NCBI GenBank assembly: GCA_015061245.1
Contig: SUWY01000003.1
Coordinates: forward strand, 1 to 64,000
Length of the DNA: 64,000 bases
Reading direction: 5' to 3'
Origin: Bacteroidales bacterium
GTDB taxonomy: Bacteria > Bacteroidota > Bacteroidia > Bacteroidales > Marinifilaceae
The notes under the pieces were generated by a model that worked only from the letters and a program-made list of their open reading frames with translations, was not told where the DNA came from and did not search any database. Every line of letters begins with the position of its first letter. Positions within the stretch are counted from its first letter, which is position 1. The position numbers and the translations under genes are program-made. Positions 1 through 64,000 of the stretch are shown here, piece after piece.

Positions 1-23
1 AGTGCTGCACGAATTTGTCTATA

Positions 24-67
24 GACAACAAAAAAGAGCTGCCTAACATTATTCATTGTTAGACAGC
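24..67 (-). terminator. Rho-independent terminator of the MG2-domain gene
   Basis: On the minus strand a hairpin (arms GCTG..CTAACA and TGTTAG..CAGC, positions 38-67, with one bulge) is followed by a T-rich run (complement of the A-run at 26-35). It lies 37 bp beyond the stop codon of the 105-2765 gene and suits its termination. Confidence 0.7.
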
Positions 68-104
68 CTCATTTATATTACAAGAGAGTTGTAAGATTGC
101 TTAG

Positions 105-2765
105 TTATTCAATATAACCTTGTAAGTGAATAGGAGTGCCGTTGTCGGTAATTCCATTAACTGTGATAGTGTAGGTATCATCGAGTTTTGCACGAGGAAA
201 AGTAATGTTTAGTTGTGAATCACTCGATAGTTTTACATTTGGATTCCAATATCGTGTAATCTTTTCGTCAACAATATTCATAAGATCTTTATCGACATTG
301 TAATGGGGTTGGTAGAATGTAGTGTGTTCGCTTAATTGAGGGGCTAATGGAGTGATTGTTTGAGTATTAAATTCTATTTCATAATATGGTATAAAGTAGT
401 CGAATATGCCAACTCCTCGAATGTTTGCTGTAGAAGTGCTCATGAAATCGTATTTTACACCTAAAAGTTTAGGTAGCTCAAATCCATATGCTTTAAAATT
501 ATAATGTGGGCGTGTAGCCTTCATGTTACTCTCAATATAATTTTGTGGTGAGTATTTTTTTAATAATAACTGATAATATGAATATGTCTCCATCATAGAG
601 CCGGTAGGATACATTTGATACCCATTATATTGATGCTTCTCATTACTGTATTTGTAATTACTGTTGTTAATCAAGATTCCTTCTTCCCATGGTGTTTCAA
701 AAACTCCAAAACTTCCATAACTTTTTATGTCTGTAATTCCCAAATGAAACAGATTCCGGTTTCGTTTCTCTATTGAATCAACCATTAAATCATATTCAAT
801 TTGCTTTGGAGTTTTTCTTATTGAAACCTCGCCTAATGTGTTTATCTGTATCCCTTGTTCTGTATAGATGTAGGTTTTTGAATACATTTTATAAAAATCA
901 TAGTCATTATTACGCATAAATGAGGCTTCCGGTATGATAAGTTCTAACTTTCTAAATTCTTGATTATCGATGGTTAATCTTTGATTATTTCTCCCTCGTT
1001 TACTTTGGGCTTTTATAGTGAATTGGGTTCCCTCGCGAAAAAAAATATCGTCTATAATAAATTTACCGTTCTCATCGCATACGGTATGTTTTACAATCCC
1101 ATTTGATCCTTCCATAGTTATTGATGCGTGAGCACTACTTTTACCAATAAAGTTTTCAACACTCCCTGATATAAATTGTCCTCGCTCCATATAATATGAA
1201 TTGTTTGACGGGATGTTAAATTCTCTCCATCCTTGTGTGAGCATTAAATTATCCAAATCGTCAATACGCACACATGTGTCGTTAGGGAAATAGAAGTTTG
1301 GATTCTCTATATGTCCCTTTAAATCGCTCTTTAATAACAAGTACGAATCTATCCCGCAATTATCCACACTACTTTTGTTAAGTCGATTGTTGGTAATTGA
1401 TATTGAGAAGTTTCCTGAAACAATGTCTCCTACATTTTCCAAATTAATAGTTACCGTTTCACTTTCATGTTCTCCTGTCAATTCGTATGGTGTAATTAAA
1501 TTTAATTTGGGCCTGTTATTTTTATGATTATATATTAATCGTTCACTATAAGTGTTCATCTGTTTATCAACCAACCGAAAGTTTAAAATGCCTTCAGGAG
1601 TGTCGTTTAGTGATAATACAGCTTGTGGGGATTGATTTAAATCAATCTGAAGCAGCAGAATTCCACGCGAGATGACTAATAACTCCTTATTGCGTAAAGA
1701 CTCATTCTTAGAGTGTAGTATTGTGTATTTAATATTTTCATCACCCCTTTCAACTCTTATGGCATAGCCTGTTGATGGGGTGGGTAGTTGGAATCTTTTT
1801 ATTCTGCCATCAGTACTTTTTGTAATGGCCGAGTATAATTTACCCTCTTGACTCTCTATTTCAAAACTTCCCATACCCAAATTGTTCGTATGGAACTCTG
1901 CTATGGTTTTTCCGTTTTCATCAACAATAGTTCCTGACACAGGCAATCCCAATCCATCGCGACCAATAGATTTAACACCTATGCGTTGTTTGGCGTTAGC
2001 AATCAATTTTCCACCTTCCGGCATAAAATTGATATGGAAATCTCGCTTGCTATGTGGAATAGGAATATATTGTTCCAAATCTACAATACTATTAGTTGAT
2101 GATTTGATTAGGATATGATCGGATAGAGAGTCTTTTATTGTGATGTTTGCTTTACCTGAATATCCGGTATTTGATACTTCAAACTCTCCGAATTGAGTCT
2201 CTCCAGGGATTCTGTATAGAAACTCCAAATTTTCGTATATTGTTCCCTTGGCATTGGTAAAGGTTAATTGTAATTCGCGTTCGCCGTCACGTTTTGGAAT
2301 AGATGTTGCATTAACAGTTACTCTGTGGTCAAACGGGTTTATTACTCTTATGCGTTTTGTGTCATAGAAAGTCTCCTCTTGGTTTTGCATGTAGTACGTA
2401 TAGCTCCTCAAGAAATACTCACCTTGTTGCAGATTTTCCGGTATAGTGATACAACCTAAAAATAGCGAGTCCTCGCCACTTCTCTCTATCTTTTCACGAA
2501 TATACACAGAATCTTGACGGTCAAAAATTTCTACGTAGATATATCTGCTATAATCAACAGGTTTATTTTGATTTGCATCGGTAAGAAATCCTCGGAACCA
2601 GATTGTGTCGCCCGGTTGGCATGTCTCTTTATCTATGTGCAGAAACAATTTTTCCTCCATTTTATTGCTCACAAAGCTATACATCTCGTGTCCCAATTTG
2701 CTTTGTTGAGCATGCGCAAAATAGGAAATTAGTACTAAAACTATGGTATATATTGATTTCTTCAT
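105..2765 (-). CDS. Exported MG2/alpha-2-macroglobulin-like domain protein
   Basis: An 886-residue protein with a clear signal peptide ending near AHAQ (residues 1-20). The N-terminal part has the pattern EKLFLHIDKETCQPGDTIWF, typical of the MG2 domain of Bacteroidota proteins related to alpha-2-macroglobulin. A beta-sandwich or carboxypeptidase-regulatory-like segment lies near residues 520-600 (ISGSVENFIGKSSAHASITM). Known members of this group sit in the periplasm or outer membrane; many end in a TonB-plug-like segment, and their substrate is generally unknown. No thioester motif is visible. The gene is divergent from the lipoprotein gene at 2821 across about 50 bp and has its own terminator. 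The family placement is a pattern call; I infer no specific function. Confidence 0.8.
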   Translation of the reverse strand: MKKSIYTIVLVLISYFAHAQQSKLGHEMYSFVSNKMEEKLFLHIDKETCQPGDTIWFRGFLTDANQNKPVDYSRYIYVEIFDRQDSVYIREKIERSGEDSLFLGCITIPENLQQGEYFLRSYTYYMQNQEETFYDTKRIRVINPFDHRVTVNATSIPKRDGERELQLTFTNAKGTIYENLEFLYRIPGETQFGEFEVSNTGYSGKANITIKDSLSDHILIKSSTNSIVDLEQYIPIPHSKRDFHINFMPEGGKLIANAKQRIGVKSIGRDGLGLPVSGTIVDENGKTIAEFHTNNLGMGSFEIESQEGKLYSAITKSTDGRIKRFQLPTPSTGYAIRVERGDENIKYTILHSKNESLRNKELLVISRGILLLQIDLNQSPQAVLSLNDTPEGILNFRLVDKQMNTYSERLIYNHKNNRPKLNLITPYELTGEHESETVTINLENVGDIVSGNFSISITNNRLNKSSVDNCGIDSYLLLKSDLKGHIENPNFYFPNDTCVRIDDLDNLMLTQGWREFNIPSNNSYYMERGQFISGSVENFIGKSSAHASITMEGSNGIVKHTVCDENGKFIIDDIFFREGTQFTIKAQSKRGRNNQRLTIDNQEFRKLELIIPEASFMRNNDYDFYKMYSKTYIYTEQGIQINTLGEVSIRKTPKQIEYDLMVDSIEKRNRNLFHLGITDIKSYGSFGVFETPWEEGILINNSNYKYSNEKHQYNGYQMYPTGSMMETYSYYQLLLKKYSPQNYIESNMKATRPHYNFKAYGFELPKLLGVKYDFMSTSTANIRGVGIFDYFIPYYEIEFNTQTITPLAPQLSEHTTFYQPHYNVDKDLMNIVDEKITRYWNPNVKLSSDSQLNITFPRAKLDDTYTITVNGITDNGTPIHLQGYIE

Positions 2766-2820
2766 TTCATTTGCAAGTTATATATATTTTTTTTAATATT
2801 GCAAAAAAAACAAAATGATA

Positions 2821-3381
2821 ATGAAAAACTTGTTCAAAAGGTTATTATGGATATTTATTGTTTCCCTTTGTGTATATGCATGTACAGAGAATGAATTGTC
2901 TGGTGACATGTATGAGTTCTGTATGGGGAAAGTGAATTTCGATTCTGTTGTTAAAATTGAGACTATAAAAGATTCTGTGCAGTTGAATCTTCTTGCCGAT
3001 TTGCCTGGCGGTTTTGAAGGACCATATACTGTATCCAAGACAATATCTGTGCCAACGATAACAAGTCCGATTCAAGCTCCTGGTGCAATAATGATAAGTG
3101 CTACTATAAGTTATACTTATGTGGTTCAACAAGGAGGTATGAAATTTCTTTTGAGTGTAGATGGAATAACAACACAAATGCAACATACAACAAATTGTTA
3201 TCTATTATGGACAGATTTAGGAAGTCTTTATGGCCCTATTAACATTCAAGTATTGGATGAACGTTTTGTTGATTATAGTATTCGTGGTCGAATTTCAGGA
3301 ACAGAGGGATTTTTTCATAGTACTAATCCTGCAAATGAAATTATAGAATATAGAGGTTCGTTCAACATTAATCTATATTAA
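2821..3381 (+). CDS. Small lipoprotein of unknown function
   Basis: About 186 residues. The N-terminus (MKNLFKRLLWIFIVSLCVYACTEN) is a lipoprotein signal with lipobox VYAC. ATG at 2815 is a possible start two codons earlier; I prefer 2821 because it gives the usual Lys-rich beginning. The rest is predicted beta-rich with no motif I recognise. It is followed 14 bp later by a protein with a carboxypeptidase-regulatory-like domain, so the two are probably co-transcribed. The acidic residues after the lipid cysteine (TENELSGD) would be compatible with surface export, which is an inference. Confidence 0.75.
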   Translation: MKNLFKRLLWIFIVSLCVYACTENELSGDMYEFCMGKVNFDSVVKIETIKDSVQLNLLADLPGGFEGPYTVSKTISVPTITSPIQAPGAIMISATISYTYVVQQGGMKFLLSVDGITTQMQHTTNCYLLWTDLGSLYGPINIQVLDERFVDYSIRGRISGTEGFFHSTNPANEIIEYRGSFNINLY

Positions 3382-3395
3382 GAATAATTGAGTCA

Positions 3396-4346
3396 ATGAG
3401 TTTTATTAAAATAAGTTTTATTTATCTCTTATTGATTTTTGCCCATTTAAATGTAAGTGCTCAAGAGTTGGTGTTGTTGCAAGGAAGGGTGATTGATGAT
3501 GGGCGAGGGCGCGGAGTGCCCGATGTCTATGTGGCATTGATGAATTCAAATAGGGGTTTGGCGACAAATGCGCGTGGTGTTTTCTCTTTCAAATTAACAA
3601 CAGAGGAGTTGGCATCAGATCTTTTCTTCTCTTGTGCCGGTTACTATGACACAATTATTTCATGTGCTAAAATTATTGAAGCAGAGGGGATTATAAAGTT
3701 AAGAGCCAGGAAAATAGAGGTAGATGATGTCGATGTTTATGCAAGGTTTGAGGAGGAGTTATGTATGGGCGATACCACATTTATGTTCTCGCAGATGGAG
3801 GGTAACGGTGTGCCATACTATACAGAATACGGACACTCGGTCGGTGTTATAATCAGGAATAATAAATTTGGTTTACTTGACAGAGTTTATGTTAAGATTG
3901 CCGATGATGATTGTTATGGAGGTAAATTTGCCTTGCGTTTCAAAAAAGTATATAACCAAAATGGCTATTTACCATGGCAGTCGCTGAACCGATATCATGA
4001 TATAATACCTAAAACAGTAGTGGTTGAGGCTGACTCACCAGGAGTTATAAGTTTGGATATCAGTTCGTTTAAAGGGTTTGTCGGTAAAAAATATGATATA
4101 CTGATTTTGATTTATCCTTTGGAACCGATGCAGGATATGTCGGAATATTCAGAAAAGCAGTATGCTGTTCGTGAGCGTTCAAAGGGTAGTGTGAATGTTG
4201 CGGTTGAAAATTATGCACCGCTTTTCCCAAAGAGTGTACATACCGTTTTCCTTTTTAACGATACCTACATTGTGGCAAAAGCGATGCCAGTTCCTCAGAT
4301 AGCCTTGGTTATGAAAACCTTGAAAAAACGAACCAAAAAGAATTAG
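3396..4346 (+). CDS. Exported protein with carboxypeptidase-regulatory-like domain
   Basis: 316 residues with a signal peptide ending NVSAQ (about residue 22). Residues 25-105 form a carboxypeptidase-D-regulatory-like beta-sandwich: LLQGRVIDDGRGRGVPDVYV, then GLATNARGVFSF, then the SCAGYYDT segment. This is a fold that Bacteroidota place at the start of outer-membrane and surface proteins. The C-terminal 200 residues are not recognised and lack a beta-barrel or TonB receptor, so this is a free-standing member. It is probably co-transcribed with the upstream lipoprotein and ends in a strong palindromic terminator. Confidence 0.75.
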   Translation: MSFIKISFIYLLLIFAHLNVSAQELVLLQGRVIDDGRGRGVPDVYVALMNSNRGLATNARGVFSFKLTTEELASDLFFSCAGYYDTIISCAKIIEAEGIIKLRARKIEVDDVDVYARFEEELCMGDTTFMFSQMEGNGVPYYTEYGHSVGVIIRNNKFGLLDRVYVKIADDDCYGGKFALRFKKVYNQNGYLPWQSLNRYHDIIPKTVVVEADSPGVISLDISSFKGFVGKKYDILILIYPLEPMQDMSEYSEKQYAVRERSKGSVNVAVENYAPLFPKSVHTVFLFNDTYIVAKAMPVPQIALVMKTLKKRTKKN

Positions 4347-4377
4347 AAGCTGTTTTAAATTTAAAACAGCTTTTTAG
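4347..4377. terminator. Bidirectional terminator between convergent genes
   Basis: A perfect 26-nt palindrome (AAGCTGTTTTAAA/TTTAAAACAGCTT, 4347-4372) followed by T residues. It begins right after the stop of the plus-strand gene at 4346 and reaches the stop of the minus-strand Dabb gene at 4374, so it can serve both. Confidence 0.85.
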
Positions 4378-4676
4378 AATTCGTAATCTACGCAAGAACG
4401 GTCAGCTTTAACCGGACCAAGAATGTTTTTGCCGAATGCGACGTGCAAAGGGTGAACTGCATAGTTTTGCAAATCCTCCCAGGTATTGAATTCGCTCTCC
4501 AAAACCACATCCCATGTCTCATTTGGATTTCCATTTAATCCAACCTTTAACTCAACTACATTTGGAATCAAGCCTTTAAGTGCCTCCAACTCTCTCTTAA
4601 TCTCATTCATCTTCTCCTGTTTTGCCTCTTCACTTGCAAATGGAGTCAATTTGAACATTACAATGTGCTTAACCAT
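4374..4676 (-). CDS. Dabb-family (stress-responsive alpha/beta barrel) protein
   Basis: Starting at MVKHIVMFKL the protein is 100 residues, the usual length of a Dabb ferredoxin-like dimeric barrel. An upstream ATG at 4727 would add 17 unlikely residues. Family marks are the N-terminal strand VKHIVMFKL, a central amphipathic helix (EMNEIKRELEALK), the strand ELKVGLNGN and the C-terminal pattern YAVHPLHVAFGKNIL. Family members are small cytosolic proteins, mostly of unknown role, some of them enzymes acting on hydrophobic cyclic substrates. It is divergent from the steroid-reductase-like operon; a functional link to that operon is possible but unproven. Confidence 0.85.
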   Translation of the reverse strand: MVKHIVMFKLTPFASEEAKQEKMNEIKRELEALKGLIPNVVELKVGLNGNPNETWDVVLESEFNTWEDLQNYAVHPLHVAFGKNILGPVKADRSCVDYEF

Positions 4677-4728
4677 ATCTATTTGTGCTCTTTTTGTTAT
4701 TGTTGGTACAAAAGTACATAAAAACAAC

Positions 4729-4737
4729 TATCTTTGC
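4729..4737 (+). promoter_or_regulatory. Promoter -7 box upstream of the steroid/bile-acid operon
   Basis: TATCTTTGC matches the Bacteroidota -7 consensus TAnnTTTGC exactly and lies 19 bp before the ATG at 4757. No good TTTG -33 element sits at the ideal spacing; a TTGG is present at 4703. Confidence 0.5.
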
Positions 4738-4756
4738 TAGGTTAATATCTAGAATT

Positions 4757-5518
4757 ATGGAGTGCTATAATATTTTACTTATATCAATGGCAATCATTGC
4801 GCTGATTGTCTTTGTGTGTCTATACTTTGTTGAGGCAGGGTATGGCATGTTGTTCGATAAAAAGTGGGGCTTCCCGATTAATAATAAACTTGCATGGGTG
4901 CTGATGGAGGCTCCGGTATTTATCACAATGCTGGTTATGTGGATGACCTCGCCCGTTAAATATAATACTGTACCACTTATATTCTTCTTACTGTTTGAGT
5001 TACACTATTTTCAGCGCTCTTTTATCTTTCCTTTTAAAATGTCAGGAAAGAGTAAAATGCCTATTGGTATTATGCTGATGGGTGTGGTGTTCAATGTATT
5101 GAACGGATATATTCAGGGTAAGTGGCTATTCTATCTTGCTCCGGAAGATATGTATGTTAAAAGTTGGCTTACAACGCCACAGTTCATTATAGGAGTTGCT
5201 GTTTTCCTTTTTGGAATGGGGGTGAATTGGCACTCTGACCATATTGTAAGAAATTTAAGAAAGCCCGGAGATACTAACCACTATTTACCTAAAGGCGGTA
5301 TGTTCAACTATGTTACCAGTGCTAACTATTTTGGTGAGTTTGTTGAGTGGTGTGGTTTTGCAATTATGACTTGGTCTTGGGCTGGAGCGTTGTTTGCTGC
5401 ATGGACATTTGCTAACCTTGCGCCTCGTGCAAATACAATAAACAAGCGTTATAAAGCATGGTTCCCCGAGGAGATGAAGGGAAAGAATCTAAAGAGAATA
5501 ATTCCATTTATATACTAG
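4757..5518 (+). CDS. Steroid 5-alpha-reductase-family membrane protein
   Basis: 253 residues from the ATG at 4757; the frame is open to 4685, but that extension overlaps the promoter. It is a polytopic membrane protein with about six hydrophobic segments. The C-terminal half carries the family signature: GMGVNWHSD, LRKPGD, YLPKGGMFNYV, SANYFGEFVEWCGFA, LAPRA and a basic tail ending IPFIY. These match the NADPH-dependent 3-oxo-5-alpha-steroid 4-dehydrogenase fold, including the E and H residues of the active site. The expected reaction is reduction of the delta-4 double bond of a 3-oxo steroid or bile acid to the 5-alpha (allo) product. It is followed 3 bp later by an OYE and then an SDR, which supports a bile-acid or steroid pathway. 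The exact substrate is inferred. Confidence 0.85.
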   Translation: MECYNILLISMAIIALIVFVCLYFVEAGYGMLFDKKWGFPINNKLAWVLMEAPVFITMLVMWMTSPVKYNTVPLIFFLLFELHYFQRSFIFPFKMSGKSKMPIGIMLMGVVFNVLNGYIQGKWLFYLAPEDMYVKSWLTTPQFIIGVAVFLFGMGVNWHSDHIVRNLRKPGDTNHYLPKGGMFNYVTSANYFGEFVEWCGFAIMTWSWAGALFAAWTFANLAPRANTINKRYKAWFPEEMKGKNLKRIIPFIY

Positions 5519-5521
5519 AAT

Positions 5522-6748
5522 ATGAGTGAGTCTAAGATATTTACACCGGTAAAGATTGGTCCATTGACTTTAAGAAACAGAACAATTCGTTCTGCGGCTT
5601 TCGAGGGTATGTGTAAGGATAACAGGCCTACACAAATGCTATATGATTATCATACATCGGTGGCTAAGGGTGGAGTAGGAATGACAACAATCGCATACGC
5701 AGCAACCGAGCATAGCGGTTTATCGTTTAAGTCACAACTATGGTTGAAGCAGGATACAGTTCCCGATTTAAAGTTATTGACAGATGCGATCCATAAAGAG
5801 GGTGCTGCTGCATCAATTCAGATTGGACATTGTGGAAATATGTGTCACCGTGGTACTGCCGGATGTACGCCTATCTCTGCATCTAATGGTTTTAACCTCT
5901 ATTCGCCCACTTTTCACAGAGCAATGCGTAAGGAGGAGATTTATGAAATGGCTAAGAGTTTCGGGCGAGGAGTCAATCTGGCACGCGAAGCAGGATTCGA
6001 TGCCGTTGAGCTTCATGCAGGACACGGTTATCTTATAAGCCAATTTTTGTCGCCATATACAAACCGCAGAAAGGATGAGTTTGGAGGTTCTTTGGAGAAC
6101 CGCATGCGATTCATGAAGATTGCTATGGACGAGGTTATGAGTGCAGCCAAAGATGATATGGCTGTAGTGGTGAAGATGAATATGCGCGATGGTTTTAAGG
6201 GTGGTATGGAGCTTGACGAGTCATTGGTTGTTGCCGAGACCCTTAAGGAGTGTGGTGCACACGCTTTGGTGCTAAGTGGAGGTTTTGTAAGCAGGGCTCC
6301 ACAATATGTTATGCGTGGTGCTTTCCCTAAAAAGACTGTCGCTCACTATATGCCTAATAATATGTGGTGGTTGAAGCTGGGTGTTGGAATGTTCGGACAG
6401 TTTGCAGCTCCAACCGTACCATTTAAAGAGGCCTACTTCCTGGAAGATGCTTTAAAGTTCCGTGAGAAGTTGGATATGCCGCTTATTTATGTGGGAGGTT
6501 TGGTTGCACGTGATAAGATTGAGCATGTTTTGGATTGTGGATTCGAGGCTGTCCAGATGGGACGTGCCTTGTTGAATGATCCCGAGTTTGTTAACCATTT
6601 GCGTGATGAGAATTTCAAGCGTTGTTCATGTACTCACTCAAACTATTGTATTGGCCACATGTACTCGTTAGAGATGAAGTGTCACAGGACCGAAGAGAAT
6701 TTGCCTAAGTGTTTGGTGAAAGAGATTAAGAGGAATGAGAAGTATTAA
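5522..6748 (+). CDS. Old Yellow Enzyme-family NADH:flavin oxidoreductase (candidate 5-beta-reductase)
   Basis: 408 residues forming one OYE TIM barrel. Visible marks are the start FTPVKIGPLTLRNR, IQIGHCG, the active-site stretch FDAVELHAGHGYLISQFLSP with the following NRRKDEFGGSLENR, and the FMN phosphate segment LIYVGGL...VQMGRALLNDPEF. A C-terminal cysteine cluster (CSC near residues 369-371, then C377 and C388 approximately) resembles the 4Fe-4S site of 2,4-dienoyl-CoA reductase and BaiCD/BaiH-type enzymes, but the second FAD/NADH domain of those larger enzymes is absent. It would therefore need an outside electron donor. Given the adjacent 5-alpha-reductase-like and SDR genes, a 3-oxo-delta-4 bile acid or steroid 5-beta-reductase role is plausible; a general enoate reductase is the alternative. 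Confidence 0.85.
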   Translation: MSESKIFTPVKIGPLTLRNRTIRSAAFEGMCKDNRPTQMLYDYHTSVAKGGVGMTTIAYAATEHSGLSFKSQLWLKQDTVPDLKLLTDAIHKEGAAASIQIGHCGNMCHRGTAGCTPISASNGFNLYSPTFHRAMRKEEIYEMAKSFGRGVNLAREAGFDAVELHAGHGYLISQFLSPYTNRRKDEFGGSLENRMRFMKIAMDEVMSAAKDDMAVVVKMNMRDGFKGGMELDESLVVAETLKECGAHALVLSGGFVSRAPQYVMRGAFPKKTVAHYMPNNMWWLKLGVGMFGQFAAPTVPFKEAYFLEDALKFREKLDMPLIYVGGLVARDKIEHVLDCGFEAVQMGRALLNDPEFVNHLRDENFKRCSCTHSNYCIGHMYSLEMKCHRTEENLPKCLVKEIKRNEKY

Positions 6749-6772
6749 CAGTTAGGTGAAAGGTGAAATGTG

Positions 6773-7639
6773 ATGAGTAATAATAACAAAAATAAAATAG
6801 CTATAGTAACGGGAGCTGATGGTGGTATGGGGCAAGAGATTGTCCTTGAGGTTGCCAAGCAGGGATACTATGTTGTTATGGCTTGCGTAAATCCCTCAAA
6901 ATCGCAGGATTTATGTCAGAAGTTACGCGAAGAGAGTGGTAATAAAAATATCTATGTCCATGAGCTTGATTTAACAAATTTCTCGGTAATAGATAAGTTT
7001 GTTTCCGAGATTAAGCAAATAGGTATGCCGATTGCGCTTTTGGCTAACAATGCCGGTGTGTTGTGTTGGAATCGTGAGAATACAATTCATGGGATTGAGA
7101 AGACAATGGCTGTGAATTATGTTGGACCTTATCGTTTAACCAACCTTCTTTTATCTCTTATGGGCGAGGGTTCACGTATTGTAAATACGGTGTCTTGTAC
7201 CTATTTGATAGGTAGAGTAGCTGAGGAGCCTTTCTATAGAACTCAGAGTTGCTTTAACCGCTTTATTTTCTATTCTGATTCAAAACTTGCTTTGACTCTC
7301 TTTACATTAAAACTCTCTGAAGAGGTAAAAGATAGAGGTATAAATGTTAATGCCTCAGATCCGGGAATTGTCAGCACTAACATTATCAGAATGGGTAATA
7401 TAGTTGTTGATAAGTTGTGTGATTGGTTCTTCCGTCCATTTATCTATCAGCCTAAACGTGGGGCATCGACTGCAGTTAAACTATTGCTTGATCCTGAATT
7501 AAAAGGTGTGACAGGTACTGTTTATGCGAATAAGAAACGCACAAACATACCTAAGCGAGTTCTAAATCATCCTAAAATGGAGTGGTTATGGAAGGCAACG
7601 CAACTCCTTATAGCTGAGATAGAACATAATCAACATTAA
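6773..7639 (+). CDS. Short-chain dehydrogenase/reductase (candidate 3-beta-hydroxysteroid dehydrogenase)
   Basis: 288 residues from the ATG at 6773; a GTG codon sits immediately before it at 6770. The Rossmann motif is TGADGGMGQEI, the structural motif is LLANNAGVL, and the catalytic Ser...Tyr-x3-Lys is NTVSC...YSDSK. After the active site, NASDPGIVSTNI is the usual PG motif. The C-terminus is hydrophobic or amphipathic (LCDWFFRPFIYQ). It is the third gene of the 4757-7639 operon, so oxidation or reduction of a 3-hydroxyl on the same steroid substrate is the natural inference. Its 3' end overlaps the convergent DUF4105 gene by 54 bp. Confidence 0.8.
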   Translation: MSNNNKNKIAIVTGADGGMGQEIVLEVAKQGYYVVMACVNPSKSQDLCQKLREESGNKNIYVHELDLTNFSVIDKFVSEIKQIGMPIALLANNAGVLCWNRENTIHGIEKTMAVNYVGPYRLTNLLLSLMGEGSRIVNTVSCTYLIGRVAEEPFYRTQSCFNRFIFYSDSKLALTLFTLKLSEEVKDRGINVNASDPGIVSTNIIRMGNIVVDKLCDWFFRPFIYQPKRGASTAVKLLLDPELKGVTGTVYANKKRTNIPKRVLNHPKMEWLWKATQLLIAEIEHNQH

Positions 7640-8743
7640 GGGTATTGTTGCGAATGATATAGCGGGTGTAGTCCAGAATAGAATGGCTATGCCCGCAATT
7701 AGTAAGCCCATGTAGCAATTCAGGTAGATATTTATAGTTCTCCATCTATTCTTTACTAGGAATGGAATAAAGAAAAGATTCAATGGGCATGCCCAAAGCA
7801 TATTCCAGTTCGGGTTTGTCATTGGATGTAGTGAGAATGCCGCCAAATAGAATAGTAGTAATCCCAAAACTCCGGTCAAGAACAACATTGGTATAAAGAT
7901 AAATCTTGTTCGTTTCATTCTAAACGTTCCTCCAATAATAACAAGTGCTAATGCCCAAAATGCAAATTGAGGATTTACATACCATGGAGTCTTTACCTCG
8001 GTACGTTTGGGATAGTCAATAATCTTTACAGCCTCTTTTGCCAATGGTTTTCCATCAATGGTTGCCTGGCTTACAGCCTGCATTAACATTTCTGGTAGAA
8101 ACATCTCTTCACGCGCGGTTGCTACTTTGTTACCATCCTGGCCTAAAAGAGTGTGGATTCCCCATTCGCACCATGGCGCAATTCTTAACTTCTCATCTAA
8201 AAGGTTCCAGAATGTCTTATCAGAACTCTTTGCAATTGCCCATCGGTATGTCGATTCTGAATCGGTTATTTGATTCTCAAACAGATCACGAACACGGGTA
8301 GCGCAGTTGTCATATAGAAAGTCATAAAGGTAAGTTCTGTTTTCCGGTTTATAGTTCTCCATTAGAGCACGAACCAATTTCTGCTGCTGAGCAGAATCGA
8401 GTTTTAACTCTTGCTCATAAACAGCAACCTCCATTCTATCGTAGGTATGATAGAAACTGCTGAATGGTTGTGCCGCCAATTGATACATCAACTCACCTTT
8501 TATATACTTACCATAGAAGTTTGGAGTGTCAAAATCAAATGTTCCGTAGTTGAATACCCAATCGCTATCGGCATCCTTTACACGGATTGCGGTGTGACCA
8601 AATAGAGTGTATAACATGTTCCCCGGCTCACATGTAAGCAGGGATATTGTTTTGGGTTTTGTATCGTTTATCTCTGCTTTTGCTTCAAAACCCATTATCA
8701 GTGTTGCTACTACTGTAACTACGCATAAAATCCAATTTCTCAT
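7586..8743 (-). CDS. Lnb/DUF4105 family, probable lipoprotein N-acyltransferase-like protein
   Basis: 385 residues from MRNWILCVV, which gives a clean signal sequence; an upstream ATG at 8776 adds 11 residues. The N-terminal periplasmic domain (about residues 25-260) has the DUF4105 pattern TCEPGNMLYTLFGHTAIRV with H50 and YDFLYDNCATRVRD with C147, the likely catalytic pair. The C-terminal 130 residues hold four to five membrane spans. Bacteroidota lack Lnt, and proteins of this architecture (Lnb) have been described as their lipoprotein N-acyltransferases. It could complete lipoprotein maturation for the many lipoproteins in this window. Activity here is inferred from the family only. Confidence 0.8.
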   Translation of the reverse strand: MRNWILCVVTVVATLIMGFEAKAEINDTKPKTISLLTCEPGNMLYTLFGHTAIRVKDADSDWVFNYGTFDFDTPNFYGKYIKGELMYQLAAQPFSSFYHTYDRMEVAVYEQELKLDSAQQQKLVRALMENYKPENRTYLYDFLYDNCATRVRDLFENQITDSESTYRWAIAKSSDKTFWNLLDEKLRIAPWCEWGIHTLLGQDGNKVATAREEMFLPEMLMQAVSQATIDGKPLAKEAVKIIDYPKRTEVKTPWYVNPQFAFWALALVIIGGTFRMKRTRFIFIPMLFLTGVLGLLLFYLAAFSLHPMTNPNWNMLWACPLNLFFIPFLVKNRWRTINIYLNCYMGLLIAGIAILFWTTPAISFATIPLMLIMFYLSYKELRCLP

Positions 8744-9209
8744 AACTCCTAAGCAAATTTGTACAAATCTTCGCAAATCTTATCACTTCACTTGCTCCTT
8801 AGCTGTAAAGCAATCTAAAGCTTTGAATTCAACTCGTGGATTTGCTTTAATTTGTTGTCTACCAACCCCCAAACCCCCTTCGCCTTATTCGCTTCGCTCA
8901 TTACGGCTAATAAGGGGGCTTAGCAAATTGCTAGCAATTTGTAACTCCTAACTCCTAACTGTTAACTATTCCTAATTCGCAAACACTTCGTGTTTACGCA
9001 AAATCGGCGGCGGTTCGGCATAATCCAAGTAAACTTGGCTTCTGCTCTCACCTTGCACTAGTGTTCGCCATTGCTGCGCAATGACGCAAAATCGGCGGCG
9101 CCTCAGCATAATGCAAACAAGTTTGCCTTCTGCGTTCGGCTTGCACGATTTTTCCTAATTCCTCATTCCTAATTCCTAATTATTCACTCCTCACTCCTCA
9201 CTGTTCACT
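8744..9209. other. Intergenic region with low-complexity and hairpin sequence
   Basis: 466 bp without a convincing gene. It holds a hairpin (CCCCCTT...AAGGGGG with an inner GCC/GGC, 8875-8920), stretches of reiterated CTAACTCC and CCTAATTCC, and the imperfect direct repeat described in the next entry. The low-complexity runs resemble intergenic filler seen in Bacteroidales rather than coding sequence. Confidence 0.6.
8996..9147. repeat. Two-copy imperfect direct repeat with internal hairpins
   Basis: ACGCAAAATCGGCGGCG occurs at 8996-9012 and 9084-9100. Each copy is followed by a related stretch: GCATAAT, a small hairpin (CCAAGTAAACTTGG in copy 1, GCAAACAAGTTTGC in copy 2), CTTCTGC and CTTGCAC. 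The repeat unit is about 62 bp and GC-richer than its surroundings. It looks like a dispersed REP-like intergenic element. Confidence 0.6.
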
Positions 9210-9854
9210 CTAATACGTTACCATCACAATGTACTCCCCATCTGCTGAGATAGTAAAGCTATCACTTGTGCTTTGGTTTAATGTTCCCTGCCACCAGTTT
9301 TTAAAATCGTAGATAGGGTACATTAGCCCTTCCGATTTAAAACCTTTTGCTGAGATATTGAAAATCGAAACCTGTTGTCCCTCCTTGCACTTGAATGTTA
9401 TGCTGTCTCTGCAAGGAATAATCACTCCGTAGTCAGTATATGAACGAACATCAATTCCCTTACGCATATACTCTACAAGTAAAGAGATGTTGCCTATGGT
9501 GTGGTCTTCGCGCTTACCTGTGGCTCCTACAATGGCAATTTTCTTGATTCCTCGCTCATAAAGATATCCAACAGATTTGGTCTGGTCATTTGTCTCCTGA
9601 TCTCCAATTCTGTGAATAATAGCTTGGAATTTAGAGCGATATTCAGGTAGCAAGGAGTCTCCATCTCCGACAATGGCTGTCGGAGTGAAGCCTCGCTTAA
9701 TATACTCGTTTGCACCTCCGTCGCAACATACAATACAAGTGGCCTCGCCCAACAACTTTAAGGGAATATTTGCTGTAGGGTAGTCGCCATTTGCAAGTAT
9801 TACGGCTTCAGGCTTGAAACTATCTAAACTCTCTTTTTTACTCTCCATTGCCAA
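9210..9854 (-). CDS. thiN: Thiamin pyrophosphokinase
   Basis: 214 residues; ATG at 9848 (MESKK) is an alternative start. It converts thiamin and ATP to thiamin diphosphate in the cytosol. Marks are ILANGDYP, VCCDGGANEY, AIVGDGDSL, the HRIGDQETNDQTKS stretch that binds the nucleotide, and VGATGKREDHTIGN, followed by the beta-sandwich thiamin-binding C-terminal domain. It is the last gene of the riboswitch-controlled operon, overlapping the PnuT gene by 17 bp, so uptake and phosphorylation are coupled (metabolic trapping). Confidence 0.93.
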   Translation of the reverse strand: MAMESKKESLDSFKPEAVILANGDYPTANIPLKLLGEATCIVCCDGGANEYIKRGFTPTAIVGDGDSLLPEYRSKFQAIIHRIGDQETNDQTKSVGYLYERGIKKIAIVGATGKREDHTIGNISLLVEYMRKGIDVRSYTDYGVIIPCRDSITFKCKEGQQVSIFNISAKGFKSEGLMYPIYDFKNWWQGTLNQSTSDSFTISADGEYIVMVTY

Positions 9855-10401
9855 TTTGTCGGTTCCACTTTCTATATCCGAAAACAGCGATTATCGCATA
9901 GAGTGCATATAAGACTGAAGTGAAATAGAGCTCTTTATAAATGTATAAACCTGCACTCACCAAGTCAACTACAATCCATGCCAACCACTGTTCTGAATAT
10001 TTTTTTGCCAACATCCACATTCCAATTATGCTGAGCGCTGTAGTAAACGCATCCCATACCGGAACGTTGCTGTCAGTAAATGTTTTCAATATCCAGACAA
10101 TGAGTGCAAAGGTAATAAAAAATATTGCAAGTAGTGGGAGAATTACCTTGATAGGTATACGTGTAATAGGTAGCTCTTTTGTGGCAGTTTTTCCGCCATA
10201 TTTCCACATTAACCAACCATATATTGCCACTACCAAATAGTAAATATTTATACCGAAATCGGCGTATAATCCTGCATCATAGTAGATAAAGATATATATT
10301 GCCGGCATAATGATTCCGGTAATCCACAGATATATGCTTGCCTTATACTCTAACCATAAATAGATTAGTCCGACAACTGTTCCGATAATCTCTAATAGCA
10401 T
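9838..10401 (-). CDS. pnuT: PnuC-family inner-membrane transporter, thiamin type (PnuT)
   Basis: 187 residues with about seven membrane spans. Family marks are WLEYKASIYLWITGI, YYLVVAIYGWLMWKYGG, VWDAFTTALSIIGMWMLAKK and the conserved EQWLAWIVVDLVSAGLYIYK stretch near residues 138-157. PnuC transporters are facilitators that depend on a kinase to trap the vitamin. Here the neighbours are thiamin pyrophosphokinase and a TPP riboswitch, which assigns thiamin, not nicotinamide riboside, as substrate. It lies 12 bp downstream of the TonB receptor gene. Confidence 0.9.
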   Translation of the reverse strand: MLLEIIGTVVGLIYLWLEYKASIYLWITGIIMPAIYIFIYYDAGLYADFGINIYYLVVAIYGWLMWKYGGKTATKELPITRIPIKVILPLLAIFFITFALIVWILKTFTDSNVPVWDAFTTALSIIGMWMLAKKYSEQWLAWIVVDLVSAGLYIYKELYFTSVLYALYAIIAVFGYRKWNRQIGNGE

Positions 10402-10413
10402 CTTTTAAGAGTT

Positions 10414-12651
10414 TTAAAAATTAAATGATATGTGTCCCAAAGCGTTTATTCCGGCTGCAGGGTAGTATGCTGCATAGTTGGAGGTGTATGAAAGTTTGTC
10501 TCCTTCGTAAACAGCGTAGCCTGATGCATATCCGTTAGTCTCATATTTTGTATTAAACAGGTTATATATTGCAACTCCAAATTTAATACTTTTTATCCCT
10601 TTCGGTTTAATTGTGTAGTTGACATTTAGGTTATTTACACAATAGGCATCAAGAGTACAATCTGAGTGCTCACCATTATTCAAATACTGCTTGCTGACAT
10701 ATTGAGTGTGAAGAGCAATGTTTAACCCTTTGTAATTGATATTGAAAGTGTTGTTAAAGATTGTTGTGGGCGAGAATGCAATTGTGCTCTTCTCCTTGTA
10801 TTGCGTGGTTTGCGATAGAGTTCCATCGGTAGTGTAAATCTCCTCCCAATCCTGGTTTACATCGCTAAGATACTCAGTGTAACCCTTTATCTTATTGCTG
10901 CTTAGTGTTGCATTTGCATCCCAATAGAGCCAATTTGTAATTTTTGCACCTGCACTTAACTCCACGCCGGTTCTAAAGCTATTTTCAACATTTTCGCTAA
11001 CCATCTCTCCAATCTCATTCACCTGACCATTCAAAACCAATTGGTCTTTATAGTCCATGTAGTAGAAGTTGGCTCCAAAATTGAAAACTCGGTTTTGGAA
11101 GGTATAGCCTGCCTCATAATCAATCAATCTTTCGGCCTTGGGAGTTTGATTCTGTAGATTGTCGGTATAGTTGTTTCGGGTTGGCTCTTTATGTGCTACT
11201 GCTACCGAAGCATATAGCCTATTTTTGGTGTCTATATCCCAATTGATACCTGCTTTTGGATTAAAGAAGTTGAATTTATCATCGACATTCAGTTCTTGCA
11301 ACTTCCCTTGATCTGTGCGCCAATCCCACTTATCACTCACTCCGTCAATGGTGTAGTGAACATATCGGTACTGCATATCTGCATAAATTGCAACCCCTCT
11401 ACCTACACTCCAGGTTGTTTTTGCATAGATATTCCCATCATATTTATGGCTCTTGTTTTTGTAGTAAAGATGGTCGGGAGCAACTCCGTTATTATCTTTT
11501 ACCCATATAACACGACCTGAGTGTTGGTTTACATATTGGTTATATCCTCCTCCGATAACAGTATTGAATTTATCTCCGCTATTTTCAAAACTGAAAACAA
11601 CTCCTCCAAAATCACTGCTTACAATTTTTCTACGAACGAGGTCGCTCTTATCGCCCTCAATTCCATACTCAATCAAATTTCTCTTGTTTTTGTACTCTTC
11701 GTAATATCCGTGTCCGTCGGTGTAGTGTAAACCAACATTAGCTCGCCAACTTGATGAGATAATCTGTTTTAAAAGTAGTTGATAATGAGTCTGTTTGTAT
11801 TTGTCGATTTGGTTGTCGTAAAAACCTACTATATTACCGTTCTCATCTTTAATTTCGCCATTCGGGTTGTACTTTCTGTTGCTTTCAAGAGTCTCTTTAT
11901 CCAATCCGTCCCAGGCGTGGTAAGTCTTCTCCTGACCTCCGAAGGTGATAAATTTAAGTGTGGTTCTGCTACTCAAATAGGCTCCCTGCAGGAAGTAAGA
12001 TTTAAGATCGGCACTAGCTCTGTCGCGGTAGCCATCGCTCATAATGTTTGATAATCTTCCATCGAAGTACCAGTGGTTTCCAAGCAGACCGGTACCAAGC
12101 TTAATTGTCTCTTTTTGTGTATTATAAGAGCCGTATGATATATTCACTTCGGCAAGTGGTTTAAGTCCGCTAATCTCGGTCTCCATGTCTATAGAGGCTC
12201 CAAATGCTCCCGAACCGTTTGTTGATGTTCCCGCTCCTCGTTGGATTTGAATTCCTTTGAGCGAGGATGCAAAATCGGGCGTATTGACCCAGAATAACGA
12301 GCAGCTCTCGGCATCGTTCATTGGAATTCCGTTCGATGAAATGTTGATTCTGGTTCCATCGGTACCGCGAACGCGAATGGAGGTGTAGCCAATTCCGTTA
12401 CCGGCATCGCTTGTTGTAAGAACCGATGGTGTTGATGAAAGAATGAATGGGATGTCTTGACCGTAGTTACGGTTTTGAATCTCCTCCTTGCTCACGTCGG
12501 TGTGGGCAATCGGTGTAGTATTTGTTGCTCTGGTTGCAATTACCTGCACCTCGTTAACACTAATATTTTTCACTGTGTCTTGTGCACTTTTAGATGCAAA
12601 TACACCATTTGCACTCATCATGAGCGCTGCTAAAACTGCATACCTTTTCAT
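10414..12651 (-). CDS. TonB-dependent outer-membrane receptor, probably for thiamin
   Basis: 745 residues with a signal peptide ending GVFAS, a TonB-box-like segment (SVNEVQVIATR), a plug domain (about 50-165: QDIPFILSSTPSV, IRVRGTDGTRINI, IQRGAGTSTNG) and a 22-strand barrel ending in aromatic F (HISFNF). It lacks the N-terminal carboxypeptidase-like extension of SusC proteins and has no SusD partner, so it belongs to the small-ligand receptor group. It is the first gene behind a TPP riboswitch and precedes pnuT and thiN, so thiamin or a thiamin phosphate is the likely cargo across the outer membrane. Confidence 0.9.
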   Translation of the reverse strand: MKRYAVLAALMMSANGVFASKSAQDTVKNISVNEVQVIATRATNTTPIAHTDVSKEEIQNRNYGQDIPFILSSTPSVLTTSDAGNGIGYTSIRVRGTDGTRINISSNGIPMNDAESCSLFWVNTPDFASSLKGIQIQRGAGTSTNGSGAFGASIDMETEISGLKPLAEVNISYGSYNTQKETIKLGTGLLGNHWYFDGRLSNIMSDGYRDRASADLKSYFLQGAYLSSRTTLKFITFGGQEKTYHAWDGLDKETLESNRKYNPNGEIKDENGNIVGFYDNQIDKYKQTHYQLLLKQIISSSWRANVGLHYTDGHGYYEEYKNKRNLIEYGIEGDKSDLVRRKIVSSDFGGVVFSFENSGDKFNTVIGGGYNQYVNQHSGRVIWVKDNNGVAPDHLYYKNKSHKYDGNIYAKTTWSVGRGVAIYADMQYRYVHYTIDGVSDKWDWRTDQGKLQELNVDDKFNFFNPKAGINWDIDTKNRLYASVAVAHKEPTRNNYTDNLQNQTPKAERLIDYEAGYTFQNRVFNFGANFYYMDYKDQLVLNGQVNEIGEMVSENVENSFRTGVELSAGAKITNWLYWDANATLSSNKIKGYTEYLSDVNQDWEEIYTTDGTLSQTTQYKEKSTIAFSPTTIFNNTFNINYKGLNIALHTQYVSKQYLNNGEHSDCTLDAYCVNNLNVNYTIKPKGIKSIKFGVAIYNLFNTKYETNGYASGYAVYEGDKLSYTSNYAAYYPAAGINALGHISFNF

Positions 12652-12699
12652 TGCAATTTAAATTTATAAATTAGACAGAAAAGGGGGTATTATTTTCTA

Positions 12700-12775
12700 T
12701 TTCCCTACGCCGGCACTACCCGGATCAGGTCAATGGGTATGATCTCAGCCCGTAATATTAGGGCACCCCTTAAAT
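12700..12775 (-). promoter_or_regulatory. TPP riboswitch (THI element)
   Basis: The minus strand reads AGGGGTGCC, GGGCTGAGAT, ATACCC, GACCTGATCCGGGT and TGCCGGCGTAGGGAA in the correct order, which are the conserved parts of the TPP aptamer (P2, the P3 stem GCCC/GGGC, J3/2, P4 and P5). P1 can form between ATTTC upstream and GAAAT after TAGGGAAAT. It ends about 50 nt before the receptor ATG. A downstream ACCCCCTT (12684-12691) can pair with the aptamer's AAGGGGT, which suggests a switch between two folds. Confidence 0.96.
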
Positions 12776-12785
12776 GAAATCAAGG

Positions 12786-12818
12786 GCAAAGTTATTGAAT
12801 TATTTCTTTTGAATCAAA
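12786..12818 (-). promoter_or_regulatory. Promoter of the thiamin operon
   Basis: On the minus strand TAACTTTGC (12786-12794) is an exact TAnnTTTGC -7 box with TTTG (12815-12818) 20 bp upstream, close to the standard 19-bp spacing. It overlaps the 3' end of the DMT transporter gene and starts transcription just before the riboswitch. Confidence 0.75.
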
Positions 12819-13669
12819 TAGACTGAACCCAAAATAATCAAACATCCAAAAACTGAGAGTAGCGAAACACTTTCGCCTAATATGATTATTGCGCTTAATA
12901 TTGAAACCACCGGATTGATATACATGTAGTTGGTAGTAATTACCGGTCCCAACTTTTTAATTGATAAATTCCATGTGGTAAAGCATACCATACTTGCTAC
13001 AACTCCTAAAAAGAGCAAATTTCCCCATACTTCAGGTTGAGAAAAAATCTCCAAAGTTGCATCGAAAGGGTCAACTAAAAAGAATGGAATTAAGCTTAAT
13101 GAACCATAAAGAAATATCTTTCTCGACATAAAAAGAGTAGGGTATTTATCTCCAAGTTTTCTTACAAACATAGAGTAGATACACCAACTTAACGATGCTC
13201 CTATGCATAGCAGATCTCCAATCAAAGAGAAGTGCATACCCTGAGCTCCAGAGTAGATAACAATTGCAACTCCTATAAGTGCGACAAATGAGTACAACCA
13301 CTGTTTTGCTGTAAGTTTTACATCTTTATAAACCATTGACATAATTACAGCCATAAAGATAGGTGTTCCGCTGGTTAGGAATGTAACATCGGCAACCGGG
13401 AGAAATTCAAGAGCTGTATTTTCTGTCCAGAAATAGATGGTTCCTCCTGTAATACCAAGCATGGCAAGTGTCAATTCATCCTTTATGGAGTTGGCAAAGA
13501 GACGCTTTGGACCAAAAATCCATATACAGATATATGCTAAAATAAAGCGGCAAAGACAAATCTCTTCCGGAGATAATCCGCTCTGTATAAGGATTTTGGT
13601 AGATACAAATGTTGTTCCCCAAGTAACGATTGTGGCAACTGCCAATATGTGGTATAAAACTCTGTTCAT
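12800..13669 (-). CDS. DMT-superfamily EamA transporter
   Basis: 289 residues from MNRVLYHILAV; a longer frame starts at 13702 but adds a charged non-membrane stretch. Ten hydrophobic segments form two EamA repeats. The first begins ATIVTWGTTFVSTK, with the typical LCRFILAY and FLTSGTPIFMAVIMS. The second holds CIGASLSWCIYSMFVRK and NPVVSILSAIIILGESVS. Such proteins export metabolites or amino acids; the substrate cannot be read from sequence. The gene is monocistronic and lies upstream of the thiamin operon, but its product need not be related to thiamin. Confidence 0.88.
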   Translation of the reverse strand: MNRVLYHILAVATIVTWGTTFVSTKILIQSGLSPEEICLCRFILAYICIWIFGPKRLFANSIKDELTLAMLGITGGTIYFWTENTALEFLPVADVTFLTSGTPIFMAVIMSMVYKDVKLTAKQWLYSFVALIGVAIVIYSGAQGMHFSLIGDLLCIGASLSWCIYSMFVRKLGDKYPTLFMSRKIFLYGSLSLIPFFLVDPFDATLEIFSQPEVWGNLLFLGVVASMVCFTTWNLSIKKLGPVITTNYMYINPVVSILSAIIILGESVSLLSVFGCLIILGSVYLIQKK

Positions 13670-13765
13670 AAAAATTCTTAATTTCAGAGCACAAATGTAC
13701 AATTTAATGTCATAAATGAGTAACTTGGCGGTGGAATTTACGTTAAGATTTAGAAATTTATTAAT

Positions 13766-14218
13766 ATGAAGATAGGAGATAATGTTTCTGATATAACTCT
13801 AGGAGTAAATCAGAATGGTCAGGAGATGAAGGTGTCTGATTTCAAGGGTAGAAAGATTGTTCTATATTTCTATCCGAAAGATAGTACTCCCGGATGTACT
13901 GCTGAGGCGTGCAGTTTGCGCGATAACTATTCAGAGTTGCGTGAAAAGGGGTACGAGGTGGTAGGTGTAAGTGTTGATAGCGCTAAATCACACCAAAGAT
14001 TCATAGAGAAGAACAGTTTGCCATTTAACTTAATTGCCGATACCGACAAAAAGTTGGTAGAGCAGTTTGGCGTTTGGGCAATGAAGAAGATGTGTGGACG
14101 TGAATATATGGGCACTCTGCGTACAACATTTATTATTGATGAGAGTGGAGTTATAGAGCAAATTTATGACTCAAAAGCAATCAATACCAAGAGTCATGGA
14201 ACGCAGATTCTTGGTTAA
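13766..14218 (+). CDS. bcp: Thioredoxin-dependent peroxiredoxin, Bcp/PrxQ type
   Basis: 150 residues, the usual Bcp length. [19 protein letters not shown] holds the peroxidatic C44 and, five residues later, resolving C49, the pattern of two-cysteine Bcp enzymes. [12 protein letters not shown] and LIADTDKKL follow, and R118 lies in the conserved TLRTTF. It reduces peroxides and organic hydroperoxides in the cytosol using thioredoxin. Its stop overlaps the stop of the convergent truA by 4 bp. Confidence 0.93.
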
Positions 14219-14952
14219 AATTCAGGGTACTCTACATTAGCAAGAAACAGGGCATGTCCCGGAACCGATGTTCCTGCTGAGCATCGGTTTTTCTCCTCTA
14301 TTATGGCTCTGAATTGCGCCTCATTAATTTTCCCCTGCCCAACCTCAAGCAGAGTTCCTACAATTGCGCGAACCATATTTCTAAGGAATCTATCTGCCTT
14401 AATTACAAAAATATACTCATTCTCGGTCTCGATCCACTCAGCCTGCATGATTTTACAGTTGTTGGTTTTCACATCGGTGTGCAGTTTTGAGAAACTTGTA
14501 AAATCGGTATACTCAAACAGACACTTTGCACACTTATTCATCTTCTCAATATCGGGAAGAGGATGAATAGCGTATGAGTATCTGCTGTTAAAGGGGCTCT
14601 TGAACTTTGCAACGTGATAGTGGTAGGTTCTTGAAATTGCGCTGAATCTTGCATGAAGATCTATCGGTACGGGATATACCTTATATATAGCAATCTCTTT
14701 GCAAAGGAATCTGTTTAATTTATATTTCAGAAATTCGCAATCAATATCTTGCTCAACATCAAAGTGGGCAATATAGAATGAGGCGTGGACACCTGTATCG
14801 GTTCTTCCGGCTCCAACAACCTCAACATTGGTGCGAAGCAGGGTAGTAAGAGCTTTATTCAGGCTCTCCTGTACCGATGGAGCGTTGGGTTGGATTTGCC
14901 AACCGTTAAAAGCCGAGCCATCGTATGCCAACTCTATAAAATATCTCTGCAT
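14215..14952 (-). CDS. truA: tRNA pseudouridine(38-40) synthase
   Basis: 245 residues. It isomerises uridines 38-40 in the anticodon stem-loop of tRNAs. The N-terminus [17 protein letters not shown] and the catalytic motif [11 protein letters not shown] with nucleophile D52 are diagnostic. Later motifs [13 protein letters not shown] and [25 protein letters not shown] complete the two-domain TruA fold. The gene is convergent with bcp and divergent from yggS. Confidence 0.95.
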
Positions 14953-14997
14953 TATCTGAAATATCTAAATTCCGAGCGAAGGTAATAAAAATAATTG

Positions 14998-15006
14998 TAA
15001 TTTTGC
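14998..15006 (+). promoter_or_regulatory. -7 box of the yggS-like gene
   Basis: TAATTTTGC is an exact TAnnTTTGC match ending 7 bp before the ATG at 15014. No TTTG is found at the ideal upstream distance, and the very short leader makes the call moderate. Confidence 0.4.
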
Positions 15007-15013
15007 TTTCGTT

Positions 15014-15682
15014 ATGAGTATAGCGGAAAACATATCAGATATAAGAAAGGATATTCCGGAGGGAGTTACATTGGTTTGTGTCTCTAAATATCATCCAATA
15101 GAGGCGCTTCAAGAGGCATACTCTGTGGGGGAGAGAGTTTTCGGTGAAAGCCGTGCTCAGGAGATGGCAATGAAACACGAGGTTCTTCCCAAAGATATTG
15201 AGTGGCACATGATTGGCCATCTGCAGACCAACAAGGTGAAGTATATTGCTCGATTTGTATCACTGATTCACTCTGTAGATTCGCTTGAACTATTGTCACA
15301 AATTGATAAATCGGCAGAAAAGAACTGTCGTGTAATAGATTGTCTTATTCAGCTCCATGTAGCTGCCGAGGAGTCGAAGTTTGGTTTCTTGCTGGGCGAG
15401 GCCTCGCTCATGTTAAGTAGTAAGGAGTTTCAAGAAATGAAGCACGTGCGCATCCGTGGAGTGATGGGAATGGCAACCCATACCGATGATATGGAGCGTA
15501 TAAAGGCCGATTTTGAGGCAATAAAGCGGGAGTTTGACACCCTGAAAACAACTTTTTTTGAAAAATCTGACTTTTTTGATACAATCTCGATGGGTATGTC
15601 GGGAGATTATCAACTTGCTATAACAGAGGGTAGTACAATGGTAAGGATTGGTACTACAATCTTTGGTGAACGTAAAAAATAG
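15014..15682 (+). CDS. YggS/PROSC-family pyridoxal-phosphate homeostasis protein
   Basis: 222 residues, the usual size. The PLP lysine is in LVCVSKYHPIEAL; GESRAQEM, EWHMIGHLQTNKVKYI, HSVDSLEL, GVMGMATHT and the phosphate-binding SMGMSGDYQLAI...GSTMVRIGTTIFG are all present in order. These cytosolic single-domain alanine-racemase-like barrels bind PLP and buffer its level rather than act as enzymes. The gene stands alone, followed by the tRNA-Glu cluster. Confidence 0.93.
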   Translation: MSIAENISDIRKDIPEGVTLVCVSKYHPIEALQEAYSVGERVFGESRAQEMAMKHEVLPKDIEWHMIGHLQTNKVKYIARFVSLIHSVDSLELLSQIDKSAEKNCRVIDCLIQLHVAAEESKFGFLLGEASLMLSSKEFQEMKHVRIRGVMGMATHTDDMERIKADFEAIKREFDTLKTTFFEKSDFFDTISMGMSGDYQLAITEGSTMVRIGTTIFGERKK

Positions 15683-15713
15683 CACATCGGGATTAAAAAA
15701 ATATCGATAGCTA

Positions 15714-15745
15714 TTTGCAAATTCGAATTAAAGCACTACCTTTGC
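15714..15745 (+). promoter_or_regulatory. Canonical promoter of the tRNA-Glu cluster
   Basis: TTTG (15714-15717), exactly 19 bp, then TACCTTTGC (15737-15745). This is a full match to the Bacteroidota consensus TTTG-N19-TAnnTTTGC, 15 bp before the first tRNA. It is the best promoter in the window. Confidence 0.85.
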
Positions 15746-15760
15746 ATCGCTTTAGGAAAT

Positions 15761-15832
15761 GGCGCTATCGTCTAGGGGCTAGGACGTAAGATTCTCATTC
15801 TTAAAACCAGGGTTCGATTCCCTGTAGCGCTA
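15761..15832 (+). tRNA. tRNA-Glu (anticodon CUC), copy 1
   Basis: 72 nt without encoded CCA. The acceptor GGCGCTA pairs with TAGCGCT (G1-U72 wobble). The D arm is GTC/GAC, the anticodon stem is TAAGA/TCTTA with loop TTCTCAT, so the anticodon is CUC (Glu, codon GAG). The T arm is CAGGG TTCGATT CCCTG. Discriminator is A. Confidence 0.95.
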
Positions 15833-15866
15833 CAAAAAGCCAAAGCAGAAAAGTACATTGTTTAAT

Positions 15867-15938
15867 GGCGCTATCGTCTAGGGGCTAGGACGTAAGATTC
15901 TCATTCTTAAAACCAGGGTTCGATTCCCTGTAGCGCTA
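15867..15938 (+). tRNA. tRNA-Glu (anticodon CUC), copy 2
   Basis: Identical in sequence to copy 1 and exactly 106 bp downstream of it. The 34-nt spacer differs from the next spacer but shares CCAAAGCA, so the unit looks like a tandem duplication. Confidence 0.95.
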
Positions 15939-15972
15939 CAAAACAACCAAAGCACAAACACATTATATGAAT

Positions 15973-16044
15973 GGCGCTATCGTCTAGGGGCTAGGACGTA
16001 AGATTCTCATTCTTAAAACCAGGGTTCGATTCCCTGTAGCGCTA
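15973..16044 (+). tRNA. tRNA-Glu (anticodon CUC), copy 3
   Basis: Identical to copies 1 and 2, again at 106-bp spacing. It is followed within 6 bp by a terminator hairpin and 132 bp later by a tyrosine recombinase gene. Confidence 0.95.
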
Positions 16045-16049
16045 CGAAA

Positions 16050-16077
16050 AACGGTTTCTCATGAAGCCGTTTTTTTT
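16050..16077 (+). terminator. Rho-independent terminator of the tRNA cluster
   Basis: The hairpin AACGGTTTC-TCAT-GAAGCCGTT (one wobble pair) is followed by a run of eight T residues, directly after the third tRNA. Confidence 0.9.
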
Positions 16078-16176
16078 GTTTCCCAATATTTCTTTTTGTT
16101 TTCCCTTTTTTATTTAAAGATTGACATTTATTATATTGATTTTCATGGTTTTTCAAACGTTAATCAATAAAGTAAA

Positions 16177-17079
16177 ATGAAAAAATCTAAATCAAAAGTG
16201 TCAGTTTTTACATATATGTTAAAGCTGATTGAGCAACTAAAAATTGCTGAAAAATATGGTACTGTCGAGACGTACATTGCAACTATGCGTAGTTTAAAAC
16301 AATTTAATCGCGGAGATGATCTCTTATTTACAGAACTTAATAATGAAAGATTATTAATGTACGAAGCCTATTTGCTCAAACGAGGATTGCAAAAAAGCAC
16401 CTCTTCTTTTTATATGAGGGTGTTAAGAGCTGTATATAATCGTGCTGTTGATGATGGAATAGTAGAGCATAAAAATATATTTAAAAGGATTTATGTTGGC
16501 ATTGATAAAACAATAAAACGTTCAGTATCACAAGACTACATAAAGAAAATTAAAAGTCTTGATCTAAAACAAGATTATATGTTGAACTTTTCTAGAGATA
16601 TGTTCATGTTCAGTTTCTACACTCGAGGAATGTCATTTGTAGATATCGCATATTTGAAAAAGAGTGATTTATCGAATGAAATGTTAACCTATAGAAGAAG
16701 AAAAACCGGACAACTTCTTAGTATAAGAGTTGAGGCTTGTATGAAAGAAATTATTGATAGATATTGGAATGAGGATTCTTCATATCTCTTTCCAATAATA
16801 AAAGAGCAAAATAGAGCTCGTATTAACTATAAATCAACGTTACATACCATTAATTTAAAGTTAAAAATCATATCTGATATGGTGAATTCCCCCATCCCAT
16901 TATCAATGTATGTGGCAAGGCATTCGTGGGCCTCAATTGCCAAAAATAAAAATATTCCAATCTCTATAATTAGCGAAAGCATGGGTCACAGCTCAGAGTA
17001 TACAACTCAAATATATTTGGCATCACTAAACTCCTCTGTAATAGACAATGCAAATAAAATTATAATTAGTGATATTTAG
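16177..17079 (+). CDS. Tyrosine recombinase (site-specific integrase/invertase)
   Basis: 300 residues. Residues 1-110 are a SAM-like N-terminal DNA-binding domain with LQKSTSSFYMRVLRAVYNRA, as in Bacteroidota integrases. The catalytic domain has R150 (YTRGMSFVDIA), K176 (RRRKTGQ), R248-H249 (YVARHSWAS), H271 (MGHSS) and nucleophile Y280 (TQIYL). The first His of HxxR is Tyr, as is common in this group. It lacks the long arm-binding extension of conjugative-element integrases. The stop codon is only 18 bp from the left arm of an inverted repeat, so a local DNA-inversion role is the best inference; the tRNA next door would also fit an element integrase, but no attachment-site duplication is seen. 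Confidence 0.92.
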   Translation: MKKSKSKVSVFTYMLKLIEQLKIAEKYGTVETYIATMRSLKQFNRGDDLLFTELNNERLLMYEAYLLKRGLQKSTSSFYMRVLRAVYNRAVDDGIVEHKNIFKRIYVGIDKTIKRSVSQDYIKKIKSLDLKQDYMLNFSRDMFMFSFYTRGMSFVDIAYLKKSDLSNEMLTYRRRKTGQLLSIRVEACMKEIIDRYWNEDSSYLFPIIKEQNRARINYKSTLHTINLKLKIISDMVNSPIPLSMYVARHSWASIAKNKNIPISIISESMGHSSEYTTQIYLASLNSSVIDNANKIIISDI

Positions 17080-17097
17080 TTCGAAAAGGTTCATCTA

Positions 17098-17121
17098 TCT
17101 CTTTTTAAGAGAGAGACAAAT
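17098..17121 (+). repeat. Left inverted-repeat arm (IRL)
   Basis: Core TCTCTTTTTAAGAGA (17098-17112) followed by GAGACAAAT. The core is itself nearly palindromic (TCTCTT/AAGAGA), as is usual for recombinase binding sites. Confidence 0.7.
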
Positions 17122-17251
17122 AAAATAAAGAGCCTGGTAACTAGTTAAATATCATTCAATTTCCATACGCTGTCTTCATATAGCATCTTATAATTTCATT
17201 CTTTTGTTTAAGTTTTTTAAGAAATACAATCTATTTTTATGAGATTTTTTA

Positions 17252-17260
17252 TAATTTTGC
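17252..17260 (+). promoter_or_regulatory. -7 box inside the invertible segment, facing the FHA operon
   Basis: TAATTTTGC, an exact TAnnTTTGC match, is 60 bp before the ATG at 17321. No TTTG occurs at the 19-bp position (the bases there are ATCT), so the -33 element is weak or absent. Confidence 0.5.
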
Positions 17261-17263
17261 AAA

Positions 17264-17287
17264 ACTTGTATTTCTCTTAAAAAGAGA
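17264..17287 (-). repeat. Right inverted-repeat arm (IRR)
   Basis: The plus strand ACTTGTATT followed by TCTCTTAAAAAGAGA (17273-17287) is the reverse complement of the left arm with three mismatches in the flank. Transcribed, it forms a small hairpin in the operon leader. Confidence 0.7.
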
Positions 17288-17320
17288 GGGATTTGTATAT
17301 ACATAACTAAATATAAAATT

Positions 17321-18031
17321 ATGAGCTCAAAAACAATCTGTCCGGGAATGTCTCCCGAGGGAGGTGCATTTTCAAATGCATTCCAAGCAAGAACACAGCA
17401 AACCGCTGGAGGTCAGGCACCTGCACAACCTCAGCAAGTAAGTGTATCAAATAAAGATGTTGTTAAGAATAAACCGATTATGGGATTTTTCTTCTCAGTA
17501 TCAAAGACCCCAATGGGAGAGTATTGGCCACTTTATATTGGACAGAATTCAATAGGAAGAACTTCAGATTGTTCAATATGTTTGCCTGAAGCAACTGTTT
17601 CGGATCACCATGCTGATTTGGTAATCAGAAAGATGCATCATAATGGTGAAAAGAGCGGAGTGTTGGTTTTCATTCAAGATAGTGGTTCAACATGTGGTAC
17701 CATGGTAAATGGTAATAGTTTAGGATTTGAACCATGTGAGTGTAAAAATGGCGATATTATTACAATTGGTGAGAATTATGAGTTGTATTTTGTACTCTTA
17801 GATGCAGATTCAATTGGTATTGCTCCTAAAGAGCACTTCGAGAGTGTTGAGGCAAATCCTGCTGCTCATGGAAATCCAGCTTCTGCATTTGATAATGCAT
17901 GGGCACGTAGTCCATTCTCTCAGAATCCGCAACAAGGACAGCCATTTTCAGGTTCTAAAGGAACAATAGGAGGTGCTCCATCACCTTTTACCTCTTCAAA
18001 AACCGGAATATTTACACCTGACAAAAAATAA
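17321..18031 (+). CDS. Cytosolic FHA-domain protein, first gene of the operon
   Basis: 236 residues without signal or membrane span. A Gly/Gln/Pro-rich N-terminus (1-50) leads to an FHA domain (about 70-155) with the phosphothreonine-binding residues in place: IGR (78-80), SDHHA (94-98) and the STCGTMVNG loop ending at about residue 131. The C-terminal 80 residues are low-complexity (Ser, Gly, Pro, Gln). FHA domains bind phospho-Thr peptides, so this is a likely reader for the operon's kinase. It parallels soluble Fha1 of the type VI phosphorylation pathway, though shorter. It stands 17 bp before the phosphatase gene. Confidence 0.9.
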   Translation: MSSKTICPGMSPEGGAFSNAFQARTQQTAGGQAPAQPQQVSVSNKDVVKNKPIMGFFFSVSKTPMGEYWPLYIGQNSIGRTSDCSICLPEATVSDHHADLVIRKMHHNGEKSGVLVFIQDSGSTCGTMVNGNSLGFEPCECKNGDIITIGENYELYFVLLDADSIGIAPKEHFESVEANPAAHGNPASAFDNAWARSPFSQNPQQGQPFSGSKGTIGGAPSPFTSSKTGIFTPDKK

Positions 18032-18048
18032 CATCAGAGTATTGATTT

Positions 18049-18978
18049 ATGGCTATACGAATAGAGGCTAAAGCCATTGTCGATGGTTATATTGAGTCAT
18101 TAATTGGAGGTCGATCTGAGAACCAAGATTTTGCCTTCTCTATTGATGTTTCACTCGGTACTGTTGTTGTTGTATGCGACGGAATGGGTGGTATGAATGG
18201 GGGTAGTGTGGCCTCTCAATTGGCTGTTAAAACGATTATTGACGATGTAGCTGTTGCAACAATGGCAGATTCGCCCTCTGTTGTATTATCGAATGCAGTC
18301 AAGCATGCCAACCAAGTGATAATGGAAACGGCTGCCGCAACTCCGGAATTGGTTGGAATGGGTACAACAGTAGTTGCTATAATTGTCTCAAAAAAGAGTG
18401 CGATTGCAACATACGTGGGAGATAGTAGAATTTATCAGTTGCGTGGAAAAAAGAAGGTGTTTAGAACTTTTGACCACTCAATGGTATTTCAAATGGTCCA
18501 AGCTAAGGTACTTTCCGAGGAACAAGCTCGTTCATCTTCTATGTCTAATGTTATAACCAAAGCATTAGGAATTACAGCTGATTTAGAACCTGAAATATTT
18601 GAATTACCATACCTTTCAGGTGATAGATTTTTATTGTGTTCTGATGGTTTTTGGGGAGCTATGCCTGAACCTGAATTTTTAAAAATGGTAACAGCCAAAG
18701 GAGATATTGAAAAACTCCTTGTAACAACAGCATCGAATGTTGATAGTTTGGGTGTTGCTGCAGGTGGTGGACATGATAATCTTACGGCAGCTCTTTTTAA
18801 AGTAACGTGTAATTCAAAATTAAAACCAAAGATGAGCACAACAACAAAGATTATTATTGGAGTATTATCCCTGTTATTGCTTATCAGTGTGACTTTTAAT
18901 TGTATAACTATGTTTAGTAGTGATGATTCGAATGCTACAGTAGTTGAAAATGAAGTTAATACTGATAAATCAATATAA
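18049..18978 (+). CDS. Membrane-anchored PP2C Ser/Thr phosphatase
   Basis: 309 residues. The PPM/PP2C metal-binding motifs are complete: SENQD (23-27), VCDGMGGMNGG (DG at 44-45), MGTT (104-107), VGDSRIY (124-129), LLCSDGFWG (D199) and GGHDNLT (D243). A single membrane helix follows at about 267-289 and a short tail, so the catalytic domain faces the cytosol. It would reverse phosphorylation by the kinase encoded 3.6 kb downstream. Most bacterial partners of this kind (PppA, Stp) are soluble or have other topologies; the C-terminal anchor mirrors that of the kinase and suggests co-localisation in the inner membrane. Confidence 0.93.
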   Translation: MAIRIEAKAIVDGYIESLIGGRSENQDFAFSIDVSLGTVVVVCDGMGGMNGGSVASQLAVKTIIDDVAVATMADSPSVVLSNAVKHANQVIMETAAATPELVGMGTTVVAIIVSKKSAIATYVGDSRIYQLRGKKKVFRTFDHSMVFQMVQAKVLSEEQARSSSMSNVITKALGITADLEPEIFELPYLSGDRFLLCSDGFWGAMPEPEFLKMVTAKGDIEKLLVTTASNVDSLGVAAGGGHDNLTAALFKVTCNSKLKPKMSTTTKIIIGVLSLLLLISVTFNCITMFSSDDSNATVVENEVNTDKSI

Positions 18979-18999
18979 TAGGTCAAAGTAGTACAAATA

Positions 19000-19770
19000 A
19001 TGAAGAAGACGATATATAACATAGGTAGAGATCCAGAGTGTGATATTTGTCTATACGACACCTCAAACGTAACCAGCCGTTTTCATGCGGTGTTGAAGAT
19101 TGGAAACGATGGTAAATATTATATCCTTGATAAAAGTTCTAATGGAACATTTATTAATGGAGTAAAAATGTCGTCGGGTGTAGAGGTTCCTGTTTCGAGA
19201 ACAGATGTAATTAGTTTTGCTAAAGCATGTGATTTGGATTGGGGATTGATTCCCCATGTTCAAAAGGGAAATAAGAAATTATTGATAATTGTAGCCATTG
19301 CTGTTATTGTACTGGGTATAGTAGGAGGAGTGGTTTACGGATATATCAATTCAATGTCGGACAAAGGTAGTGTTGAATCTAATGTTGGAGAGATTAATAG
19401 TGGTACTATAGAAGGAAACTCAGATACTCCATTTTGGGATACACCATCCTCTGTTGGCAAGGAGACTGATGATAATCAAGACGTAATCATTGAATCTCCT
19501 AATAAGAAGAAAAAAGAGGAGGCTGCTCGTCGTAAAAGAGCGGAGAAGAAAAAGCAGGAAGAGGTAAAAAATAGTGGACAGGGACATGAAATAAAGAAAG
19601 AGAGCGAGGTGAAAGCAGAGGAGAAAACTGTTAAGCCTGCCACCGCTACAGCAACATCTACTTCTACTTCGAAATCTAACCAAACACAATTATCAACTCC
19701 GCCTAAAAAGGCAACTGATATTGAGATAGAGGTTATTGGTGAAGAGGTATATAAAGACGCAATCTATTAA
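19000..19770 (+). CDS. FHA-domain single-pass membrane protein with Lys/Glu-rich periplasmic tail
   Basis: 256 residues. The N-terminal FHA domain occupies 1-85 (NIGRDPECDI, TSRFHA, DKSSNGTFING, all key phosphopeptide contacts present). A membrane helix lies at about 93-115. The rest, on the far side of the membrane, is disordered: acidic and Ser-rich, then Lys/Glu-rich (KKKKEEAARRKRAEKKKQEE) and Thr/Ser-rich. The FHA would be cytosolic. The tail resembles periplasm-spanning linkers. Co-transcribed with the phosphatase (21-bp gap). Confidence 0.88.
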   Translation: MKKTIYNIGRDPECDICLYDTSNVTSRFHAVLKIGNDGKYYILDKSSNGTFINGVKMSSGVEVPVSRTDVISFAKACDLDWGLIPHVQKGNKKLLIIVAIAVIVLGIVGGVVYGYINSMSDKGSVESNVGEINSGTIEGNSDTPFWDTPSSVGKETDDNQDVIIESPNKKKKEEAARRKRAEKKKQEEVKNSGQGHEIKKESEVKAEEKTVKPATATATSTSTSKSNQTQLSTPPKKATDIEIEVIGEEVYKDAIY

Positions 19771-19780
19771 AATTTTAAAT

Positions 19781-21316
19781 ATGAAACTTACAGTAATCGG
19801 ACGCGATCCACAAGAGGCCGACATAGTGTTAAAAAGCGACTATGTAAGTGGTTATCATGCAGAATTAATCCAACTTGATAATGGAGATATTATCCTTATA
19901 GATAAGAGCTCTAATGGAACAACTATAAATGGCATAAAAATGACTCCGGGAAAGGAGTTTATAGTAAAGCGTGGTGATGAAATTATGTTTGCTGATGTTC
20001 CATTTGATTGGTCTTTGGTTCAGGATATAATCATTCCCCAAAATATAAAACAGGTTAAGTGTATTGGTAAGCATTATATGAATGATATATGCTTGCAGGC
20101 TCCAAATGCTAGTCGCTTCCATGCAACATTGCGTGAGATGAATGATGGCGATTGGTATATATGCGATCATAGTAAGAATGGAACTGCGCTTAATGGTAAA
20201 AAGATACCAAAGAATAAGTATGTACCTATTTCATATAAGGATGAAATCTCTTGTGCAGGAGTTCCTATCCAAAATCCAATACCTAAACCATCCATTAAGT
20301 TTGGAAAAATTGGGTTGATTCTTGTCGCATGTATTGCTGTTGGTGTAGGAATTGTACTTTTACTAAATGTTAATAGACCAATTTCTGATGAAAAGTTATA
20401 CCAGAAGTATGCACAATCAACCGCATTGTTGCTATGTGAATATCATTTTGAGGTTACATGCGGATCATTGGATATGAGTCAGCTTCCTGATCCCGATTAC
20501 TATAACAAAAAGAAGGAGATTTATACAAAAAGATTGACCGATAAGTTTGTTGTTGAGGGTGAGACATTGATTCCATATAGTGAGGAGGCTGGTAATGGTA
20601 TGGCTTATACAGCAACAGGTTTCTTTATTGGAAATGATGGTAATGTTGTAACAAATTTACATGTTGCAAAACCATGGTTAAGTTCAACGATTCAAACAGA
20701 AACAATGTCTTCTGCTGTAACAATTCAATCTTTGGCCAATGATTATTACCGAGCAAAATTAAATAAATTGGTTGAGCAAGGTTTTACTCCTGCAATTCAG
20801 TATATCTCTCAAGTGGAGGTAAAGGGTGTTTTGGATTATGTTATTTTGGTTCCAAATGGCTCATATTTAGATGAAAAGAATGCTGTTAATTGTCATGAGG
20901 TAATTTGCAGTAATGATCAAGAGGTTGATTTGGCAATTTTCAAAATCAAATCACAAACACTTCCTGTTGGAGTAACTCCTGTTCCTTTAGATGAGATTTG
21001 TGTTGATGAACCAATGACCGGTAGACACATTTATACAATTGGTTTCCCATATGGCTTGAACTTACTCGATAATATTGAGGGTACAAAGATTCAGGCTAAT
21101 GCTGTTGGGGCAACAATATCTCGTACCGATAATATTAAGACATTTGGTTTTGATGGAGTTTCATATAGCGGTGCAAGTGGCTCACCAATCTTTAACGAGT
21201 ATGGAGAACTAGTGGGTGTGCTTTATGCTAAAGTAGCAGATTCTCAAGGTTTTAATTTTGCTGTAAGAGCTAAGCAGTTGAAACTTTTATTGGACAAAGC
21301 TGAAATAGTAGAATAG
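19781..21316 (+). CDS. FHA-FHA-transmembrane-trypsin-like protease
   Basis: 511 residues from the ATG at 19781; the frame opens at 19736 inside the previous gene, but only MKLTVIGRDP starts the FHA domain correctly. FHA1 is 1-85 (VIGRDPQEAD, SGYHAEL, DKSSNGTTING). FHA2 is about 88-165 and more diverged: IGKHYMNDICL lacks the usual Arg, while ASRFHATL and HSKNGTALNG are kept. A membrane helix is at 176-197. The periplasmic part (about 275-505) is an S1-family protease: H294 in NLHVAKPW, D383 in EVDLAIFKI and S466 in SGASGSPIFN. No PDZ domain is seen. The layout suggests a cytosolic phospho-signal read by FHA domains controlling a periplasmic protease, which is an inference. Confidence 0.88.
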   Translation: MKLTVIGRDPQEADIVLKSDYVSGYHAELIQLDNGDIILIDKSSNGTTINGIKMTPGKEFIVKRGDEIMFADVPFDWSLVQDIIIPQNIKQVKCIGKHYMNDICLQAPNASRFHATLREMNDGDWYICDHSKNGTALNGKKIPKNKYVPISYKDEISCAGVPIQNPIPKPSIKFGKIGLILVACIAVGVGIVLLLNVNRPISDEKLYQKYAQSTALLLCEYHFEVTCGSLDMSQLPDPDYYNKKKEIYTKRLTDKFVVEGETLIPYSEEAGNGMAYTATGFFIGNDGNVVTNLHVAKPWLSSTIQTETMSSAVTIQSLANDYYRAKLNKLVEQGFTPAIQYISQVEVKGVLDYVILVPNGSYLDEKNAVNCHEVICSNDQEVDLAIFKIKSQTLPVGVTPVPLDEICVDEPMTGRHIYTIGFPYGLNLLDNIEGTKIQANAVGATISRTDNIKTFGFDGVSYSGASGSPIFNEYGELVGVLYAKVADSQGFNFAVRAKQLKLLLDKAEIVE

Positions 21317-21320
21317 GTTT

Positions 21321-22619
21321 ATGAAGAGTAGATTACTAATATTGTCCTTATTTATATTTACAACTTTGCAAGTAAAGGCACAAGTTGTAGAGCACATTTA
21401 CACTAAAGATGGTGCAATATATGAGGGATATATCTCAGAGCAGATTCCCGGAAGGCAAATTATGATTAGTGCAGAGAGAGCGCGATTAGTCTTTCCAAAA
21501 AGTTCTGTTTCTGGTTTGAAAGTTGAATCAAAAGGGTTTGATAAATTATCGGAAGAGGCAAAAGAGTGGTTTACTAATATAGGTAATACTACGGACATTA
21601 ATAAGGCATCGTTTACTGCAAATGGAGTCTTTTATGATGATGCATATATGCTTAAGAATGATGCTGATTCAATTACAATTGTCTCTTTTGGAAATAGAAC
21701 TTATCCATTGATTTGGGGCGCTATTGCCAAGACAATTAAGACTAATACAAATGAAATGGTACATGGTGTTGGTGAGATTATTACTACTGTATTAGGACAA
21801 CATTTTATTGGTCAGATTGTTGAACAATATCTTGGAAAGTATATAACACTTCAGGATGAGAAGGGTGATATGCGTAGGATTGATTACTCTAACATCCTGC
21901 ACATTAATGCTCAGAAGTTGTCGGAGCGTTATACATTATGGGAACAGGTTCAACTATTAGATAGATTAGTGTTGGTAGATGGGTCTGTTGTGGAAGGATT
22001 TATAAACCAGCGAGTTATTGGCAGTAAAGTGTTTATAACTGAGGTAGGTCAAAATACAGATAGACCTATTGTATTGAAAGATATCAAAAAGTATCAGAAA
22101 GTTCCTAATAAGCTTTATCAACCTTATGGAACAAATAAGAGTGCCGAAGTGTCTCAAGTTGAGCCTAAAGTAACAATAGTCCCTGAAACTGTTGTAGAGC
22201 CTAAAGTAAAGAAAACTATATCTGATGGACAGCGGATTTTTGTGAATGATATCGAAGTAAAACCAATCTCTTCATTTCAGGATAGTAAGAGAATATACTT
22301 CCCCGGATCATCTTCTGCGGTAGTAACAACGAACGATAAAGTAGTCATTGAATTAGTTGGTATTAAGCCAGATTCTGAGATGTATGTGTATACAACAAAA
22401 GATATGATGCCCGATGTTGCAATGGATGACCCTCATGCAATGAAAATGTTGCCATCAATCAAATGGAGTGATTCTCCAATATGGAGTAGTGAATATGTTA
22501 TGCGTGGTAACAAGCGTAGCGCAGAGTTTATCCCGGAAAATGCAGGTACATATTTTATTTCATTAAAACAAGATATGTCTTTAGGTGTGTTGGTTGTTGT
22601 TAAATCAGATGAATTATGA
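21321..22619 (+). CDS. Exported protein of unknown function, operon-encoded
   Basis: 432 residues with a signal peptide ending QVKAQ. The N-terminal half has repeated strand motifs of the form DGxxxEGxI (TKDGAIYEGYISEQ near 28-41 and VDGSVVEGFINQRV near 217-230), separated by a hydrophobic stretch around 145-175. The C-terminal 140 residues look like an independent beta domain ending SLGVLVVVKSDEL. No family recognised. Its stop overlaps the kinase start (ATGA), so tight co-expression with the kinase is certain at the sequence level, and a periplasmic partner of the kinase is plausible. Confidence 0.75.
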   Translation: MKSRLLILSLFIFTTLQVKAQVVEHIYTKDGAIYEGYISEQIPGRQIMISAERARLVFPKSSVSGLKVESKGFDKLSEEAKEWFTNIGNTTDINKASFTANGVFYDDAYMLKNDADSITIVSFGNRTYPLIWGAIAKTIKTNTNEMVHGVGEIITTVLGQHFIGQIVEQYLGKYITLQDEKGDMRRIDYSNILHINAQKLSERYTLWEQVQLLDRLVLVDGSVVEGFINQRVIGSKVFITEVGQNTDRPIVLKDIKKYQKVPNKLYQPYGTNKSAEVSQVEPKVTIVPETVVEPKVKKTISDGQRIFVNDIEVKPISSFQDSKRIYFPGSSSAVVTTNDKVVIELVGIKPDSEMYVYTTKDMMPDVAMDDPHAMKMLPSIKWSDSPIWSSEYVMRGNKRSAEFIPENAGTYFISLKQDMSLGVLVVVKSDEL

Positions 22620-23686
22620 ATATAGTTAAGATTCAAGGACCGAACGAAATGAAAAACAATCTGCATTATGAGTATGATGCAGACTCTACACCTCTTGGAG
22701 AGGGTGGAATGGGTAAAGTTTTTCAGGGTTATTGTATTAATGATAACAATCCTAATGAATACTTTTCTGTTGCAATAAAGGTTGTTACAAATATAACTCC
22801 GGCCTTAATAGAACGAGCAAGAAGAGAGGCCTCTATTCAGATTGATCATCCAAATTTATTGAGAATGTATGGATTTATTCCGAACATGGAGTGGGATGCG
22901 GCTACAAATGCTCATGTAACAAGATATTATCTTATTATGGAGCGTTTGGTAGGTGTGAATTTGGATAATCTGTTAGGTGGTTTAACTCTTGACAATTCAG
23001 GTATTCAAGTTGATTATGCCAAAAAGTTATATGATAAATATAGAAATGATAAGCATAATGCAATAAAATTGATTGTAAATAATGTATTACAAGGTGCTTC
23101 TGCTTTACACAAGAGTGGTTATATACATCGTGACATAGATCCAAGCAATGTGATGATTACAGAGCAGGGTAACATTAAGCTTATCGATTTTGGAGTTAGT
23201 AAGTCATTGTTTGACAATAGATTTCAGTTGACAACAAGTGGATCTATCATTGGAAAATTAGAGTATGCGGCTCCCGAAATTATATCTGGAAAAGTTGAAC
23301 AGCATAATGTAACAACAGATATTTATGCCATTGGAATTTTTATCTATTTGTTGGTGACAGGTTCATTGCCGTTTGTTGGAGATTCTGCACAAGTAATGCA
23401 GGCTCAGATTATGCAACCTGTTCCTATTCGCAATATTCGTAATTTGAGTATCAGACAAATAGTAGAGAAGGCTACACGTAAAGCTCAATCAGAGCGTTAT
23501 CAGAGTGTAGATGAGCTTATTGCTGATTGGTCAAGAGTTGCCGAAGATAGTTCACCAATAACATCGGGTAAGACTGTAGTTCCAGTTAAACAGAGTTCAG
23601 GAATACCAGCATGGTTATGGGTCTTTATGATAATAATTGGCTTGGTAACAGGTATTGGATTAGCTGTAATAGTGTTAGGATTATGA
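22616..23686 (+). CDS. Membrane-anchored Ser/Thr protein kinase (Hanks type)
   Basis: 356 residues. Kinase domain about 20-305: glycine loop GEGGMGKV (28-35), VAIK with K55, helix-C Glu in ARREAS (E71), catalytic HRDIDPSN (D173, N178), DFG (191-193) and YAAPE (218-221). The usual HRDxK lysine is Asp (D175). An acidic linker then leads to one membrane helix (331-354) with almost no periplasmic part. PpkA-type kinases carry a periplasmic vWA domain on the same chain; here a secreted vWA protein is encoded separately 3 kb downstream. It likely phosphorylates Thr in the operon's FHA partners; substrates are unknown. Confidence 0.93.
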   Translation: MNIVKIQGPNEMKNNLHYEYDADSTPLGEGGMGKVFQGYCINDNNPNEYFSVAIKVVTNITPALIERARREASIQIDHPNLLRMYGFIPNMEWDAATNAHVTRYYLIMERLVGVNLDNLLGGLTLDNSGIQVDYAKKLYDKYRNDKHNAIKLIVNNVLQGASALHKSGYIHRDIDPSNVMITEQGNIKLIDFGVSKSLFDNRFQLTTSGSIIGKLEYAAPEIISGKVEQHNVTTDIYAIGIFIYLLVTGSLPFVGDSAQVMQAQIMQPVPIRNIRNLSIRQIVEKATRKAQSERYQSVDELIADWSRVAEDSSPITSGKTVVPVKQSSGIPAWLWVFMIIIGLVTGIGLAVIVLGL

Positions 23687-25254
23687 TGAGTAGATTATTA
23701 TTAGTAGTAATTTTTTGTATCCTGTCGATTTCCAATATCTGTGCACAAACATTGACTCGTAGTCAAAAAAGACAGATGCACATGATGGTATTGAGTGCTA
23801 TTGACGAATACGAGATGAATGCTTCGGTAGCAGATAATAATGCAAGATACAATTTTATACGATTGTTTGAATCCGAGGATACTCCGATATTTTGTGACTT
23901 GTACAATAGTTCAGAATATTTTATGGAGGGCAATATGCCTGTTAACGAGTATAGTAATTGGTTGTTGGAGCAGTGTAGCGCAGTAACCATTAATTTAAAG
24001 AATATTAGAAAAGGAGATATTCTATATGCAGATAGCTCGTGGTTGTATCAAGTAACATTGTCCAAGAGTATTAGTTATGCAGACGAGAATGGAATTTTGT
24101 TTCCTATTGAGGAGGAAAAAGCACCCGATTTTGTTTTGCAATTTACTTACAGATTGGATTCTACCCTTACTCAATGTAAAATTACCGAGATTATTTGTTT
24201 GAACGAAGGTGATTTTAAGAAATTGAATCATGGATATCTTGTTCAAAGACGTTATGAGGGTAAGAATGCAAAACGTGATGTAGAGGTAAAGGTTAATGGA
24301 GAGTATTTGGATTACAATAGCTTTGGACAGGCTTATGCTGAGCGAGGTCGCTTTGATTTCTGGAATGGTAATATAAAGGTAAAAACCGAAACTATTGCAG
24401 ATGAAGAGTTGTATGAGTATGTTACTTTTAAATATATAAAGAAGCATCTTAGAGTAAAACTAAGAGCAGAGATGGCTGTAGGTTCTGCCTATTCTGTTGT
24501 AAATGACGATAGTTTTGCTAAGAGTGAATCAGAAGGATACTGTTTTGGACTTGATCTTGGAGTATCAGCAACAATAGGAAAGATTTTTCGTTGGGGTTGG
24601 TATACCGGTGTCGGGATGTCAATGACGAGTTTGAATTTTGAGACCTCGCCTATGAACTACAGTATTGCAATGACTGATCAAAAAGGCCGAGGTTATAACC
24701 GCGTTTATGATATTGCCTCAATGTCTCAGGGAGTGAATTTTACAGATATAATGGTTCCTTTGTATACACAGCTTGATTTTAAGTTGTCAAGAGGTGTTGC
24801 CTTTATAGTTGAGGTTGGTGCCAAAGGATATTATAATATGCAGACAGAGAATGACCCATACAGAGTTGTTGCCGATGTATACGGAGATTATGGTAATGGA
24901 ATGGTCATTAATGATGGAGAACAAGCATTTGGTCATATAGATGCAACTTATAATGAATTTATATTCCCTGCTTCATTTAAGCGACAAAAGTTTGATGTGT
25001 CGTTAATGGCCTATGCAGGCTTTGATATCAATTTGGTAAAAAATACTCTATTATTAGAGGTAAAAGGTGGTTATGAGCGAGGATTAAAAAATTCTTATAA
25101 ATCGGACGAAAGAAGCTATAATACAACTAGAATACCCCCATTGGTTTACTCTTCGGAGTTAGGACGTGATGTAGCTATGCAACCTATTGCAAGTTGTGTT
25201 TCATTCAAACGCGAGGCTATATGGGCAAATGTGGGTTTAATGGTTAAATTTTAA
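23683..25254 (+). CDS. Exported protein with C-terminal outer-membrane beta-barrel
   Basis: 523 residues from the ATG at 23683, which overlaps the kinase stop (ATGA); upstream in-frame ATGs lie inside the kinase. The signal peptide ends NICAQ. Residues 25-250 are a periplasmic domain without a recognised fold. From about 260 to the end, alternating strands with aromatic girdles (LRAEMAVGSAYSVV, FRWGWYTGVGMSMTSL, FKLSRGVAFIVEVGAKGYY) and a terminal Phe (WANVGLMVKF) indicate a beta-barrel of the outer-membrane protein family. It may link the inner-membrane kinase complex to the outer membrane. Confidence 0.75.
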   Translation: MMSRLLLVVIFCILSISNICAQTLTRSQKRQMHMMVLSAIDEYEMNASVADNNARYNFIRLFESEDTPIFCDLYNSSEYFMEGNMPVNEYSNWLLEQCSAVTINLKNIRKGDILYADSSWLYQVTLSKSISYADENGILFPIEEEKAPDFVLQFTYRLDSTLTQCKITEIICLNEGDFKKLNHGYLVQRRYEGKNAKRDVEVKVNGEYLDYNSFGQAYAERGRFDFWNGNIKVKTETIADEELYEYVTFKYIKKHLRVKLRAEMAVGSAYSVVNDDSFAKSESEGYCFGLDLGVSATIGKIFRWGWYTGVGMSMTSLNFETSPMNYSIAMTDQKGRGYNRVYDIASMSQGVNFTDIMVPLYTQLDFKLSRGVAFIVEVGAKGYYNMQTENDPYRVVADVYGDYGNGMVINDGEQAFGHIDATYNEFIFPASFKRQKFDVSLMAYAGFDINLVKNTLLLEVKGGYERGLKNSYKSDERSYNTTRIPPLVYSSELGRDVAMQPIASCVSFKREAIWANVGLMVKF

Positions 25255-25260
25255 GAGATT

Positions 25261-26115
25261 ATGGAGGTAAGAAAATTCAAGTGTATAAATTGTGGACAGA
25301 TGTTTGAAACGGATAATCCGGATCCATTGTGTCCTAATTGTTGTTCAGATAACATAACTCCATGTAAACAAGGGGCTTCCGGAATTGCATTGTTCTTTGC
25401 TGTACTTGGAAGTATTGCTATCGGATTTGGAGGAGTGTATATATATAAGTCAATGGGCGAGACAGAACCTTTGGCTCAGGAGCAATATGGAACCTACGAA
25501 CCAATCGAGCAACCGGTTAGACCCGTGCAGATTACCGGAGAGAAACCTGTAGAGAAAATCCCGGAAAAGCCTGCATTAAGTACGGTACCCACCTTTATAA
25601 CTGATCCCGTCGTTACAGTAGCAGGTGAGAAATATAACGTTTCAATAAAGGCAAATACTGAGACTAACGATAGAGTTAGATATGAGTTGTGTGATTATAA
25701 CACTACAACCGTTAAGTATTCCAATTTTGATGGAGAGTTTAAAAATGTAGAAGCTGCTATCGATGGTACAGATACTTATACAATTTATGCTGTAAATACA
25801 AAGACTAATGATTGTGTTAGTATTAATGTCCCCGGTTTTAAGAAAATAGTTGTAGCTAAGCCTATTGAAAAGTTAACTAAAGAGGAGTTGCAGGAAATCT
25901 TCAATTCAGGGAATGAGACACCTGAGTTAAAGAGCAAATTTGCCAATAAGTATACATTGACATTTAACGGATTACCTGATGATGAGCCTGCACCTGATCG
26001 CTATAGTGAAATATTTAACCGCTTGATTGCCGGTTGGTTATCGGTTGAAGTTGTAAGTGTCAAATATAATTCAATGAATTATATAACTGCAATTGAATTT
26101 AATGTAGAGTTGTAA
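25261..26115 (+). CDS. Zinc-ribbon single-pass membrane protein
   Basis: 284 residues. The first 30 residues form a cytosolic zinc ribbon: CxxC at 8-11 (CINCG) and CxxC at 24-27 (CPNCC). A membrane helix follows at about 41-63, then a Pro/Glu-rich linker (85-115) and a periplasmic part of about 165 residues with two small domains, the second ending AIEFNVEL. No family beyond the ribbon. Such ribbon-helix-tail proteins often act as membrane-tethered adaptors. One base overlaps the next gene (TAATG). Confidence 0.75.
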   Translation: MEVRKFKCINCGQMFETDNPDPLCPNCCSDNITPCKQGASGIALFFAVLGSIAIGFGGVYIYKSMGETEPLAQEQYGTYEPIEQPVRPVQITGEKPVEKIPEKPALSTVPTFITDPVVTVAGEKYNVSIKANTETNDRVRYELCDYNTTTVKYSNFDGEFKNVEAAIDGTDTYTIYAVNTKTNDCVSINVPGFKKIVVAKPIEKLTKEELQEIFNSGNETPELKSKFANKYTLTFNGLPDDEPAPDRYSEIFNRLIAGWLSVEVVSVKYNSMNYITAIEFNVEL

Positions 26116-26735
26116 TGAAGAAAGGGTTGTTGATACTATTATTGGGAATAATCTTCACAATGAACGGCTACTCCCAAACAAGTAGATTGGTCTTTACATA
26201 TATTGCCCACTCTACCGAGACTCCTGTAGTTCAGTTATGTAATGAGTTGCGTTCACAATTCGATTTTGCACGAAACTATAGAGTGCCAACGGTTTTTTAC
26301 CTTGCAAATATGAAGATGCCACTTATTGCTAAAATTGCAGTAGGAGAGGAGGAAGATGATGTTGAAACTTTTGATAGGATTATTAAAGAGCTTCAAGAGC
26401 GTCGTTTTCATAGCGTTGATTCAAAGGAGGATGTAAATCAAATTGTATCCCTATTTAATCAATATGATTTTGTAGATGATAATGATTCTCCAAAATATAA
26501 GGAGATGGAGTGGAATTTCTTTATAGATCAGGCCTTCTGGGATTTGAAATATAATGAAAAGATTATAGCAACTCTCTATTACACATTGGATATAGAGAAC
26601 TATGCTAGTGACTTCTTAAGATTAAGAGTATTCTATTCAGGTGATAGAGATGAATTAATATTCGATGAGGCTAATCCATATGGATTGAAGAATATATGTC
26701 CTAATATTAACATATTTGATAGACTAAAATTCTAA
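26115..26735 (+). CDS. Exported protein of unknown function, operon-encoded
   Basis: 206 residues with a signal peptide ending NGYSQ. No cysteine lipobox and no motif I recognise. It has an alpha/beta look with charged helices (DVETFDRIIKELQERRF) and a C-terminal region rich in aromatics (WNFFIDQAFWDLKYN). Its start overlaps the previous stop by one base and it precedes the vWA gene by 7 bp, so it belongs to the same translational block and probably acts in the periplasm. Confidence 0.7.
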   Translation: MKKGLLILLLGIIFTMNGYSQTSRLVFTYIAHSTETPVVQLCNELRSQFDFARNYRVPTVFYLANMKMPLIAKIAVGEEEDDVETFDRIIKELQERRFHSVDSKEDVNQIVSLFNQYDFVDDNDSPKYKEMEWNFFIDQAFWDLKYNEKIIATLYYTLDIENYASDFLRLRVFYSGDRDELIFDEANPYGLKNICPNINIFDRLKF

Positions 26736-26742
26736 TAGGTAT

Positions 26743-29136
26743 ATGAAAAAGATATTGACGATATTACTTAGTGTGGCGTGCTTAACTTCTGCAACATTTG
26801 CGCAAAAACTTCCAGGAAAGTGTGAGGCATTCTTGCCTACAGTATTGTTGAAGAGTAAGGTGTTGAATGAGGCTGATGCAAATTCGTTGTTTGCAGGAAA
26901 TCTTTTTGGACAAGATGTTAAGCCATTGGAGAAAAAGTATTGGATTGTGTATAGTGATAGAAGTGGAAATAAGACATACACAACTCCGGGTGGTTCTGTA
27001 GTACATTCAACATTGGAGTTTAATGAAACCTTAAGAATTGCTCAAATTCAAAATGGTTATGCTTTGGTTTATACTGAGCCAAAGGCGAATGTTATCTATC
27101 CTCAAATTTCTGAATATGCAGAGAATAAGGGATGGATTTCAATGAAGAATCTACTATTGTGGGATGTCTGTTTGGCCGATAACTGTGGTATTTATTATAA
27201 AGCTTTGTTGTGTATCAATGCAGATGAGAAGAATCAGACTTCGGTATACGATCAGGGCTTTTTGAATCCATCAGATGAGTCAACAAGAGTTGCTCTTGCT
27301 CAAGATATGCGTTTTTACTTTATTATGAAACGTGAGAATGGTAAGGCTTTGCTTGCAACCCAATATACAATGAGCGATGGATACTCTGATAAGGTGTTGT
27401 ATGCATGGGTTCCAAATGCATCGTATGTTCCATGGAACCAACGAACATGTATTGAGCCAACATGGCGTCATGAGGATGTTGAGTATTTCGCAGCCAAAAA
27501 AGAGATTTCATACATTTACGATAATAAGAATCTACAAGGAACTTTTGCTTCTCAGGTACCATTTTCTAAGAAGAATCAAGCCTACGAGCAGTATATGTAT
27601 CGTATGCCTCCTAAGGCTTTGCGTTTCCCTATTCTTGATGGTTCTGACGAGGATAAATATGAGTGTTCATCATTTACAACCACTAAAGGTGAAACCGATG
27701 TAACTCAAAATAGTGATCCATTGCAGGATTCAATACAGGCTGCATTGGAGAAGTTGAGTAAGATCAATATGGCAATTGTAATTGACGGAACAGCTTCGAT
27801 GGAGGAGTATTTCCCTGCTGTAATGAAAGCTATTGACGAAGGGTGTGATTTCTTTGGAACCGATGGAGGAAAAAACGATGTAAATGTTGGAGTCTTAATA
27901 TATCGTGATTATAAAGATGGAGCAGGATTAACAGAGTTTTTACCATTTACAAAACCGAATGACCCTGCAATACGTGATTTCTTGGCAACAGGTGGAGAGT
28001 TTGGTATTAAGAGTTCTGCCGGTGACAGAACCTTGGAAGAGGCTCTATATGTCGGAATCAACACAGCTTTGGATAGATTCCGTTTCAACAAGGATGAGAG
28101 TAATTTGATGTTGGTTATTGGTGATTGTGGAAATGCAGTAACTGATACTGTTGCTCCGGAACAAAATGAGTTGGTTAAGAAGTTGGTTGAAAAGAATGTT
28201 AATCTGGTAAGTTATCAAGTTCGAAACTTAAATCACGATGCATATAACGTTTTTAATCGTCAGTTGTTGCAGATAATTAAGAATAGTTTACAGACCAAAT
28301 ATGATAATCTAGTTGAAGGAAGTAGAGTTAGAGCAAAAACTTCAAATGATGGTCAGCTATTTGTTTGTGATAAGAGTGGAGAGTATGATTTGTATTTTGG
28401 TGAGCATAAGTATGCAACTCAAGGTACTACAATCTCGGCAGATGTTCTATTCTCTTTGATGACAAATTCAATTCAGAAATATTCTGAGGTTGTACAAAAG
28501 CAGATGGATGATATTACCAATGTGACAATAACATCACTTAAAGGAATCAAGGTTGGTATGTCTGCTACTGCAGCAGTACGTGAGGCCGGAACAATTACCA
28601 CTAATCAGGCATGGTTGGTAGGTCGTTTTGGTAATGTTGAGATTGAGGAGAATCAGATGGTTGGTTTCCGTGGTTGGACAGCCAAAAAAGATCCAAGTGG
28701 CCGTGAGTATTATAAACCGGTTTTGTTCATCTCAAATACTGAGTTTGATGAACTTCTTAATCGTTTGAAAGGTGTATATGATGTTGCCAGAAATCCGGCT
28801 TCCGATGATAGAAAAGCATATAAAACTGCAATTCAGGCTTTGGTAAAGAGTATGGTTCCGGAGGCAACTGATCAAGAGATTGACGAGAAGGGAATTGCCG
28901 AGGTTATGAATATGATTTCCGGTTTGAATGAAACATCAATCTCAATGAGTAAAGGACCAACCCTTCTTGAGATTACCGATCCTATGAAGGTGAAACCTGC
29001 ACAATACAGAACAATTGTCTCTGACTTTAAGAGAAAGTATGAGACATTAGAGTTTATTAAGAATACTAATTACACCTACGTGCGTGAGTTTAATGGAGCC
29101 AAATATTATTGGATTCCAGTTGAAGATCTGCCATAA
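26743..29136 (+). CDS. Secreted von Willebrand factor A protein (possible TssR relative)
   Basis: 797 residues with a signal peptide ending TFAQ. Residues 22-300 are a beta-rich domain (KKYWIVYSDRSGNKTY). The vWA domain is about 340-530, with the MIDAS metal site DGTAS at 348-352, VGVLIYRDYKDGAG and MLVIGDCGNA (D479 approximately). A further 260 residues have charged helices. vWA domains bind ligands through the metal. PpkA kinases carry a vWA on their periplasmic side, and the Bacteroidota type VI system has a large vWA protein, TssR, of about this size. The resemblance is from memory of the layout and needs a profile search. Confidence 0.85.
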   Translation: MKKILTILLSVACLTSATFAQKLPGKCEAFLPTVLLKSKVLNEADANSLFAGNLFGQDVKPLEKKYWIVYSDRSGNKTYTTPGGSVVHSTLEFNETLRIAQIQNGYALVYTEPKANVIYPQISEYAENKGWISMKNLLLWDVCLADNCGIYYKALLCINADEKNQTSVYDQGFLNPSDESTRVALAQDMRFYFIMKRENGKALLATQYTMSDGYSDKVLYAWVPNASYVPWNQRTCIEPTWRHEDVEYFAAKKEISYIYDNKNLQGTFASQVPFSKKNQAYEQYMYRMPPKALRFPILDGSDEDKYECSSFTTTKGETDVTQNSDPLQDSIQAALEKLSKINMAIVIDGTASMEEYFPAVMKAIDEGCDFFGTDGGKNDVNVGVLIYRDYKDGAGLTEFLPFTKPNDPAIRDFLATGGEFGIKSSAGDRTLEEALYVGINTALDRFRFNKDESNLMLVIGDCGNAVTDTVAPEQNELVKKLVEKNVNLVSYQVRNLNHDAYNVFNRQLLQIIKNSLQTKYDNLVEGSRVRAKTSNDGQLFVCDKSGEYDLYFGEHKYATQGTTISADVLFSLMTNSIQKYSEVVQKQMDDITNVTITSLKGIKVGMSATAAVREAGTITTNQAWLVGRFGNVEIEENQMVGFRGWTAKKDPSGREYYKPVLFISNTEFDELLNRLKGVYDVARNPASDDRKAYKTAIQALVKSMVPEATDQEIDEKGIAEVMNMISGLNETSISMSKGPTLLEITDPMKVKPAQYRTIVSDFKRKYETLEFIKNTNYTYVREFNGAKYYWIPVEDLP

Positions 29137-29144
29137 ACCTTGTT

Positions 29145-30017
29145 ATGAGTAAACTATTTGACATAGAGGCTTTGAAATGCTCTTACGATAAACATTATTG
29201 TGAGGGTATTTCTAAGTGTGTGTTAGAGATAAAGCAACTCCATTTACCTAAGGGGAAAAAGATTTTTATTGTTGGAGAGTCGGGAATAGGAAAGAGTACA
29301 ATTCTAGAGGTGCTTGGTTTAATGAATAATACTATTGTTGAAAATAGCGAGACCAAGTTCCTTTTCTATGAGGATGGAAAGGAGCCTATAGATCTTTTGG
29401 CTATGTGGCACAGAAATAAGGATAAAGAGTTATCTGCATTTCGTAGAAAACATTTCAACTTTATCTTCCAAAGTACCAATTTGATGCGAAATTTCACTGC
29501 ATACGAGAATATTTCGATAACAAGAATGTTGCAGGGATATACACAATATTCATCCTTTAAGCGTGCACATAAGCTTTTGGTTGAGCTCGGATTGGAACAT
29601 ATTCATGAAGAGAGAATGGCTCAGGAACTTTCCGGAGGCCAGCAACAACGTTTAGCATTTGCCAGAGCTATTCTTCCTGATTTTACTGTGTTGTTTGGTG
29701 ATGAGCCTACAGGAAATTTGGATAGCGACAATGCAACAAAAGCAATGGAGATATTGACTGATAAGCTTGCGTCAATGGAGGGAAGTTCTGCAGTTATTGT
29801 ATCGCACGATATGAATCTGGCAGTAACTTTTGCAGATATAATAATCAAAATACACAAGGAGAGTAGATTACCGGAACATGAGGGTGATGAGATAACATAT
29901 TACGGTGTTATAGACAATGAGTCGATCTATTTGCCCAATGATGATAAAAGTAGTTGGACAAATGGTAAAGAGAAATACTCAAAGCAGGAGTTTGTTACCT
30001 TTTTAAAGAGAGTTTAA
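29145..30017 (+). CDS. ABC transporter ATPase, MacB/LolD type (TagT-like position)
   Basis: 290 residues. Walker A GESGIGKST (44-52), Q-loop IFQSTNLMRNF, signature LSGGQQQR, Walker B VLFGDEPTGNLDS and switch VSHDMNLA are all present. It belongs to the LolD/MacB/FtsE branch, whose members power permeases with large periplasmic domains and act on envelope proteins rather than import solutes. A C-terminal extension of about 50 residues follows the ATPase core. The permease gene starts 2 bp later. In the type VI phosphorylation pathway the equivalent pair is TagT-TagS; orthology is inferred from gene content only. Confidence 0.92.
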   Translation: MSKLFDIEALKCSYDKHYCEGISKCVLEIKQLHLPKGKKIFIVGESGIGKSTILEVLGLMNNTIVENSETKFLFYEDGKEPIDLLAMWHRNKDKELSAFRRKHFNFIFQSTNLMRNFTAYENISITRMLQGYTQYSSFKRAHKLLVELGLEHIHEERMAQELSGGQQQRLAFARAILPDFTVLFGDEPTGNLDSDNATKAMEILTDKLASMEGSSAVIVSHDMNLAVTFADIIIKIHKESRLPEHEGDEITYYGVIDNESIYLPNDDKSSWTNGKEKYSKQEFVTFLKRV

Positions 30018-30018
30018 A

Positions 30019-31584
30019 ATGAGCAAAATAAAGATACTTACGGGGGATTATTTTAAGCTCTTTGTGAAACGCGAGGAGAAGGTGGTGTTGGGACGACACT
30101 ACTCAAATTTGTGGCTATTGACTGCTGTATTGACATTGACATTTTTGGCAATTGCATTTAGTAGTGCAAGTTTGAATTATCTCTCATATAAGATGAATGA
30201 TCCATTTATAAATTGGGTTGATATTCAAAATGAGTATGGGGAGGGGGATATTGACGGTTTGTTAGATGGTTTATCTGATACCAATAATATGAAACAATTT
30301 CATTTTGTGGCTCATCAGGTAGATTATACATTTAATTTTAATGTTTTTGGAAAAGAGGAAAAGCAAATTCAATATCCGGATTTTCGTTTCTTCCAATCAT
30401 TTGCAGGAAACCCCTTATTAAAATCCGTATTGGATAGAGAGAATGTAGTTGACAAATGTGCACTCCCTTTTGAGAGTTTGAGCGATGATATGATAGGTGT
30501 AATTGTAACCTACGATTTTATAAAGAAATTGGGTTACGATGATGACTTTCCGGCATATTTGGATATGTGTAGATATGGAGGTAGCGCAGATACTTTAGGT
30601 TTCCCGCTATTTCAAGGATTTGCTCATGTACCTGTTCCAATTATTGCTGTTGTAAAGCGTTTGCCAATGAACATGGATATCATTGCAACAAAGTATTTTT
30701 ATGAGCAGTTAAGGAATGATTTGACCTATCCATTTTTATTGGATAATCGCAAATATGCCATTACGCTCAATTATTTTGTTCCTTCGGATATCCCGGAAAC
30801 CGAGTTTAAAGAGTATATACGCTCTATAGGCGGAGAATTGGTATTTGTCCCTAAACAGGCTCCATATTTACCATTACTCAGAACCTTTAAACCCGGATAT
30901 TATGTTAAGGTGACGGGAGCTTATGATGATATGACTCCACAGTTTGTAACATCGCTCCATAATAAGGTTGTAGAGAAGTATGGTGAGTATGATATACATA
31001 GGGTGTATGATTATAATTTTAAGCCATACCAATTGCCTCAAGGTTCATATATCTCTATTCAATTTGCAGATTTGAATAACATTAGAGCATTTGAGAGTTT
31101 TGTTAAAGATACATATCGAGTGCAAATAGAGATGGAGCAAATTAATGCCAAAGAGAATTTTAATGCGGTAAGTGTTATGGCTAACATATTGTCGTGGGCC
31201 ATAATAGTATTTTCAATTCTTTGTATTATGTTGTTTGTCGTTAATTTGTTGCAGTCTTATTTCCAGAAGGTTAAGCGTAATCTTGGTACTTTCAAGGCTT
31301 TTGGAATTGGTAATTTTGAGTTGATAAGTGTTTATGTACTTATAATGATTTCAACAATTGCCGGAGCTATTGGTTTGGCTTTGGCCATATCATATACAAT
31401 AGAGTTGATTTTACCATTATGTGGTATAATGAAAGATGGGGCATTTAGCTATTTAGCTTTGTGGAGTCCTAAAACTTTCTACTCAATTGCTGTTATTATG
31501 ATTTGCTCAATTGCCACGGTATATATGGTTATGAAGCGGTTGTTATCGGCAACTCCGGGAGATTTGATTTATGATAGACAATAA
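30019..31584 (+). CDS. ABC transporter permease, FtsX/MacB type (TagS-like position)
   Basis: 521 residues. One membrane helix near 32-52 is followed by a large periplasmic domain (about 55-375), then three C-terminal helices (about 385-412, 435-465, 485-508), the classic FtsX/MacB topology. The FtsX-like core includes FQKVKRNLGTFKAFGIGNFE, a typical coupling segment. It should form a dimeric mechanotransmission complex with the ATPase encoded just upstream. The next gene's lipoprotein may be a periplasmic partner. Confidence 0.88.
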   Translation: MSKIKILTGDYFKLFVKREEKVVLGRHYSNLWLLTAVLTLTFLAIAFSSASLNYLSYKMNDPFINWVDIQNEYGEGDIDGLLDGLSDTNNMKQFHFVAHQVDYTFNFNVFGKEEKQIQYPDFRFFQSFAGNPLLKSVLDRENVVDKCALPFESLSDDMIGVIVTYDFIKKLGYDDDFPAYLDMCRYGGSADTLGFPLFQGFAHVPVPIIAVVKRLPMNMDIIATKYFYEQLRNDLTYPFLLDNRKYAITLNYFVPSDIPETEFKEYIRSIGGELVFVPKQAPYLPLLRTFKPGYYVKVTGAYDDMTPQFVTSLHNKVVEKYGEYDIHRVYDYNFKPYQLPQGSYISIQFADLNNIRAFESFVKDTYRVQIEMEQINAKENFNAVSVMANILSWAIIVFSILCIMLFVVNLLQSYFQKVKRNLGTFKAFGIGNFELISVYVLIMISTIAGAIGLALAISYTIELILPLCGIMKDGAFSYLALWSPKTFYSIAVIMICSIATVYMVMKRLLSATPGDLIYDRQ

Positions 31585-31591
31585 TATTGAT

Positions 31592-34045
31592 ATGAAATAC
31601 AGATATTTATTAGCATTGTTAGTTGCCATAGGGCAATGTTGGGCATGTAGTACAGAAGATGATGAGTATATGAATCCTTCAATAATTGAGGATCAGGCTA
31701 TTCTGTCGGGCCCTTCAAATATTGATTTATACCCATTAGGAGATGAGTATACCGTTACATTTACATCGCCTGTTGAGTGGTTTTTGGACAGCAAACCAAA
31801 TTGGTTAAATGTAAATCCAAATCAAGGATCTTATGTTTCCGGTACAACAACACTTAATCTTAATGTGAATGTAAATGATGATAATGCTGTACGTGAGGCG
31901 ATATCGTATTTTTTACCTTCCTATAATCAATCAGGTTATGCCTTTGCTATACCAATTACTTTCAAACAACCCAGACCGGTATTGTTTACAAATATCGATT
32001 CCATGTGGTTTGATTGGAATGAGACTTCTATCGATTTTGCTCAACTCTACGATGTAAGAAGTAATGTATTCTGGAAGGTTAAGACAATTTATCAAAGTGA
32101 TGCCTCGCCCGTAACTGCTGAACACTTTTCACTGCCGGCAGAGAGTGTGGTTAATAGAAATGGGGCAGAGATAAATGTTTTTCCTAAAGAGTGGAATTTA
32201 GGAATTGAACCATATAATATTCATGTGGTTTTAATGCCTGTAAGGGTAAATCGTGATAGCTCTGTAGTTGAAGTTACATCAAGCGCTTGTCCTGAGATTT
32301 TGTTAAAGTTGTGTCAAAAGAATTTAAGATTCTTAATTGATGGAAGTGTAGAGAGTGCAGAGTATACATTAAATGAGTTGAATACCAATCCGATAGATTT
32401 GCAAGTTGATGCAGAGAGCCCTTGGCGTATCGAGGAGATTCCTTATTCAGATTTTCCTGATTGGGCAGAATTCTCGGTTGATAATGGAGTTGGAATTACC
32501 GATATTGTTTTAAAAGCAGATGGGGTAAATCCAACAACCGAGCGTAGAAGCGGATGGGTTCGTTTAATGACTGATGCCGGTGCATATAGAGATATTTATG
32601 TGTCACAAGATCCTTATATTTTCAATTTTACCGGAGGAACTTCATTCTCCGATAATAACGACGAGGCTTACATTGTAGAGACAACTACATTGAATACAAC
32701 CGGTAGTTGGGAAATATCGGGTGTCCCATCTTGGGCAGAGGTAACTCCATTGAGTGGAACCGATACAACTCTTTTGACAATCAAGACACTTGAAAGAAAT
32801 ATGAGTACCGAAGATGTGACTGCAAATATCAGAGTTGCAAGTACATTGAATAGCGTTTCTCAGAATTTGAACCTTACATTGGAAGCATTTGATTTTGATA
32901 TTGTGTATGATGAAGATTTGTTTGCTTCAATACCAACCCTATCTACCGGACCTTTTGACCTTGAGATTCAAGCGTCGGGAGATTGGGAGATTCGTAATGT
33001 ATCAAATTGGATTCATTTATCAAGAACAAGTGGAACAAGTGGCAGAACGATGGTTACAGTAACTGTAGATCCTATTGATTCTTCATCTGAAGAAGATAGA
33101 ACCGGAAGTTTTACAGTTGTAAGTCTTGAACACGAAAAGATAGGTGCCACTTTGACTCATACGGTAAATATGCTTCATAAGAAGTATGTATATAATGTGA
33201 CAGGAGATATGAATATCTCATATCCGGCTTATAGCCAAAATTATGATATTGCTTCTGTCGATGTTGAGTGTAGTGTTGATTGGTCGGTTGCCGAGTGTCC
33301 AGATTGGATTACTCCGAGCGTTAGAAGTGGAATTGGTAGTGGAGTTGTAAATGTGCGTTTTACCCCTGATGCTAATACATCTACAGAAGTTCGTAGCGGA
33401 ACAATTGTTATTAGAACCAATTACGATGCACCATACAACGGAGAAACAACAATAAGTGTAACACAAGAGGGATTTGTATTCGATAATACAGAGCCGGTTA
33501 CTCATGTTGATATTTCAGAGAGTGCCGGAGGTCTATTTACTGTTCCATTTACAATGACTGCCGAGGCCGGTTGGAGCGTTATAGTATCAGATGATTGGAT
33601 TACTGCAAATCCGACAAGTGGTTCTGGATCTGGATCTGTAGTATTTACAATTCCTGCAAATGACCAGCTTACATCGAGAAGTGGAACGGCAAGAATTCGT
33701 TCAACGCTGACAGGTCAAGAGAAGCAAATCTCATTTACCCAATTACCGTTTGTGTATAGCGTTGATACCGATGCTTTGAATTATACTTATAACTCATTAG
33801 TTGAACCTGAAGTAGTTGTTGAGTGTAGTGGAGCGTGGAGTGTTAGCAGCAATGCTGACTGGGTTAAGTTCAATGTAACTCAGGGTGATGGTAATGGCTC
33901 TTTCATAATTACTGTTCTAAATAATCAGGCTTATGAGGAGAGAAGTGCTACTGTAACTGTAACAAGTACACTTAATGGATTAACCCATACAATTTCAATT
34001 ACACAAGGAGCAGCTCCGGAACCGGAGCCAGAGCCGGCAGAGTAG
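31592..34045 (+). CDS. Lipoprotein with about seven BACON domains
   Basis: 817 residues from MKYRYLLALL, which gives a lipoprotein signal (lipobox CWAC); ATG at 31571 overlaps the permease gene and is less likely. The acidic stretch after the cysteine (STEDDEY) fits the Bacteroidota surface-export signal. Seven beta-sandwich repeats of about 85-95 residues carry the BACON pattern W..(10)..W followed by a Ser/Thr-Gly turn: for example WFLDSKPNWLNVNPNQGS, WEISGVPSWAEVTPLSGT, WSVIVSDDWITANPTSGS. BACON domains usually bind glycans or serve as spacers. The protein ends in a Pro-Glu repeat. It is the putative surface arm of the operon. Confidence 0.9.
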   Translation: MKYRYLLALLVAIGQCWACSTEDDEYMNPSIIEDQAILSGPSNIDLYPLGDEYTVTFTSPVEWFLDSKPNWLNVNPNQGSYVSGTTTLNLNVNVNDDNAVREAISYFLPSYNQSGYAFAIPITFKQPRPVLFTNIDSMWFDWNETSIDFAQLYDVRSNVFWKVKTIYQSDASPVTAEHFSLPAESVVNRNGAEINVFPKEWNLGIEPYNIHVVLMPVRVNRDSSVVEVTSSACPEILLKLCQKNLRFLIDGSVESAEYTLNELNTNPIDLQVDAESPWRIEEIPYSDFPDWAEFSVDNGVGITDIVLKADGVNPTTERRSGWVRLMTDAGAYRDIYVSQDPYIFNFTGGTSFSDNNDEAYIVETTTLNTTGSWEISGVPSWAEVTPLSGTDTTLLTIKTLERNMSTEDVTANIRVASTLNSVSQNLNLTLEAFDFDIVYDEDLFASIPTLSTGPFDLEIQASGDWEIRNVSNWIHLSRTSGTSGRTMVTVTVDPIDSSSEEDRTGSFTVVSLEHEKIGATLTHTVNMLHKKYVYNVTGDMNISYPAYSQNYDIASVDVECSVDWSVAECPDWITPSVRSGIGSGVVNVRFTPDANTSTEVRSGTIVIRTNYDAPYNGETTISVTQEGFVFDNTEPVTHVDISESAGGLFTVPFTMTAEAGWSVIVSDDWITANPTSGSGSGSVVFTIPANDQLTSRSGTARIRSTLTGQEKQISFTQLPFVYSVDTDALNYTYNSLVEPEVVVECSGAWSVSSNADWVKFNVTQGDGNGSFIITVLNNQAYEERSATVTVTSTLNGLTHTISITQGAAPEPEPEPAE

Positions 34046-34070
34046 TAACGATTAAGCAAAAACATATATT

Positions 34071-34751
34071 ATGAATGTTATAAAGATAGGACGTGCGCAA
34101 GATAACGATTATATCGTTAGTAATCCCATGGTAAGCGGACACCATGCAGACATTGTGATAAACGATGAGGGATGTGTATTTTACGAAGACCATAGTACAA
34201 ATGGAACAATGATAAATGGTCAGTTGGTACATAACTCATCTATGCAACTATTCGGAAGTGAGGTAATAACGTTGCCAGGTGACTTCAATTTCACAATAAG
34301 CGATATTGTCAAAATATCACCACAGGAATCAACCGGAACTATTGCCGGATATATTCCAAATCCACCTGTTGTTCAACAGCAGGAGAAAGAGATTGTTGTG
34401 GCAGATAATGATGTTCCGGTAGCAAATCCTGCCATGTCGTTTGGAGAGACATTTAAATATTTCTTTGCACACTATACAGATTTTTCAGGCAGAGCCAGAA
34501 GAAGTGAATATTGGTATATGGCATTATGGGATTTAATATTCTCGCCCATCTATCCATTATGGTTTTTTGCGACAATCATTCCAAAATTGGCTCTATTCTG
34601 GCGACGCATGCATGATATAGGAAAAAGCGGTTGGATGTACCTATTGTGTTTGATTCCATTTATAGGTGCAATACTGATCTTTATATTTTTATGTACAGAT
34701 TCACAGCCGTATCAAAATCAATATGGTCCAAGCCCTAAATACAGTAAATAG
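34071..34751 (+). CDS. FHA-DUF805 membrane protein, first of a tandem pair
   Basis: 226 residues. FHA domain 1-85 (IGRAQDNDYIV, SGHHADI, DHSTNGTMING), a Pro-rich linker, then a DUF805 domain (about 125-225) with FSGRARRSEYWYM at its start, WRRMHDIGKSGW in the middle and a last helix before the QNQYGPSPK end motif. DUF805 is a small polytopic membrane domain of unknown function. A phospho-Thr reader fused to it is unusual. Next to a second copy with 2-bp spacing. Confidence 0.88.
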   Translation: MNVIKIGRAQDNDYIVSNPMVSGHHADIVINDEGCVFYEDHSTNGTMINGQLVHNSSMQLFGSEVITLPGDFNFTISDIVKISPQESTGTIAGYIPNPPVVQQQEKEIVVADNDVPVANPAMSFGETFKYFFAHYTDFSGRARRSEYWYMALWDLIFSPIYPLWFFATIIPKLALFWRRMHDIGKSGWMYLLCLIPFIGAILIFIFLCTDSQPYQNQYGPSPKYSK

Positions 34752-34753
34752 AG

Positions 34754-35521
34754 ATGCGAATAATAAAGATTGGAAGAGCCAAGGACAACGATTTTGTAGT
34801 TGACCATCCGGCAATCAGCAGTCATCATGGAGATATTTTTATTAATGATGATGGTTCTATGGTATATGAAGATCATAGTACTAATGGAACAATGATTAAT
34901 ACAGATTATATCCATAAGAAAAGAGTAAGAATTAATGGTAATGAAAGAATTACTCTGCCAGGAGATTTAAGTTGCTTAATAAGTGACCTAACCGGAGTGT
35001 GCGCTCAGGAACAGGACCATAATGTTGGTCCTAAATATGGCTATACCCCTATAGGTGCTGCTGCACCTATTATGGATTTACCCGAGGAGCCTCTACCGGA
35101 AGAGATTACCTTTGTCGGAGCTTTGAAGAAGTTTTTTACTCACTATGCTGTATTTAAGGGACGTTCAAGACGTACTGAATTTTGGTATGTCTATATATGG
35201 CAAACAATTTTCTCTATAATATTGGTTGCTTTAATGCTTCTTACATCATTACCATCATTGGTATTGATTGAGAGCGATCCCACTGCATATACGGCATCGG
35301 TAATGGTGTGGATAATTATTTCAGGAATACGGGGATTGGCAACATTGGTTCCAAGTTTGGCACTTACTGTAAGACGTTTACATGACACAGGAAGAAGCGG
35401 AGTGTTCCTATTATTCTATTTAATTCCATACGTAGGAGGATTGATTATATTGATATTTATGATGCTTGATTCCAAACCATTTACTAATCAATATGGTCCG
35501 TGTCCCAAAAAGATTAACTAA
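34754..35521 (+). CDS. FHA-DUF805 membrane protein, second of a tandem pair
   Basis: 255 residues and a paralogue of the preceding gene: FHA domain 1-85 (IGRAKDNDFVV, SSHHGDI, DHSTNGTMIN) and DUF805 from about 120 (FKGRSRRTEFWYV, VRRLHDTGRSG, NQYGPCPKK). The second DUF805 has a longer loop with an extra membrane segment (about 155-205). In the SSHHGDI motif the last small residue is Gly, not Ala. Divergence between the copies is large, so the duplication is old and both are probably kept for separate roles. Confidence 0.88.
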   Translation: MRIIKIGRAKDNDFVVDHPAISSHHGDIFINDDGSMVYEDHSTNGTMINTDYIHKKRVRINGNERITLPGDLSCLISDLTGVCAQEQDHNVGPKYGYTPIGAAAPIMDLPEEPLPEEITFVGALKKFFTHYAVFKGRSRRTEFWYVYIWQTIFSIILVALMLLTSLPSLVLIESDPTAYTASVMVWIIISGIRGLATLVPSLALTVRRLHDTGRSGVFLLFYLIPYVGGLIILIFMMLDSKPFTNQYGPCPKKIN

Positions 35522-35548
35522 ACAACAAAACAACTAAATATCAAAGCT

Positions 35549-36028
35549 ATGAAACAGACATTATTTATTGCACTATTAGGCGCAGTGATGGCATTGAGTT
35601 TGACATCGTGTGGTACAACAAAGATTACAACCTCGCCTGTTTACTCATTGGCTAACAGCCAAGTAACAAATGGCGAGTTAGTAACCGTATTAGAGACAGA
35701 AAAAGAGTTGGAGGCTGAGATTAGCGGAAAATTCTCATGGTCACAAAAAATCAAGAAAATTGTTGGAATGCCAAAGATGCAGTATGTTATTGATGGAACT
35801 TGGGCATCATGGCAAACTAGAGGTGTTGCAGCAGCTAAAGCGGCTGTGTTGTATAAAGCCCTTGAGGATAGTGGATGCGATATAGTATTGGCGCCAATTT
35901 ACAATGTAACTCTTCACAAACGTAAATTTAACGTTAAGGTAAAGGGAATCGGAGCTAAGATTGTCGATGTAGAACAAAGAACCGACGGCAATGTTATTAA
36001 ACATTTGCACGTTGAAGGTGGTAACTAA
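35549..36028 (+). CDS. Small lipoprotein, last gene of the operon
   Basis: 159 residues with lipobox LTSCG (Cys about 21). The mature part is alpha/beta with a Lys-rich C-terminal half (LHKRKFNVKVKGIGAKIVDV). A helix ARAAA-like segment (RGVAAAKAAVLYKALEDSGC) and the following DIVLAPIYNV look like a small periplasmic binding fold. No family recognised. It occupies the place of a TagQ-like lipoprotein in the analogy with the type VI phosphorylation pathway, but sequence support is absent. A strong terminator follows 20 bp later. Confidence 0.75.
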   Translation: MKQTLFIALLGAVMALSLTSCGTTKITTSPVYSLANSQVTNGELVTVLETEKELEAEISGKFSWSQKIKKIVGMPKMQYVIDGTWASWQTRGVAAAKAAVLYKALEDSGCDIVLAPIYNVTLHKRKFNVKVKGIGAKIVDVEQRTDGNVIKHLHVEGGN

Positions 36029-36049
36029 TCATAACGCCTTTTTTTGAGA

Positions 36050-36087
36050 ACCGAGTGGGCTGACTTTTGACAGCCCCCGGTTTTTTT
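36050..36087 (+). terminator. Rho-independent terminator closing the FHA/kinase operon
   Basis: Arms ACCG..GGGCTG and CAGCCC..CGGT close a 7-nt loop (36050-36081), followed by a run of seven T residues. It separates the signalling operon from the large lipoprotein genes. Confidence 0.88.
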
Positions 36088-36113
36088 ACTATTTAACCGT
36101 AAAATCATAGGTT

Positions 36114-36398
36114 ATGAATTCAAAAGCAATATATAATATTTGCATAGCACTTTTAGGAATATTTAGTGTTGCGTGTAGTGAAATTACAGTAAAAGAGAAT
36201 ATTCTTCCAACTCCGGATCCGGGAGCCTCTGCTATAACATTTCCAACAGCTAATCCAACAGAACCTAATCCGACAGTTTCGGTCGAGGCTGTTATGGAGA
36301 TTGATAAGACTGAGATAGAGGTGGCTTACACCGGTGGAGAGATTACTTTCGTAACGACTACAAACCAAGCGTTCACAGTATCTTCTATTGCAGAGTAG
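36114..36398 (+). pseudogene. 5' fragment of an amber-interrupted BACON lipoprotein gene
   Basis: 94 codons: lipoprotein signal (lipobox SVAC), a Pro/Thr-rich linker, then the first half of a BACON domain (MEIDKTEIEVAYTGGEITF) stopped by TAG at 36396-36398. The same frame continues without another stop to 39569: the codons after TAG read ITIDSDG...GNITVTF...VIIKQVA, the second half of the same domain. The stop sits where BACON repeats have the conserved Trp (compare SNWIHL and PDWITP in the 31592 protein), so one G-to-A change of TGG explains it. Taken alone, this fragment would be a truncated lipoprotein. Confidence 0.8.
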
Positions 36399-36533
36399 AT
36401 TACAATTGACAGTGATGGGCGTGCAGAGACAGCGGATTATACAGTAAAGGCTACTGTCTCTGCTAATGATGGTGAGGCTCGTGAGGGAAATATTACTGTT
36501 ACTTTCGACGATGAGGCGAATACTGTTAAAGAG

Positions 36534-39500
36534 GTGATTATTAAACAGGTCGCATATATGTCTCCTGATCAAACTCCTCAAACTCCGGTAGTCCCAGAGC
36601 TTGAAATAGAGATAGTTACAGTTGCCCTTGACATTGTTCCTGGCTCAGCAGGAACAACAATTTCAGCTGAGGAGGTTGCAACAAAACTTGGTGTAGAGAA
36701 TTTGGCAGCGGCAATTGCCGATGGTTCGGTGATATATGTTGGTTTGAATGCAGATGAAACCGTTTACACTCTTGAGGATGGTTCAACTCCTTCATCTACA
36801 ACAAATGGACCTGTAGGACATTGGTATAATTCAGATTGTAATCCTATCTTATGGGGAACTCCGGATCCTGCCGGAACAGGTGCGGTTCGTTTAGCATATC
36901 TTGAGGGTGATGGTGTAACTTATACCCTAGGATATGATAATTCAGGCCTGTTTGTAGCCGGAGATTCTTATACATTGTCGGGAAAATACATCTATGGCGA
37001 TGCAGAGGTTAAGTTAGAGGTTGTTATCAACGTTGTTGAGACTCCTGCAAGTTCATTCGTAGCTCCGGATGCTGACTATTTAATTAATGTTCAGGTTGTT
37101 CAGGATAACGCTTGGGGTGCTACTTGGATCGCACTTGACGGAACAGTGGTAGAAAATTGGGGTGCATATTCTGATCCTACTAAGTATGTTACTCCAATTG
37201 CCGATGTATCTGTAGATATTACTCCGGCGATTGAGGCTACTCTTGGTATTGAGGAGGGAACTCTTGAGGATGCTCTTTTGGGTGGTGATGTAGTTCTAGG
37301 TTCTTATAACGCAAATAACGAGTTCATGGATTGTTATGAGGTTAAGGGTTCTAACTATTTCTACTGGTTTGATGAAGATGGTTCTGCATTGTCTACATAT
37401 GCAGGATTCGCATGTATTGATAATTTGGGTTTTGTCAGCGAGGAGCTTTGTTTGTACGGAACTGCATGTTTGATGCCTAATGCAACTGTTATTGGAGAGA
37501 TATATCCTACATACATAATCTTTAAAAGTTATTATAATGATGCAGAGTATGTTGTTTTGATTAATCAAGAAGCTGTAGCAGCTCCTGAGAAGCAGCCATC
37601 CATTTCAGATTATGATTATAGCTTAGTTACAACCTTTGATAAGGTTTATGAAGTTTATAATCCGGGAGCTTATACAACTCCTGATCCGATTTTCTCTATC
37701 GAGGATATAATTTACGATATAAATGGCGCATTGGGAGGAGAACCTGATTTGATTTTGATGAGTTATTACGACGATAACTCGGAACTTGCATTCCAAGAGT
37801 GGACAGTAACCGATGGTTGGTTTGGTACTGACGGTGCTGCCGGTTGGGGATCACAAACTCAAATGTTTTGTTTGAAACCAAATAGTGATGGAACTTTTGA
37901 ATATTGTGCAGCACTTATGGATTGTGTTGGTGAGGCAAATGTTACATTGCGTTATTGCAATATAACATACCGTAAAGCAGTTGACGTAAATGTTCAGGTT
38001 ATTTTGCGTGATGAACCCATAGAGGATAACACCGATGATACCTTTGAGTTTAGCCCTATGGGACAGGTAGTCAATGTTGCCGCAGATGGCTCATCATATT
38101 TTAATGCAACAGTAAATTGCCCTGAAGGTTATACCTTGATTAAGTATGATTATACTGAGTGGGGTATGAGCAATATCTATTCAGAGTATCAGGATTTCTG
38201 GTGCTATGTAGAGGATGATAATGCAGGAAATATCAGTGTAAGTTTCGAGGCGAACGAAACAGGTTCGGCTCGTAAGGCTTATATATTTGTCATGCCAACT
38301 TCAGCATACGAGGATTTAAATGGCGATGTAGATAGCTTCTTTATTGCAGATCAATATGCAGAAGTATGGGAGATGAGCAACCAAGCATCACAATATCTAA
38401 TTGCTGAGTTCCACCAGGAGTCGGAAGAGATTGATGATACCTTTGAGTTTAGCCCTATGGGACAGGTAGTCGATGTTGCCGCAGATGGCTCATCATATTT
38501 TAATGCAACAGTAAATTGCACTGCAGGTTATACCTTGATTAAATATTACTACGATGATGTGTGGGGAATGGTTCAAATCATATCAGAGTATCAGGATTTC
38601 TGGTGCTATGTAGAGGATGATAATGCAGGAAATATCAGTGTAAGTTTCGAATCAAATGAAACCGGTTCAGCTCGTACGGCTTACTTATTTGTCATGCCCA
38701 CTTCGGTATACGAGTCTTTAAATGGAGAAGTTGACGCTTTATTCGTTGAGGATGTGAATGTCAATGTTTGGGAAATGAGCGACCAAGCAGCGCAATATCT
38801 AATCGCAGAGTTCCACCAAAATACCTACTCATCTACAATTACCAATAACTTAAATGTAACCTGGGCTTCTGATGCAACAGAGGCACAGAAGAGTGTGTTG
38901 ACAAATTTGGTAAACAATATGGTATTGGTTGAGGGTGGTACATTTATGATGGGAAGTGATGATATTGATGCATACTCAGATGAGCGACCTGTTCATAGTG
39001 TAACCCTTACAAATGATTATTATATGGGTAAGTTCGAGGTTACCCAAGAGGAGTGGGTAGCTGTAATGGGTAGTAATCCCAGTTATTTCAATGGTACTAA
39101 TTTGCCTGTAGAAGAAGTAAGTTGGGATGATATAGTTAATGATTTTCTTCCTGAATTAAAAAGGTTGACAGGTTTAAGATTCCGTTTACCTACCGAGGCA
39201 GAGTGGGAGTTTGCCGCTCGTGGTGGTAACAAGTCGCAAGGTTATAAATATAGTGGTAGTAATACGATTGATAATGTGGCTTGGTATTACTCCAATAGTA
39301 GTGGTATGACTCATGCCGTTGGTACCAAACTTCCTAATGAGTTAGGTTTATATGATATGTGCGGTAATGTTAATGAGTGGTGTAGTGATAGGTATGGCTC
39401 TTATTCTTCATCTTCGCAGACCAATCCTACTGGGCCTGCAACTGGATCTAGCTGCATGCTCCGTGGAGGTTACTTCGGTCTCTATGCTTGTAACTGCCGA

Positions 39501-39569
39501 GTGTCGGCTCGCGACTACCGTTATTCGTACATTGAGGAATATGACCGTGGTTTCCGCCTGGTCCTTTAG
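36534..39569 (+). CDS. 3' part of the interrupted gene: large protein with C-terminal formylglycine-enzyme-like domain
   Basis: 1011 codons from the first ATG after the amber stop; read with the 5' fragment it is one lipoprotein of about 1150 residues. Several beta domains are followed by two near-identical 133-residue repeats (about 500-628 and 633-762) and a C-terminal FGE-sulfatase (SUMF1-like) domain, about 795-1011: MVLVEGGTFMMGSDD, VTQEEWVAVMGSNPSYF, FRLPTEAEWEFAARGG, GNVNEWCSDRYG, LRGGYF and YDRGFRLVL. TagR, which sits upstream of PpkA in type VI regulation, has this fold. The catalytic cysteines of true formylglycine enzymes are not evident, as in other non-enzymatic members. Without the 5' part no export signal remains, so the product would stay in the cytosol unless TAG is read through. 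Confidence 0.8.
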   Translation: MIIKQVAYMSPDQTPQTPVVPELEIEIVTVALDIVPGSAGTTISAEEVATKLGVENLAAAIADGSVIYVGLNADETVYTLEDGSTPSSTTNGPVGHWYNSDCNPILWGTPDPAGTGAVRLAYLEGDGVTYTLGYDNSGLFVAGDSYTLSGKYIYGDAEVKLEVVINVVETPASSFVAPDADYLINVQVVQDNAWGATWIALDGTVVENWGAYSDPTKYVTPIADVSVDITPAIEATLGIEEGTLEDALLGGDVVLGSYNANNEFMDCYEVKGSNYFYWFDEDGSALSTYAGFACIDNLGFVSEELCLYGTACLMPNATVIGEIYPTYIIFKSYYNDAEYVVLINQEAVAAPEKQPSISDYDYSLVTTFDKVYEVYNPGAYTTPDPIFSIEDIIYDINGALGGEPDLILMSYYDDNSELAFQEWTVTDGWFGTDGAAGWGSQTQMFCLKPNSDGTFEYCAALMDCVGEANVTLRYCNITYRKAVDVNVQVILRDEPIEDNTDDTFEFSPMGQVVNVAADGSSYFNATVNCPEGYTLIKYDYTEWGMSNIYSEYQDFWCYVEDDNAGNISVSFEANETGSARKAYIFVMPTSAYEDLNGDVDSFFIADQYAEVWEMSNQASQYLIAEFHQESEEIDDTFEFSPMGQVVDVAADGSSYFNATVNCTAGYTLIKYYYDDVWGMVQIISEYQDFWCYVEDDNAGNISVSFESNETGSARTAYLFVMPTSVYESLNGEVDALFVEDVNVNVWEMSDQAAQYLIAEFHQNTYSSTITNNLNVTWASDATEAQKSVLTNLVNNMVLVEGGTFMMGSDDIDAYSDERPVHSVTLTNDYYMGKFEVTQEEWVAVMGSNPSYFNGTNLPVEEVSWDDIVNDFLPELKRLTGLRFRLPTEAEWEFAARGGNKSQGYKYSGSNTIDNVAWYYSNSSGMTHAVGTKLPNELGLYDMCGNVNEWCSDRYGSYSSSSQTNPTGPATGSSCMLRGGYFGLYACNCRVSARDYRYSYIEEYDRGFRLVL
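38034..38820 (+). repeat. Tandem 399-bp coding repeat, two copies
   Basis: Copy 1 starts at 38034 and copy 2 at 38433, exactly 133 codons apart. Long stretches are identical (the first 90 bp differ at only two or three places), while the middle and end have diverged. Both encode a beta domain beginning DDTFEFSPMGQVV. Confidence 0.85.
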
Positions 39570-39638
39570 TTTACAACTATATAGTCGTATATATGCCTGA
39601 TAAAATGAAATATTAATAACCTAAAAATAATTTAAATT

Positions 39639-42104
39639 ATGAGTAAATTACGAATAATACGTATACTTGTATTTTTGTCTCTTTTTGGCAGTTTGACAAG
39701 TTGCGAATTAGTGGATGATTGGAAATTTGACGATAGTGAAATTTTAAATCGTTTGGATTCCTTAGAGAATCGAGTAGACATTATCGAGTCTCAGTTGACT
39801 CAGATAAATGTAGATATTAATTCTATAACAACTTTGGTAACTTCTATCGAGAATAAGATTTACATTGAGCATGTAAATACGTTGCAAGACGGAGGATACA
39901 AAATAACCTTTACAAATGGGAAGGAGATAGTTGTTAAAGATGGCGAGCCGGGTAAAGCTCCTTATATTGGAACAGATGGCTATTGGTGGATTGGTGATGA
40001 GTGCACTAATGTATCAGCAAAAGGTCAGGATGCTCCTATAATCGGAGTAGCCGAATTTGAGGGACGTTACTATTGGGAGCAAGTATTTGAGGGTAGTAGA
40101 AGTTGGTTACTTGATGCATTTGGTAATAAATTGCCTGTTACCGGAGATGCTGGAGTATCTCCCAAGTTGAAAGTAAGTACCGATGGTTATTGGATGATAA
40201 GTTACGATAATGGAACCTCTTATACTGAAATGACCGATGAGAATGGTATGTGGATTAAGGCAGAGGGTAAAGACGGTCAAGATGGAGCGCAAGGTCCTCA
40301 AGGAGAGCAAGGTATTCAAGGAGTTCCTGGCATTAACGGTGATTCATTCTTTAGTGAAGTTATTGTAGAAGAGGATTGTGTTATATTCATTTTGCTTGAC
40401 GGTACTGAGCTAAAACTTCAAAAAGTAAATGACGACAATGTTTTAAATAGTTTAGAGGGAATTGTAAAAACAGATGCAGCTATTGGTGAATGGGATGTCG
40501 CCTATATAACCAAATATGGATATTTATGTTTTAAGAATGGATTATTTGAAGATGAAATTATTTCAACCAATAATTTTAATTCTTTAACTTATATGGATCA
40601 TGAAGGGGATAATGTGATAAGTATTATATCAACAAAAAATGATAACATTCCTACTCAGATGGTCACAAAGGATGGCGTTTTGTATTTTAGTTTTGCAAAT
40701 GATACAATTCTTGAGCTGATTTATGATAATTCACTAGTGCTTTCACTTATTGATAGTGTTTCTTACAATAAAAATGAGTTACCTGGATTCTCTGATGAAT
40801 TATCAGGAGATACTCTAAAGTCGATTATTGCAAATATAACACATCTATTAAATAATTCAGATATTAGTCATGAATCAGAATTAATAGTCATTGATAGTTT
40901 AAAAGAAAAACTTAATAAAATTAATACAGAAAGTTATAATACAGATTCGGATGTTCTATCCAAGATAGATATTGATGATAGTGGTAACTATAAGTTTTCA
41001 AATATAATTCTAGAGTGGTATAATAATCAGATTGAAGACAAAGTACAGAATATATTATCTCTGTGGACAGGAAATGCAACATTCAAAGTTGGTGGTAGTT
41101 CATGTACTTTAAGTGGAACTGTATGGTGCCCATCAGTTGATTTTAATAACTATGGAGTTTATGGAATTATATGTGATGATGATATTGATAATATGTTATT
41201 AGGATCTGCAGAGTATGATGGAGTTGGTTATCAAAGTGATGCAGATTTAAGTTTTGAGGTAGATTTTAGAGGACTGAAACCAAATACGACTTATTATTAT
41301 CGTTCATATTATAAATTTAATAGTGATGATCATGGAAGTATAGTTTCTAAGTATGGAGGTGCAGATGATGATATAATATATGATCCTACTATTAAATCAT
41401 TTACAACAGGTGAAAATTATTTAACTGTTGAGGTTATTATGTGTATTGATATTACAGGAAGTATGAGTGATGTTATCAATACAGTAAAAAGAAATGCAAT
41501 TTCGTTTTATGATTCCTTTAATGAGCGTTGTAATGAGAATGGAATTCAATTAACAGGATTAAATACTCAGGTTATCACTTTCCAGGATATAAATGTAGAG
41601 GGACCTGATTGGTTACAGGTTAGTTCTTTATATTCTCTGCCTGCTCAGCAAACACAATTTAATAGTTATGTAAATTCAATAAGTTTGGGATATGGAGGAG
41701 ATACACCAGAAAGTGGATTAGATGCACTTGAAGTTGCATTCCAAAAAACTAATGATATAGATGATGGATACCATCGTCAAGTAATTATACTTTGGTCAGA
41801 TGCTCCGTATTTGAAAGGTAGCTACAGTAATATTTCTGTTACGGAACTAGAAGGCAAATGGAATGCTCTTCCATCAGGAAGAAGAATGATTCTTTTTGCT
41901 CCATATGGCGTTGAGGGTAGTAATTCTGCAAGTTGGGGTAATTTAGATAGTTGGACAAATGTTTTTCATGAATCTAATTTGACAAGTGGATTTAATAACT
42001 TTGATTATATTCTAGATGCTATTATTGGTGAATTGACGAGTCGTAGCAGAGTAATGGGACGGTCAATAGGAGATTTTAGCATATTTAGAAGTAATAAAAA
42101 ATAA
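39639..42104 (+). CDS. Surface-type lipoprotein: DUF4988-like/collagen-like N-terminus plus C-terminal vWA
   Basis: 821 residues, lipobox LTSC. A short coiled coil (about 30-70: LNRLDSLENRVDIIESQL) precedes DUF4988-like modules (TDGYWWIGDECTN, DGYWMISYDNG) typical of Bacteroidota lyase N-termini and a short collagen-like GxY run (GAQGPQGEQGIQGVPG, about 215-232). After an unrecognised middle, a vWA domain occupies about 595-800 with MIDAS site DITGS and GGDTPESGLDAL (D of the third metal loop). Residues 14-264 are identical to those of the next gene. The vWA head may bind a ligand at the cell surface. Confidence 0.88.
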   Translation: MSKLRIIRILVFLSLFGSLTSCELVDDWKFDDSEILNRLDSLENRVDIIESQLTQINVDINSITTLVTSIENKIYIEHVNTLQDGGYKITFTNGKEIVVKDGEPGKAPYIGTDGYWWIGDECTNVSAKGQDAPIIGVAEFEGRYYWEQVFEGSRSWLLDAFGNKLPVTGDAGVSPKLKVSTDGYWMISYDNGTSYTEMTDENGMWIKAEGKDGQDGAQGPQGEQGIQGVPGINGDSFFSEVIVEEDCVIFILLDGTELKLQKVNDDNVLNSLEGIVKTDAAIGEWDVAYITKYGYLCFKNGLFEDEIISTNNFNSLTYMDHEGDNVISIISTKNDNIPTQMVTKDGVLYFSFANDTILELIYDNSLVLSLIDSVSYNKNELPGFSDELSGDTLKSIIANITHLLNNSDISHESELIVIDSLKEKLNKINTESYNTDSDVLSKIDIDDSGNYKFSNIILEWYNNQIEDKVQNILSLWTGNATFKVGGSSCTLSGTVWCPSVDFNNYGVYGIICDDDIDNMLLGSAEYDGVGYQSDADLSFEVDFRGLKPNTTYYYRSYYKFNSDDHGSIVSKYGGADDDIIYDPTIKSFTTGENYLTVEVIMCIDITGSMSDVINTVKRNAISFYDSFNERCNENGIQLTGLNTQVITFQDINVEGPDWLQVSSLYSLPAQQTQFNSYVNSISLGYGGDTPESGLDALEVAFQKTNDIDDGYHRQVIILWSDAPYLKGSYSNISVTELEGKWNALPSGRRMILFAPYGVEGSNSASWGNLDSWTNVFHESNLTSGFNNFDYILDAIIGELTSRSRVMGRSIGDFSIFRSNKK
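39680..40432 (+). repeat. 753-bp direct repeat, copy 1 (5' lipoprotein cassette)
   Basis: Appears identical, base for base, to 42154-42906 (offset 2474). It starts in the signal-sequence codons and ends abruptly at the QKVND codons. Confidence 0.9.
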
Positions 42105-42112
42105 TTATAACT

Positions 42113-44065
42113 ATGATTAGAAAAAGAATAATGCGTGTACTTGCATTTTTTTGTCTTTTTGGCAGTTTGACAAGTTGCGAATTAGTGGATGATTGGAAAT
42201 TTGACGATAGTGAAATTTTAAATCGTTTGGATTCCTTAGAGAATCGAGTAGACATTATCGAGTCTCAGTTGACTCAGATAAATGTAGATATTAATTCTAT
42301 AACAACTTTGGTAACTTCTATCGAGAATAAGATTTACATTGAGCATGTAAATACGTTGCAAGACGGAGGATACAAAATAACCTTTACAAATGGGAAGGAG
42401 ATAGTTGTTAAAGATGGCGAGCCGGGTAAAGCTCCTTATATTGGAACAGATGGCTATTGGTGGATTGGTGATGAGTGCACTAATGTATCAGCAAAAGGTC
42501 AGGATGCTCCTATAATCGGAGTAGCCGAATTTGAGGGACGTTACTATTGGGAGCAAGTATTTGAGGGTAGTAGAAGTTGGTTACTTGATGCATTTGGTAA
42601 TAAATTGCCTGTTACCGGAGATGCTGGAGTATCTCCCAAGTTGAAAGTAAGTACCGATGGTTATTGGATGATAAGTTACGATAATGGAACCTCTTATACT
42701 GAAATGACCGATGAGAATGGTATGTGGATTAAGGCAGAGGGTAAAGACGGTCAAGATGGAGCGCAAGGTCCTCAAGGAGAGCAAGGTATTCAAGGAGTTC
42801 CTGGCATTAACGGTGATTCATTCTTTAGTGAAGTTATTGTAGAAGAGGATTGTGTTATATTCATTTTGCTTGACGGTACTGAGCTAAAACTTCAAAAAGT
42901 AAATGATCTTCCAGACTATATCTCTATTACAGAAAATATGGGAGATAGTGTAGATTTTGCAATTTTAGGAAAAGATGGTTCGGGATTCTTTTATGAGGCA
43001 GATGACGACAATGAATTATATCCGGATAGATTCATAGCATGTGGCGATTCTATTGATAACTCAAAAGTAGTTGTAAATTTTGGAGAAAATGGATTAATAG
43101 ATAATATTCTAACTGATGAATTTACGTTGGTTCTGGGAAACTATGAGAATAATAAGTTTGATGCTGTTGTCATAACAAAAGAGGGGGCAAGTGCGATACA
43201 GAACGGAATAGAATCTTCAATTAATTGGGAGGAGTATTATAATAATTTTGAAATAGGTGAAAGTAATGAGTATATATTTGTTACTCAAATAAATATTATA
43301 TTAAAGATTATCTGTCAAAATGGAGGATTAAAAGAGTTATTGGAGAAATCAGAACTTGCAATCTCAAAAGATTATTTAGAAAATCTAGTTGTTGTAGATT
43401 CAATATACAATGCTTTGGTTGATGTGGAAGTTATTAATCCTACATTTGGAACACAAGTTTCAACTGGTGATATAACCTACTATATAAAGATTACTGTTGA
43501 TCGTAATTCCGGCTTCTCAATAGACGAGATTATTGATATTATAGAGGAGTATACCAAAGATGTTGCAGAAGGTGGTTCTTCTATGGAAGATGATGCTAAT
43601 GATGACATTAATTTGGGAGAGGGTAGTTTAGTTAGTGGGTATGGTCAAATAAAAATGACATTAACATGGGATAATTATAGTGACATAGATATTCACTGCG
43701 TAGATCCTTCGGGTTATCATATATATTATGGTGCTATGCGTTCAACAACAGGAGGATATCTTGATTATGACAATGTTAATGGTTTTGGACCTGAAAATAT
43801 CTACTTTGATCCGGCCCCTGAGGGAACTTACGAGGTATATTTACACTATTACGCAGAGAAGAATGGAGTAAGTTCTGTTAGATATAAAGTTGTTATTTTT
43901 AAAGATGGAGTTGGTGAAACATTTGAAGGAAGAATTAGTGGCAAAGGAACTATTGTGCCTATTTCTACTTTTGTTTCAGGTTCATCATCTACATATACAA
44001 GCTATTCTCGTGCTGCTTCAAGCCCAAATTACGTTATAGATTGGAATAATTTACCATCAAAGTAA
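42113..44065 (+). CDS. Surface-type lipoprotein: same N-terminus as its neighbour plus YfaP/DUF2135-like C-terminus
   Basis: 650 residues, lipobox LTSC. Residues 14-264 are identical to the preceding protein (coiled coil, DUF4988-like modules, short collagen-like run). From LPDYISITENMG on it is unrelated: an unrecognised region to about 500, then a beta domain (about 508-625) with LTWDNYSDIDIHCVDPSG, GYLDYDNVNGFGPENIYF and APEGTYEVYLHYY, the pattern of the YfaP/DUF2135 family often found beside vWA proteins. It lies 8 bp after its paralogue. The pair looks like one anchor with exchangeable heads. Confidence 0.88.
   Translation: MIRKRIMRVLAFFCLFGSLTSCELVDDWKFDDSEILNRLDSLENRVDIIESQLTQINVDINSITTLVTSIENKIYIEHVNTLQDGGYKITFTNGKEIVVKDGEPGKAPYIGTDGYWWIGDECTNVSAKGQDAPIIGVAEFEGRYYWEQVFEGSRSWLLDAFGNKLPVTGDAGVSPKLKVSTDGYWMISYDNGTSYTEMTDENGMWIKAEGKDGQDGAQGPQGEQGIQGVPGINGDSFFSEVIVEEDCVIFILLDGTELKLQKVNDLPDYISITENMGDSVDFAILGKDGSGFFYEADDDNELYPDRFIACGDSIDNSKVVVNFGENGLIDNILTDEFTLVLGNYENNKFDAVVITKEGASAIQNGIESSINWEEYYNNFEIGESNEYIFVTQINIILKIICQNGGLKELLEKSELAISKDYLENLVVVDSIYNALVDVEVINPTFGTQVSTGDITYYIKITVDRNSGFSIDEIIDIIEEYTKDVAEGGSSMEDDANDDINLGEGSLVSGYGQIKMTLTWDNYSDIDIHCVDPSGYHIYYGAMRSTTGGYLDYDNVNGFGPENIYFDPAPEGTYEVYLHYYAEKNGVSSVRYKVVIFKDGVGETFEGRISGKGTIVPISTFVSGSSSTYTSYSRAASSPNYVIDWNNLPSK
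42154..42906 (+). repeat. 753-bp direct repeat, copy 2 (5' lipoprotein cassette)
   Basis: Second copy of 39680-40432. Bases just outside both ends differ, so the homology is sharply bounded. Confidence 0.9.
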
Positions 44066-44108
44066 ATAACAAAAGGAGGTTGGTTAATTTAAACACAATA
44101 ATCAAGAT

Positions 44109-47100
44109 ATGAGATTAAAGAAACGTATTATGACGTTGATGCTGGGAGGGGCGATAGCTCTTTCTGCATGTACGGAAGAGTACGATGATTCTGCTCTTCG
44201 AGAAGATTTCAATGACTTGTCAGCACGAGTCGAAATCTTGGAACAGTTGTGTAATGAAATGAATACCAACATTTCTGCACTTCAAACAGCAGTTACTGCT
44301 TTACAGAGTAATGATTATGTGACCGAAATAGTTCCAATTTATCGTGGAAACGAGGAGATTGGTTATACAATTACCTTTGCGAAGGCAGGTTCAATTACAA
44401 TTTATCATGGCTCTGATGGTGAAGATGGTTCTGATGGAAGCGATGGTAATGATGGTAATGACGGATTCAACGGTTCCGATGGAAATGATGGAAACGATGG
44501 TTCTGACGGAAATGACGGTCAAGATGGCCATACACCGATTATCGGATTAAAACAGTATGTGGATGGATTCTATTACTGGACACTTGATGGGGAGTGGTTA
44601 CTTGATGGTAACGGTAAAATGGTCAAGGCATCAGGTTCAGACGGAAAGGATGGTCAGGATGGCCAAGACGGTGCGCAAGGACCTCAAGGTCCACAAGGAC
44701 CCCAGGGTGAGACCGGAGCACAAGGACCTCAAGGTGAGCAAGGAGCAACCGGTGCTGATGGAGTTACCCCTCAGTTGAAAATTGAGAACGACTATTGGTA
44801 CGTTTCATACGACAACGGTACTACATGGACCGAGTTGGGAAAAGCCAAGGGCGAAGATGGCCAAGATGGTCAGAACGGTAGTTCAGCAACATCAATCTTC
44901 AAAGAGGTAAACGTTGATGACAATTACGTCTATCTTGTATTAAACGATGGCACTACAATTACTATTCCAAAATTGCAAAAGTTAGCCATTGCCTTTACCG
45001 ATGATTCAATTAACAATATTGAGGCAGAGCCAAACAAGACATATAGAATTTCATTCTCTATAGAGGGTGGCGATGACAAAACTCTTGTAAAGGCTCTTGC
45101 TCAGGATGGATATAAGGCAAAAGCTTATAAAGTTGACAACACTGAAGGAATAGTTGAGATAACCACTCCCTCTATTTTGATTTCGAGCGAGGTTCTTCTA
45201 TTTGTATCAAATGGAAGCGGTTCAACGGTTATGGCGGCAATCAGCTTTACTGCCGATGAGAATCAGGACGAAGCTTTAATTGCATTGACATCGTCAACAT
45301 ATACTATTGGTTATGAGGGTGGTACAATCCAGATATCATTCCTTACCAATGTAGAAGGATATGTTATTGATATTCCAACTACTGCATCGGAATGGTTGAG
45401 CGTTGCTGAGAGTCGTGTGGTTACAAAAGTAGAGAGCTTTACATTGAATGTTGCTCCTAATGATTCAACAACCACAAACCGTTACTCTACAGTAACTCTT
45501 CGTGATATTAATAACCAAACCTCGGCAACTGTTCTTATTGTACAGAGTGGAAATACAGGTATTGGTGTTAATAATAGCAAGACTGTCTATTTGACCGATA
45601 CCGACTCACTACAGTTAATGATTACTGATGCTGAGTTCGCAGCTCTTGAGGGATTGACTGTTTGCGGAACTATTCATGATTACGATTTGGAGTATATAAA
45701 TACTTTGCCTAAGCTTGAGATTCTTGATATCAGTAATACCGATATGAAGGAGTTGCCATATAATTGTTTTATGAATAACTCTTCGTTGGTAAATGTTTCA
45801 CTGCCAATTGGTCTTGAGTCTATCTCATCATCGGCATTTGCGGGCACGGCAGTGGAGTATGTCTCAATTCCTGCAACAGTTAAGACAATTGGCGAGCATG
45901 CATTCAGCACCTGTCCATATTTGGATAATGTTATTCTTCCCGAGGGATTGGAATCGATAGGTATGTCGGCATTCTACAATTGCGATGGTTTGGAGCAGAT
46001 TATTATTCCCGATGAGATTACAACAATCGCTTCGCATGCATTTGAGGATTGTAAATTACTTGAGAGTGTAATTCTTCCTGTAAATCTTCAAGAAATAGGA
46101 GGACACGCATTTTATAAGTGTAAATTGCTTAAGAGCATTGATATTCCGGCAACAGTTACAAAGATTGGTGATCGCTGTTTTGGTGAATGTTCAATGTTGG
46201 AGAGTGTAACATTTAATGGCTTTACAAAGGGAGTAGAGAATACAATTGGTGATTTGGCATTTGCCGATTGTGTAATGTTGGATTCTATTTCATTCCCGAC
46301 TCTTCCTAAAGGTGCAACATTCACTATTGGTCGCGAGGCCTTTAGCAAGAATGTACTTATGAAGAGTGTTCGATTCGGTGCAATGGAGGAGGGTAGTACA
46401 ATCTCAACCGGTGCGTTTGCCTTCTATGACTGTGCAATGCTTGAAGAGATTTTTGTACCTACCGTAACAAAAGGATCGGTATTTAACTTCTCACTTGGAA
46501 GTTTCTTCAATTGCGATGCATTGAAAAAGTTCCCTGAATTTACAGTAGAGAGTGGTGGTGAGTATAATATTTGGCAGGTAGCATTTGCAGGTTGTAGAGT
46601 TTTAGAGAGTGTCAACCTTCCAGTTATCCCCGATTATGATTATATTAATAAAACAAATCTACATGGTGCAGCATTCTATGGTTCAGGAGTTAAGAGTATA
46701 ACAATTCCCGAAGGGTATCGTTTTTTAACAAATGGAAGCACAGCTCATGTATATATTAGACCGGGGGATACTTATGCTTATCCTATATATTTAAAAAAAT
46801 ATAGTACTACTGAAGAATATTGTGTTTTTTCTAATACAGCATACTTAGGAGTTGGTGGCGTGACAAACATTAAAACATATTCTGGCAACGGTGTGTATCA
46901 ACAATATTATGGTAGTTATGAGGGTGGTGTACGCATATCGGGTACAGCTCTCTTCGGAAATTGTGATAATCTGATAGAGATTAATTTACCATCTACATTG
47001 ACAAGAATTGATTTAGGAACATTCGAAGATTGCGATGCTTTAACTACGGTTACAATTCCTGATAATGTTACCGCTATAAATGGTTATGCATTCTTACATT

Positions 47101-47456
47101 GTGATAATTTAGAGAGTGTACAAATGGGAGATAAAGTTACCGGTATTTATGCTCAAGCATTCGCACGTTGCGAGAAGTTGACTGATGTTAAATTATCAGC
47201 TACTTTAACTACAATTGATGACTATGCATTTGTTGACTGTCCTTTGACAAAAGTTATTTTGGGAGATAAGGTTACTACAATTGGTGTGTATGCATTTAAT
47301 AAATGTACCTCTGTTGAGATTAGTGCAACAACACCTCCGTCATTGGGGTCAAGTGCATTTGATTCAACAGCCCGTATCAAAGTTCCACGTTTGAATTTGG
47401 ATGCATATAAAGCTGCTACCAACTGGAAAAATTACACAAATATTTTTGCTCAATAG
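44109..47456 (+). CDS. BspA-type leucine-rich-repeat lipoprotein with collagen-like stalk
   Basis: 1115 residues, lipobox ALSAC followed by acidic residues (TEEYDD). A short coiled coil (35-65) precedes a first collagen-like run rich in G-S/N-D triplets (about 100-142), a DUF4988-like module (GHTPIIGLKQYVDGFYYW), a second collagen-like run (GPQGPQGPQGETGAQGPQG, about 178-225) and another module. A BACON-like domain spans about 390-475. Residues 530-1105 are BspA-type LRR_5 repeats (for example VEYVSIPATVKTIGEHAFST), interrupted near 850-935 by a non-LRR insert. BspA proteins are surface adhesins. It is a relative of the two preceding lipoproteins by its N-terminal modules. Confidence 0.9.
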   Translation: MRLKKRIMTLMLGGAIALSACTEEYDDSALREDFNDLSARVEILEQLCNEMNTNISALQTAVTALQSNDYVTEIVPIYRGNEEIGYTITFAKAGSITIYHGSDGEDGSDGSDGNDGNDGFNGSDGNDGNDGSDGNDGQDGHTPIIGLKQYVDGFYYWTLDGEWLLDGNGKMVKASGSDGKDGQDGQDGAQGPQGPQGPQGETGAQGPQGEQGATGADGVTPQLKIENDYWYVSYDNGTTWTELGKAKGEDGQDGQNGSSATSIFKEVNVDDNYVYLVLNDGTTITIPKLQKLAIAFTDDSINNIEAEPNKTYRISFSIEGGDDKTLVKALAQDGYKAKAYKVDNTEGIVEITTPSILISSEVLLFVSNGSGSTVMAAISFTADENQDEALIALTSSTYTIGYEGGTIQISFLTNVEGYVIDIPTTASEWLSVAESRVVTKVESFTLNVAPNDSTTTNRYSTVTLRDINNQTSATVLIVQSGNTGIGVNNSKTVYLTDTDSLQLMITDAEFAALEGLTVCGTIHDYDLEYINTLPKLEILDISNTDMKELPYNCFMNNSSLVNVSLPIGLESISSSAFAGTAVEYVSIPATVKTIGEHAFSTCPYLDNVILPEGLESIGMSAFYNCDGLEQIIIPDEITTIASHAFEDCKLLESVILPVNLQEIGGHAFYKCKLLKSIDIPATVTKIGDRCFGECSMLESVTFNGFTKGVENTIGDLAFADCVMLDSISFPTLPKGATFTIGREAFSKNVLMKSVRFGAMEEGSTISTGAFAFYDCAMLEEIFVPTVTKGSVFNFSLGSFFNCDALKKFPEFTVESGGEYNIWQVAFAGCRVLESVNLPVIPDYDYINKTNLHGAAFYGSGVKSITIPEGYRFLTNGSTAHVYIRPGDTYAYPIYLKKYSTTEEYCVFSNTAYLGVGGVTNIKTYSGNGVYQQYYGSYEGGVRISGTALFGNCDNLIEINLPSTLTRIDLGTFEDCDALTTVTIPDNVTAINGYAFLHCDNLESVQMGDKVTGIYAQAFARCEKLTDVKLSATLTTIDDYAFVDCPLTKVILGDKVTTIGVYAFNKCTSVEISATTPPSLGSSAFDSTARIKVPRLNLDAYKAATNWKNYTNIFAQ

Positions 47457-47515
47457 TTGCCAATTAAGTGATAACGCTATATATAATTTGTTTAATTCGG
47501 TTTTGTTTAAAAGAT

Positions 47516-47550
47516 GAGCGAGGCTTCCGATATGGAGGCCTCGCTCTGAT
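47516..47550. terminator. Strong bidirectional terminator hairpin
   Basis: A 13-bp stem (GAGCGAGGCTTCC/GGAGGCCTCGCTC with one G-T pair) closes a 5-nt loop (47516-47546). It lies between the stops of the convergent genes at 47456 and 47555 and is moderately T-rich on the plus-strand side. Confidence 0.8.
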
Positions 47551-47554
47551 TTCT

Positions 47555-48325
47555 TTACTCTGCGCGCATTAGGTAGTAGCGGGTATTCTCTTTGTCTCCT
47601 TTGGTTACATATGATATTTTGTCTGAATCAACTCCGGTATATACTCTTAACATATCCGTGCACTCGGTGCCAACTGTCCAGATGTGGGGACCTGTTACAA
47701 ACCACTCATAGTCACGGCCATCATAGTCAATATATGTTCCATCATCCTTGAATGTCACGTATTTATCGTACCAACCATCAGTGATTGTAACATTTTGTCC
47801 TGCCTCTATCCACTCTGAATCAATTGTATCTGTTGTTTGGCTTGGGGCCTTCTTTAATACCTTATAGATATTCCATTTACCTATCATATCAGCAGGGTAG
47901 GCATTTTTAATCTTCTTGTATTTTGAATCTATAAATTGATTAAATCCGATCTGTTCACTAAAATTCCACTCATCAGCAGTAATACTTTTTGTGGTAATCG
48001 TACTAAGCCAGTATGATGTGCCATAATTGATTTCGAATTTTTTGTTTTCTGTATCTACTCTCCAGTAGAAGAAACCATTAATATCGTTAACTGCTGTACC
48101 ATTCTCTTTTACAATCATGACATGATCACCATTATACTTTATTAGTGTATCATTTCCAGTATTAAGGGTGTTAGCAGATATCAATTCCCACTTTCCAACA
48201 TACTCTGCAGGATTGTCATATTTATTTTCGTTTGTTCCTGGCTCGTTGTTTGAATCACTGCTACAATTTGTAAATGTCATAGACATTGCGCCTAACAGTA
48301 GGCATGTACTCCAAATTTTTCTCAT
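47555..48325 (-). CDS. Lipocalin-like lipoprotein
   Basis: 256 residues with lipobox FTNCS and a short disordered linker (SSDSNNEPGTNENK). The mature part repeats a lipocalin-like motif twice: YVGKWELIS...(about 45) and MIGKWNIYK...(about 148), each followed by strands with a GTxxxD/NG turn (ENGTAVNDINGFFYW; DDGTYIDYDGRDYEW). Bacteroidota have many such small calycin-like lipoproteins of unknown ligand. It starts 16 bp after the udp stop, so it may be transcribed with udp. Confidence 0.75.
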   Translation of the reverse strand: MRKIWSTCLLLGAMSMTFTNCSSDSNNEPGTNENKYDNPAEYVGKWELISANTLNTGNDTLIKYNGDHVMIVKENGTAVNDINGFFYWRVDTENKKFEINYGTSYWLSTITTKSITADEWNFSEQIGFNQFIDSKYKKIKNAYPADMIGKWNIYKVLKKAPSQTTDTIDSEWIEAGQNVTITDGWYDKYVTFKDDGTYIDYDGRDYEWFVTGPHIWTVGTECTDMLRVYTGVDSDKISYVTKGDKENTRYYLMRAE

Positions 48326-48341
48326 TATTCTACTATTTAAT

Positions 48342-49211
48342 TTATATTCTATCCAATACCAATTTTACCAACCCCTCCATACTTGATTTGTAGTCGGTAC
48401 TTGCATCTTTTGCAAAGCGATTAGCCACTACCATACATACAGTCATGGCGTTGTGTCCGAGTATTTTTGCTAATCCTGCCAATTGTGCTCCCTCCATTTC
48501 AAAATTTGTGATTTTTAGGGAGTTATATATGAATGATTGAAGTAAAGAGTTAAGTTGTGGCATTGCCAGTTCTGCTCTTACTACTCTTCCTTGTGGAGCA
48601 TAGAACCCACCAGCTGAGCAGGTTATTCCATGTACCATATCGCTTTGCGCAATACGCTCTATAAGTTTGGAGCTATTCTTGATACAGTATGGTCTTCCGC
48701 ACTCGGGAATCCAGTTTGTATGTTGAATAAAACTCTCTGTAATTTCATTCTCGGAAACAAGTTTACCTGCTGCATAGAAGTTTAGTAGTGAGTCAAAACC
48801 GATAGAGTAGTCGGAGCAGATATATGTGCCGATCGGAGTGTCGGGCTGTAATCCGCCACAAGTTCCAACTCTCACTATGTTTAGTGTTTTGTGTTCACTT
48901 TTTGCTCTTCTTGTTTTAAAATCCATGTTGGCTAATGCGTCCAACTCAGTAACAACAATATCAATGCAACCTCCTCCTATTCCATGCGATAGGGCGGTAA
49001 CTCTCTTACCTTTATATATACCTGTAATAGTTCTGAATTCACGATTCTTGCCCTCAAACTCCACTCTGCCAAAATGTTGTGCTACCATTTCAACTCTTTG
49101 TGGATCACCGACTACAATAATGTTTTCGGCAATGTTTTCCGGTTTTAAGTGGAGATGGAAAATTGTGCCATCGCCATTAATTATCAATTCAGATTCCGCT
49201 ATTCTGTCCAT
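48342..49211 (-). CDS. udp: Nucleoside phosphorylase, uridine phosphorylase type
   Basis: 289 residues, a PNP/UDP family hexameric phosphorylase. It cleaves uridine (or a related nucleoside) with phosphate to ribose-1-phosphate and base. Marks are VVGDPQRVEMVAQHF (phosphate loop), SHGIGGGCIDIVVTEL, IVRVGTCGGLQ and the ribose-binding NFEMEGAQLAGLAKILG with its Met-Glu. Long members of about 290 residues are common in Bacteroidota. Substrate preference between uridine and purines cannot be fixed by eye; uridine is the better match. Confidence 0.85.
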   Translation of the reverse strand: MDRIAESELIINGDGTIFHLHLKPENIAENIIVVGDPQRVEMVAQHFGRVEFEGKNREFRTITGIYKGKRVTALSHGIGGGCIDIVVTELDALANMDFKTRRAKSEHKTLNIVRVGTCGGLQPDTPIGTYICSDYSIGFDSLLNFYAAGKLVSENEITESFIQHTNWIPECGRPYCIKNSSKLIERIAQSDMVHGITCSAGGFYAPQGRVVRAELAMPQLNSLLQSFIYNSLKITNFEMEGAQLAGLAKILGHNAMTVCMVVANRFAKDASTDYKSSMEGLVKLVLDRI

Positions 49212-49230
49212 AGTATAGAGTGACTTTTAT

Positions 49231-49262
49231 GCAAAAATAGTCTATTTATACCACTAATCAAT
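49231..49262 (-). promoter_or_regulatory. Promoter of udp
   Basis: On the minus strand TATTTTTGC (49231-49239) is an exact TAnnTTTGC box with ATTG, one mismatch from TTTG, exactly 19 bp upstream (49259-49262). It lies 20 bp before the udp ATG. Confidence 0.6.
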
Positions 49263-49276
49263 AGCTTTAAGGATAT

Positions 49277-50317
49277 TTAATACTCTCGACGCTTATATTC
49301 GTAGTCTGATAGTATTAGTGCAACCACCTCTGAGTAGTTGGCAACACCTTGTGGAATTTTGTTTACACGCAGATAGGTGTTGTGGGCTGCATTTTGTACC
49401 TTCTCAGCTTTTTCTCGTCGCAAACTTTTCCAATGTTCTCGTTGTTTAGCGTATAGCTTGAATATTTCGGGGTTGATACTTTCGTAGAGAGCTCTGTATG
49501 TTGAGTCGTTAACTACCTTTCTTGCATTATTCAAAATATAGGGCATTATTTCAAAGTAACCACTGAAGCGAACTGCTTTGTCGGGACTTGATGTTGTAAC
49601 AAGATAGCCGTATAGGTTTGCTTCTGCCTCGCTTGTTACTCCAAGCAGATGAGCCGTTTCATGAGCTGTTGTAAATGCTACCTCTTCCGGCAATAGAAGT
49701 GAGTTGTTGTGAATCTCAGATAGGATTGGTCCATAATATCCGGTTACTCCTACCGCAGCGTATATGCCGGGATAGAGCATATCTTTTGTTGTATATAATT
49801 TTGGTAGTGATGGCAAATTGTAGTTGGAGCAGATAGGAAGGTATAACTCTTTAATGCTGCTTCGCAACTCTTTTGCAGATTTGAATATATTAGTTGTATC
49901 GTAGGTTGAGTTAAGGGAATCTCGAAATTCTGCCAAAAATTGAGAGTAGGTTAGTGAATCATACTCTGCTTTGGGAATAGAGGTTCGCTCATAAAAATCT
50001 TTACCAAAATAGTTGGCTCCCCAGCATAGGTAGAACCATCCATATATCCAAAGTATTGATATAACAATTGTCTTTACATATATCCATCTATACCGTTTAA
50101 ACCATAGAAATATAACTCCGGAAAGAAGGACCAGAATTGATGCTACTACAAGTATATCGTATATAGAGAATGGTAAGATACTGCTTATAGTGTGTAGGAT
50201 TTTGAATAAAACAGGGTAGATGTAATTGGTATATATATCATTAAGCCAAGGGATATGTTTGAATCCCTCGGCTATTATGATTGTTATTACTGGTGCTATA
50301 AAAGCTTTAAATCTCAT
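49277..50317 (-). CDS. DUF3810 membrane protein with zincin-like HExxH motif
   Basis: 346 residues. Two or three N-terminal membrane helices (about 1-110) precede a soluble domain with FTTAHETAHLLGVTSEAEANLYGYL near residues 205-235. HETAH is a metallopeptidase zinc motif, and the downstream E (SEAEAN) is a fitting third ligand. DUF3810 is widespread in Bacteroidota with unknown role. It overlaps the Ca2+-ATPase stop by 4 bp and so is co-transcribed with it. Confidence 0.85.
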   Translation of the reverse strand: MRFKAFIAPVITIIIAEGFKHIPWLNDIYTNYIYPVLFKILHTISSILPFSIYDILVVASILVLLSGVIFLWFKRYRWIYVKTIVISILWIYGWFYLCWGANYFGKDFYERTSIPKAEYDSLTYSQFLAEFRDSLNSTYDTTNIFKSAKELRSSIKELYLPICSNYNLPSLPKLYTTKDMLYPGIYAAVGVTGYYGPILSEIHNNSLLLPEEVAFTTAHETAHLLGVTSEAEANLYGYLVTTSSPDKAVRFSGYFEIMPYILNNARKVVNDSTYRALYESINPEIFKLYAKQREHWKSLRREKAEKVQNAAHNTYLRVNKIPQGVANYSEVVALILSDYEYKRREY

Positions 50318-52902
50318 TGTTTGTTTGCGACTTTCTTTATTAATCTAAAGGCCTCGCCTGCAATCAATGGAATTGATGATACTGCCAATATTGCAATCCA
50401 TGTTGTGAGTGATAATGGTTCAGTGCGGAAAACATTACCACCGAATTGTACTATAATGAATTGGCCTAATCCAATGATCAATAGTGCTATTACAAAGCCT
50501 GTGCTCTGTTTCATATTTGCAAATGCAGATCTGTTTGTAAAGAATGCTTTTGCGTTAAACAGGTTCCAGAATTGCAGGAATACGAAGAATGTGAAGAAGA
50601 TACACAACTCATACGAATCTATCTCCTGACCGCTACTCTTCATGTAGTATAACATTCCTAATAGGATTGCAGTGAACGATACTCCAAGCAGAGCTATCGA
50701 TCTCAACATTTCAGGTACAAGAATGAATGATTTTGAGTTGCGAGGTTTATCCAACATAACAAGTTTACTTGGTGGTAGTGAGGCCAATGCCATTGAGGCA
50801 AATGTATCAATGATAAGATTTACCCACAACATTTGTGTTACAGTCAAAGGCATCTCAACTCCCATGAATGGACCAATCACCACGATTGCCATTGCAGTCA
50901 TATTAATTGTAAGTTGGAAGAGTATGAAACGTTGAATATTTCTATACAATGATCTTCCCCACATTACAGCCGATGCAATACTTCTAAATGAGTCGTCGAT
51001 AAGGGTAATATCGCTACTCTCTTTAGCAACCGATGTTCCGCTTCCCATTGACAGACCAACATCGGCATGGTTTAAGGCCGGGGCATCGTTTGTTCCGTCG
51101 CCTGTAACAGCAACAACCTCACCCAAATTTTTTAGAAGCGATACCAAACGCTGCTTGTCTGTAGGTCTGGCACGACACATTACCTTAATTGCCTGAATAC
51201 GCTTTAATGCCTCTTCATCCGATAGTGCCTCGAAATCGGTACCGGTGATTATGTTAGCATCGGTGCACTTATCGTTCCAGATTCCTGTTTGACGGGCAAT
51301 TTCTCGAGCCGTTCCTGCTGTATCGCCGGTAACAATTTTAATGTCAATACCTGCATTATGGCACTCTTTGATTGCAGAAGGAACCTCTTCACGAATTGGA
51401 TCTTCAATGCCAACAACACCCATAAAGTGCAGATTGTTTATCTGTTCACTCTGTAGGGTAATCTGTTCGTTAGCGTCGAATTTTCGATATGCAAATCCCA
51501 AGGTTCTCATTGCTCTGCCTTGATAGGCAGATAGTATATTTTCTATATTTTTATACTCTTCGCTGCTTAAGTTGGTTGAACGCTCTAATAATATCTCTGG
51601 TGCACCTTTTACTAAAATATATCCATTTGTTGTAGCTGTTGCCATATACTTGCGTTCGGTATTGAACGGAAGTTGTTTTATAATTTGGCACTCGTTACGT
51701 AGTTTTTTGTAATCAATATCTTTACCGGTTAACCATAAGAGCAGGGCACACTCTGTAGGATTTCCAAGCATGGTAGGAACGCCATTGCTGTCGTTGTCTC
51801 CAAGATTTGCAGTCGAGTTTACTGCCATGCAGTGGTATAGTGTTGCCACATCTGCAGTGTCAATAATATGTTCGGCTTTTACTACCATTCTGTTTTGTGT
51901 GAGGGTTCCCGTTTTATCTGTACATATAACAGTGGTTGCTCCCATTGTTTCGCATGCGTGCATTTTGCGTACAAGATTGTTTGCTTTAAGCATTTTACGC
52001 ATACTTAATGCCAAACTTAGGGTGATGCTCATTGGCAAGCCTTCCGGAACTGCTACCACTAAAATGGCAACCGATACCATGAAGAATTGTAGTAATTTTT
52101 GTAGAACCTCGAGAGTAAAGAATCCATTGTCAAATACTCCGTGCAGCCATGCTTGAATAGTGAGTGATACGAAAATAAGTACCGATACAATCATAGCAAT
52201 GACACTTACAAAGTTTGCCAACTTTGCAAGCTGTTTAGCCAATGGAGTTTTATCTTTTATAATTTCGGTGGCTTGTTTTGCAACCTTCCCGTATTCAGTG
52301 GCGTCGCCTACTTTATCTACAATATATTCGCAGTTACCCTCAAGAATTGTTGTGCCACGAAGAATGCGGTTTGTCGGGAATGTTGCCTCGGGGTCGGCAG
52401 ATTCAGGATGCTCACTTTTTGATACTGATAACTCACCGGTCATACACGACTCGTTAATTAGCAGTGAGTTTGATTTTACTAAGTTACCATCGGCAGGAAT
52501 CTCATCACCGCTCTCAAGAATGATGTAGTCGCCAACAACAATATCCTCTTTCTTTACCAAACAGATAACTCCGTTTCTTATAACCTTATATGGCTCTTCG
52601 TCTTGGATTTTGTTAAGCAGTTCAAATTTTTTGTTGGCATCGTATTCAAACCAGAATGCAATTCCGGTTGATAGTACAATGGCACATATAATTCCGATTG
52701 TCTCCAAGTAGTCGTTGCTGAATATTGCAATTGCGAATGATACAGCGGCAGCAACCAACAATACAACTATTATTGGATCTTTAAAACTTCTAAGAAATAG
52801 TATAAAAGGACTTACCTTTTTAGGAGGAGTTATGATGTTGTGACCATATCTCTCTCTATTTTCAGTAACTTGTTTGTCTGTTAATCCAGTTAAACTTTTC
52901 AT
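50314..52902 (-). CDS. Calcium-translocating P-type ATPase
   Basis: 862 residues, a P2B-type (PMCA/SERCA-like) cation pump of the inner membrane. Marks in order: N-terminal cation-ATPase domain (LTDKQVTENRERYGHN), the TGE actuator loop (CMTGEL), PEGLP in the fourth helix (E in the cation site), phosphorylation site ICDKTGTLTQN, KGAPE nucleotide domain, MCRARPTDKQ and hinge TGDGTNDAPALNHADVG. The C-terminal six helices are intact. It exports Ca2+ (possibly Mn2+). Downstream of rodA by 10 bp, upstream of the DUF3810 gene. Confidence 0.92.
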   Translation of the reverse strand: MKSLTGLTDKQVTENRERYGHNIITPPKKVSPFILFLRSFKDPIIVVLLVAAAVSFAIAIFSNDYLETIGIICAIVLSTGIAFWFEYDANKKFELLNKIQDEEPYKVIRNGVICLVKKEDIVVGDYIILESGDEIPADGNLVKSNSLLINESCMTGELSVSKSEHPESADPEATFPTNRILRGTTILEGNCEYIVDKVGDATEYGKVAKQATEIIKDKTPLAKQLAKLANFVSVIAMIVSVLIFVSLTIQAWLHGVFDNGFFTLEVLQKLLQFFMVSVAILVVAVPEGLPMSITLSLALSMRKMLKANNLVRKMHACETMGATTVICTDKTGTLTQNRMVVKAEHIIDTADVATLYHCMAVNSTANLGDNDSNGVPTMLGNPTECALLLWLTGKDIDYKKLRNECQIIKQLPFNTERKYMATATTNGYILVKGAPEILLERSTNLSSEEYKNIENILSAYQGRAMRTLGFAYRKFDANEQITLQSEQINNLHFMGVVGIEDPIREEVPSAIKECHNAGIDIKIVTGDTAGTAREIARQTGIWNDKCTDANIITGTDFEALSDEEALKRIQAIKVMCRARPTDKQRLVSLLKNLGEVVAVTGDGTNDAPALNHADVGLSMGSGTSVAKESSDITLIDDSFRSIASAVMWGRSLYRNIQRFILFQLTINMTAMAIVVIGPFMGVEMPLTVTQMLWVNLIIDTFASMALASLPPSKLVMLDKPRNSKSFILVPEMLRSIALLGVSFTAILLGMLYYMKSSGQEIDSYELCIFFTFFVFLQFWNLFNAKAFFTNRSAFANMKQSTGFVIALLIIGLGQFIIVQFGGNVFRTEPLSLTTWIAILAVSSIPLIAGEAFRLIKKVANKQ

Positions 52903-52912
52903 TTTCTTTATT

Positions 52913-54343
52913 TTATAGTGCTTGCATTCTATTGGAATCTAACTTTATGAAAATGAATATCAATATCGTAAATGTCCATAGCGATGAACCTCCATAGCTG
53001 AAAAAGGGTAGTGGAATTCCAATTACAGGAGTCAAACCAATGGTCATTCCAATATTAATGATAAGGTGGAATAGCAAAATTCCTGCAACTCCCAATCCAT
53101 ATATTCTTGAAAATGCAGAGCGTTGTCGTTCTGCTAAAGTTATGATTCGAATAATCAATGTTGTAAATACAATAATCACAAACGAGGCCCCAAGAAATCC
53201 CCACTCCTCACCTACTGTACAGAAGATAAAGTCGGTATCTTGTTCCGGAACAAAATTGTATTTGGTCTGTGTTCCATGAAGGAACCCTTTCCCTGCTAAT
53301 CCTCCCGAGCCAATAGCAATCTTAGATTGGTTAACATTATATCCAATTCCTGATGGATCCGATGTTTTACCTAGAAGAAGATTTATGCGGTCTTGTTGGT
53401 GAGGTTGCAGTTTTGAAAAGGCGTAGTTTACTCCATAACTTCCGGCAATTGTCAGCCAACTTAGTAACAGTATTGGAATTACCTTCTTTATATGTTTACG
53501 TTTGTAGTACACTATACCAAATATTGTTACTGAGATATACGCTGCAAGCAGGCATATTGATGAATCAATCTCTAAGTTTAGTGCATACACAACTCCATAT
53601 AGTATTGCGAATAGCCCTATTAATGCCGACAACGCCACAATGGTCTCGTAAAAATGTTGTCGATAATATAGAATTGCAATCATAGTTCCTGCAATGATAA
53701 TAGATATAACCGCAGTGGTTGGATAGAGTAGGGAGAAGATAAATATTACTATTGCAACTCCCAACATTATTGGGATAAGATCATCTAATCCCTCGCGGTA
53801 CATTACCAATATAAACGAGGCGTATACCAGGGCAGAACCGGTATCATTCTGTACAATGATAAGTAATGCCGGTATGGCCAAAATAGCTCCGACTAATAGC
53901 AGGTTTGGAAGTTTCATTATCTTGAAGCCCTGTTTACTCATTATTTTGGCAATGGCAAGACAAGTTGCAATTTTTGCAAACTCTGCGGGTTGAATCCTTA
54001 TTGAACCAATCTCGAACCACGATCTTGCTCCATTTACCTCCTTACCGAGAAACAGAACGGAGACAAGGGCAAGTATCATCAATACATATATCGGTATTGA
54101 GAATATAGTAAAGAATTTACTATCCATAAGTAGGATAACGAATCCAATTACAAAGGCAACTCCCATCCAAATCAGCTGTTTACCATATCTTTGTGTTACA
54201 TCCAAAATACTACTATGGCTCTCGTCATAGACTGCAGCATATATGCTTATCCAGCCCATAACGACCAGCAGAAGGTATAGAAAGATTGTAAACCAATCTA
54301 TATGTTCTAAAAATTTACTTTGTCTACGACCTCGCTCAACCAT
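52913..54343 (-). CDS. rodA: Rod-shape peptidoglycan glycosyltransferase RodA
   Basis: 476 residues, a SEDS-family polymerase with about ten membrane spans that extends glycan strands in the elongasome. Motifs include the RIQPAEFAKIA segment, VQNDTGSALVYASFILVMYREG, the conserved QSKIAIGSGGLAGKG loop and the C-terminal TPVIGIPLPFFSYGGSS. A region of about 60 extra residues sits in the middle membrane part (about 240-300), longer than in E. coli RodA, as is usual in Bacteroidota. It partners with PBP2 encoded 1 bp upstream. Confidence 0.95.
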   Translation of the reverse strand: MVERGRRQSKFLEHIDWFTIFLYLLLVVMGWISIYAAVYDESHSSILDVTQRYGKQLIWMGVAFVIGFVILLMDSKFFTIFSIPIYVLMILALVSVLFLGKEVNGARSWFEIGSIRIQPAEFAKIATCLAIAKIMSKQGFKIMKLPNLLLVGAILAIPALLIIVQNDTGSALVYASFILVMYREGLDDLIPIMLGVAIVIFIFSLLYPTTAVISIIIAGTMIAILYYRQHFYETIVALSALIGLFAILYGVVYALNLEIDSSICLLAAYISVTIFGIVYYKRKHIKKVIPILLLSWLTIAGSYGVNYAFSKLQPHQQDRINLLLGKTSDPSGIGYNVNQSKIAIGSGGLAGKGFLHGTQTKYNFVPEQDTDFIFCTVGEEWGFLGASFVIIVFTTLIIRIITLAERQRSAFSRIYGLGVAGILLFHLIINIGMTIGLTPVIGIPLPFFSYGGSSLWTFTILIFIFIKLDSNRMQAL

Positions 54344-54344
54344 T

Positions 54345-56156
54345 TTAATCGTATTTTATAACTGAATTCATGATCCTCTCCTCAACGCTCTTTTTGCGAT
54401 CGGAAATCTTTCCTGTTAAATATTTCTCCAATATCAATCCTCCTATAGGTACGGCATAAGTTGCTCCGAATCCTCCATTTTCAATATATATTGCCATGGC
54501 AATTTTAGGATTTTCACGAGGTGCGAATACCATGAAAATAGAGTGGTCCTCACCATGCGGATTCTGAGCAGTTCCTGTTTTACCACAAACAACAATTGAA
54601 TCCATCATGGCGCCCTTTGCGGTTCCTCCTGTTATGGCCTGTTCCATTCCATCAATAACAACATCAAAATGACGTTTTGAAATATTGATATTGTGTTTCT
54701 CATAGGCGATGGTAGAGTCGCCTACATTTCTAACAATATGTGGTGTTATATAGTAGCCCTTGTTTGCAATGCAACACGCCATATTGGCAATTTGCAATGG
54801 GTTGACCAAAATCTCACCTTGTCCGATAGATATTGACGAGATATAACTCCAACGCCACTTATTGGTTCTGAACCGTTTGTCAAAAAAGTCTGCACTTGGT
54901 ATCAAACCGGCTGAAGCTGACGAGAATTCCGGAGCAATTTTCTGACCCAAACCAAATTGTAAAATATATGAGCGCCAATTGATATAGGCATCGCGCACAC
55001 TCTTGAATTTAGATGACTCTAAAACTCTTCTCCAGTTGTGTACATACCACGGATTACATGAGTTTTGAATAGAACCACGCAAATCCAATGGGGATGCATG
55101 GTTATGGCAACGCATAGGTATCGGACCGATAGTTGCCCCCATATGACATGAGAATTGCGATTCCGGAGTTACGACTCCCAACTCCAATCCAACCAAAGCC
55201 TGCAATGTCTTGAATGTTGATCCCGGTGGGTATGTTGATTGAAGAGTTCTGTCAAATAGTGGCAAACTCTTATCTTGTTGTAGCACTCGATAGTTTTTAC
55301 CTCTATCCAGACCAATCATAAGCAATGGATCGTAACCGGGACTTGATACCTTTAGTAGAATTTCACCGGTCGAGGGCTCAATAGCAATAATACCGCCACG
55401 TTTGTTTTTCATCAGTTGGTACGCATACTCTTGTAGCTCTGCATCGAGTGTGGTGGTTATGCTTTGTCCCATTTGTGCGGGAATATCATGCTCACCATCA
55501 GCATAAGAACCCTTTACCTGGTTAAAGTTGTCAACCAAAAGATACTTTTTACCCTTTACTCCTCGTAAATCCTTTTCGTATGCCTTCTCCAAGCCGGTAA
55601 TACCAACATAGTCTCCTGATGCGTAGTACTTTGATGTATCCTTATCAATTGTACTCTGTGAAACCTCGCCCACATAACCGAATACATCGGCAGAGTGATT
55701 TAGGTTATATGTTCTTAAAGTTCTGGTCTGAACCTCAAATCCTTGATATTTGTGTAGTTTCTCCTGAAGAGTAGCATATCTGTCCGAGGTAATTTGAGAT
55801 ACAAGTACCGATGACCTTCTTGTCGAGAACTTTCTACACTTTTCAAAAGCCTTTTTGAAACTCTCCATGTCAATGCCAAGGATTGTTATAAGCTCAAGAG
55901 TATCAAATGGTTTTACCTTTCTAGGCGTTACAAGTAGATCATATGCCGGTTGATTCTCAACCATTATTTTGCCGTTACGATCCAACATTAATCCTCTGGC
56001 CGGATATACAGTCTGAACACGCTGTGAGTTGCCTTCTGCTTTGATTTTATACTCATCCGTTAGAATCTGCATACAGAAGAGGCGCACAATATAAATTGTG
56101 GCAATCAGCAATATCACAACATAGATAACAGATTTTCGATAATTATAATTACTCAT
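54345..56156 (-). CDS. mrdA: Penicillin-binding protein 2 (peptidoglycan transpeptidase)
   Basis: 603 residues. One N-terminal membrane anchor (10-30), a dimerisation domain (VYPARGLMLDRNGKIM), then a transpeptidase domain with the active-site serine in PPGSTFKTL, SxN in QNSCNP and KTGTAQNP. It cross-links peptidoglycan during cell elongation with RodA. Overlaps mreD start by 8 bp in the same operon. Confidence 0.95.
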   Translation of the reverse strand: MSNYNYRKSVIYVVILLIATIYIVRLFCMQILTDEYKIKAEGNSQRVQTVYPARGLMLDRNGKIMVENQPAYDLLVTPRKVKPFDTLELITILGIDMESFKKAFEKCRKFSTRRSSVLVSQITSDRYATLQEKLHKYQGFEVQTRTLRTYNLNHSADVFGYVGEVSQSTIDKDTSKYYASGDYVGITGLEKAYEKDLRGVKGKKYLLVDNFNQVKGSYADGEHDIPAQMGQSITTTLDAELQEYAYQLMKNKRGGIIAIEPSTGEILLKVSSPGYDPLLMIGLDRGKNYRVLQQDKSLPLFDRTLQSTYPPGSTFKTLQALVGLELGVVTPESQFSCHMGATIGPIPMRCHNHASPLDLRGSIQNSCNPWYVHNWRRVLESSKFKSVRDAYINWRSYILQFGLGQKIAPEFSSASAGLIPSADFFDKRFRTNKWRWSYISSISIGQGEILVNPLQIANMACCIANKGYYITPHIVRNVGDSTIAYEKHNINISKRHFDVVIDGMEQAITGGTAKGAMMDSIVVCGKTGTAQNPHGEDHSIFMVFAPRENPKIAMAIYIENGGFGATYAVPIGGLILEKYLTGKISDRKKSVEERIMNSVIKYD

Positions 56157-56658
56157 GTCTGCTGCTTGAACGAATAGCTGTAAAGTAATACAACATCATA
56201 ATTACGAACGAGGCTACCGTGCTGAAAACTATGCGAAGAAGAGTAATGTGAAATGCCTTGAATGAAAATGTCTCCAACATAATGAATGAAACAAAATAGA
56301 TAACCGATGTCAAGGCTATATATTTAGCTAACCATGTTGTATTACTTGCACGTAGGGCAGTTTTTATCGGGTTGTTTTGGCGGACACTTACAGCCTCCAG
56401 AATCATAGGTCTAAAGTAGGCCATTAGGGTAGCGGCTGCAGTGTGTATTCCCATAGTATTGTTGGCAAAATCAACAATAACTCCTAAAACGAATGCCATA
56501 AGCAATACAAAAGTATCGCTAAACTCATCGGGAGCCATTAGGATAGCCAATACATATATATTTAAATAGACATACGATGATACTTGAATGTTATCCAACA
56601 ATAGGAGTTGAATAATCATTAAGATTGCAGTATGTATAAAATAAACTAGGTTACTCAT
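56149..56658 (-). CDS. mreD: Rod-shape-determining protein MreD
   Basis: 169 residues from MSNLVYFIH (ATG at 56658); a longer frame opens at 56712 inside mreC but adds a basic non-membrane segment. Five or six membrane spans, short and poorly conserved as in all MreD proteins. The identification rests on size, topology and position between mreC (8-bp overlap) and mrdA. Confidence 0.85.
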   Translation of the reverse strand: MSNLVYFIHTAILMIIQLLLLDNIQVSSYVYLNIYVLAILMAPDEFSDTFVLLMAFVLGVIVDFANNTMGIHTAAATLMAYFRPMILEAVSVRQNNPIKTALRASNTTWLAKYIALTSVIYFVSFIMLETFSFKAFHITLLRIVFSTVASFVIMMLYYFTAIRSSSRHE

Positions 56659-57454
56659 TCTTGAAAAACTCGTTTTCCAACTCTTTTCTCTCCATATAGC
56701 TATTATTGGCAATGATATTAATCTGTCCTAAGTGTTTAAAATCGGCTGCCAATTTTATACGTAGTTTATTGAAGCTGGACTCTTGTCTTATAACAGAGTC
56801 TACAACTCCTAAAAGTTTACCCTCGGGGAATACCGATGAGAAACCGGTAGTAACAACAGTGTCACCTATAGCAACATTGACGTGATCAGGAATATCGTAT
56901 AGATATGAGAATCTGTAATCAGCGCCATCCCACTGTAATGAACCGTAATAACTACTGTTTTTAACCATTCCTGATATTTTCAGATTTGTATTGATAAGAG
57001 GAATAGCAATAGAGTAGTGGTCTGAACATTTAACTACGATTCCTAGTACTTTATCTCCTGAGCAGATGCCATTATCTTCTCTTATGGAGTCTATTCGCCC
57101 CTTGTTGATGACCATATAGTTTTTGTTTCTATTCCATGTAGAGTTTATAATATGCGCACTATAATAGTTGTAACCTACTGGAATATGAAACAGACTATCA
57201 GTAATTCTGGCAAGTTTGTTGCGTAGTTCAACATTCTCTTCAATAAGTTCATCATTGATGCTTGGTGCATCAAAAAACTTAGTAGCCATATAGACCTGTT
57301 CATCTACGACACTATTCACATCAGATAGTGTACCAAAGAATACACTATTCTGATATGAGTTATGTTTAAAGATAAATAGACAAGCTACAATCTCAAGAAC
57401 TATAAAGAGAATATGGAAGTGATAGCGTAGAATTATTTTAAAAAAATTATTCAC
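56651..57454 (-). CDS. mreC: Rod-shape-determining protein MreC
   Basis: 267 residues. One N-terminal membrane helix (about 10-30), a coiled coil (ENVELRNKLARITD) and the periplasmic two-barrel MreC core: KNYMVINKG, GICSGDKVLGIVV, and the GDTVVTTGFSSVFPEGKLLG signature. It scaffolds the elongasome between MreB and PBP2/RodA. Confidence 0.92.
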   Translation of the reverse strand: MNNFFKIILRYHFHILFIVLEIVACLFIFKHNSYQNSVFFGTLSDVNSVVDEQVYMATKFFDAPSINDELIEENVELRNKLARITDSLFHIPVGYNYYSAHIINSTWNRNKNYMVINKGRIDSIREDNGICSGDKVLGIVVKCSDHYSIAIPLINTNLKISGMVKNSSYYGSLQWDGADYRFSYLYDIPDHVNVAIGDTVVTTGFSSVFPEGKLLGVVDSVIRQESSFNKLRIKLAADFKHLGQINIIANNSYMERKELENEFFKNE

Positions 57455-57475
57455 GGCTCTCTATACAACACTCTG

Positions 57476-58498
57476 CTACTTGAGCAAGAAGGTGAATTTG
57501 TCTATATTCTTCAATGCAATACCGGTTCCGCGTACAACAGCACGTAGAGGATCCTCTGCAATATGGAATGGAATGCTAAGTTTATCACTTAAACGTTTAT
57601 CCAAACCACGCAATAGAGCACCACCACCACTTAGGTAGATACCATTTTTAACCAAATCCTGATACAACTCAGGTGGAGTTTGCTCCAAAGCTTCAAGGAT
57701 AGCATTCTCAATTTTCAAGATAGATCTATCCAGACAGTGTGCAATCTCTTGGTATGATACAGGAATCTCCATAGGAAGCGAGGTTACAGCATTAGGACCG
57801 GTAACAATATAATCTGCCGGAGGCTCGTCAAGTTCTGCAATAGCAGCTCCAACTTTCATCTTAATCTGCTCAGCAGTAGTCTCTCCAATGCGAATGTTAT
57901 ATTGCATACGCATATAGTGTTGGATATCCTCATTAAAGTCATCACCTGCAGTACGTATTGATTTGTTACTTACAATACCACCAAGAGAGATAACTGCAAT
58001 CTCTGATGTACCACCACCTATGTCAACAATCATATTTCCCTCGGGAGCCTCAACGTCAATACCGATTCCAAGGGCTGCTGCCATTGGCTCGTACAACATA
58101 TAGACATCGCGTCCACCGCAGTGCTCTGAAGAGTCACGTACAGCACGCAACTCAACCTCGGTACTACCACTAGGAATACATACAACCATTCTTAGTGATG
58201 GGGTAAAGAAATTGCTCTTGGAACAAGCCATCTTAATCATGCCTGTAAGCATCTTCTCTGCTGCATTGAAGTTAGCAATAACTCCATCGCGAAGAGGGCG
58301 AATAGTCTCAATATCCGGAGCCTCACGCCCCTGCATCAACTTTGCCTTCTTTCCAACTGCCATAACCTTTTCCGTTTTACGGTTTATGGCAATAATTGAA
58401 GGCTCGTTCAAAACCAACTTGTCTTCACACACAATAAGGGTGTTTGCAGTACCCAAGTCGATTGCTATATCTTTTGTAAATAGTGAAAAAAGACCCAT
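57476..58498 (-). CDS. mreB: Rod-shape-determining actin homologue MreB
   Basis: 340 residues. Actin-fold ATP motifs: IAIDLGTANTLI (phosphate 1), NMIVDIGGGTSEIAVIS (phosphate 2), VFLSGGGALLRG-like LSGGGALLRGLD (adenosine). Also the N-terminal LFSLFTKD amphipathic membrane-binding start. It polymerises under the inner membrane to direct cell elongation. It begins 20 bp after purH ends, and the whole purH-mreBCD-mrdA-rodA block appears to be one transcript. Confidence 0.97.
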   Translation of the reverse strand: MGLFSLFTKDIAIDLGTANTLIVCEDKLVLNEPSIIAINRKTEKVMAVGKKAKLMQGREAPDIETIRPLRDGVIANFNAAEKMLTGMIKMACSKSNFFTPSLRMVVCIPSGSTEVELRAVRDSSEHCGGRDVYMLYEPMAAALGIGIDVEAPEGNMIVDIGGGTSEIAVISLGGIVSNKSIRTAGDDFNEDIQHYMRMQYNIRIGETTAEQIKMKVGAAIAELDEPPADYIVTGPNAVTSLPMEIPVSYQEIAHCLDRSILKIENAILEALEQTPPELYQDLVKNGIYLSGGGALLRGLDKRLSDKLSIPFHIAEDPLRAVVRGTGIALKNIDKFTFLLK

Positions 58499-58518
58499 TT
58501 TTAAGTTCTTGGTTAAAA

Positions 58519-60054
58519 TTAGTGTTTAAAGTGTCTCATACCGGTAAATACCATTGCAATACCATATTTATTGGCTGCATCGATTGACTCTTGGTCACGT
58601 ACAGATCCACCTGGTTGAATAATTGCAGTTACGCCGGCAGCATGAGCAGCCTCAACGCAATCAGAGAATGGGAAGAAAGCATCGGAAGCCAAAACACTGC
58701 CCTTAATTCTGTCAGCACCTTGACGAATAGCATTCTCCAATGCCCAAATTCTGCTAACTTGACCAGGACCAACTCCAGTAGTGCATTTATCTTTAGCCAA
58801 TGCAATACCGTTTGATTTGGCATGCTTAACAACTTTCATTGCAAAGATCAAATCCTCCATCTCTGCTTCGGTTGGAGCCTTATCGGTAACGACCTTCAAA
58901 TCTTCAGCATTGTATAGCTCGTTATCCAGGTCTTGCAATAAGAATCCTCCAAGTACAGTCTTTGCCTTAACTCCATCCTCTTTTTTGCAGATATCAGGCA
59001 ACTCCAACAATCTGATATTCTTCTTTTGGGTAAGGATATCCAATGCCTCTTGACTAAATGATGGAGCAACAACAACCTCTAGGAAAATCTTTGACATCTG
59101 CTCAGCAGTTGCAGCATCAATTTCACGATTTGATGCAACAATACCACCGAAAATAGATACAGGGTCTGCCTCGTATGCTTTCTTGAATGCCTCAGAGATA
59201 CTCTCTGCACTTGCAACTCCACATGGATTGGCGTGCTTAGCAGCAACGATAGTTGGCTCGCTAAACTCCTTTAAAGCCTCCAATGCTCCATCTGTATCTC
59301 CTATATTGTTGTATGATAGCTCTTTACCGTGCAACTGCTTAGCTCCGCACAATGTTCCCTCTGTACCTTTGATTGATGCATAGAAAGCAGCTGATTGGTG
59401 AGGGTTCTCGCCATAACGCAAATCCTGCTTCTTTTCATAGGTAACGGTCATTGTATCAGGATACTTGATTCCCAATCTCTTCTTGAAGTAGTCAGCAATC
59501 AATGTATCGTAATGAGATGTATGGATAAAGGTCTTGGCAGCAAGCATCTCCTTTGTTTCCGGGGTGGTGTCGCCAAACTCTTTAATCTCAGAAATAACCT
59601 GTGCATAATCAGCAGGATCGGTAAGAACAGACACGAATTTATAGTTCTTACTTGCAGCACGAATCATAGTAGGACCACCTATATCGATATTCTCAACTAC
59701 CTCCTCGTGAGAAACTCCCGGTTTCAAAACAGTCTGTTTGAAAGGGTATAGGTTGCATACTACAATATCAATTGGCTCAATTCCCAACTCATTCATTTGT
59801 GTTTGGTGCAACTCATTGTCTCTGATAGCCAACAAACCTCCCTCTACTTTTGGGTGCAATGTCTTGACACGTCCATCAAAACACTCAGGGAAACCTGTCA
59901 AGTCTGATATATCTTTAACTGCAATTCCTGCCTCGTTCAATTTCTTTGAAGTACCTCCGGTTGAAATAATTTCCCAACCCATATTATGAAGCTCTTGTGC
60001 GAACTCAACAATACCTGTCTTGTCAAATACGCTAATTAACGCTTTTCTGCTCAT
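58519..60054 (-). CDS. purH: Bifunctional AICAR formyltransferase/IMP cyclohydrolase
   Basis: 511 residues catalysing the last two steps of purine synthesis. The N-terminal IMP cyclohydrolase domain (about 1-195) shows [39 protein letters not shown] and the [12 protein letters not shown] region. The formyltransferase domain holds [36 protein letters not shown] (catalytic K and H) and SDAFFPFSD. Ends RHFKH as in most homologues. Confidence 0.96.
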
Positions 60055-60101
60055 ATCTATCTAGATGAAAATTTAGTGTTTTACCTTGTTTATAATGTTT
60101 C

Positions 60102-60110
60102 GCAAAATTA
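60102..60110 (-). promoter_or_regulatory. -7 box of the purH-mre operon
   Basis: The minus strand TAATTTTGC is an exact TAnnTTTGC match, 47 bp before the purH ATG. TTTC, one mismatch from TTTG, sits 19 bp upstream. Confidence 0.6.
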
Positions 60111-60782
60111 GAAAAAAGTGAGCGTAATTGAAATAGGTGAGAGTACGATATTTCAAAAAAAAATAAGAAATTTTTCAAATATCGAATTCTCGTACAGATT
60201 GTGTTTTTTTTAATTAATAGTGTAGTAGAAATGACAAATTGACAACATGATTTATTGATGACAAAAAGTATATTTTAGATAAAGATTGTCACTTTGTTTT
60301 AAAACATGACAAAATTCAAGTAAAATTTATCATCCTGAAAATTGCACAAAGCAGAGGTGTGCAATGGGGGAGTGGTAAGGTTATTTTCGGTGTGATAAAT
60401 ATGCAGTATTTATGAATATCGCAAAATTATATATTAGTATATCAGTGTATTATGATGAAATGTTATAGTATTACTTTAATATAATTTCTGGAATGGTTAA
60501 CAATAATGTGTCATGCAGGGATTTTAAGGAGCAGTCTGTAATGTAAACGTTTTAAAAATCAAATGTTTAGGTGTATTTATATATAGTAATACTTTAATAT
60601 ATGGATTTTAGAGATTTTACTATATAGTTAATCAAGTGTGTTATTTATTAGTTTTATCATATATCAACTAATTGATGGTTGATTTTTTGTCAATTTAAAA
60701 GTTTGACAAAACGCTATTGCAAATGACATTTTAAAATTGTAAATTTGTCAAATAAATTTGCATGATTGTCAAGCATAATTTT
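60111..60782. other. AT-rich intergenic region with clustered TGACAA/TTGTCA motifs
   Basis: About 670 bp with no convincing gene. TGACA or its complement occurs near 60232, 60240, 60259, 60287, 60307 in one group and near 60687, 60704, 60724, 60745 and 60766 in a second group just before the XRE regulator; the middle 370 bp has almost none. The pattern suggests binding sites for the adjacent regulator. No -7 box is obvious for the plus-strand gene. Confidence 0.5.
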
Positions 60783-61241
60783 ATGGAGACGAAGGATAGA
60801 TTTTTACAGATTATAAGTGAAAAGGGAATCTCGCAACAAGAGATGGCTGAGCGTATCGGTGTTGATGCATCGACCGTCTCATATTTTTGTAAAGGCAAGA
60901 GAAAACCTGGTTTTGAAATATTGGAGAGAATAGCAAGAGCTTTTCCTGACGTAGATCTTAATTGGCTTATTACAGGTATTTCGTCAGAATCACATATTCC
61001 GAACAATTGCCAGGACTCTTCTGAAATATCGAATTCTCACGATAGTTCAGATTCCGCACAGTTGGAGTTGAATTTTGCTCAATCTGCTCCTCGACCTTTG
61101 AATGATATCTCTTCTATGACCTCAAAGCAGAACTCTTGTGTTGTGAACAGAGAAAAACCCGCTCAATCCGTTGATAAGAGAATTAAGCGGGTTATAGTTC
61201 TTTTTGACGATGGCTCCATTGAGAGTTACAATGGATTTTAA
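60783..61241 (+). CDS. XRE-family helix-turn-helix regulator
   Basis: 152 residues from METKDRF; an in-frame ATG at 60762 is a less likely start. HTH domain about 3-68: RFLQIISEKGISQQEMAERI, then GVDASTVSYFCKGKRKPGFE and a following helix ending DLNWLITG, a common Bacteroidota variant. The middle is Ser/Asn-rich and disordered. The last 25 residues (KRIKRVIVLFDDGSIESYN) form a short conserved-looking beta hairpin seen at the end of similar proteins. Probably a repressor that binds the motif cluster upstream of its own gene (inference). Confidence 0.88.
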   Translation: METKDRFLQIISEKGISQQEMAERIGVDASTVSYFCKGKRKPGFEILERIARAFPDVDLNWLITGISSESHIPNNCQDSSEISNSHDSSDSAQLELNFAQSAPRPLNDISSMTSKQNSCVVNREKPAQSVDKRIKRVIVLFDDGSIESYNGF

Positions 61242-61246
61242 ACTCT

Positions 61247-62158
61247 TTATTTGTTTATCAAGCCAATGATTTGGTTTACATCGTCAAAACCATTTTCATT
61301 TAGATATTGATCAATTCCATCAATAACCTTTTGTGTAATTGATGGGTCAATGAAGTTTGCTGTTCCAATCTGGACTGCAGATGCTCCGGCTAATAAGAAT
61401 TCAATTGCGTCGGATGCACTTGCAATTCCTCCCAAGCCAATAACCGGAACTTTAACAACCTTTGCTACCTGCCATACCATTCTTAATGCAACCGGCTTAA
61501 CGCATGGACCGCTTAAGCCTCCGGTAATTGTACTTAAGATAGGTTTTCTGCTTTTAATATCAATCGCCATTCCCATCATGGTGTTGATAAGAGATACAGA
61601 ATCAGCTCCTGCTCCCTCAACTGCTAATGCAATCTCTTGAATGTTTGTTACATTTGGTGATAATTTAACAATAAGGTGCTTTTTGTATGCCTCTCTTACT
61701 GCTTTTACTACCTCCGATGCAGCAGCACAACTTGTACCGAATGCCATGCCTCCCTCTTTAACGTTCGGGCATGAAATGTTAAGTTCAATTGCAGGGATGT
61801 TCTCAAGTTCATTAATCATTTCGGCGCACTTAACGTAGTCGCCAACCGATGATCCTGAGACATTTACAATAATATTGCTCTTAATATTTTTAATGGCAGG
61901 ATATATCTTGTCTACAAAGTATTGAGCTCCTTTGTTTTGAAGACCTACAGCATTTAGCATGCCAGATGGAGTTTCGGCCATTCTGGGATATGGATTTCCC
62001 TCCCTCGGATTTAATGTTGTACCCTTTACAATGAATCCTCCTAAATTCTCAAGATTCACAAAATCGCTATATTCAATTCCGTAACCAAATGTTCCAGATG
62101 CGGTTAACACCGGATTCTTAAGTGTTAAACCATTTATATCAACAGTTAACTTAGCCAT
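61247..62158 (-). CDS. pyrD: Dihydroorotate dehydrogenase B, catalytic subunit
   Basis: 303 residues, class 1B: oxidises dihydroorotate to orotate in pyrimidine synthesis, passing electrons through FMN to PyrK. Motifs: [35 protein letters not shown], the active-site CAAA segment ([11 protein letters not shown]) and the FMN phosphate site [20 protein letters not shown]. It overlaps pyrK by 13 bp. Confidence 0.96.
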
Positions 62159-62910
62159 TTCAAATCGTTTATATTAAACACTGGTCCAGTTGTACATACA
62201 CATTTGTGTCCCTCTTTGGTGTCTTGAACACAACACAAGCAAGCTCCTATTCCGCATGCCATTTTGTTTTCAAGCGATACCTCGCAGAATATATCCTTTT
62301 CGGATGCGTATTTTGCAACTCCTTTCATCATTGGTGTTGGGCCGCATGTGTATATACGGTCATAGCTTTTCGCCAATATTGAGTGCTGTGTTGGGTATCC
62401 TTTCTCACCGTAACTTCCATCCTCGGTTGTATAGTATAGGTCTGCAACCTCTTCAAATTTCTCCTTCAAAATTATGTCTGCTGAAGTGCGTGTACCAATC
62501 AGAAGAGTTGGCTTGTTGCCGCTTTTACATATCTCTTTTGCAAAATAGTATAGAGGAGCAATACCCACGCCGCCGCCAACAAGAAGAACTTTATCGTTTT
62601 TTGATGGCATGGTGAATTCCATGCCCAGGGGTATTAAGATGTTGATTGAACTGCCGTTCGCAATGTGTGAGAGTTTCTCTGTTCCCTTTCCTGCAATTTT
62701 AACAAGTAACTCTAACTCTCCATTTGATGAGTCGGCATAGTGTATTGAGATAGGACGGCGCAACAATACTCCTGCATCCTCAATCAATACATTTACAAAC
62801 TGCCCGGGCAGAATTTCAGGCAATGTCTCTTTTGTGTGGAGTTTCAATAGAAAACATCCGGCACCAACCGAGGTGTTCTCCACAACCGTAAAATCGACTA
62901 GTTTCTTCAT
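62146..62910 (-). CDS. pyrK: Dihydroorotate dehydrogenase electron-transfer subunit
   Basis: 254 residues. FAD-binding barrel ([13 protein letters not shown] site), NAD-binding lobe ([19 protein letters not shown]) and the C-terminal 2Fe-2S cysteines in [11 protein letters not shown], with the fourth Cys in HKCVCTTGP. It links NAD+ reduction to PyrD. Gene order pyrK-pyrD with overlap is standard for type 1B. Confidence 0.96.
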
Positions 62911-62926
62911 TATATTCTGTTTTTAT

Positions 62927-64000
62927 TTACTTTTTATTCATGTGTTTTGCTAAAGCTTGTGCTGTGTAGCTTTCCGGGCAGTTTGCAATCAAAGCCTCCG
63001 GTGTTCCTTCGAACATAACATTTCCTCCATTATCTCCACCTTCAGGTCCTAGATCAATTATGTAGTCTGCGTGTCTGATAACATCAAGGTTGTGTTCTAT
63101 AACAACTATTGAGTGGCCTTGGTGTATCAAATCATCGAACGACTTCATTAACTTATGGATATCATGAAAGTGTAGTCCTGTTGTTGGTTCATCAAAAACA
63201 AATAGAGTTGGCTCTGCATGGTCAATGCTTAAATGATAGGCCAGTTTTACTCTTTGGCTCTCTCCTCCGCTTAATGTGTTTGATGGTTGCCCCAATTTAA
63301 CATATTCAAGACCGACATCCTTAAGGCGTTTCAATTTTTTTACTATTGAACGCTCATTTGAATCCAATTCTGAGAAAAATCCCAATGCTTCATCAACGGT
63401 CATTTCAAGAATGTCGTAAACACTTTTTCCTCTGTATTTTATCTCAAGAATATCATCTTTGAAGCGTTTGCCATGGCACTGTTCACATGGGATAAACATA
63501 TCTGCCATAAACTGCATGCTGACCTTTATAACTCCCTCTCCTTCACACATATCACAACGACCTCCTGATACATTAAATGAGAAGAATGAGGGTTTGAAAC
63601 CTTGCATTTTTGCCTGCTTCTGATCAGCAAAAAGCTTGCGAATATCATCCCATGCTTTAATATAGGTGACCGGGTTAGATCTTGAGGATTTTCCAATTGG
63701 GTGTTGATCAACAAACTCTATCTGTTTAAGAGCTGAAACATCGCCCTCAATTTTATCGTAACTTCCAACCTGTTCGCTGCTTTCTCCATATATCTTTGAT
63801 AGAGCAGGAACAAGAATGCGTTTAACTAAAGTGCTCTTTCCAGATCCGCTTACTCCGGTGATTGCTGTTATTACCCGAAGAGGTATGTGAACCGTAATGT
63901 TTTTCAGGTTATTTTCCGTTGCTCCCGACAGCACAATTTGTTTGGTAAATTCTCTGCGCTGTTTTGGGATATCAATGGTCCTTCTGCCATAAAGGTAATC
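62927..64000 (-). CDS. uvrA: UvrABC excinuclease subunit A, C-terminal part (gene runs off the window)
   Basis: The frame is open to base 64000, so the start lies outside; at least 357 codons are present. This is the second ABC module of UvrA: Walker A GVSGSGKST, the zinc finger CDMCEGEG...CEQCHGK, signature NTLSGGESQRVKLA and Walker B LFVFDEPTTGLHF, with the usual LDVIRHADYIIDLGPEGG end. UvrA recognises DNA lesions as a dimer and loads UvrB. A GTG near 63934 is internal and not a start. Some Bacteroidota have several UvrA paralogues, so this could be one of them. Ends 17 bp before pyrK begins (same strand, downstream). Confidence 0.93.
   Translation of the reverse strand, partial: DYLYGRRTIDIPKQRREFTKQIVLSGATENNLKNITVHIPLRVITAITGVSGSGKSTLVKRILVPALSKIYGESSEQVGSYDKIEGDVSALKQIEFVDQHPIGKSSRSNPVTYIKAWDDIRKLFADQKQAKMQGFKPSFFSFNVSGGRCDMCEGEGVIKVSMQFMADMFIPCEQCHGKRFKDDILEIKYRGKSVYDILEMTVDEALGFFSELDSNERSIVKKLKRLKDVGLEYVKLGQPSNTLSGGESQRVKLAYHLSIDHAEPTLFVFDEPTTGLHFHDIHKLMKSFDDLIHQGHSIVVIEHNLDVIRHADYIIDLGPEGGDNGGNVMFEGTPEALIANCPESYTAQALAKHMNKK

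Follow-up and report, generated by a model that had tools for sequence, protein, structure and literature searches.

A conserved Bacteroidales envelope operon with a TssR homologue may show the source of a type VI secretion part

The window, a stretch of 64,000 nucleotides from contig SUWY01000003.1 of a Bacteroidales bacterium, contains an operon of 16 co-directional genes (positions 17321-36028, all on the + strand) that includes a homologue of TssR, and this operon may show the source of that type VI secretion part. TssR is a component of the membrane complex of Bacteroidota type VI systems. The paper in which this complex was defined (Bongiovanni et al. 2024, PMC10781749) reports no TssR homologues outside type VI loci; it also describes a search for complex components without type VI genes, made in order to trace an ancestral, co-opted system. 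The initial annotation had listed the protein as a secreted vWA protein and missed the TssR identity given by Pfam. All three Pfam TssR domains were matched (40.8, 59 and 26.0 bits against cut-offs of 25.7, one barely over) and HHalign aligned the protein end to end with T6SS TssR (99.9%), so that by sequence it is a full-length TssR homologue. One of the five TssNQOPR parts is located in a conserved operon that is free of a T6SS.

Recomputing the open reading frames and their spacing raised an earlier count of 15 genes to 16 and preserved the picture of a single strand with gaps of at most 27 bp (intergenic distances range from -14 to +27 nt). The several ATGA overlaps described before were reduced to a single 4-nt overlap between hypP and the kinase, next to two overlaps of 1 nt and one of 14 nt. 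Five FHA proteins (six FHA domains in total, as fhaS has two), the trypsin-like part of fhaS, the PP2C, the kinase, the ATPase and the barrel were all recovered by Pfam above cut-off, and the phosphatase and the kinase each have a C-terminal hydrophobic anchor. The permease matched FtsX below the Pfam cut-off, with hydrophobic stretches that fit an FtsX-like topology. The proposed terminator is present as a hairpin, but such sites were not in excess over shuffled sequences (7 found versus 9.2 expected).

Table 1. Features of the operon and its flanks in the window
Feature	Position	Strand	Evidence and remarks
Three tRNA-Glu(ctc) genes	15761..16045	+	ARAGORN; left edge of inserted stretch
Tyrosine recombinase (Phage_int_SAM_5 + Phage_integrase)	16177..17079	+	Pfam 69.8 and 35.3 bits, above cut-offs
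fhaA, FHA protein without TM, 236 aa	17321..18031	+	Pfam FHA 52.4 bits; no hydrophobic stretch
PP2C phosphatase, C-terminal hydrophobic anchor 261-291	18049..18978	+	PP2C_2 61.4 bits
fhaB, FHA + hydrophobic segment 87-105 + Lys/Glu-rich tail	19000..19770	+	FHA 60.6 bits
fhaS, FHA-FHA-TM-trypsin-like protease	19781..21316	+	FHA 109.6, Trypsin_2 55.3 bits; start revised to ATG 19781
hypP, family without name, N-terminal signal-like stretch	21321..22619	+	Relatives in 10/26 loci
Ser/Thr kinase, C-terminal tail anchor 326-356	22616..23686	+	Pkinase 123.3 bits
omp, N-terminal domain + OM beta-barrel	23686..25254	+	OMP_b-brl_2 30.9 bits; start revised to ATG at 23686
znr, Zn-ribbon-like N-terminus, TM 41-65, linker, Ig/FN3-like sandwich ~106-194, alpha/beta C-domain	25261..26115	+
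sec206, small secreted protein, vWA-like model	26115..26735	+	In 26/26 loci
TssR homologue (TssR barrel, TssR_VWA, TssR_C)	26743..29136	+	Pfam, HHalign, tree, MIDAS
ABC ATPase, MacB/LolD type	29145..30017	+	ABC_tran 80.5 bits
ABC permease, FtsX/MacB-like topology	30019..31584	+	FtsX 19.2 bits, below cut-off 25.5
Large BACON-repeat protein, probable lipoprotein	31571..34045	+	Six BACON stretches (Pfam)
FHA + DUF805 membrane protein	34071..34751	+	FHA 53.4, DUF805 89.7 bits
FHA + DUF805 membrane protein, second copy	34754..35521	+	FHA 49.7, DUF805 99.6 bits
Small lipoprotein (LTSC lipobox)	35549..36028	+	Last operon gene
Terminator-like hairpin + T run	36057..36076	+	Terminator scan

Fourteen T6SS proteins taken from a single T6SSiii genome had no BLAST match in the window, in agreement with the earlier statement that it lacks sheath, tube, baseplate and ClpV genes, nor in the other 54 kb of the contig. 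A Bacteroidota TssC query found nothing in the operon's own genome (a draft, 83.5% complete), and TssC was likewise missing from 24 of the 26 named and all 8 distant genomes (33 of 35 negative; search controls positive in 3/3 and 3/3). TssN (PF17555) was found in 0 of these 35 genomes (controls positive in 5/6). For the own genome and nearly all named ones, these results uphold the initial annotation's term free-standing. A TssC match did occur in two named genomes, once with an internal stop, and together with the TssR homology this would fit an operon that is left over from a type VI system or regulates one remotely. This reading is highly improbable in view of the TssC and TssN absences, the intact operon and motifs, and the separate lineage of its TssR.

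That lineage is apart from type VI TssR in the tree (SH-aLRT 100), which was built on 53 rows from ORFs of at least 600 aa with E <= 1e-10, leaving out short ORFs (L010, L021, pieces in L053 and L055), L107 and L027 (vWA only). The operon protein carries the MIDAS motif DGTAS at residues 348-352. This motif is complete in 33 of 38 T6SS-free TssRs versus 0 of 15 type VI TssRs, a difference which suggests that the type VI sequences are the derived form; among the eight distant TssRs it is absent in two (L102, L103). Most simply, type VI TssR would be a sister lineage whose metal site disappeared when the protein took on a structural role. The MIDAS difference gives the change in TssR a direction, so that ideas on how the type VI membrane complex arose can be tested. 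We tentatively propose, as a reasonable possibility, a 'missing ancestor': a T6SS-independent machine (metal-binding TssR, vWA partner, outer-membrane barrel and type VII-like ABC motor), distributed across Bacteroidota and under phospho-control in some Bacteroidales, from which the Bacteroidota type VI complex would have drawn TssR, with loss of the metal site. A database label such as 'type VI secretion system protein TssR domain-containing protein' does not imply a type VI system.

Compared with the T6SSiii complex TssNQOPR (PMC10781749), the operon has TssR in common over nearly its whole length with three Pfam domains, and the genes before tssR encode membrane-anchored periplasmic proteins in either case. 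T6SSiii TssP has a PKD domain and znr an FN3/Ig-like one by model, both Ig-type and unrelated by sequence; TssP adjoins TssR in all 15 of the type VI rows compared by BLAST. Unlike T6SSiii, the operon is accompanied by no TssN or TssC match, its TssR has a signal stretch without lipobox and a complete MIDAS, and an ABC pair, a barrel and a phospho-module are added. Likewise, znr, sec206, omp and hypP showed no sequence homology to TssN, TssO, TssP or TssQ, with HHalign at most 6.2% for TssO/P/Q (TssO profile of 2 rows, the L051 row being left out for in-frame stops; TssQ profile of 3 rows, named by position) and a TssN profile whose second row, from L052, is a putative TssN. Profile kinship with Tss parts was thus found for TssR and not for TssO, TssP or TssQ, and TssR is the operon's one real type VI link.

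The survey of gene neighbourhoods recovered the same block in 26 named loci, which indicates that it is not a chance arrangement. The order znr-sec206-tssR was present in 26/26, omp in 24/26, the ABC ATPase in 22/26 and the permease in 21/26 (the remaining contigs end first); a kinase was present in 22/26, PP2C in 20/26 and FHA proteins in 18/26. L012 departs from this layout: its ABC pair is encoded on the other strand, and omp was not detected. Judged by their relatives, neither hypP, which matched no Pfam family at E 0.1, nor the small lipoprotein is conserved; a profile search found no relative of the latter in the 26 loci, although lipoproteins of similar size occur at the corresponding position in L011 and L017. 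A TssR + ABC form was detected in 8 of the 12 distant loci fetched, with an omp-related protein in 6 of 8 (HHalign of omp 99.2, 97.6 and 93.3% against proteins of such loci). Two further candidates were not counted as omp relatives: neighbour x166, whose 34% HHalign match was confined to the signal-peptide region, and a PKD protein (8%). Since kinase, PP2C and FHA proteins had no match in the stretches fetched around these eight loci, the phospho-module is an add-on to a TssR-ABC core.

Among the envelope partners, znr is predicted to be membrane-anchored and Ig-like. The AF2 model of sec206 (pLDDT 89.3) had vWA domains as top Foldseek matches, with E from 6e-5 and moderate TM of ~0.4-0.5. The best PDB matches of the ATPase were MacB and LolD (E ~1e-29), and its score against NCBIfam LolD was 133.5 bits, under the equivalog cut-off of 307.75. 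The permease has one N-terminal hydrophobic stretch (28-52) and four C-terminal ones (within 381-506), and no PDB chain was matched by profile. By family and topology, the pair probably belongs to the type VII (mechanotransmission) class. Like MacAB-TolC, LolCDE, FtsEX-EnvC and YbbAP-TesA, it combines a MacB/LolD-type ATPase with a permease of putatively FtsX-like topology; unlike them, it is encoded next to TssR, a vWA-like protein and a small barrel, and none of MacA, LolA, EnvC or TesA was among the Pfam matches of the operon region. ATPase and permease are fused in L056, L058 and L059, and an omp-like protein is fused to a sec206-like domain in L058; these fusions point to joint action.

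Our leading interpretation, quite plausible if short of an even chance, is that the operon encodes an ATP-driven trans-envelope machine that is switched by the kinase and PP2C via FHA proteins. The ABC pair would drive movement of the periplasmic TssR and sec206 proteins, which would couple via the Ig-like inner-membrane protein and the outer-membrane barrel to the large surface protein encoded alongside, altering how it is displayed, binds or is released. How far the cytoplasmic ends of the Zn-ribbon protein, the FHA proteins and the ABC ATPase are phosphorylated would depend on the tail-anchored kinase and PP2C, and docking of FHA domains to phosphorylated sites would gate assembly or activity. 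The operon would thereby reveal a class of envelope machines that has apparently not been studied and that, in Bacteroidales, has phospho-control of its own.

The kinase carries the motifs VAIK52, HRD171, DFG191 and APE219, the PP2C its metal motifs, and fhaS a TM segment at 171-203 and candidate trypsin H/D/S residues. In L001-type loci the HRD motif (custom pattern) is missing from the kinase beside omp, so some of those kinases may be pseudokinases. In the TPP pathway TagQRST-PpkA-PppA-Fha1, the kinase PpkA carries its own periplasmic vWA domain, whereas the operon kinase ends at its tail anchor and vWA domains are on separate proteins. The two systems are alike in having a Ser/Thr kinase, PP2C, FHA proteins, an ABC transporter and a periplasmic vWA domain. 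Unlike the pathway, the operon has no type VI output, and FGE/TagR, with an FGE relative found by BLAST in 1 of 26 loci, is not a conserved part of it. The FGE gene downstream carries an in-frame stop. The FHA proteins reached at best 51.4 bits against TagH TIGR03354 (cut-off 120.25), over the FHA domain only. The likeness to TPP that was first noted holds for functional classes and fails for family membership (TagH, TagR, PpkA make-up), and the claim that nearly all TPP parts are present as such was not supported.

The same functional classes as in TagQRST-PpkA-PppA-Fha (PMC10482370), and FHA domains on membrane proteins and a protease, would also suit a system that signals inward and does nothing else. 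Barrel, ABC pair and vWA proteins would then form a damage or contact sensor that activates the kinase (cf. TagQRST), with phospho-FHA proteins (protease, DUF805) as output and nothing moved outside. We consider this unlikely: with the TssR-ABC core present in eight genomes without a kinase, PP2C or FHA match in the fetched stretch, signalling to a neighbouring kinase cannot be the core's general purpose. Under the trans-envelope machine, the phospho-module would work in the manner of type VI threonine phosphorylation without belonging to that pathway, its output being the operon's own envelope machine.

The surface protein of that machine would be the BACON lipoprotein here and other lipoproteins or T9SS-sorted proteins elsewhere. 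Acidic residues follow the lipobox Cys of the BACON protein (CSTEDDE, read by eye), and its relatives occur in 12/26 loci. Large surface-type proteins were present at 17/26 loci (13 lipoprotein, 4 T9SS-like), a count restricted to proteins of at least ~900 aa because the custom lipobox and T9SS-tail patterns misfire on TM segments and shorter proteins. The T9SS tail is backed by Pfam in L026, L055 and L102; the L014 surface protein had no Pfam match, and the protein is not the same from locus to locus. Two downstream lipoproteins have a common 265-aa N-terminus, 97% identical, and different C-termini. These lipoproteins, the 17 loci and an ATPase closest to LolD/MacB would be expected of a dedicated surface-lipoprotein exporter or T9SS-cargo helper, in which a Lol-like ABC pair passes its own large lipoprotein on to the barrel and the vWA proteins act as chaperones. 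This alternative is rather doubtful, as no shared targeting region emerged among the neighbouring surface proteins of different loci and the barrel belongs to a small type (OMP_b-brl_2).

The inserted stretch with its integrase, and the similarity of the kinase to PADLOC defence kinases, could indicate an anti-phage or conflict system on a genomic island. We find this improbable, given that PADLOC returned single generic domains (kinase, PP2C, protease, ATPase) and no whole system for the 10 proteins scanned, that no MoxR-type ATPase was among the Pfam matches of the operon region, and that the vWA proteins and many other parts are predicted to be periplasmic or outer-membrane. The ~31 kb holding the operon, beside the integrase and the three tRNA-Glu genes, are missing from the sister species, whose three tRNA-Glu(ctc) genes, the same three as here, lie ~200 bp from h475/pnp.

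The operon delineated in the initial annotation stands as drawn on a single strand, with small corrections: it holds 16 genes rather than 15, and the recomputed intergenic gaps run from -14 to +27 nt. The motifs of its kinase and phosphatase are intact.

Features of the window and of one distant locus (L055)
Feature	Position	Description
Stretch between flanks	16046 to about 47550	about 31 kb
27-nt near-inverted repeat	17093-17119 / 17266-17292	between integrase and operon
TAATTTTGC	17252	promoter-like, Bacteroidales-type; flanked by the two repeat arms
Operon	17321-36028 (+)	16 genes
Gene 1 (5' end)		FHA protein without TM
Gene 2		PP2C, C-terminal anchor
Gene 3		FHA-TM protein
Gene 4		FHA-FHA-TM-trypsin
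Gene 5 (hypP)		hypothetical protein, signal-like start
Gene 6		Ser/Thr kinase, tail-anchored
Gene 7 (omp)		OM barrel + N-terminal domain
Gene 8 (znr)		Zn-ribbon-TM-periplasmic protein
Gene 9 (sec206)		small secreted protein
Gene 10 (TssR homologue)		vWA protein, secreted, 797 aa
Gene 11		ABC ATPase
Gene 12		ABC permease
Gene 13		BACON protein, probable lipoprotein
Genes 14, 15		FHA-DUF805 membrane proteins
Gene 16		small lipoprotein
FGE/BACON/DUF4859 gene	36114-39569	in-frame TAG (36396-36398) splits signal-like start from remainder
DUF4988 lipoprotein 1	39639-42104	C-terminus vWA
DUF4988 lipoprotein 2	42113-44065	
DUF4988 gene	44109-47456	BspA-type LRRs
Small lipoprotein	L055:2432-3049	beside ABC genes; start CGTTSKIT resembles CGTTKITT of the window's small lipoprotein

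By homology, the vWA protein of the operon is TssR. The three Pfam TssR domains follow one another along it in the expected order, and every match exceeds the 25.7-bit cut-off (40.8, 59 and 26.0 bits), that of TssR_C barely. A profile of its family aligned over nearly full length with type VI TssR from three genomes (99.9% probability), and below 1% with TssN, TssO, TssP and TssQ. The membrane complex of Bacteroidota type VI secretion (T6SSiii) has five proteins, TssR among them (PMC10781749). Among the titles and abstract openings searched, which covered few subscription papers and preprints, TssR outside type VI loci and this cluster went unreported. The system is undescribed in that literature; the TssR homology itself is already in databases, as the NCBI name of an Alistipes homologue contains 'TssR domain-containing'.

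One pattern-based search of species-representative genomes, built on an alignment of 25 TssR-like proteins, returned at least 27 loci (a non-exhaustive count). A planctomycete locus matching in the vWA domain only was dropped. The remaining 26 belong to Alistipes/Rikenellaceae, Prevotella, Bacteroidaceae, Paramuribaculum and unnamed Bacteroidales, and in this neighbourhood survey, proposed with the initial annotation, the core block recurred. The genes znr and sec206 were present in all 26 and omp in 24; the ABC ATPase (22) and permease (21) were found except where contigs stop before reaching them, the pair lying on the opposite strand in L012. The kinase occurred in 22 loci (three of the four negatives are contigs of <=7.1 kb), PP2C in 20, FHA in 18, BACON in 12 and hypP in 10. 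These counts define a core of omp-znr-sec206-TssR-ATPase-permease with a phospho-module. The FGE-like gene, earlier noted directly downstream, had a BLAST relative in one of the 26 loci. A second TssR copy lies near the first in L001, L012 and L018. In L001, L009, L013 and similar loci, the kinase adjoining omp lacks the HRD motif (own pattern) and a second FHA-kinase has it; these are possibly pseudokinase pairs.

The operon had been likened to type VI threonine-phosphorylation control without secretion genes in the window. That absence was borne out by BLAST: 14 type VI proteins taken from a single T6SSiii genome matched neither the window nor the contig's other 54 kb. PF05943 was disregarded as a test for the sheath protein TssC; it also missed two genomes with T6SSiii. 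With a Bacteroidota TssC protein as query (control genomes positive 3/3), the sheath search suggested earlier was negative in the operon's own genome, which taken alone is weak because that assembly is 83.5% complete. TssC was likewise negative in 24 of the 26 cluster genomes (completeness unstated) and in all eight distant genomes with kinase-less TssR-ABC loci. TssN turned up in five of six controls, the one negative being a 65% complete genome, and had no match in the own, 26 named and eight distant genomes. The two TssC-positive genomes, a Prevotella (L016) and a Paramuribaculum (L025, match with an internal stop), hold it together with a T6SS-free TssR cluster.

In a quick-search, unrooted tree of 53 TssR proteins with long branches flagged, one branch (SH-aLRT 100) parted 15 type VI from 38 T6SS-free proteins. 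TssP adjoins TssR in all 15 type VI rows. The window's TssR paired with an Alistipes protein among the tree rows (99), and that of locus L101 attached nearest the type VI side. The vWA metal site, MIDAS (D-x-S/T-x-S), was complete in 33/38 T6SS-free versus 0/15 type VI proteins, and the second metal aspartate was present in 32/38 versus 1/15. The T6SS-free exceptions to MIDAS were L025, L102, L103 and the second copies of L012 and L018. Partial remnants differ among type VI TssRs, three retaining D and S around a glycine. Since the MIDAS site is ancestral in vWA domains, the type VI form looks derived; with non-independent rows and an unrooted tree, this direction is an argument, not proof.

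Surveys with TssR_VWA (E <= 0.001) gave hits, many of them weak vWA matches, in 24 out of 295 genomes at the level of the order and in 25 out of 395 at that of the phylum. About 20 kb was fetched around each of 12 non-type-VI places chosen among these hits. The ABC pair adjoins TssR at eight, fused in three; none lay beside TssR in the stretches of L057, L063, L064 and L107. An omp-related protein was recognisable at six of the eight. HHalign to omp gave 99.2% over most of the protein for the L056/58/59 group, 97.6% over the barrel part among the distant loci and 93.3% over the N-terminal domain for L102/103; five unrelated neighbours scored no higher than about 2%. L055 was linked by BLAST. 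The L058 protein carries a sec206-like C-terminal domain (hmmsearch E 1.8e-5; HHalign with L056 included, 36% versus 0.1% for the reversed profile). T9SS sorting tails lie beside six of the eight loci (L055 and L102 Pfam-confirmed, four by own pattern). Kinase, PP2C and FHA had no match in the eight fetched stretches, which suggests that the phospho-module is the controller of a machine rather than its purpose.

In such an envelope machine, a type VII-kind ABC motor would move periplasmic vWA proteins. Through znr, these proteins would connect the inner membrane with the OM barrel and with a large surface protein, and the kinase/PP2C/FHA set would control the whole. What is shown is the list of parts; each mechanical step is inferred from the families to which they belong.

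The single sister genome compared, from the same genus, has the same three tRNA-Glu genes, and only ~200 bp separate them there from h475 and pnp, after which come alr and truA. In the window these flanks stand about 31 kb apart, and a tyrosine recombinase adjoins the tRNA-Glu genes. No TssR-like gene was found in 58 other genomes searched (1 of the same genus, 33 of the family, 24 of the order), and a search for an attachment repeat around the inserted stretch was negative. The simplest reading is that the operon stretch was gained in this lineage. At L101 (G390), a tyrosine recombinase with 37% identity to the window's lies directly beside the TssR/ABC genes. Downstream of the operon, the two adjacent lipoproteins are 97% identical over their N-terminal 265 aa (DUF4988) and differ in their C-termini; with the next gene, this looks like an exchangeable-cassette arrangement.
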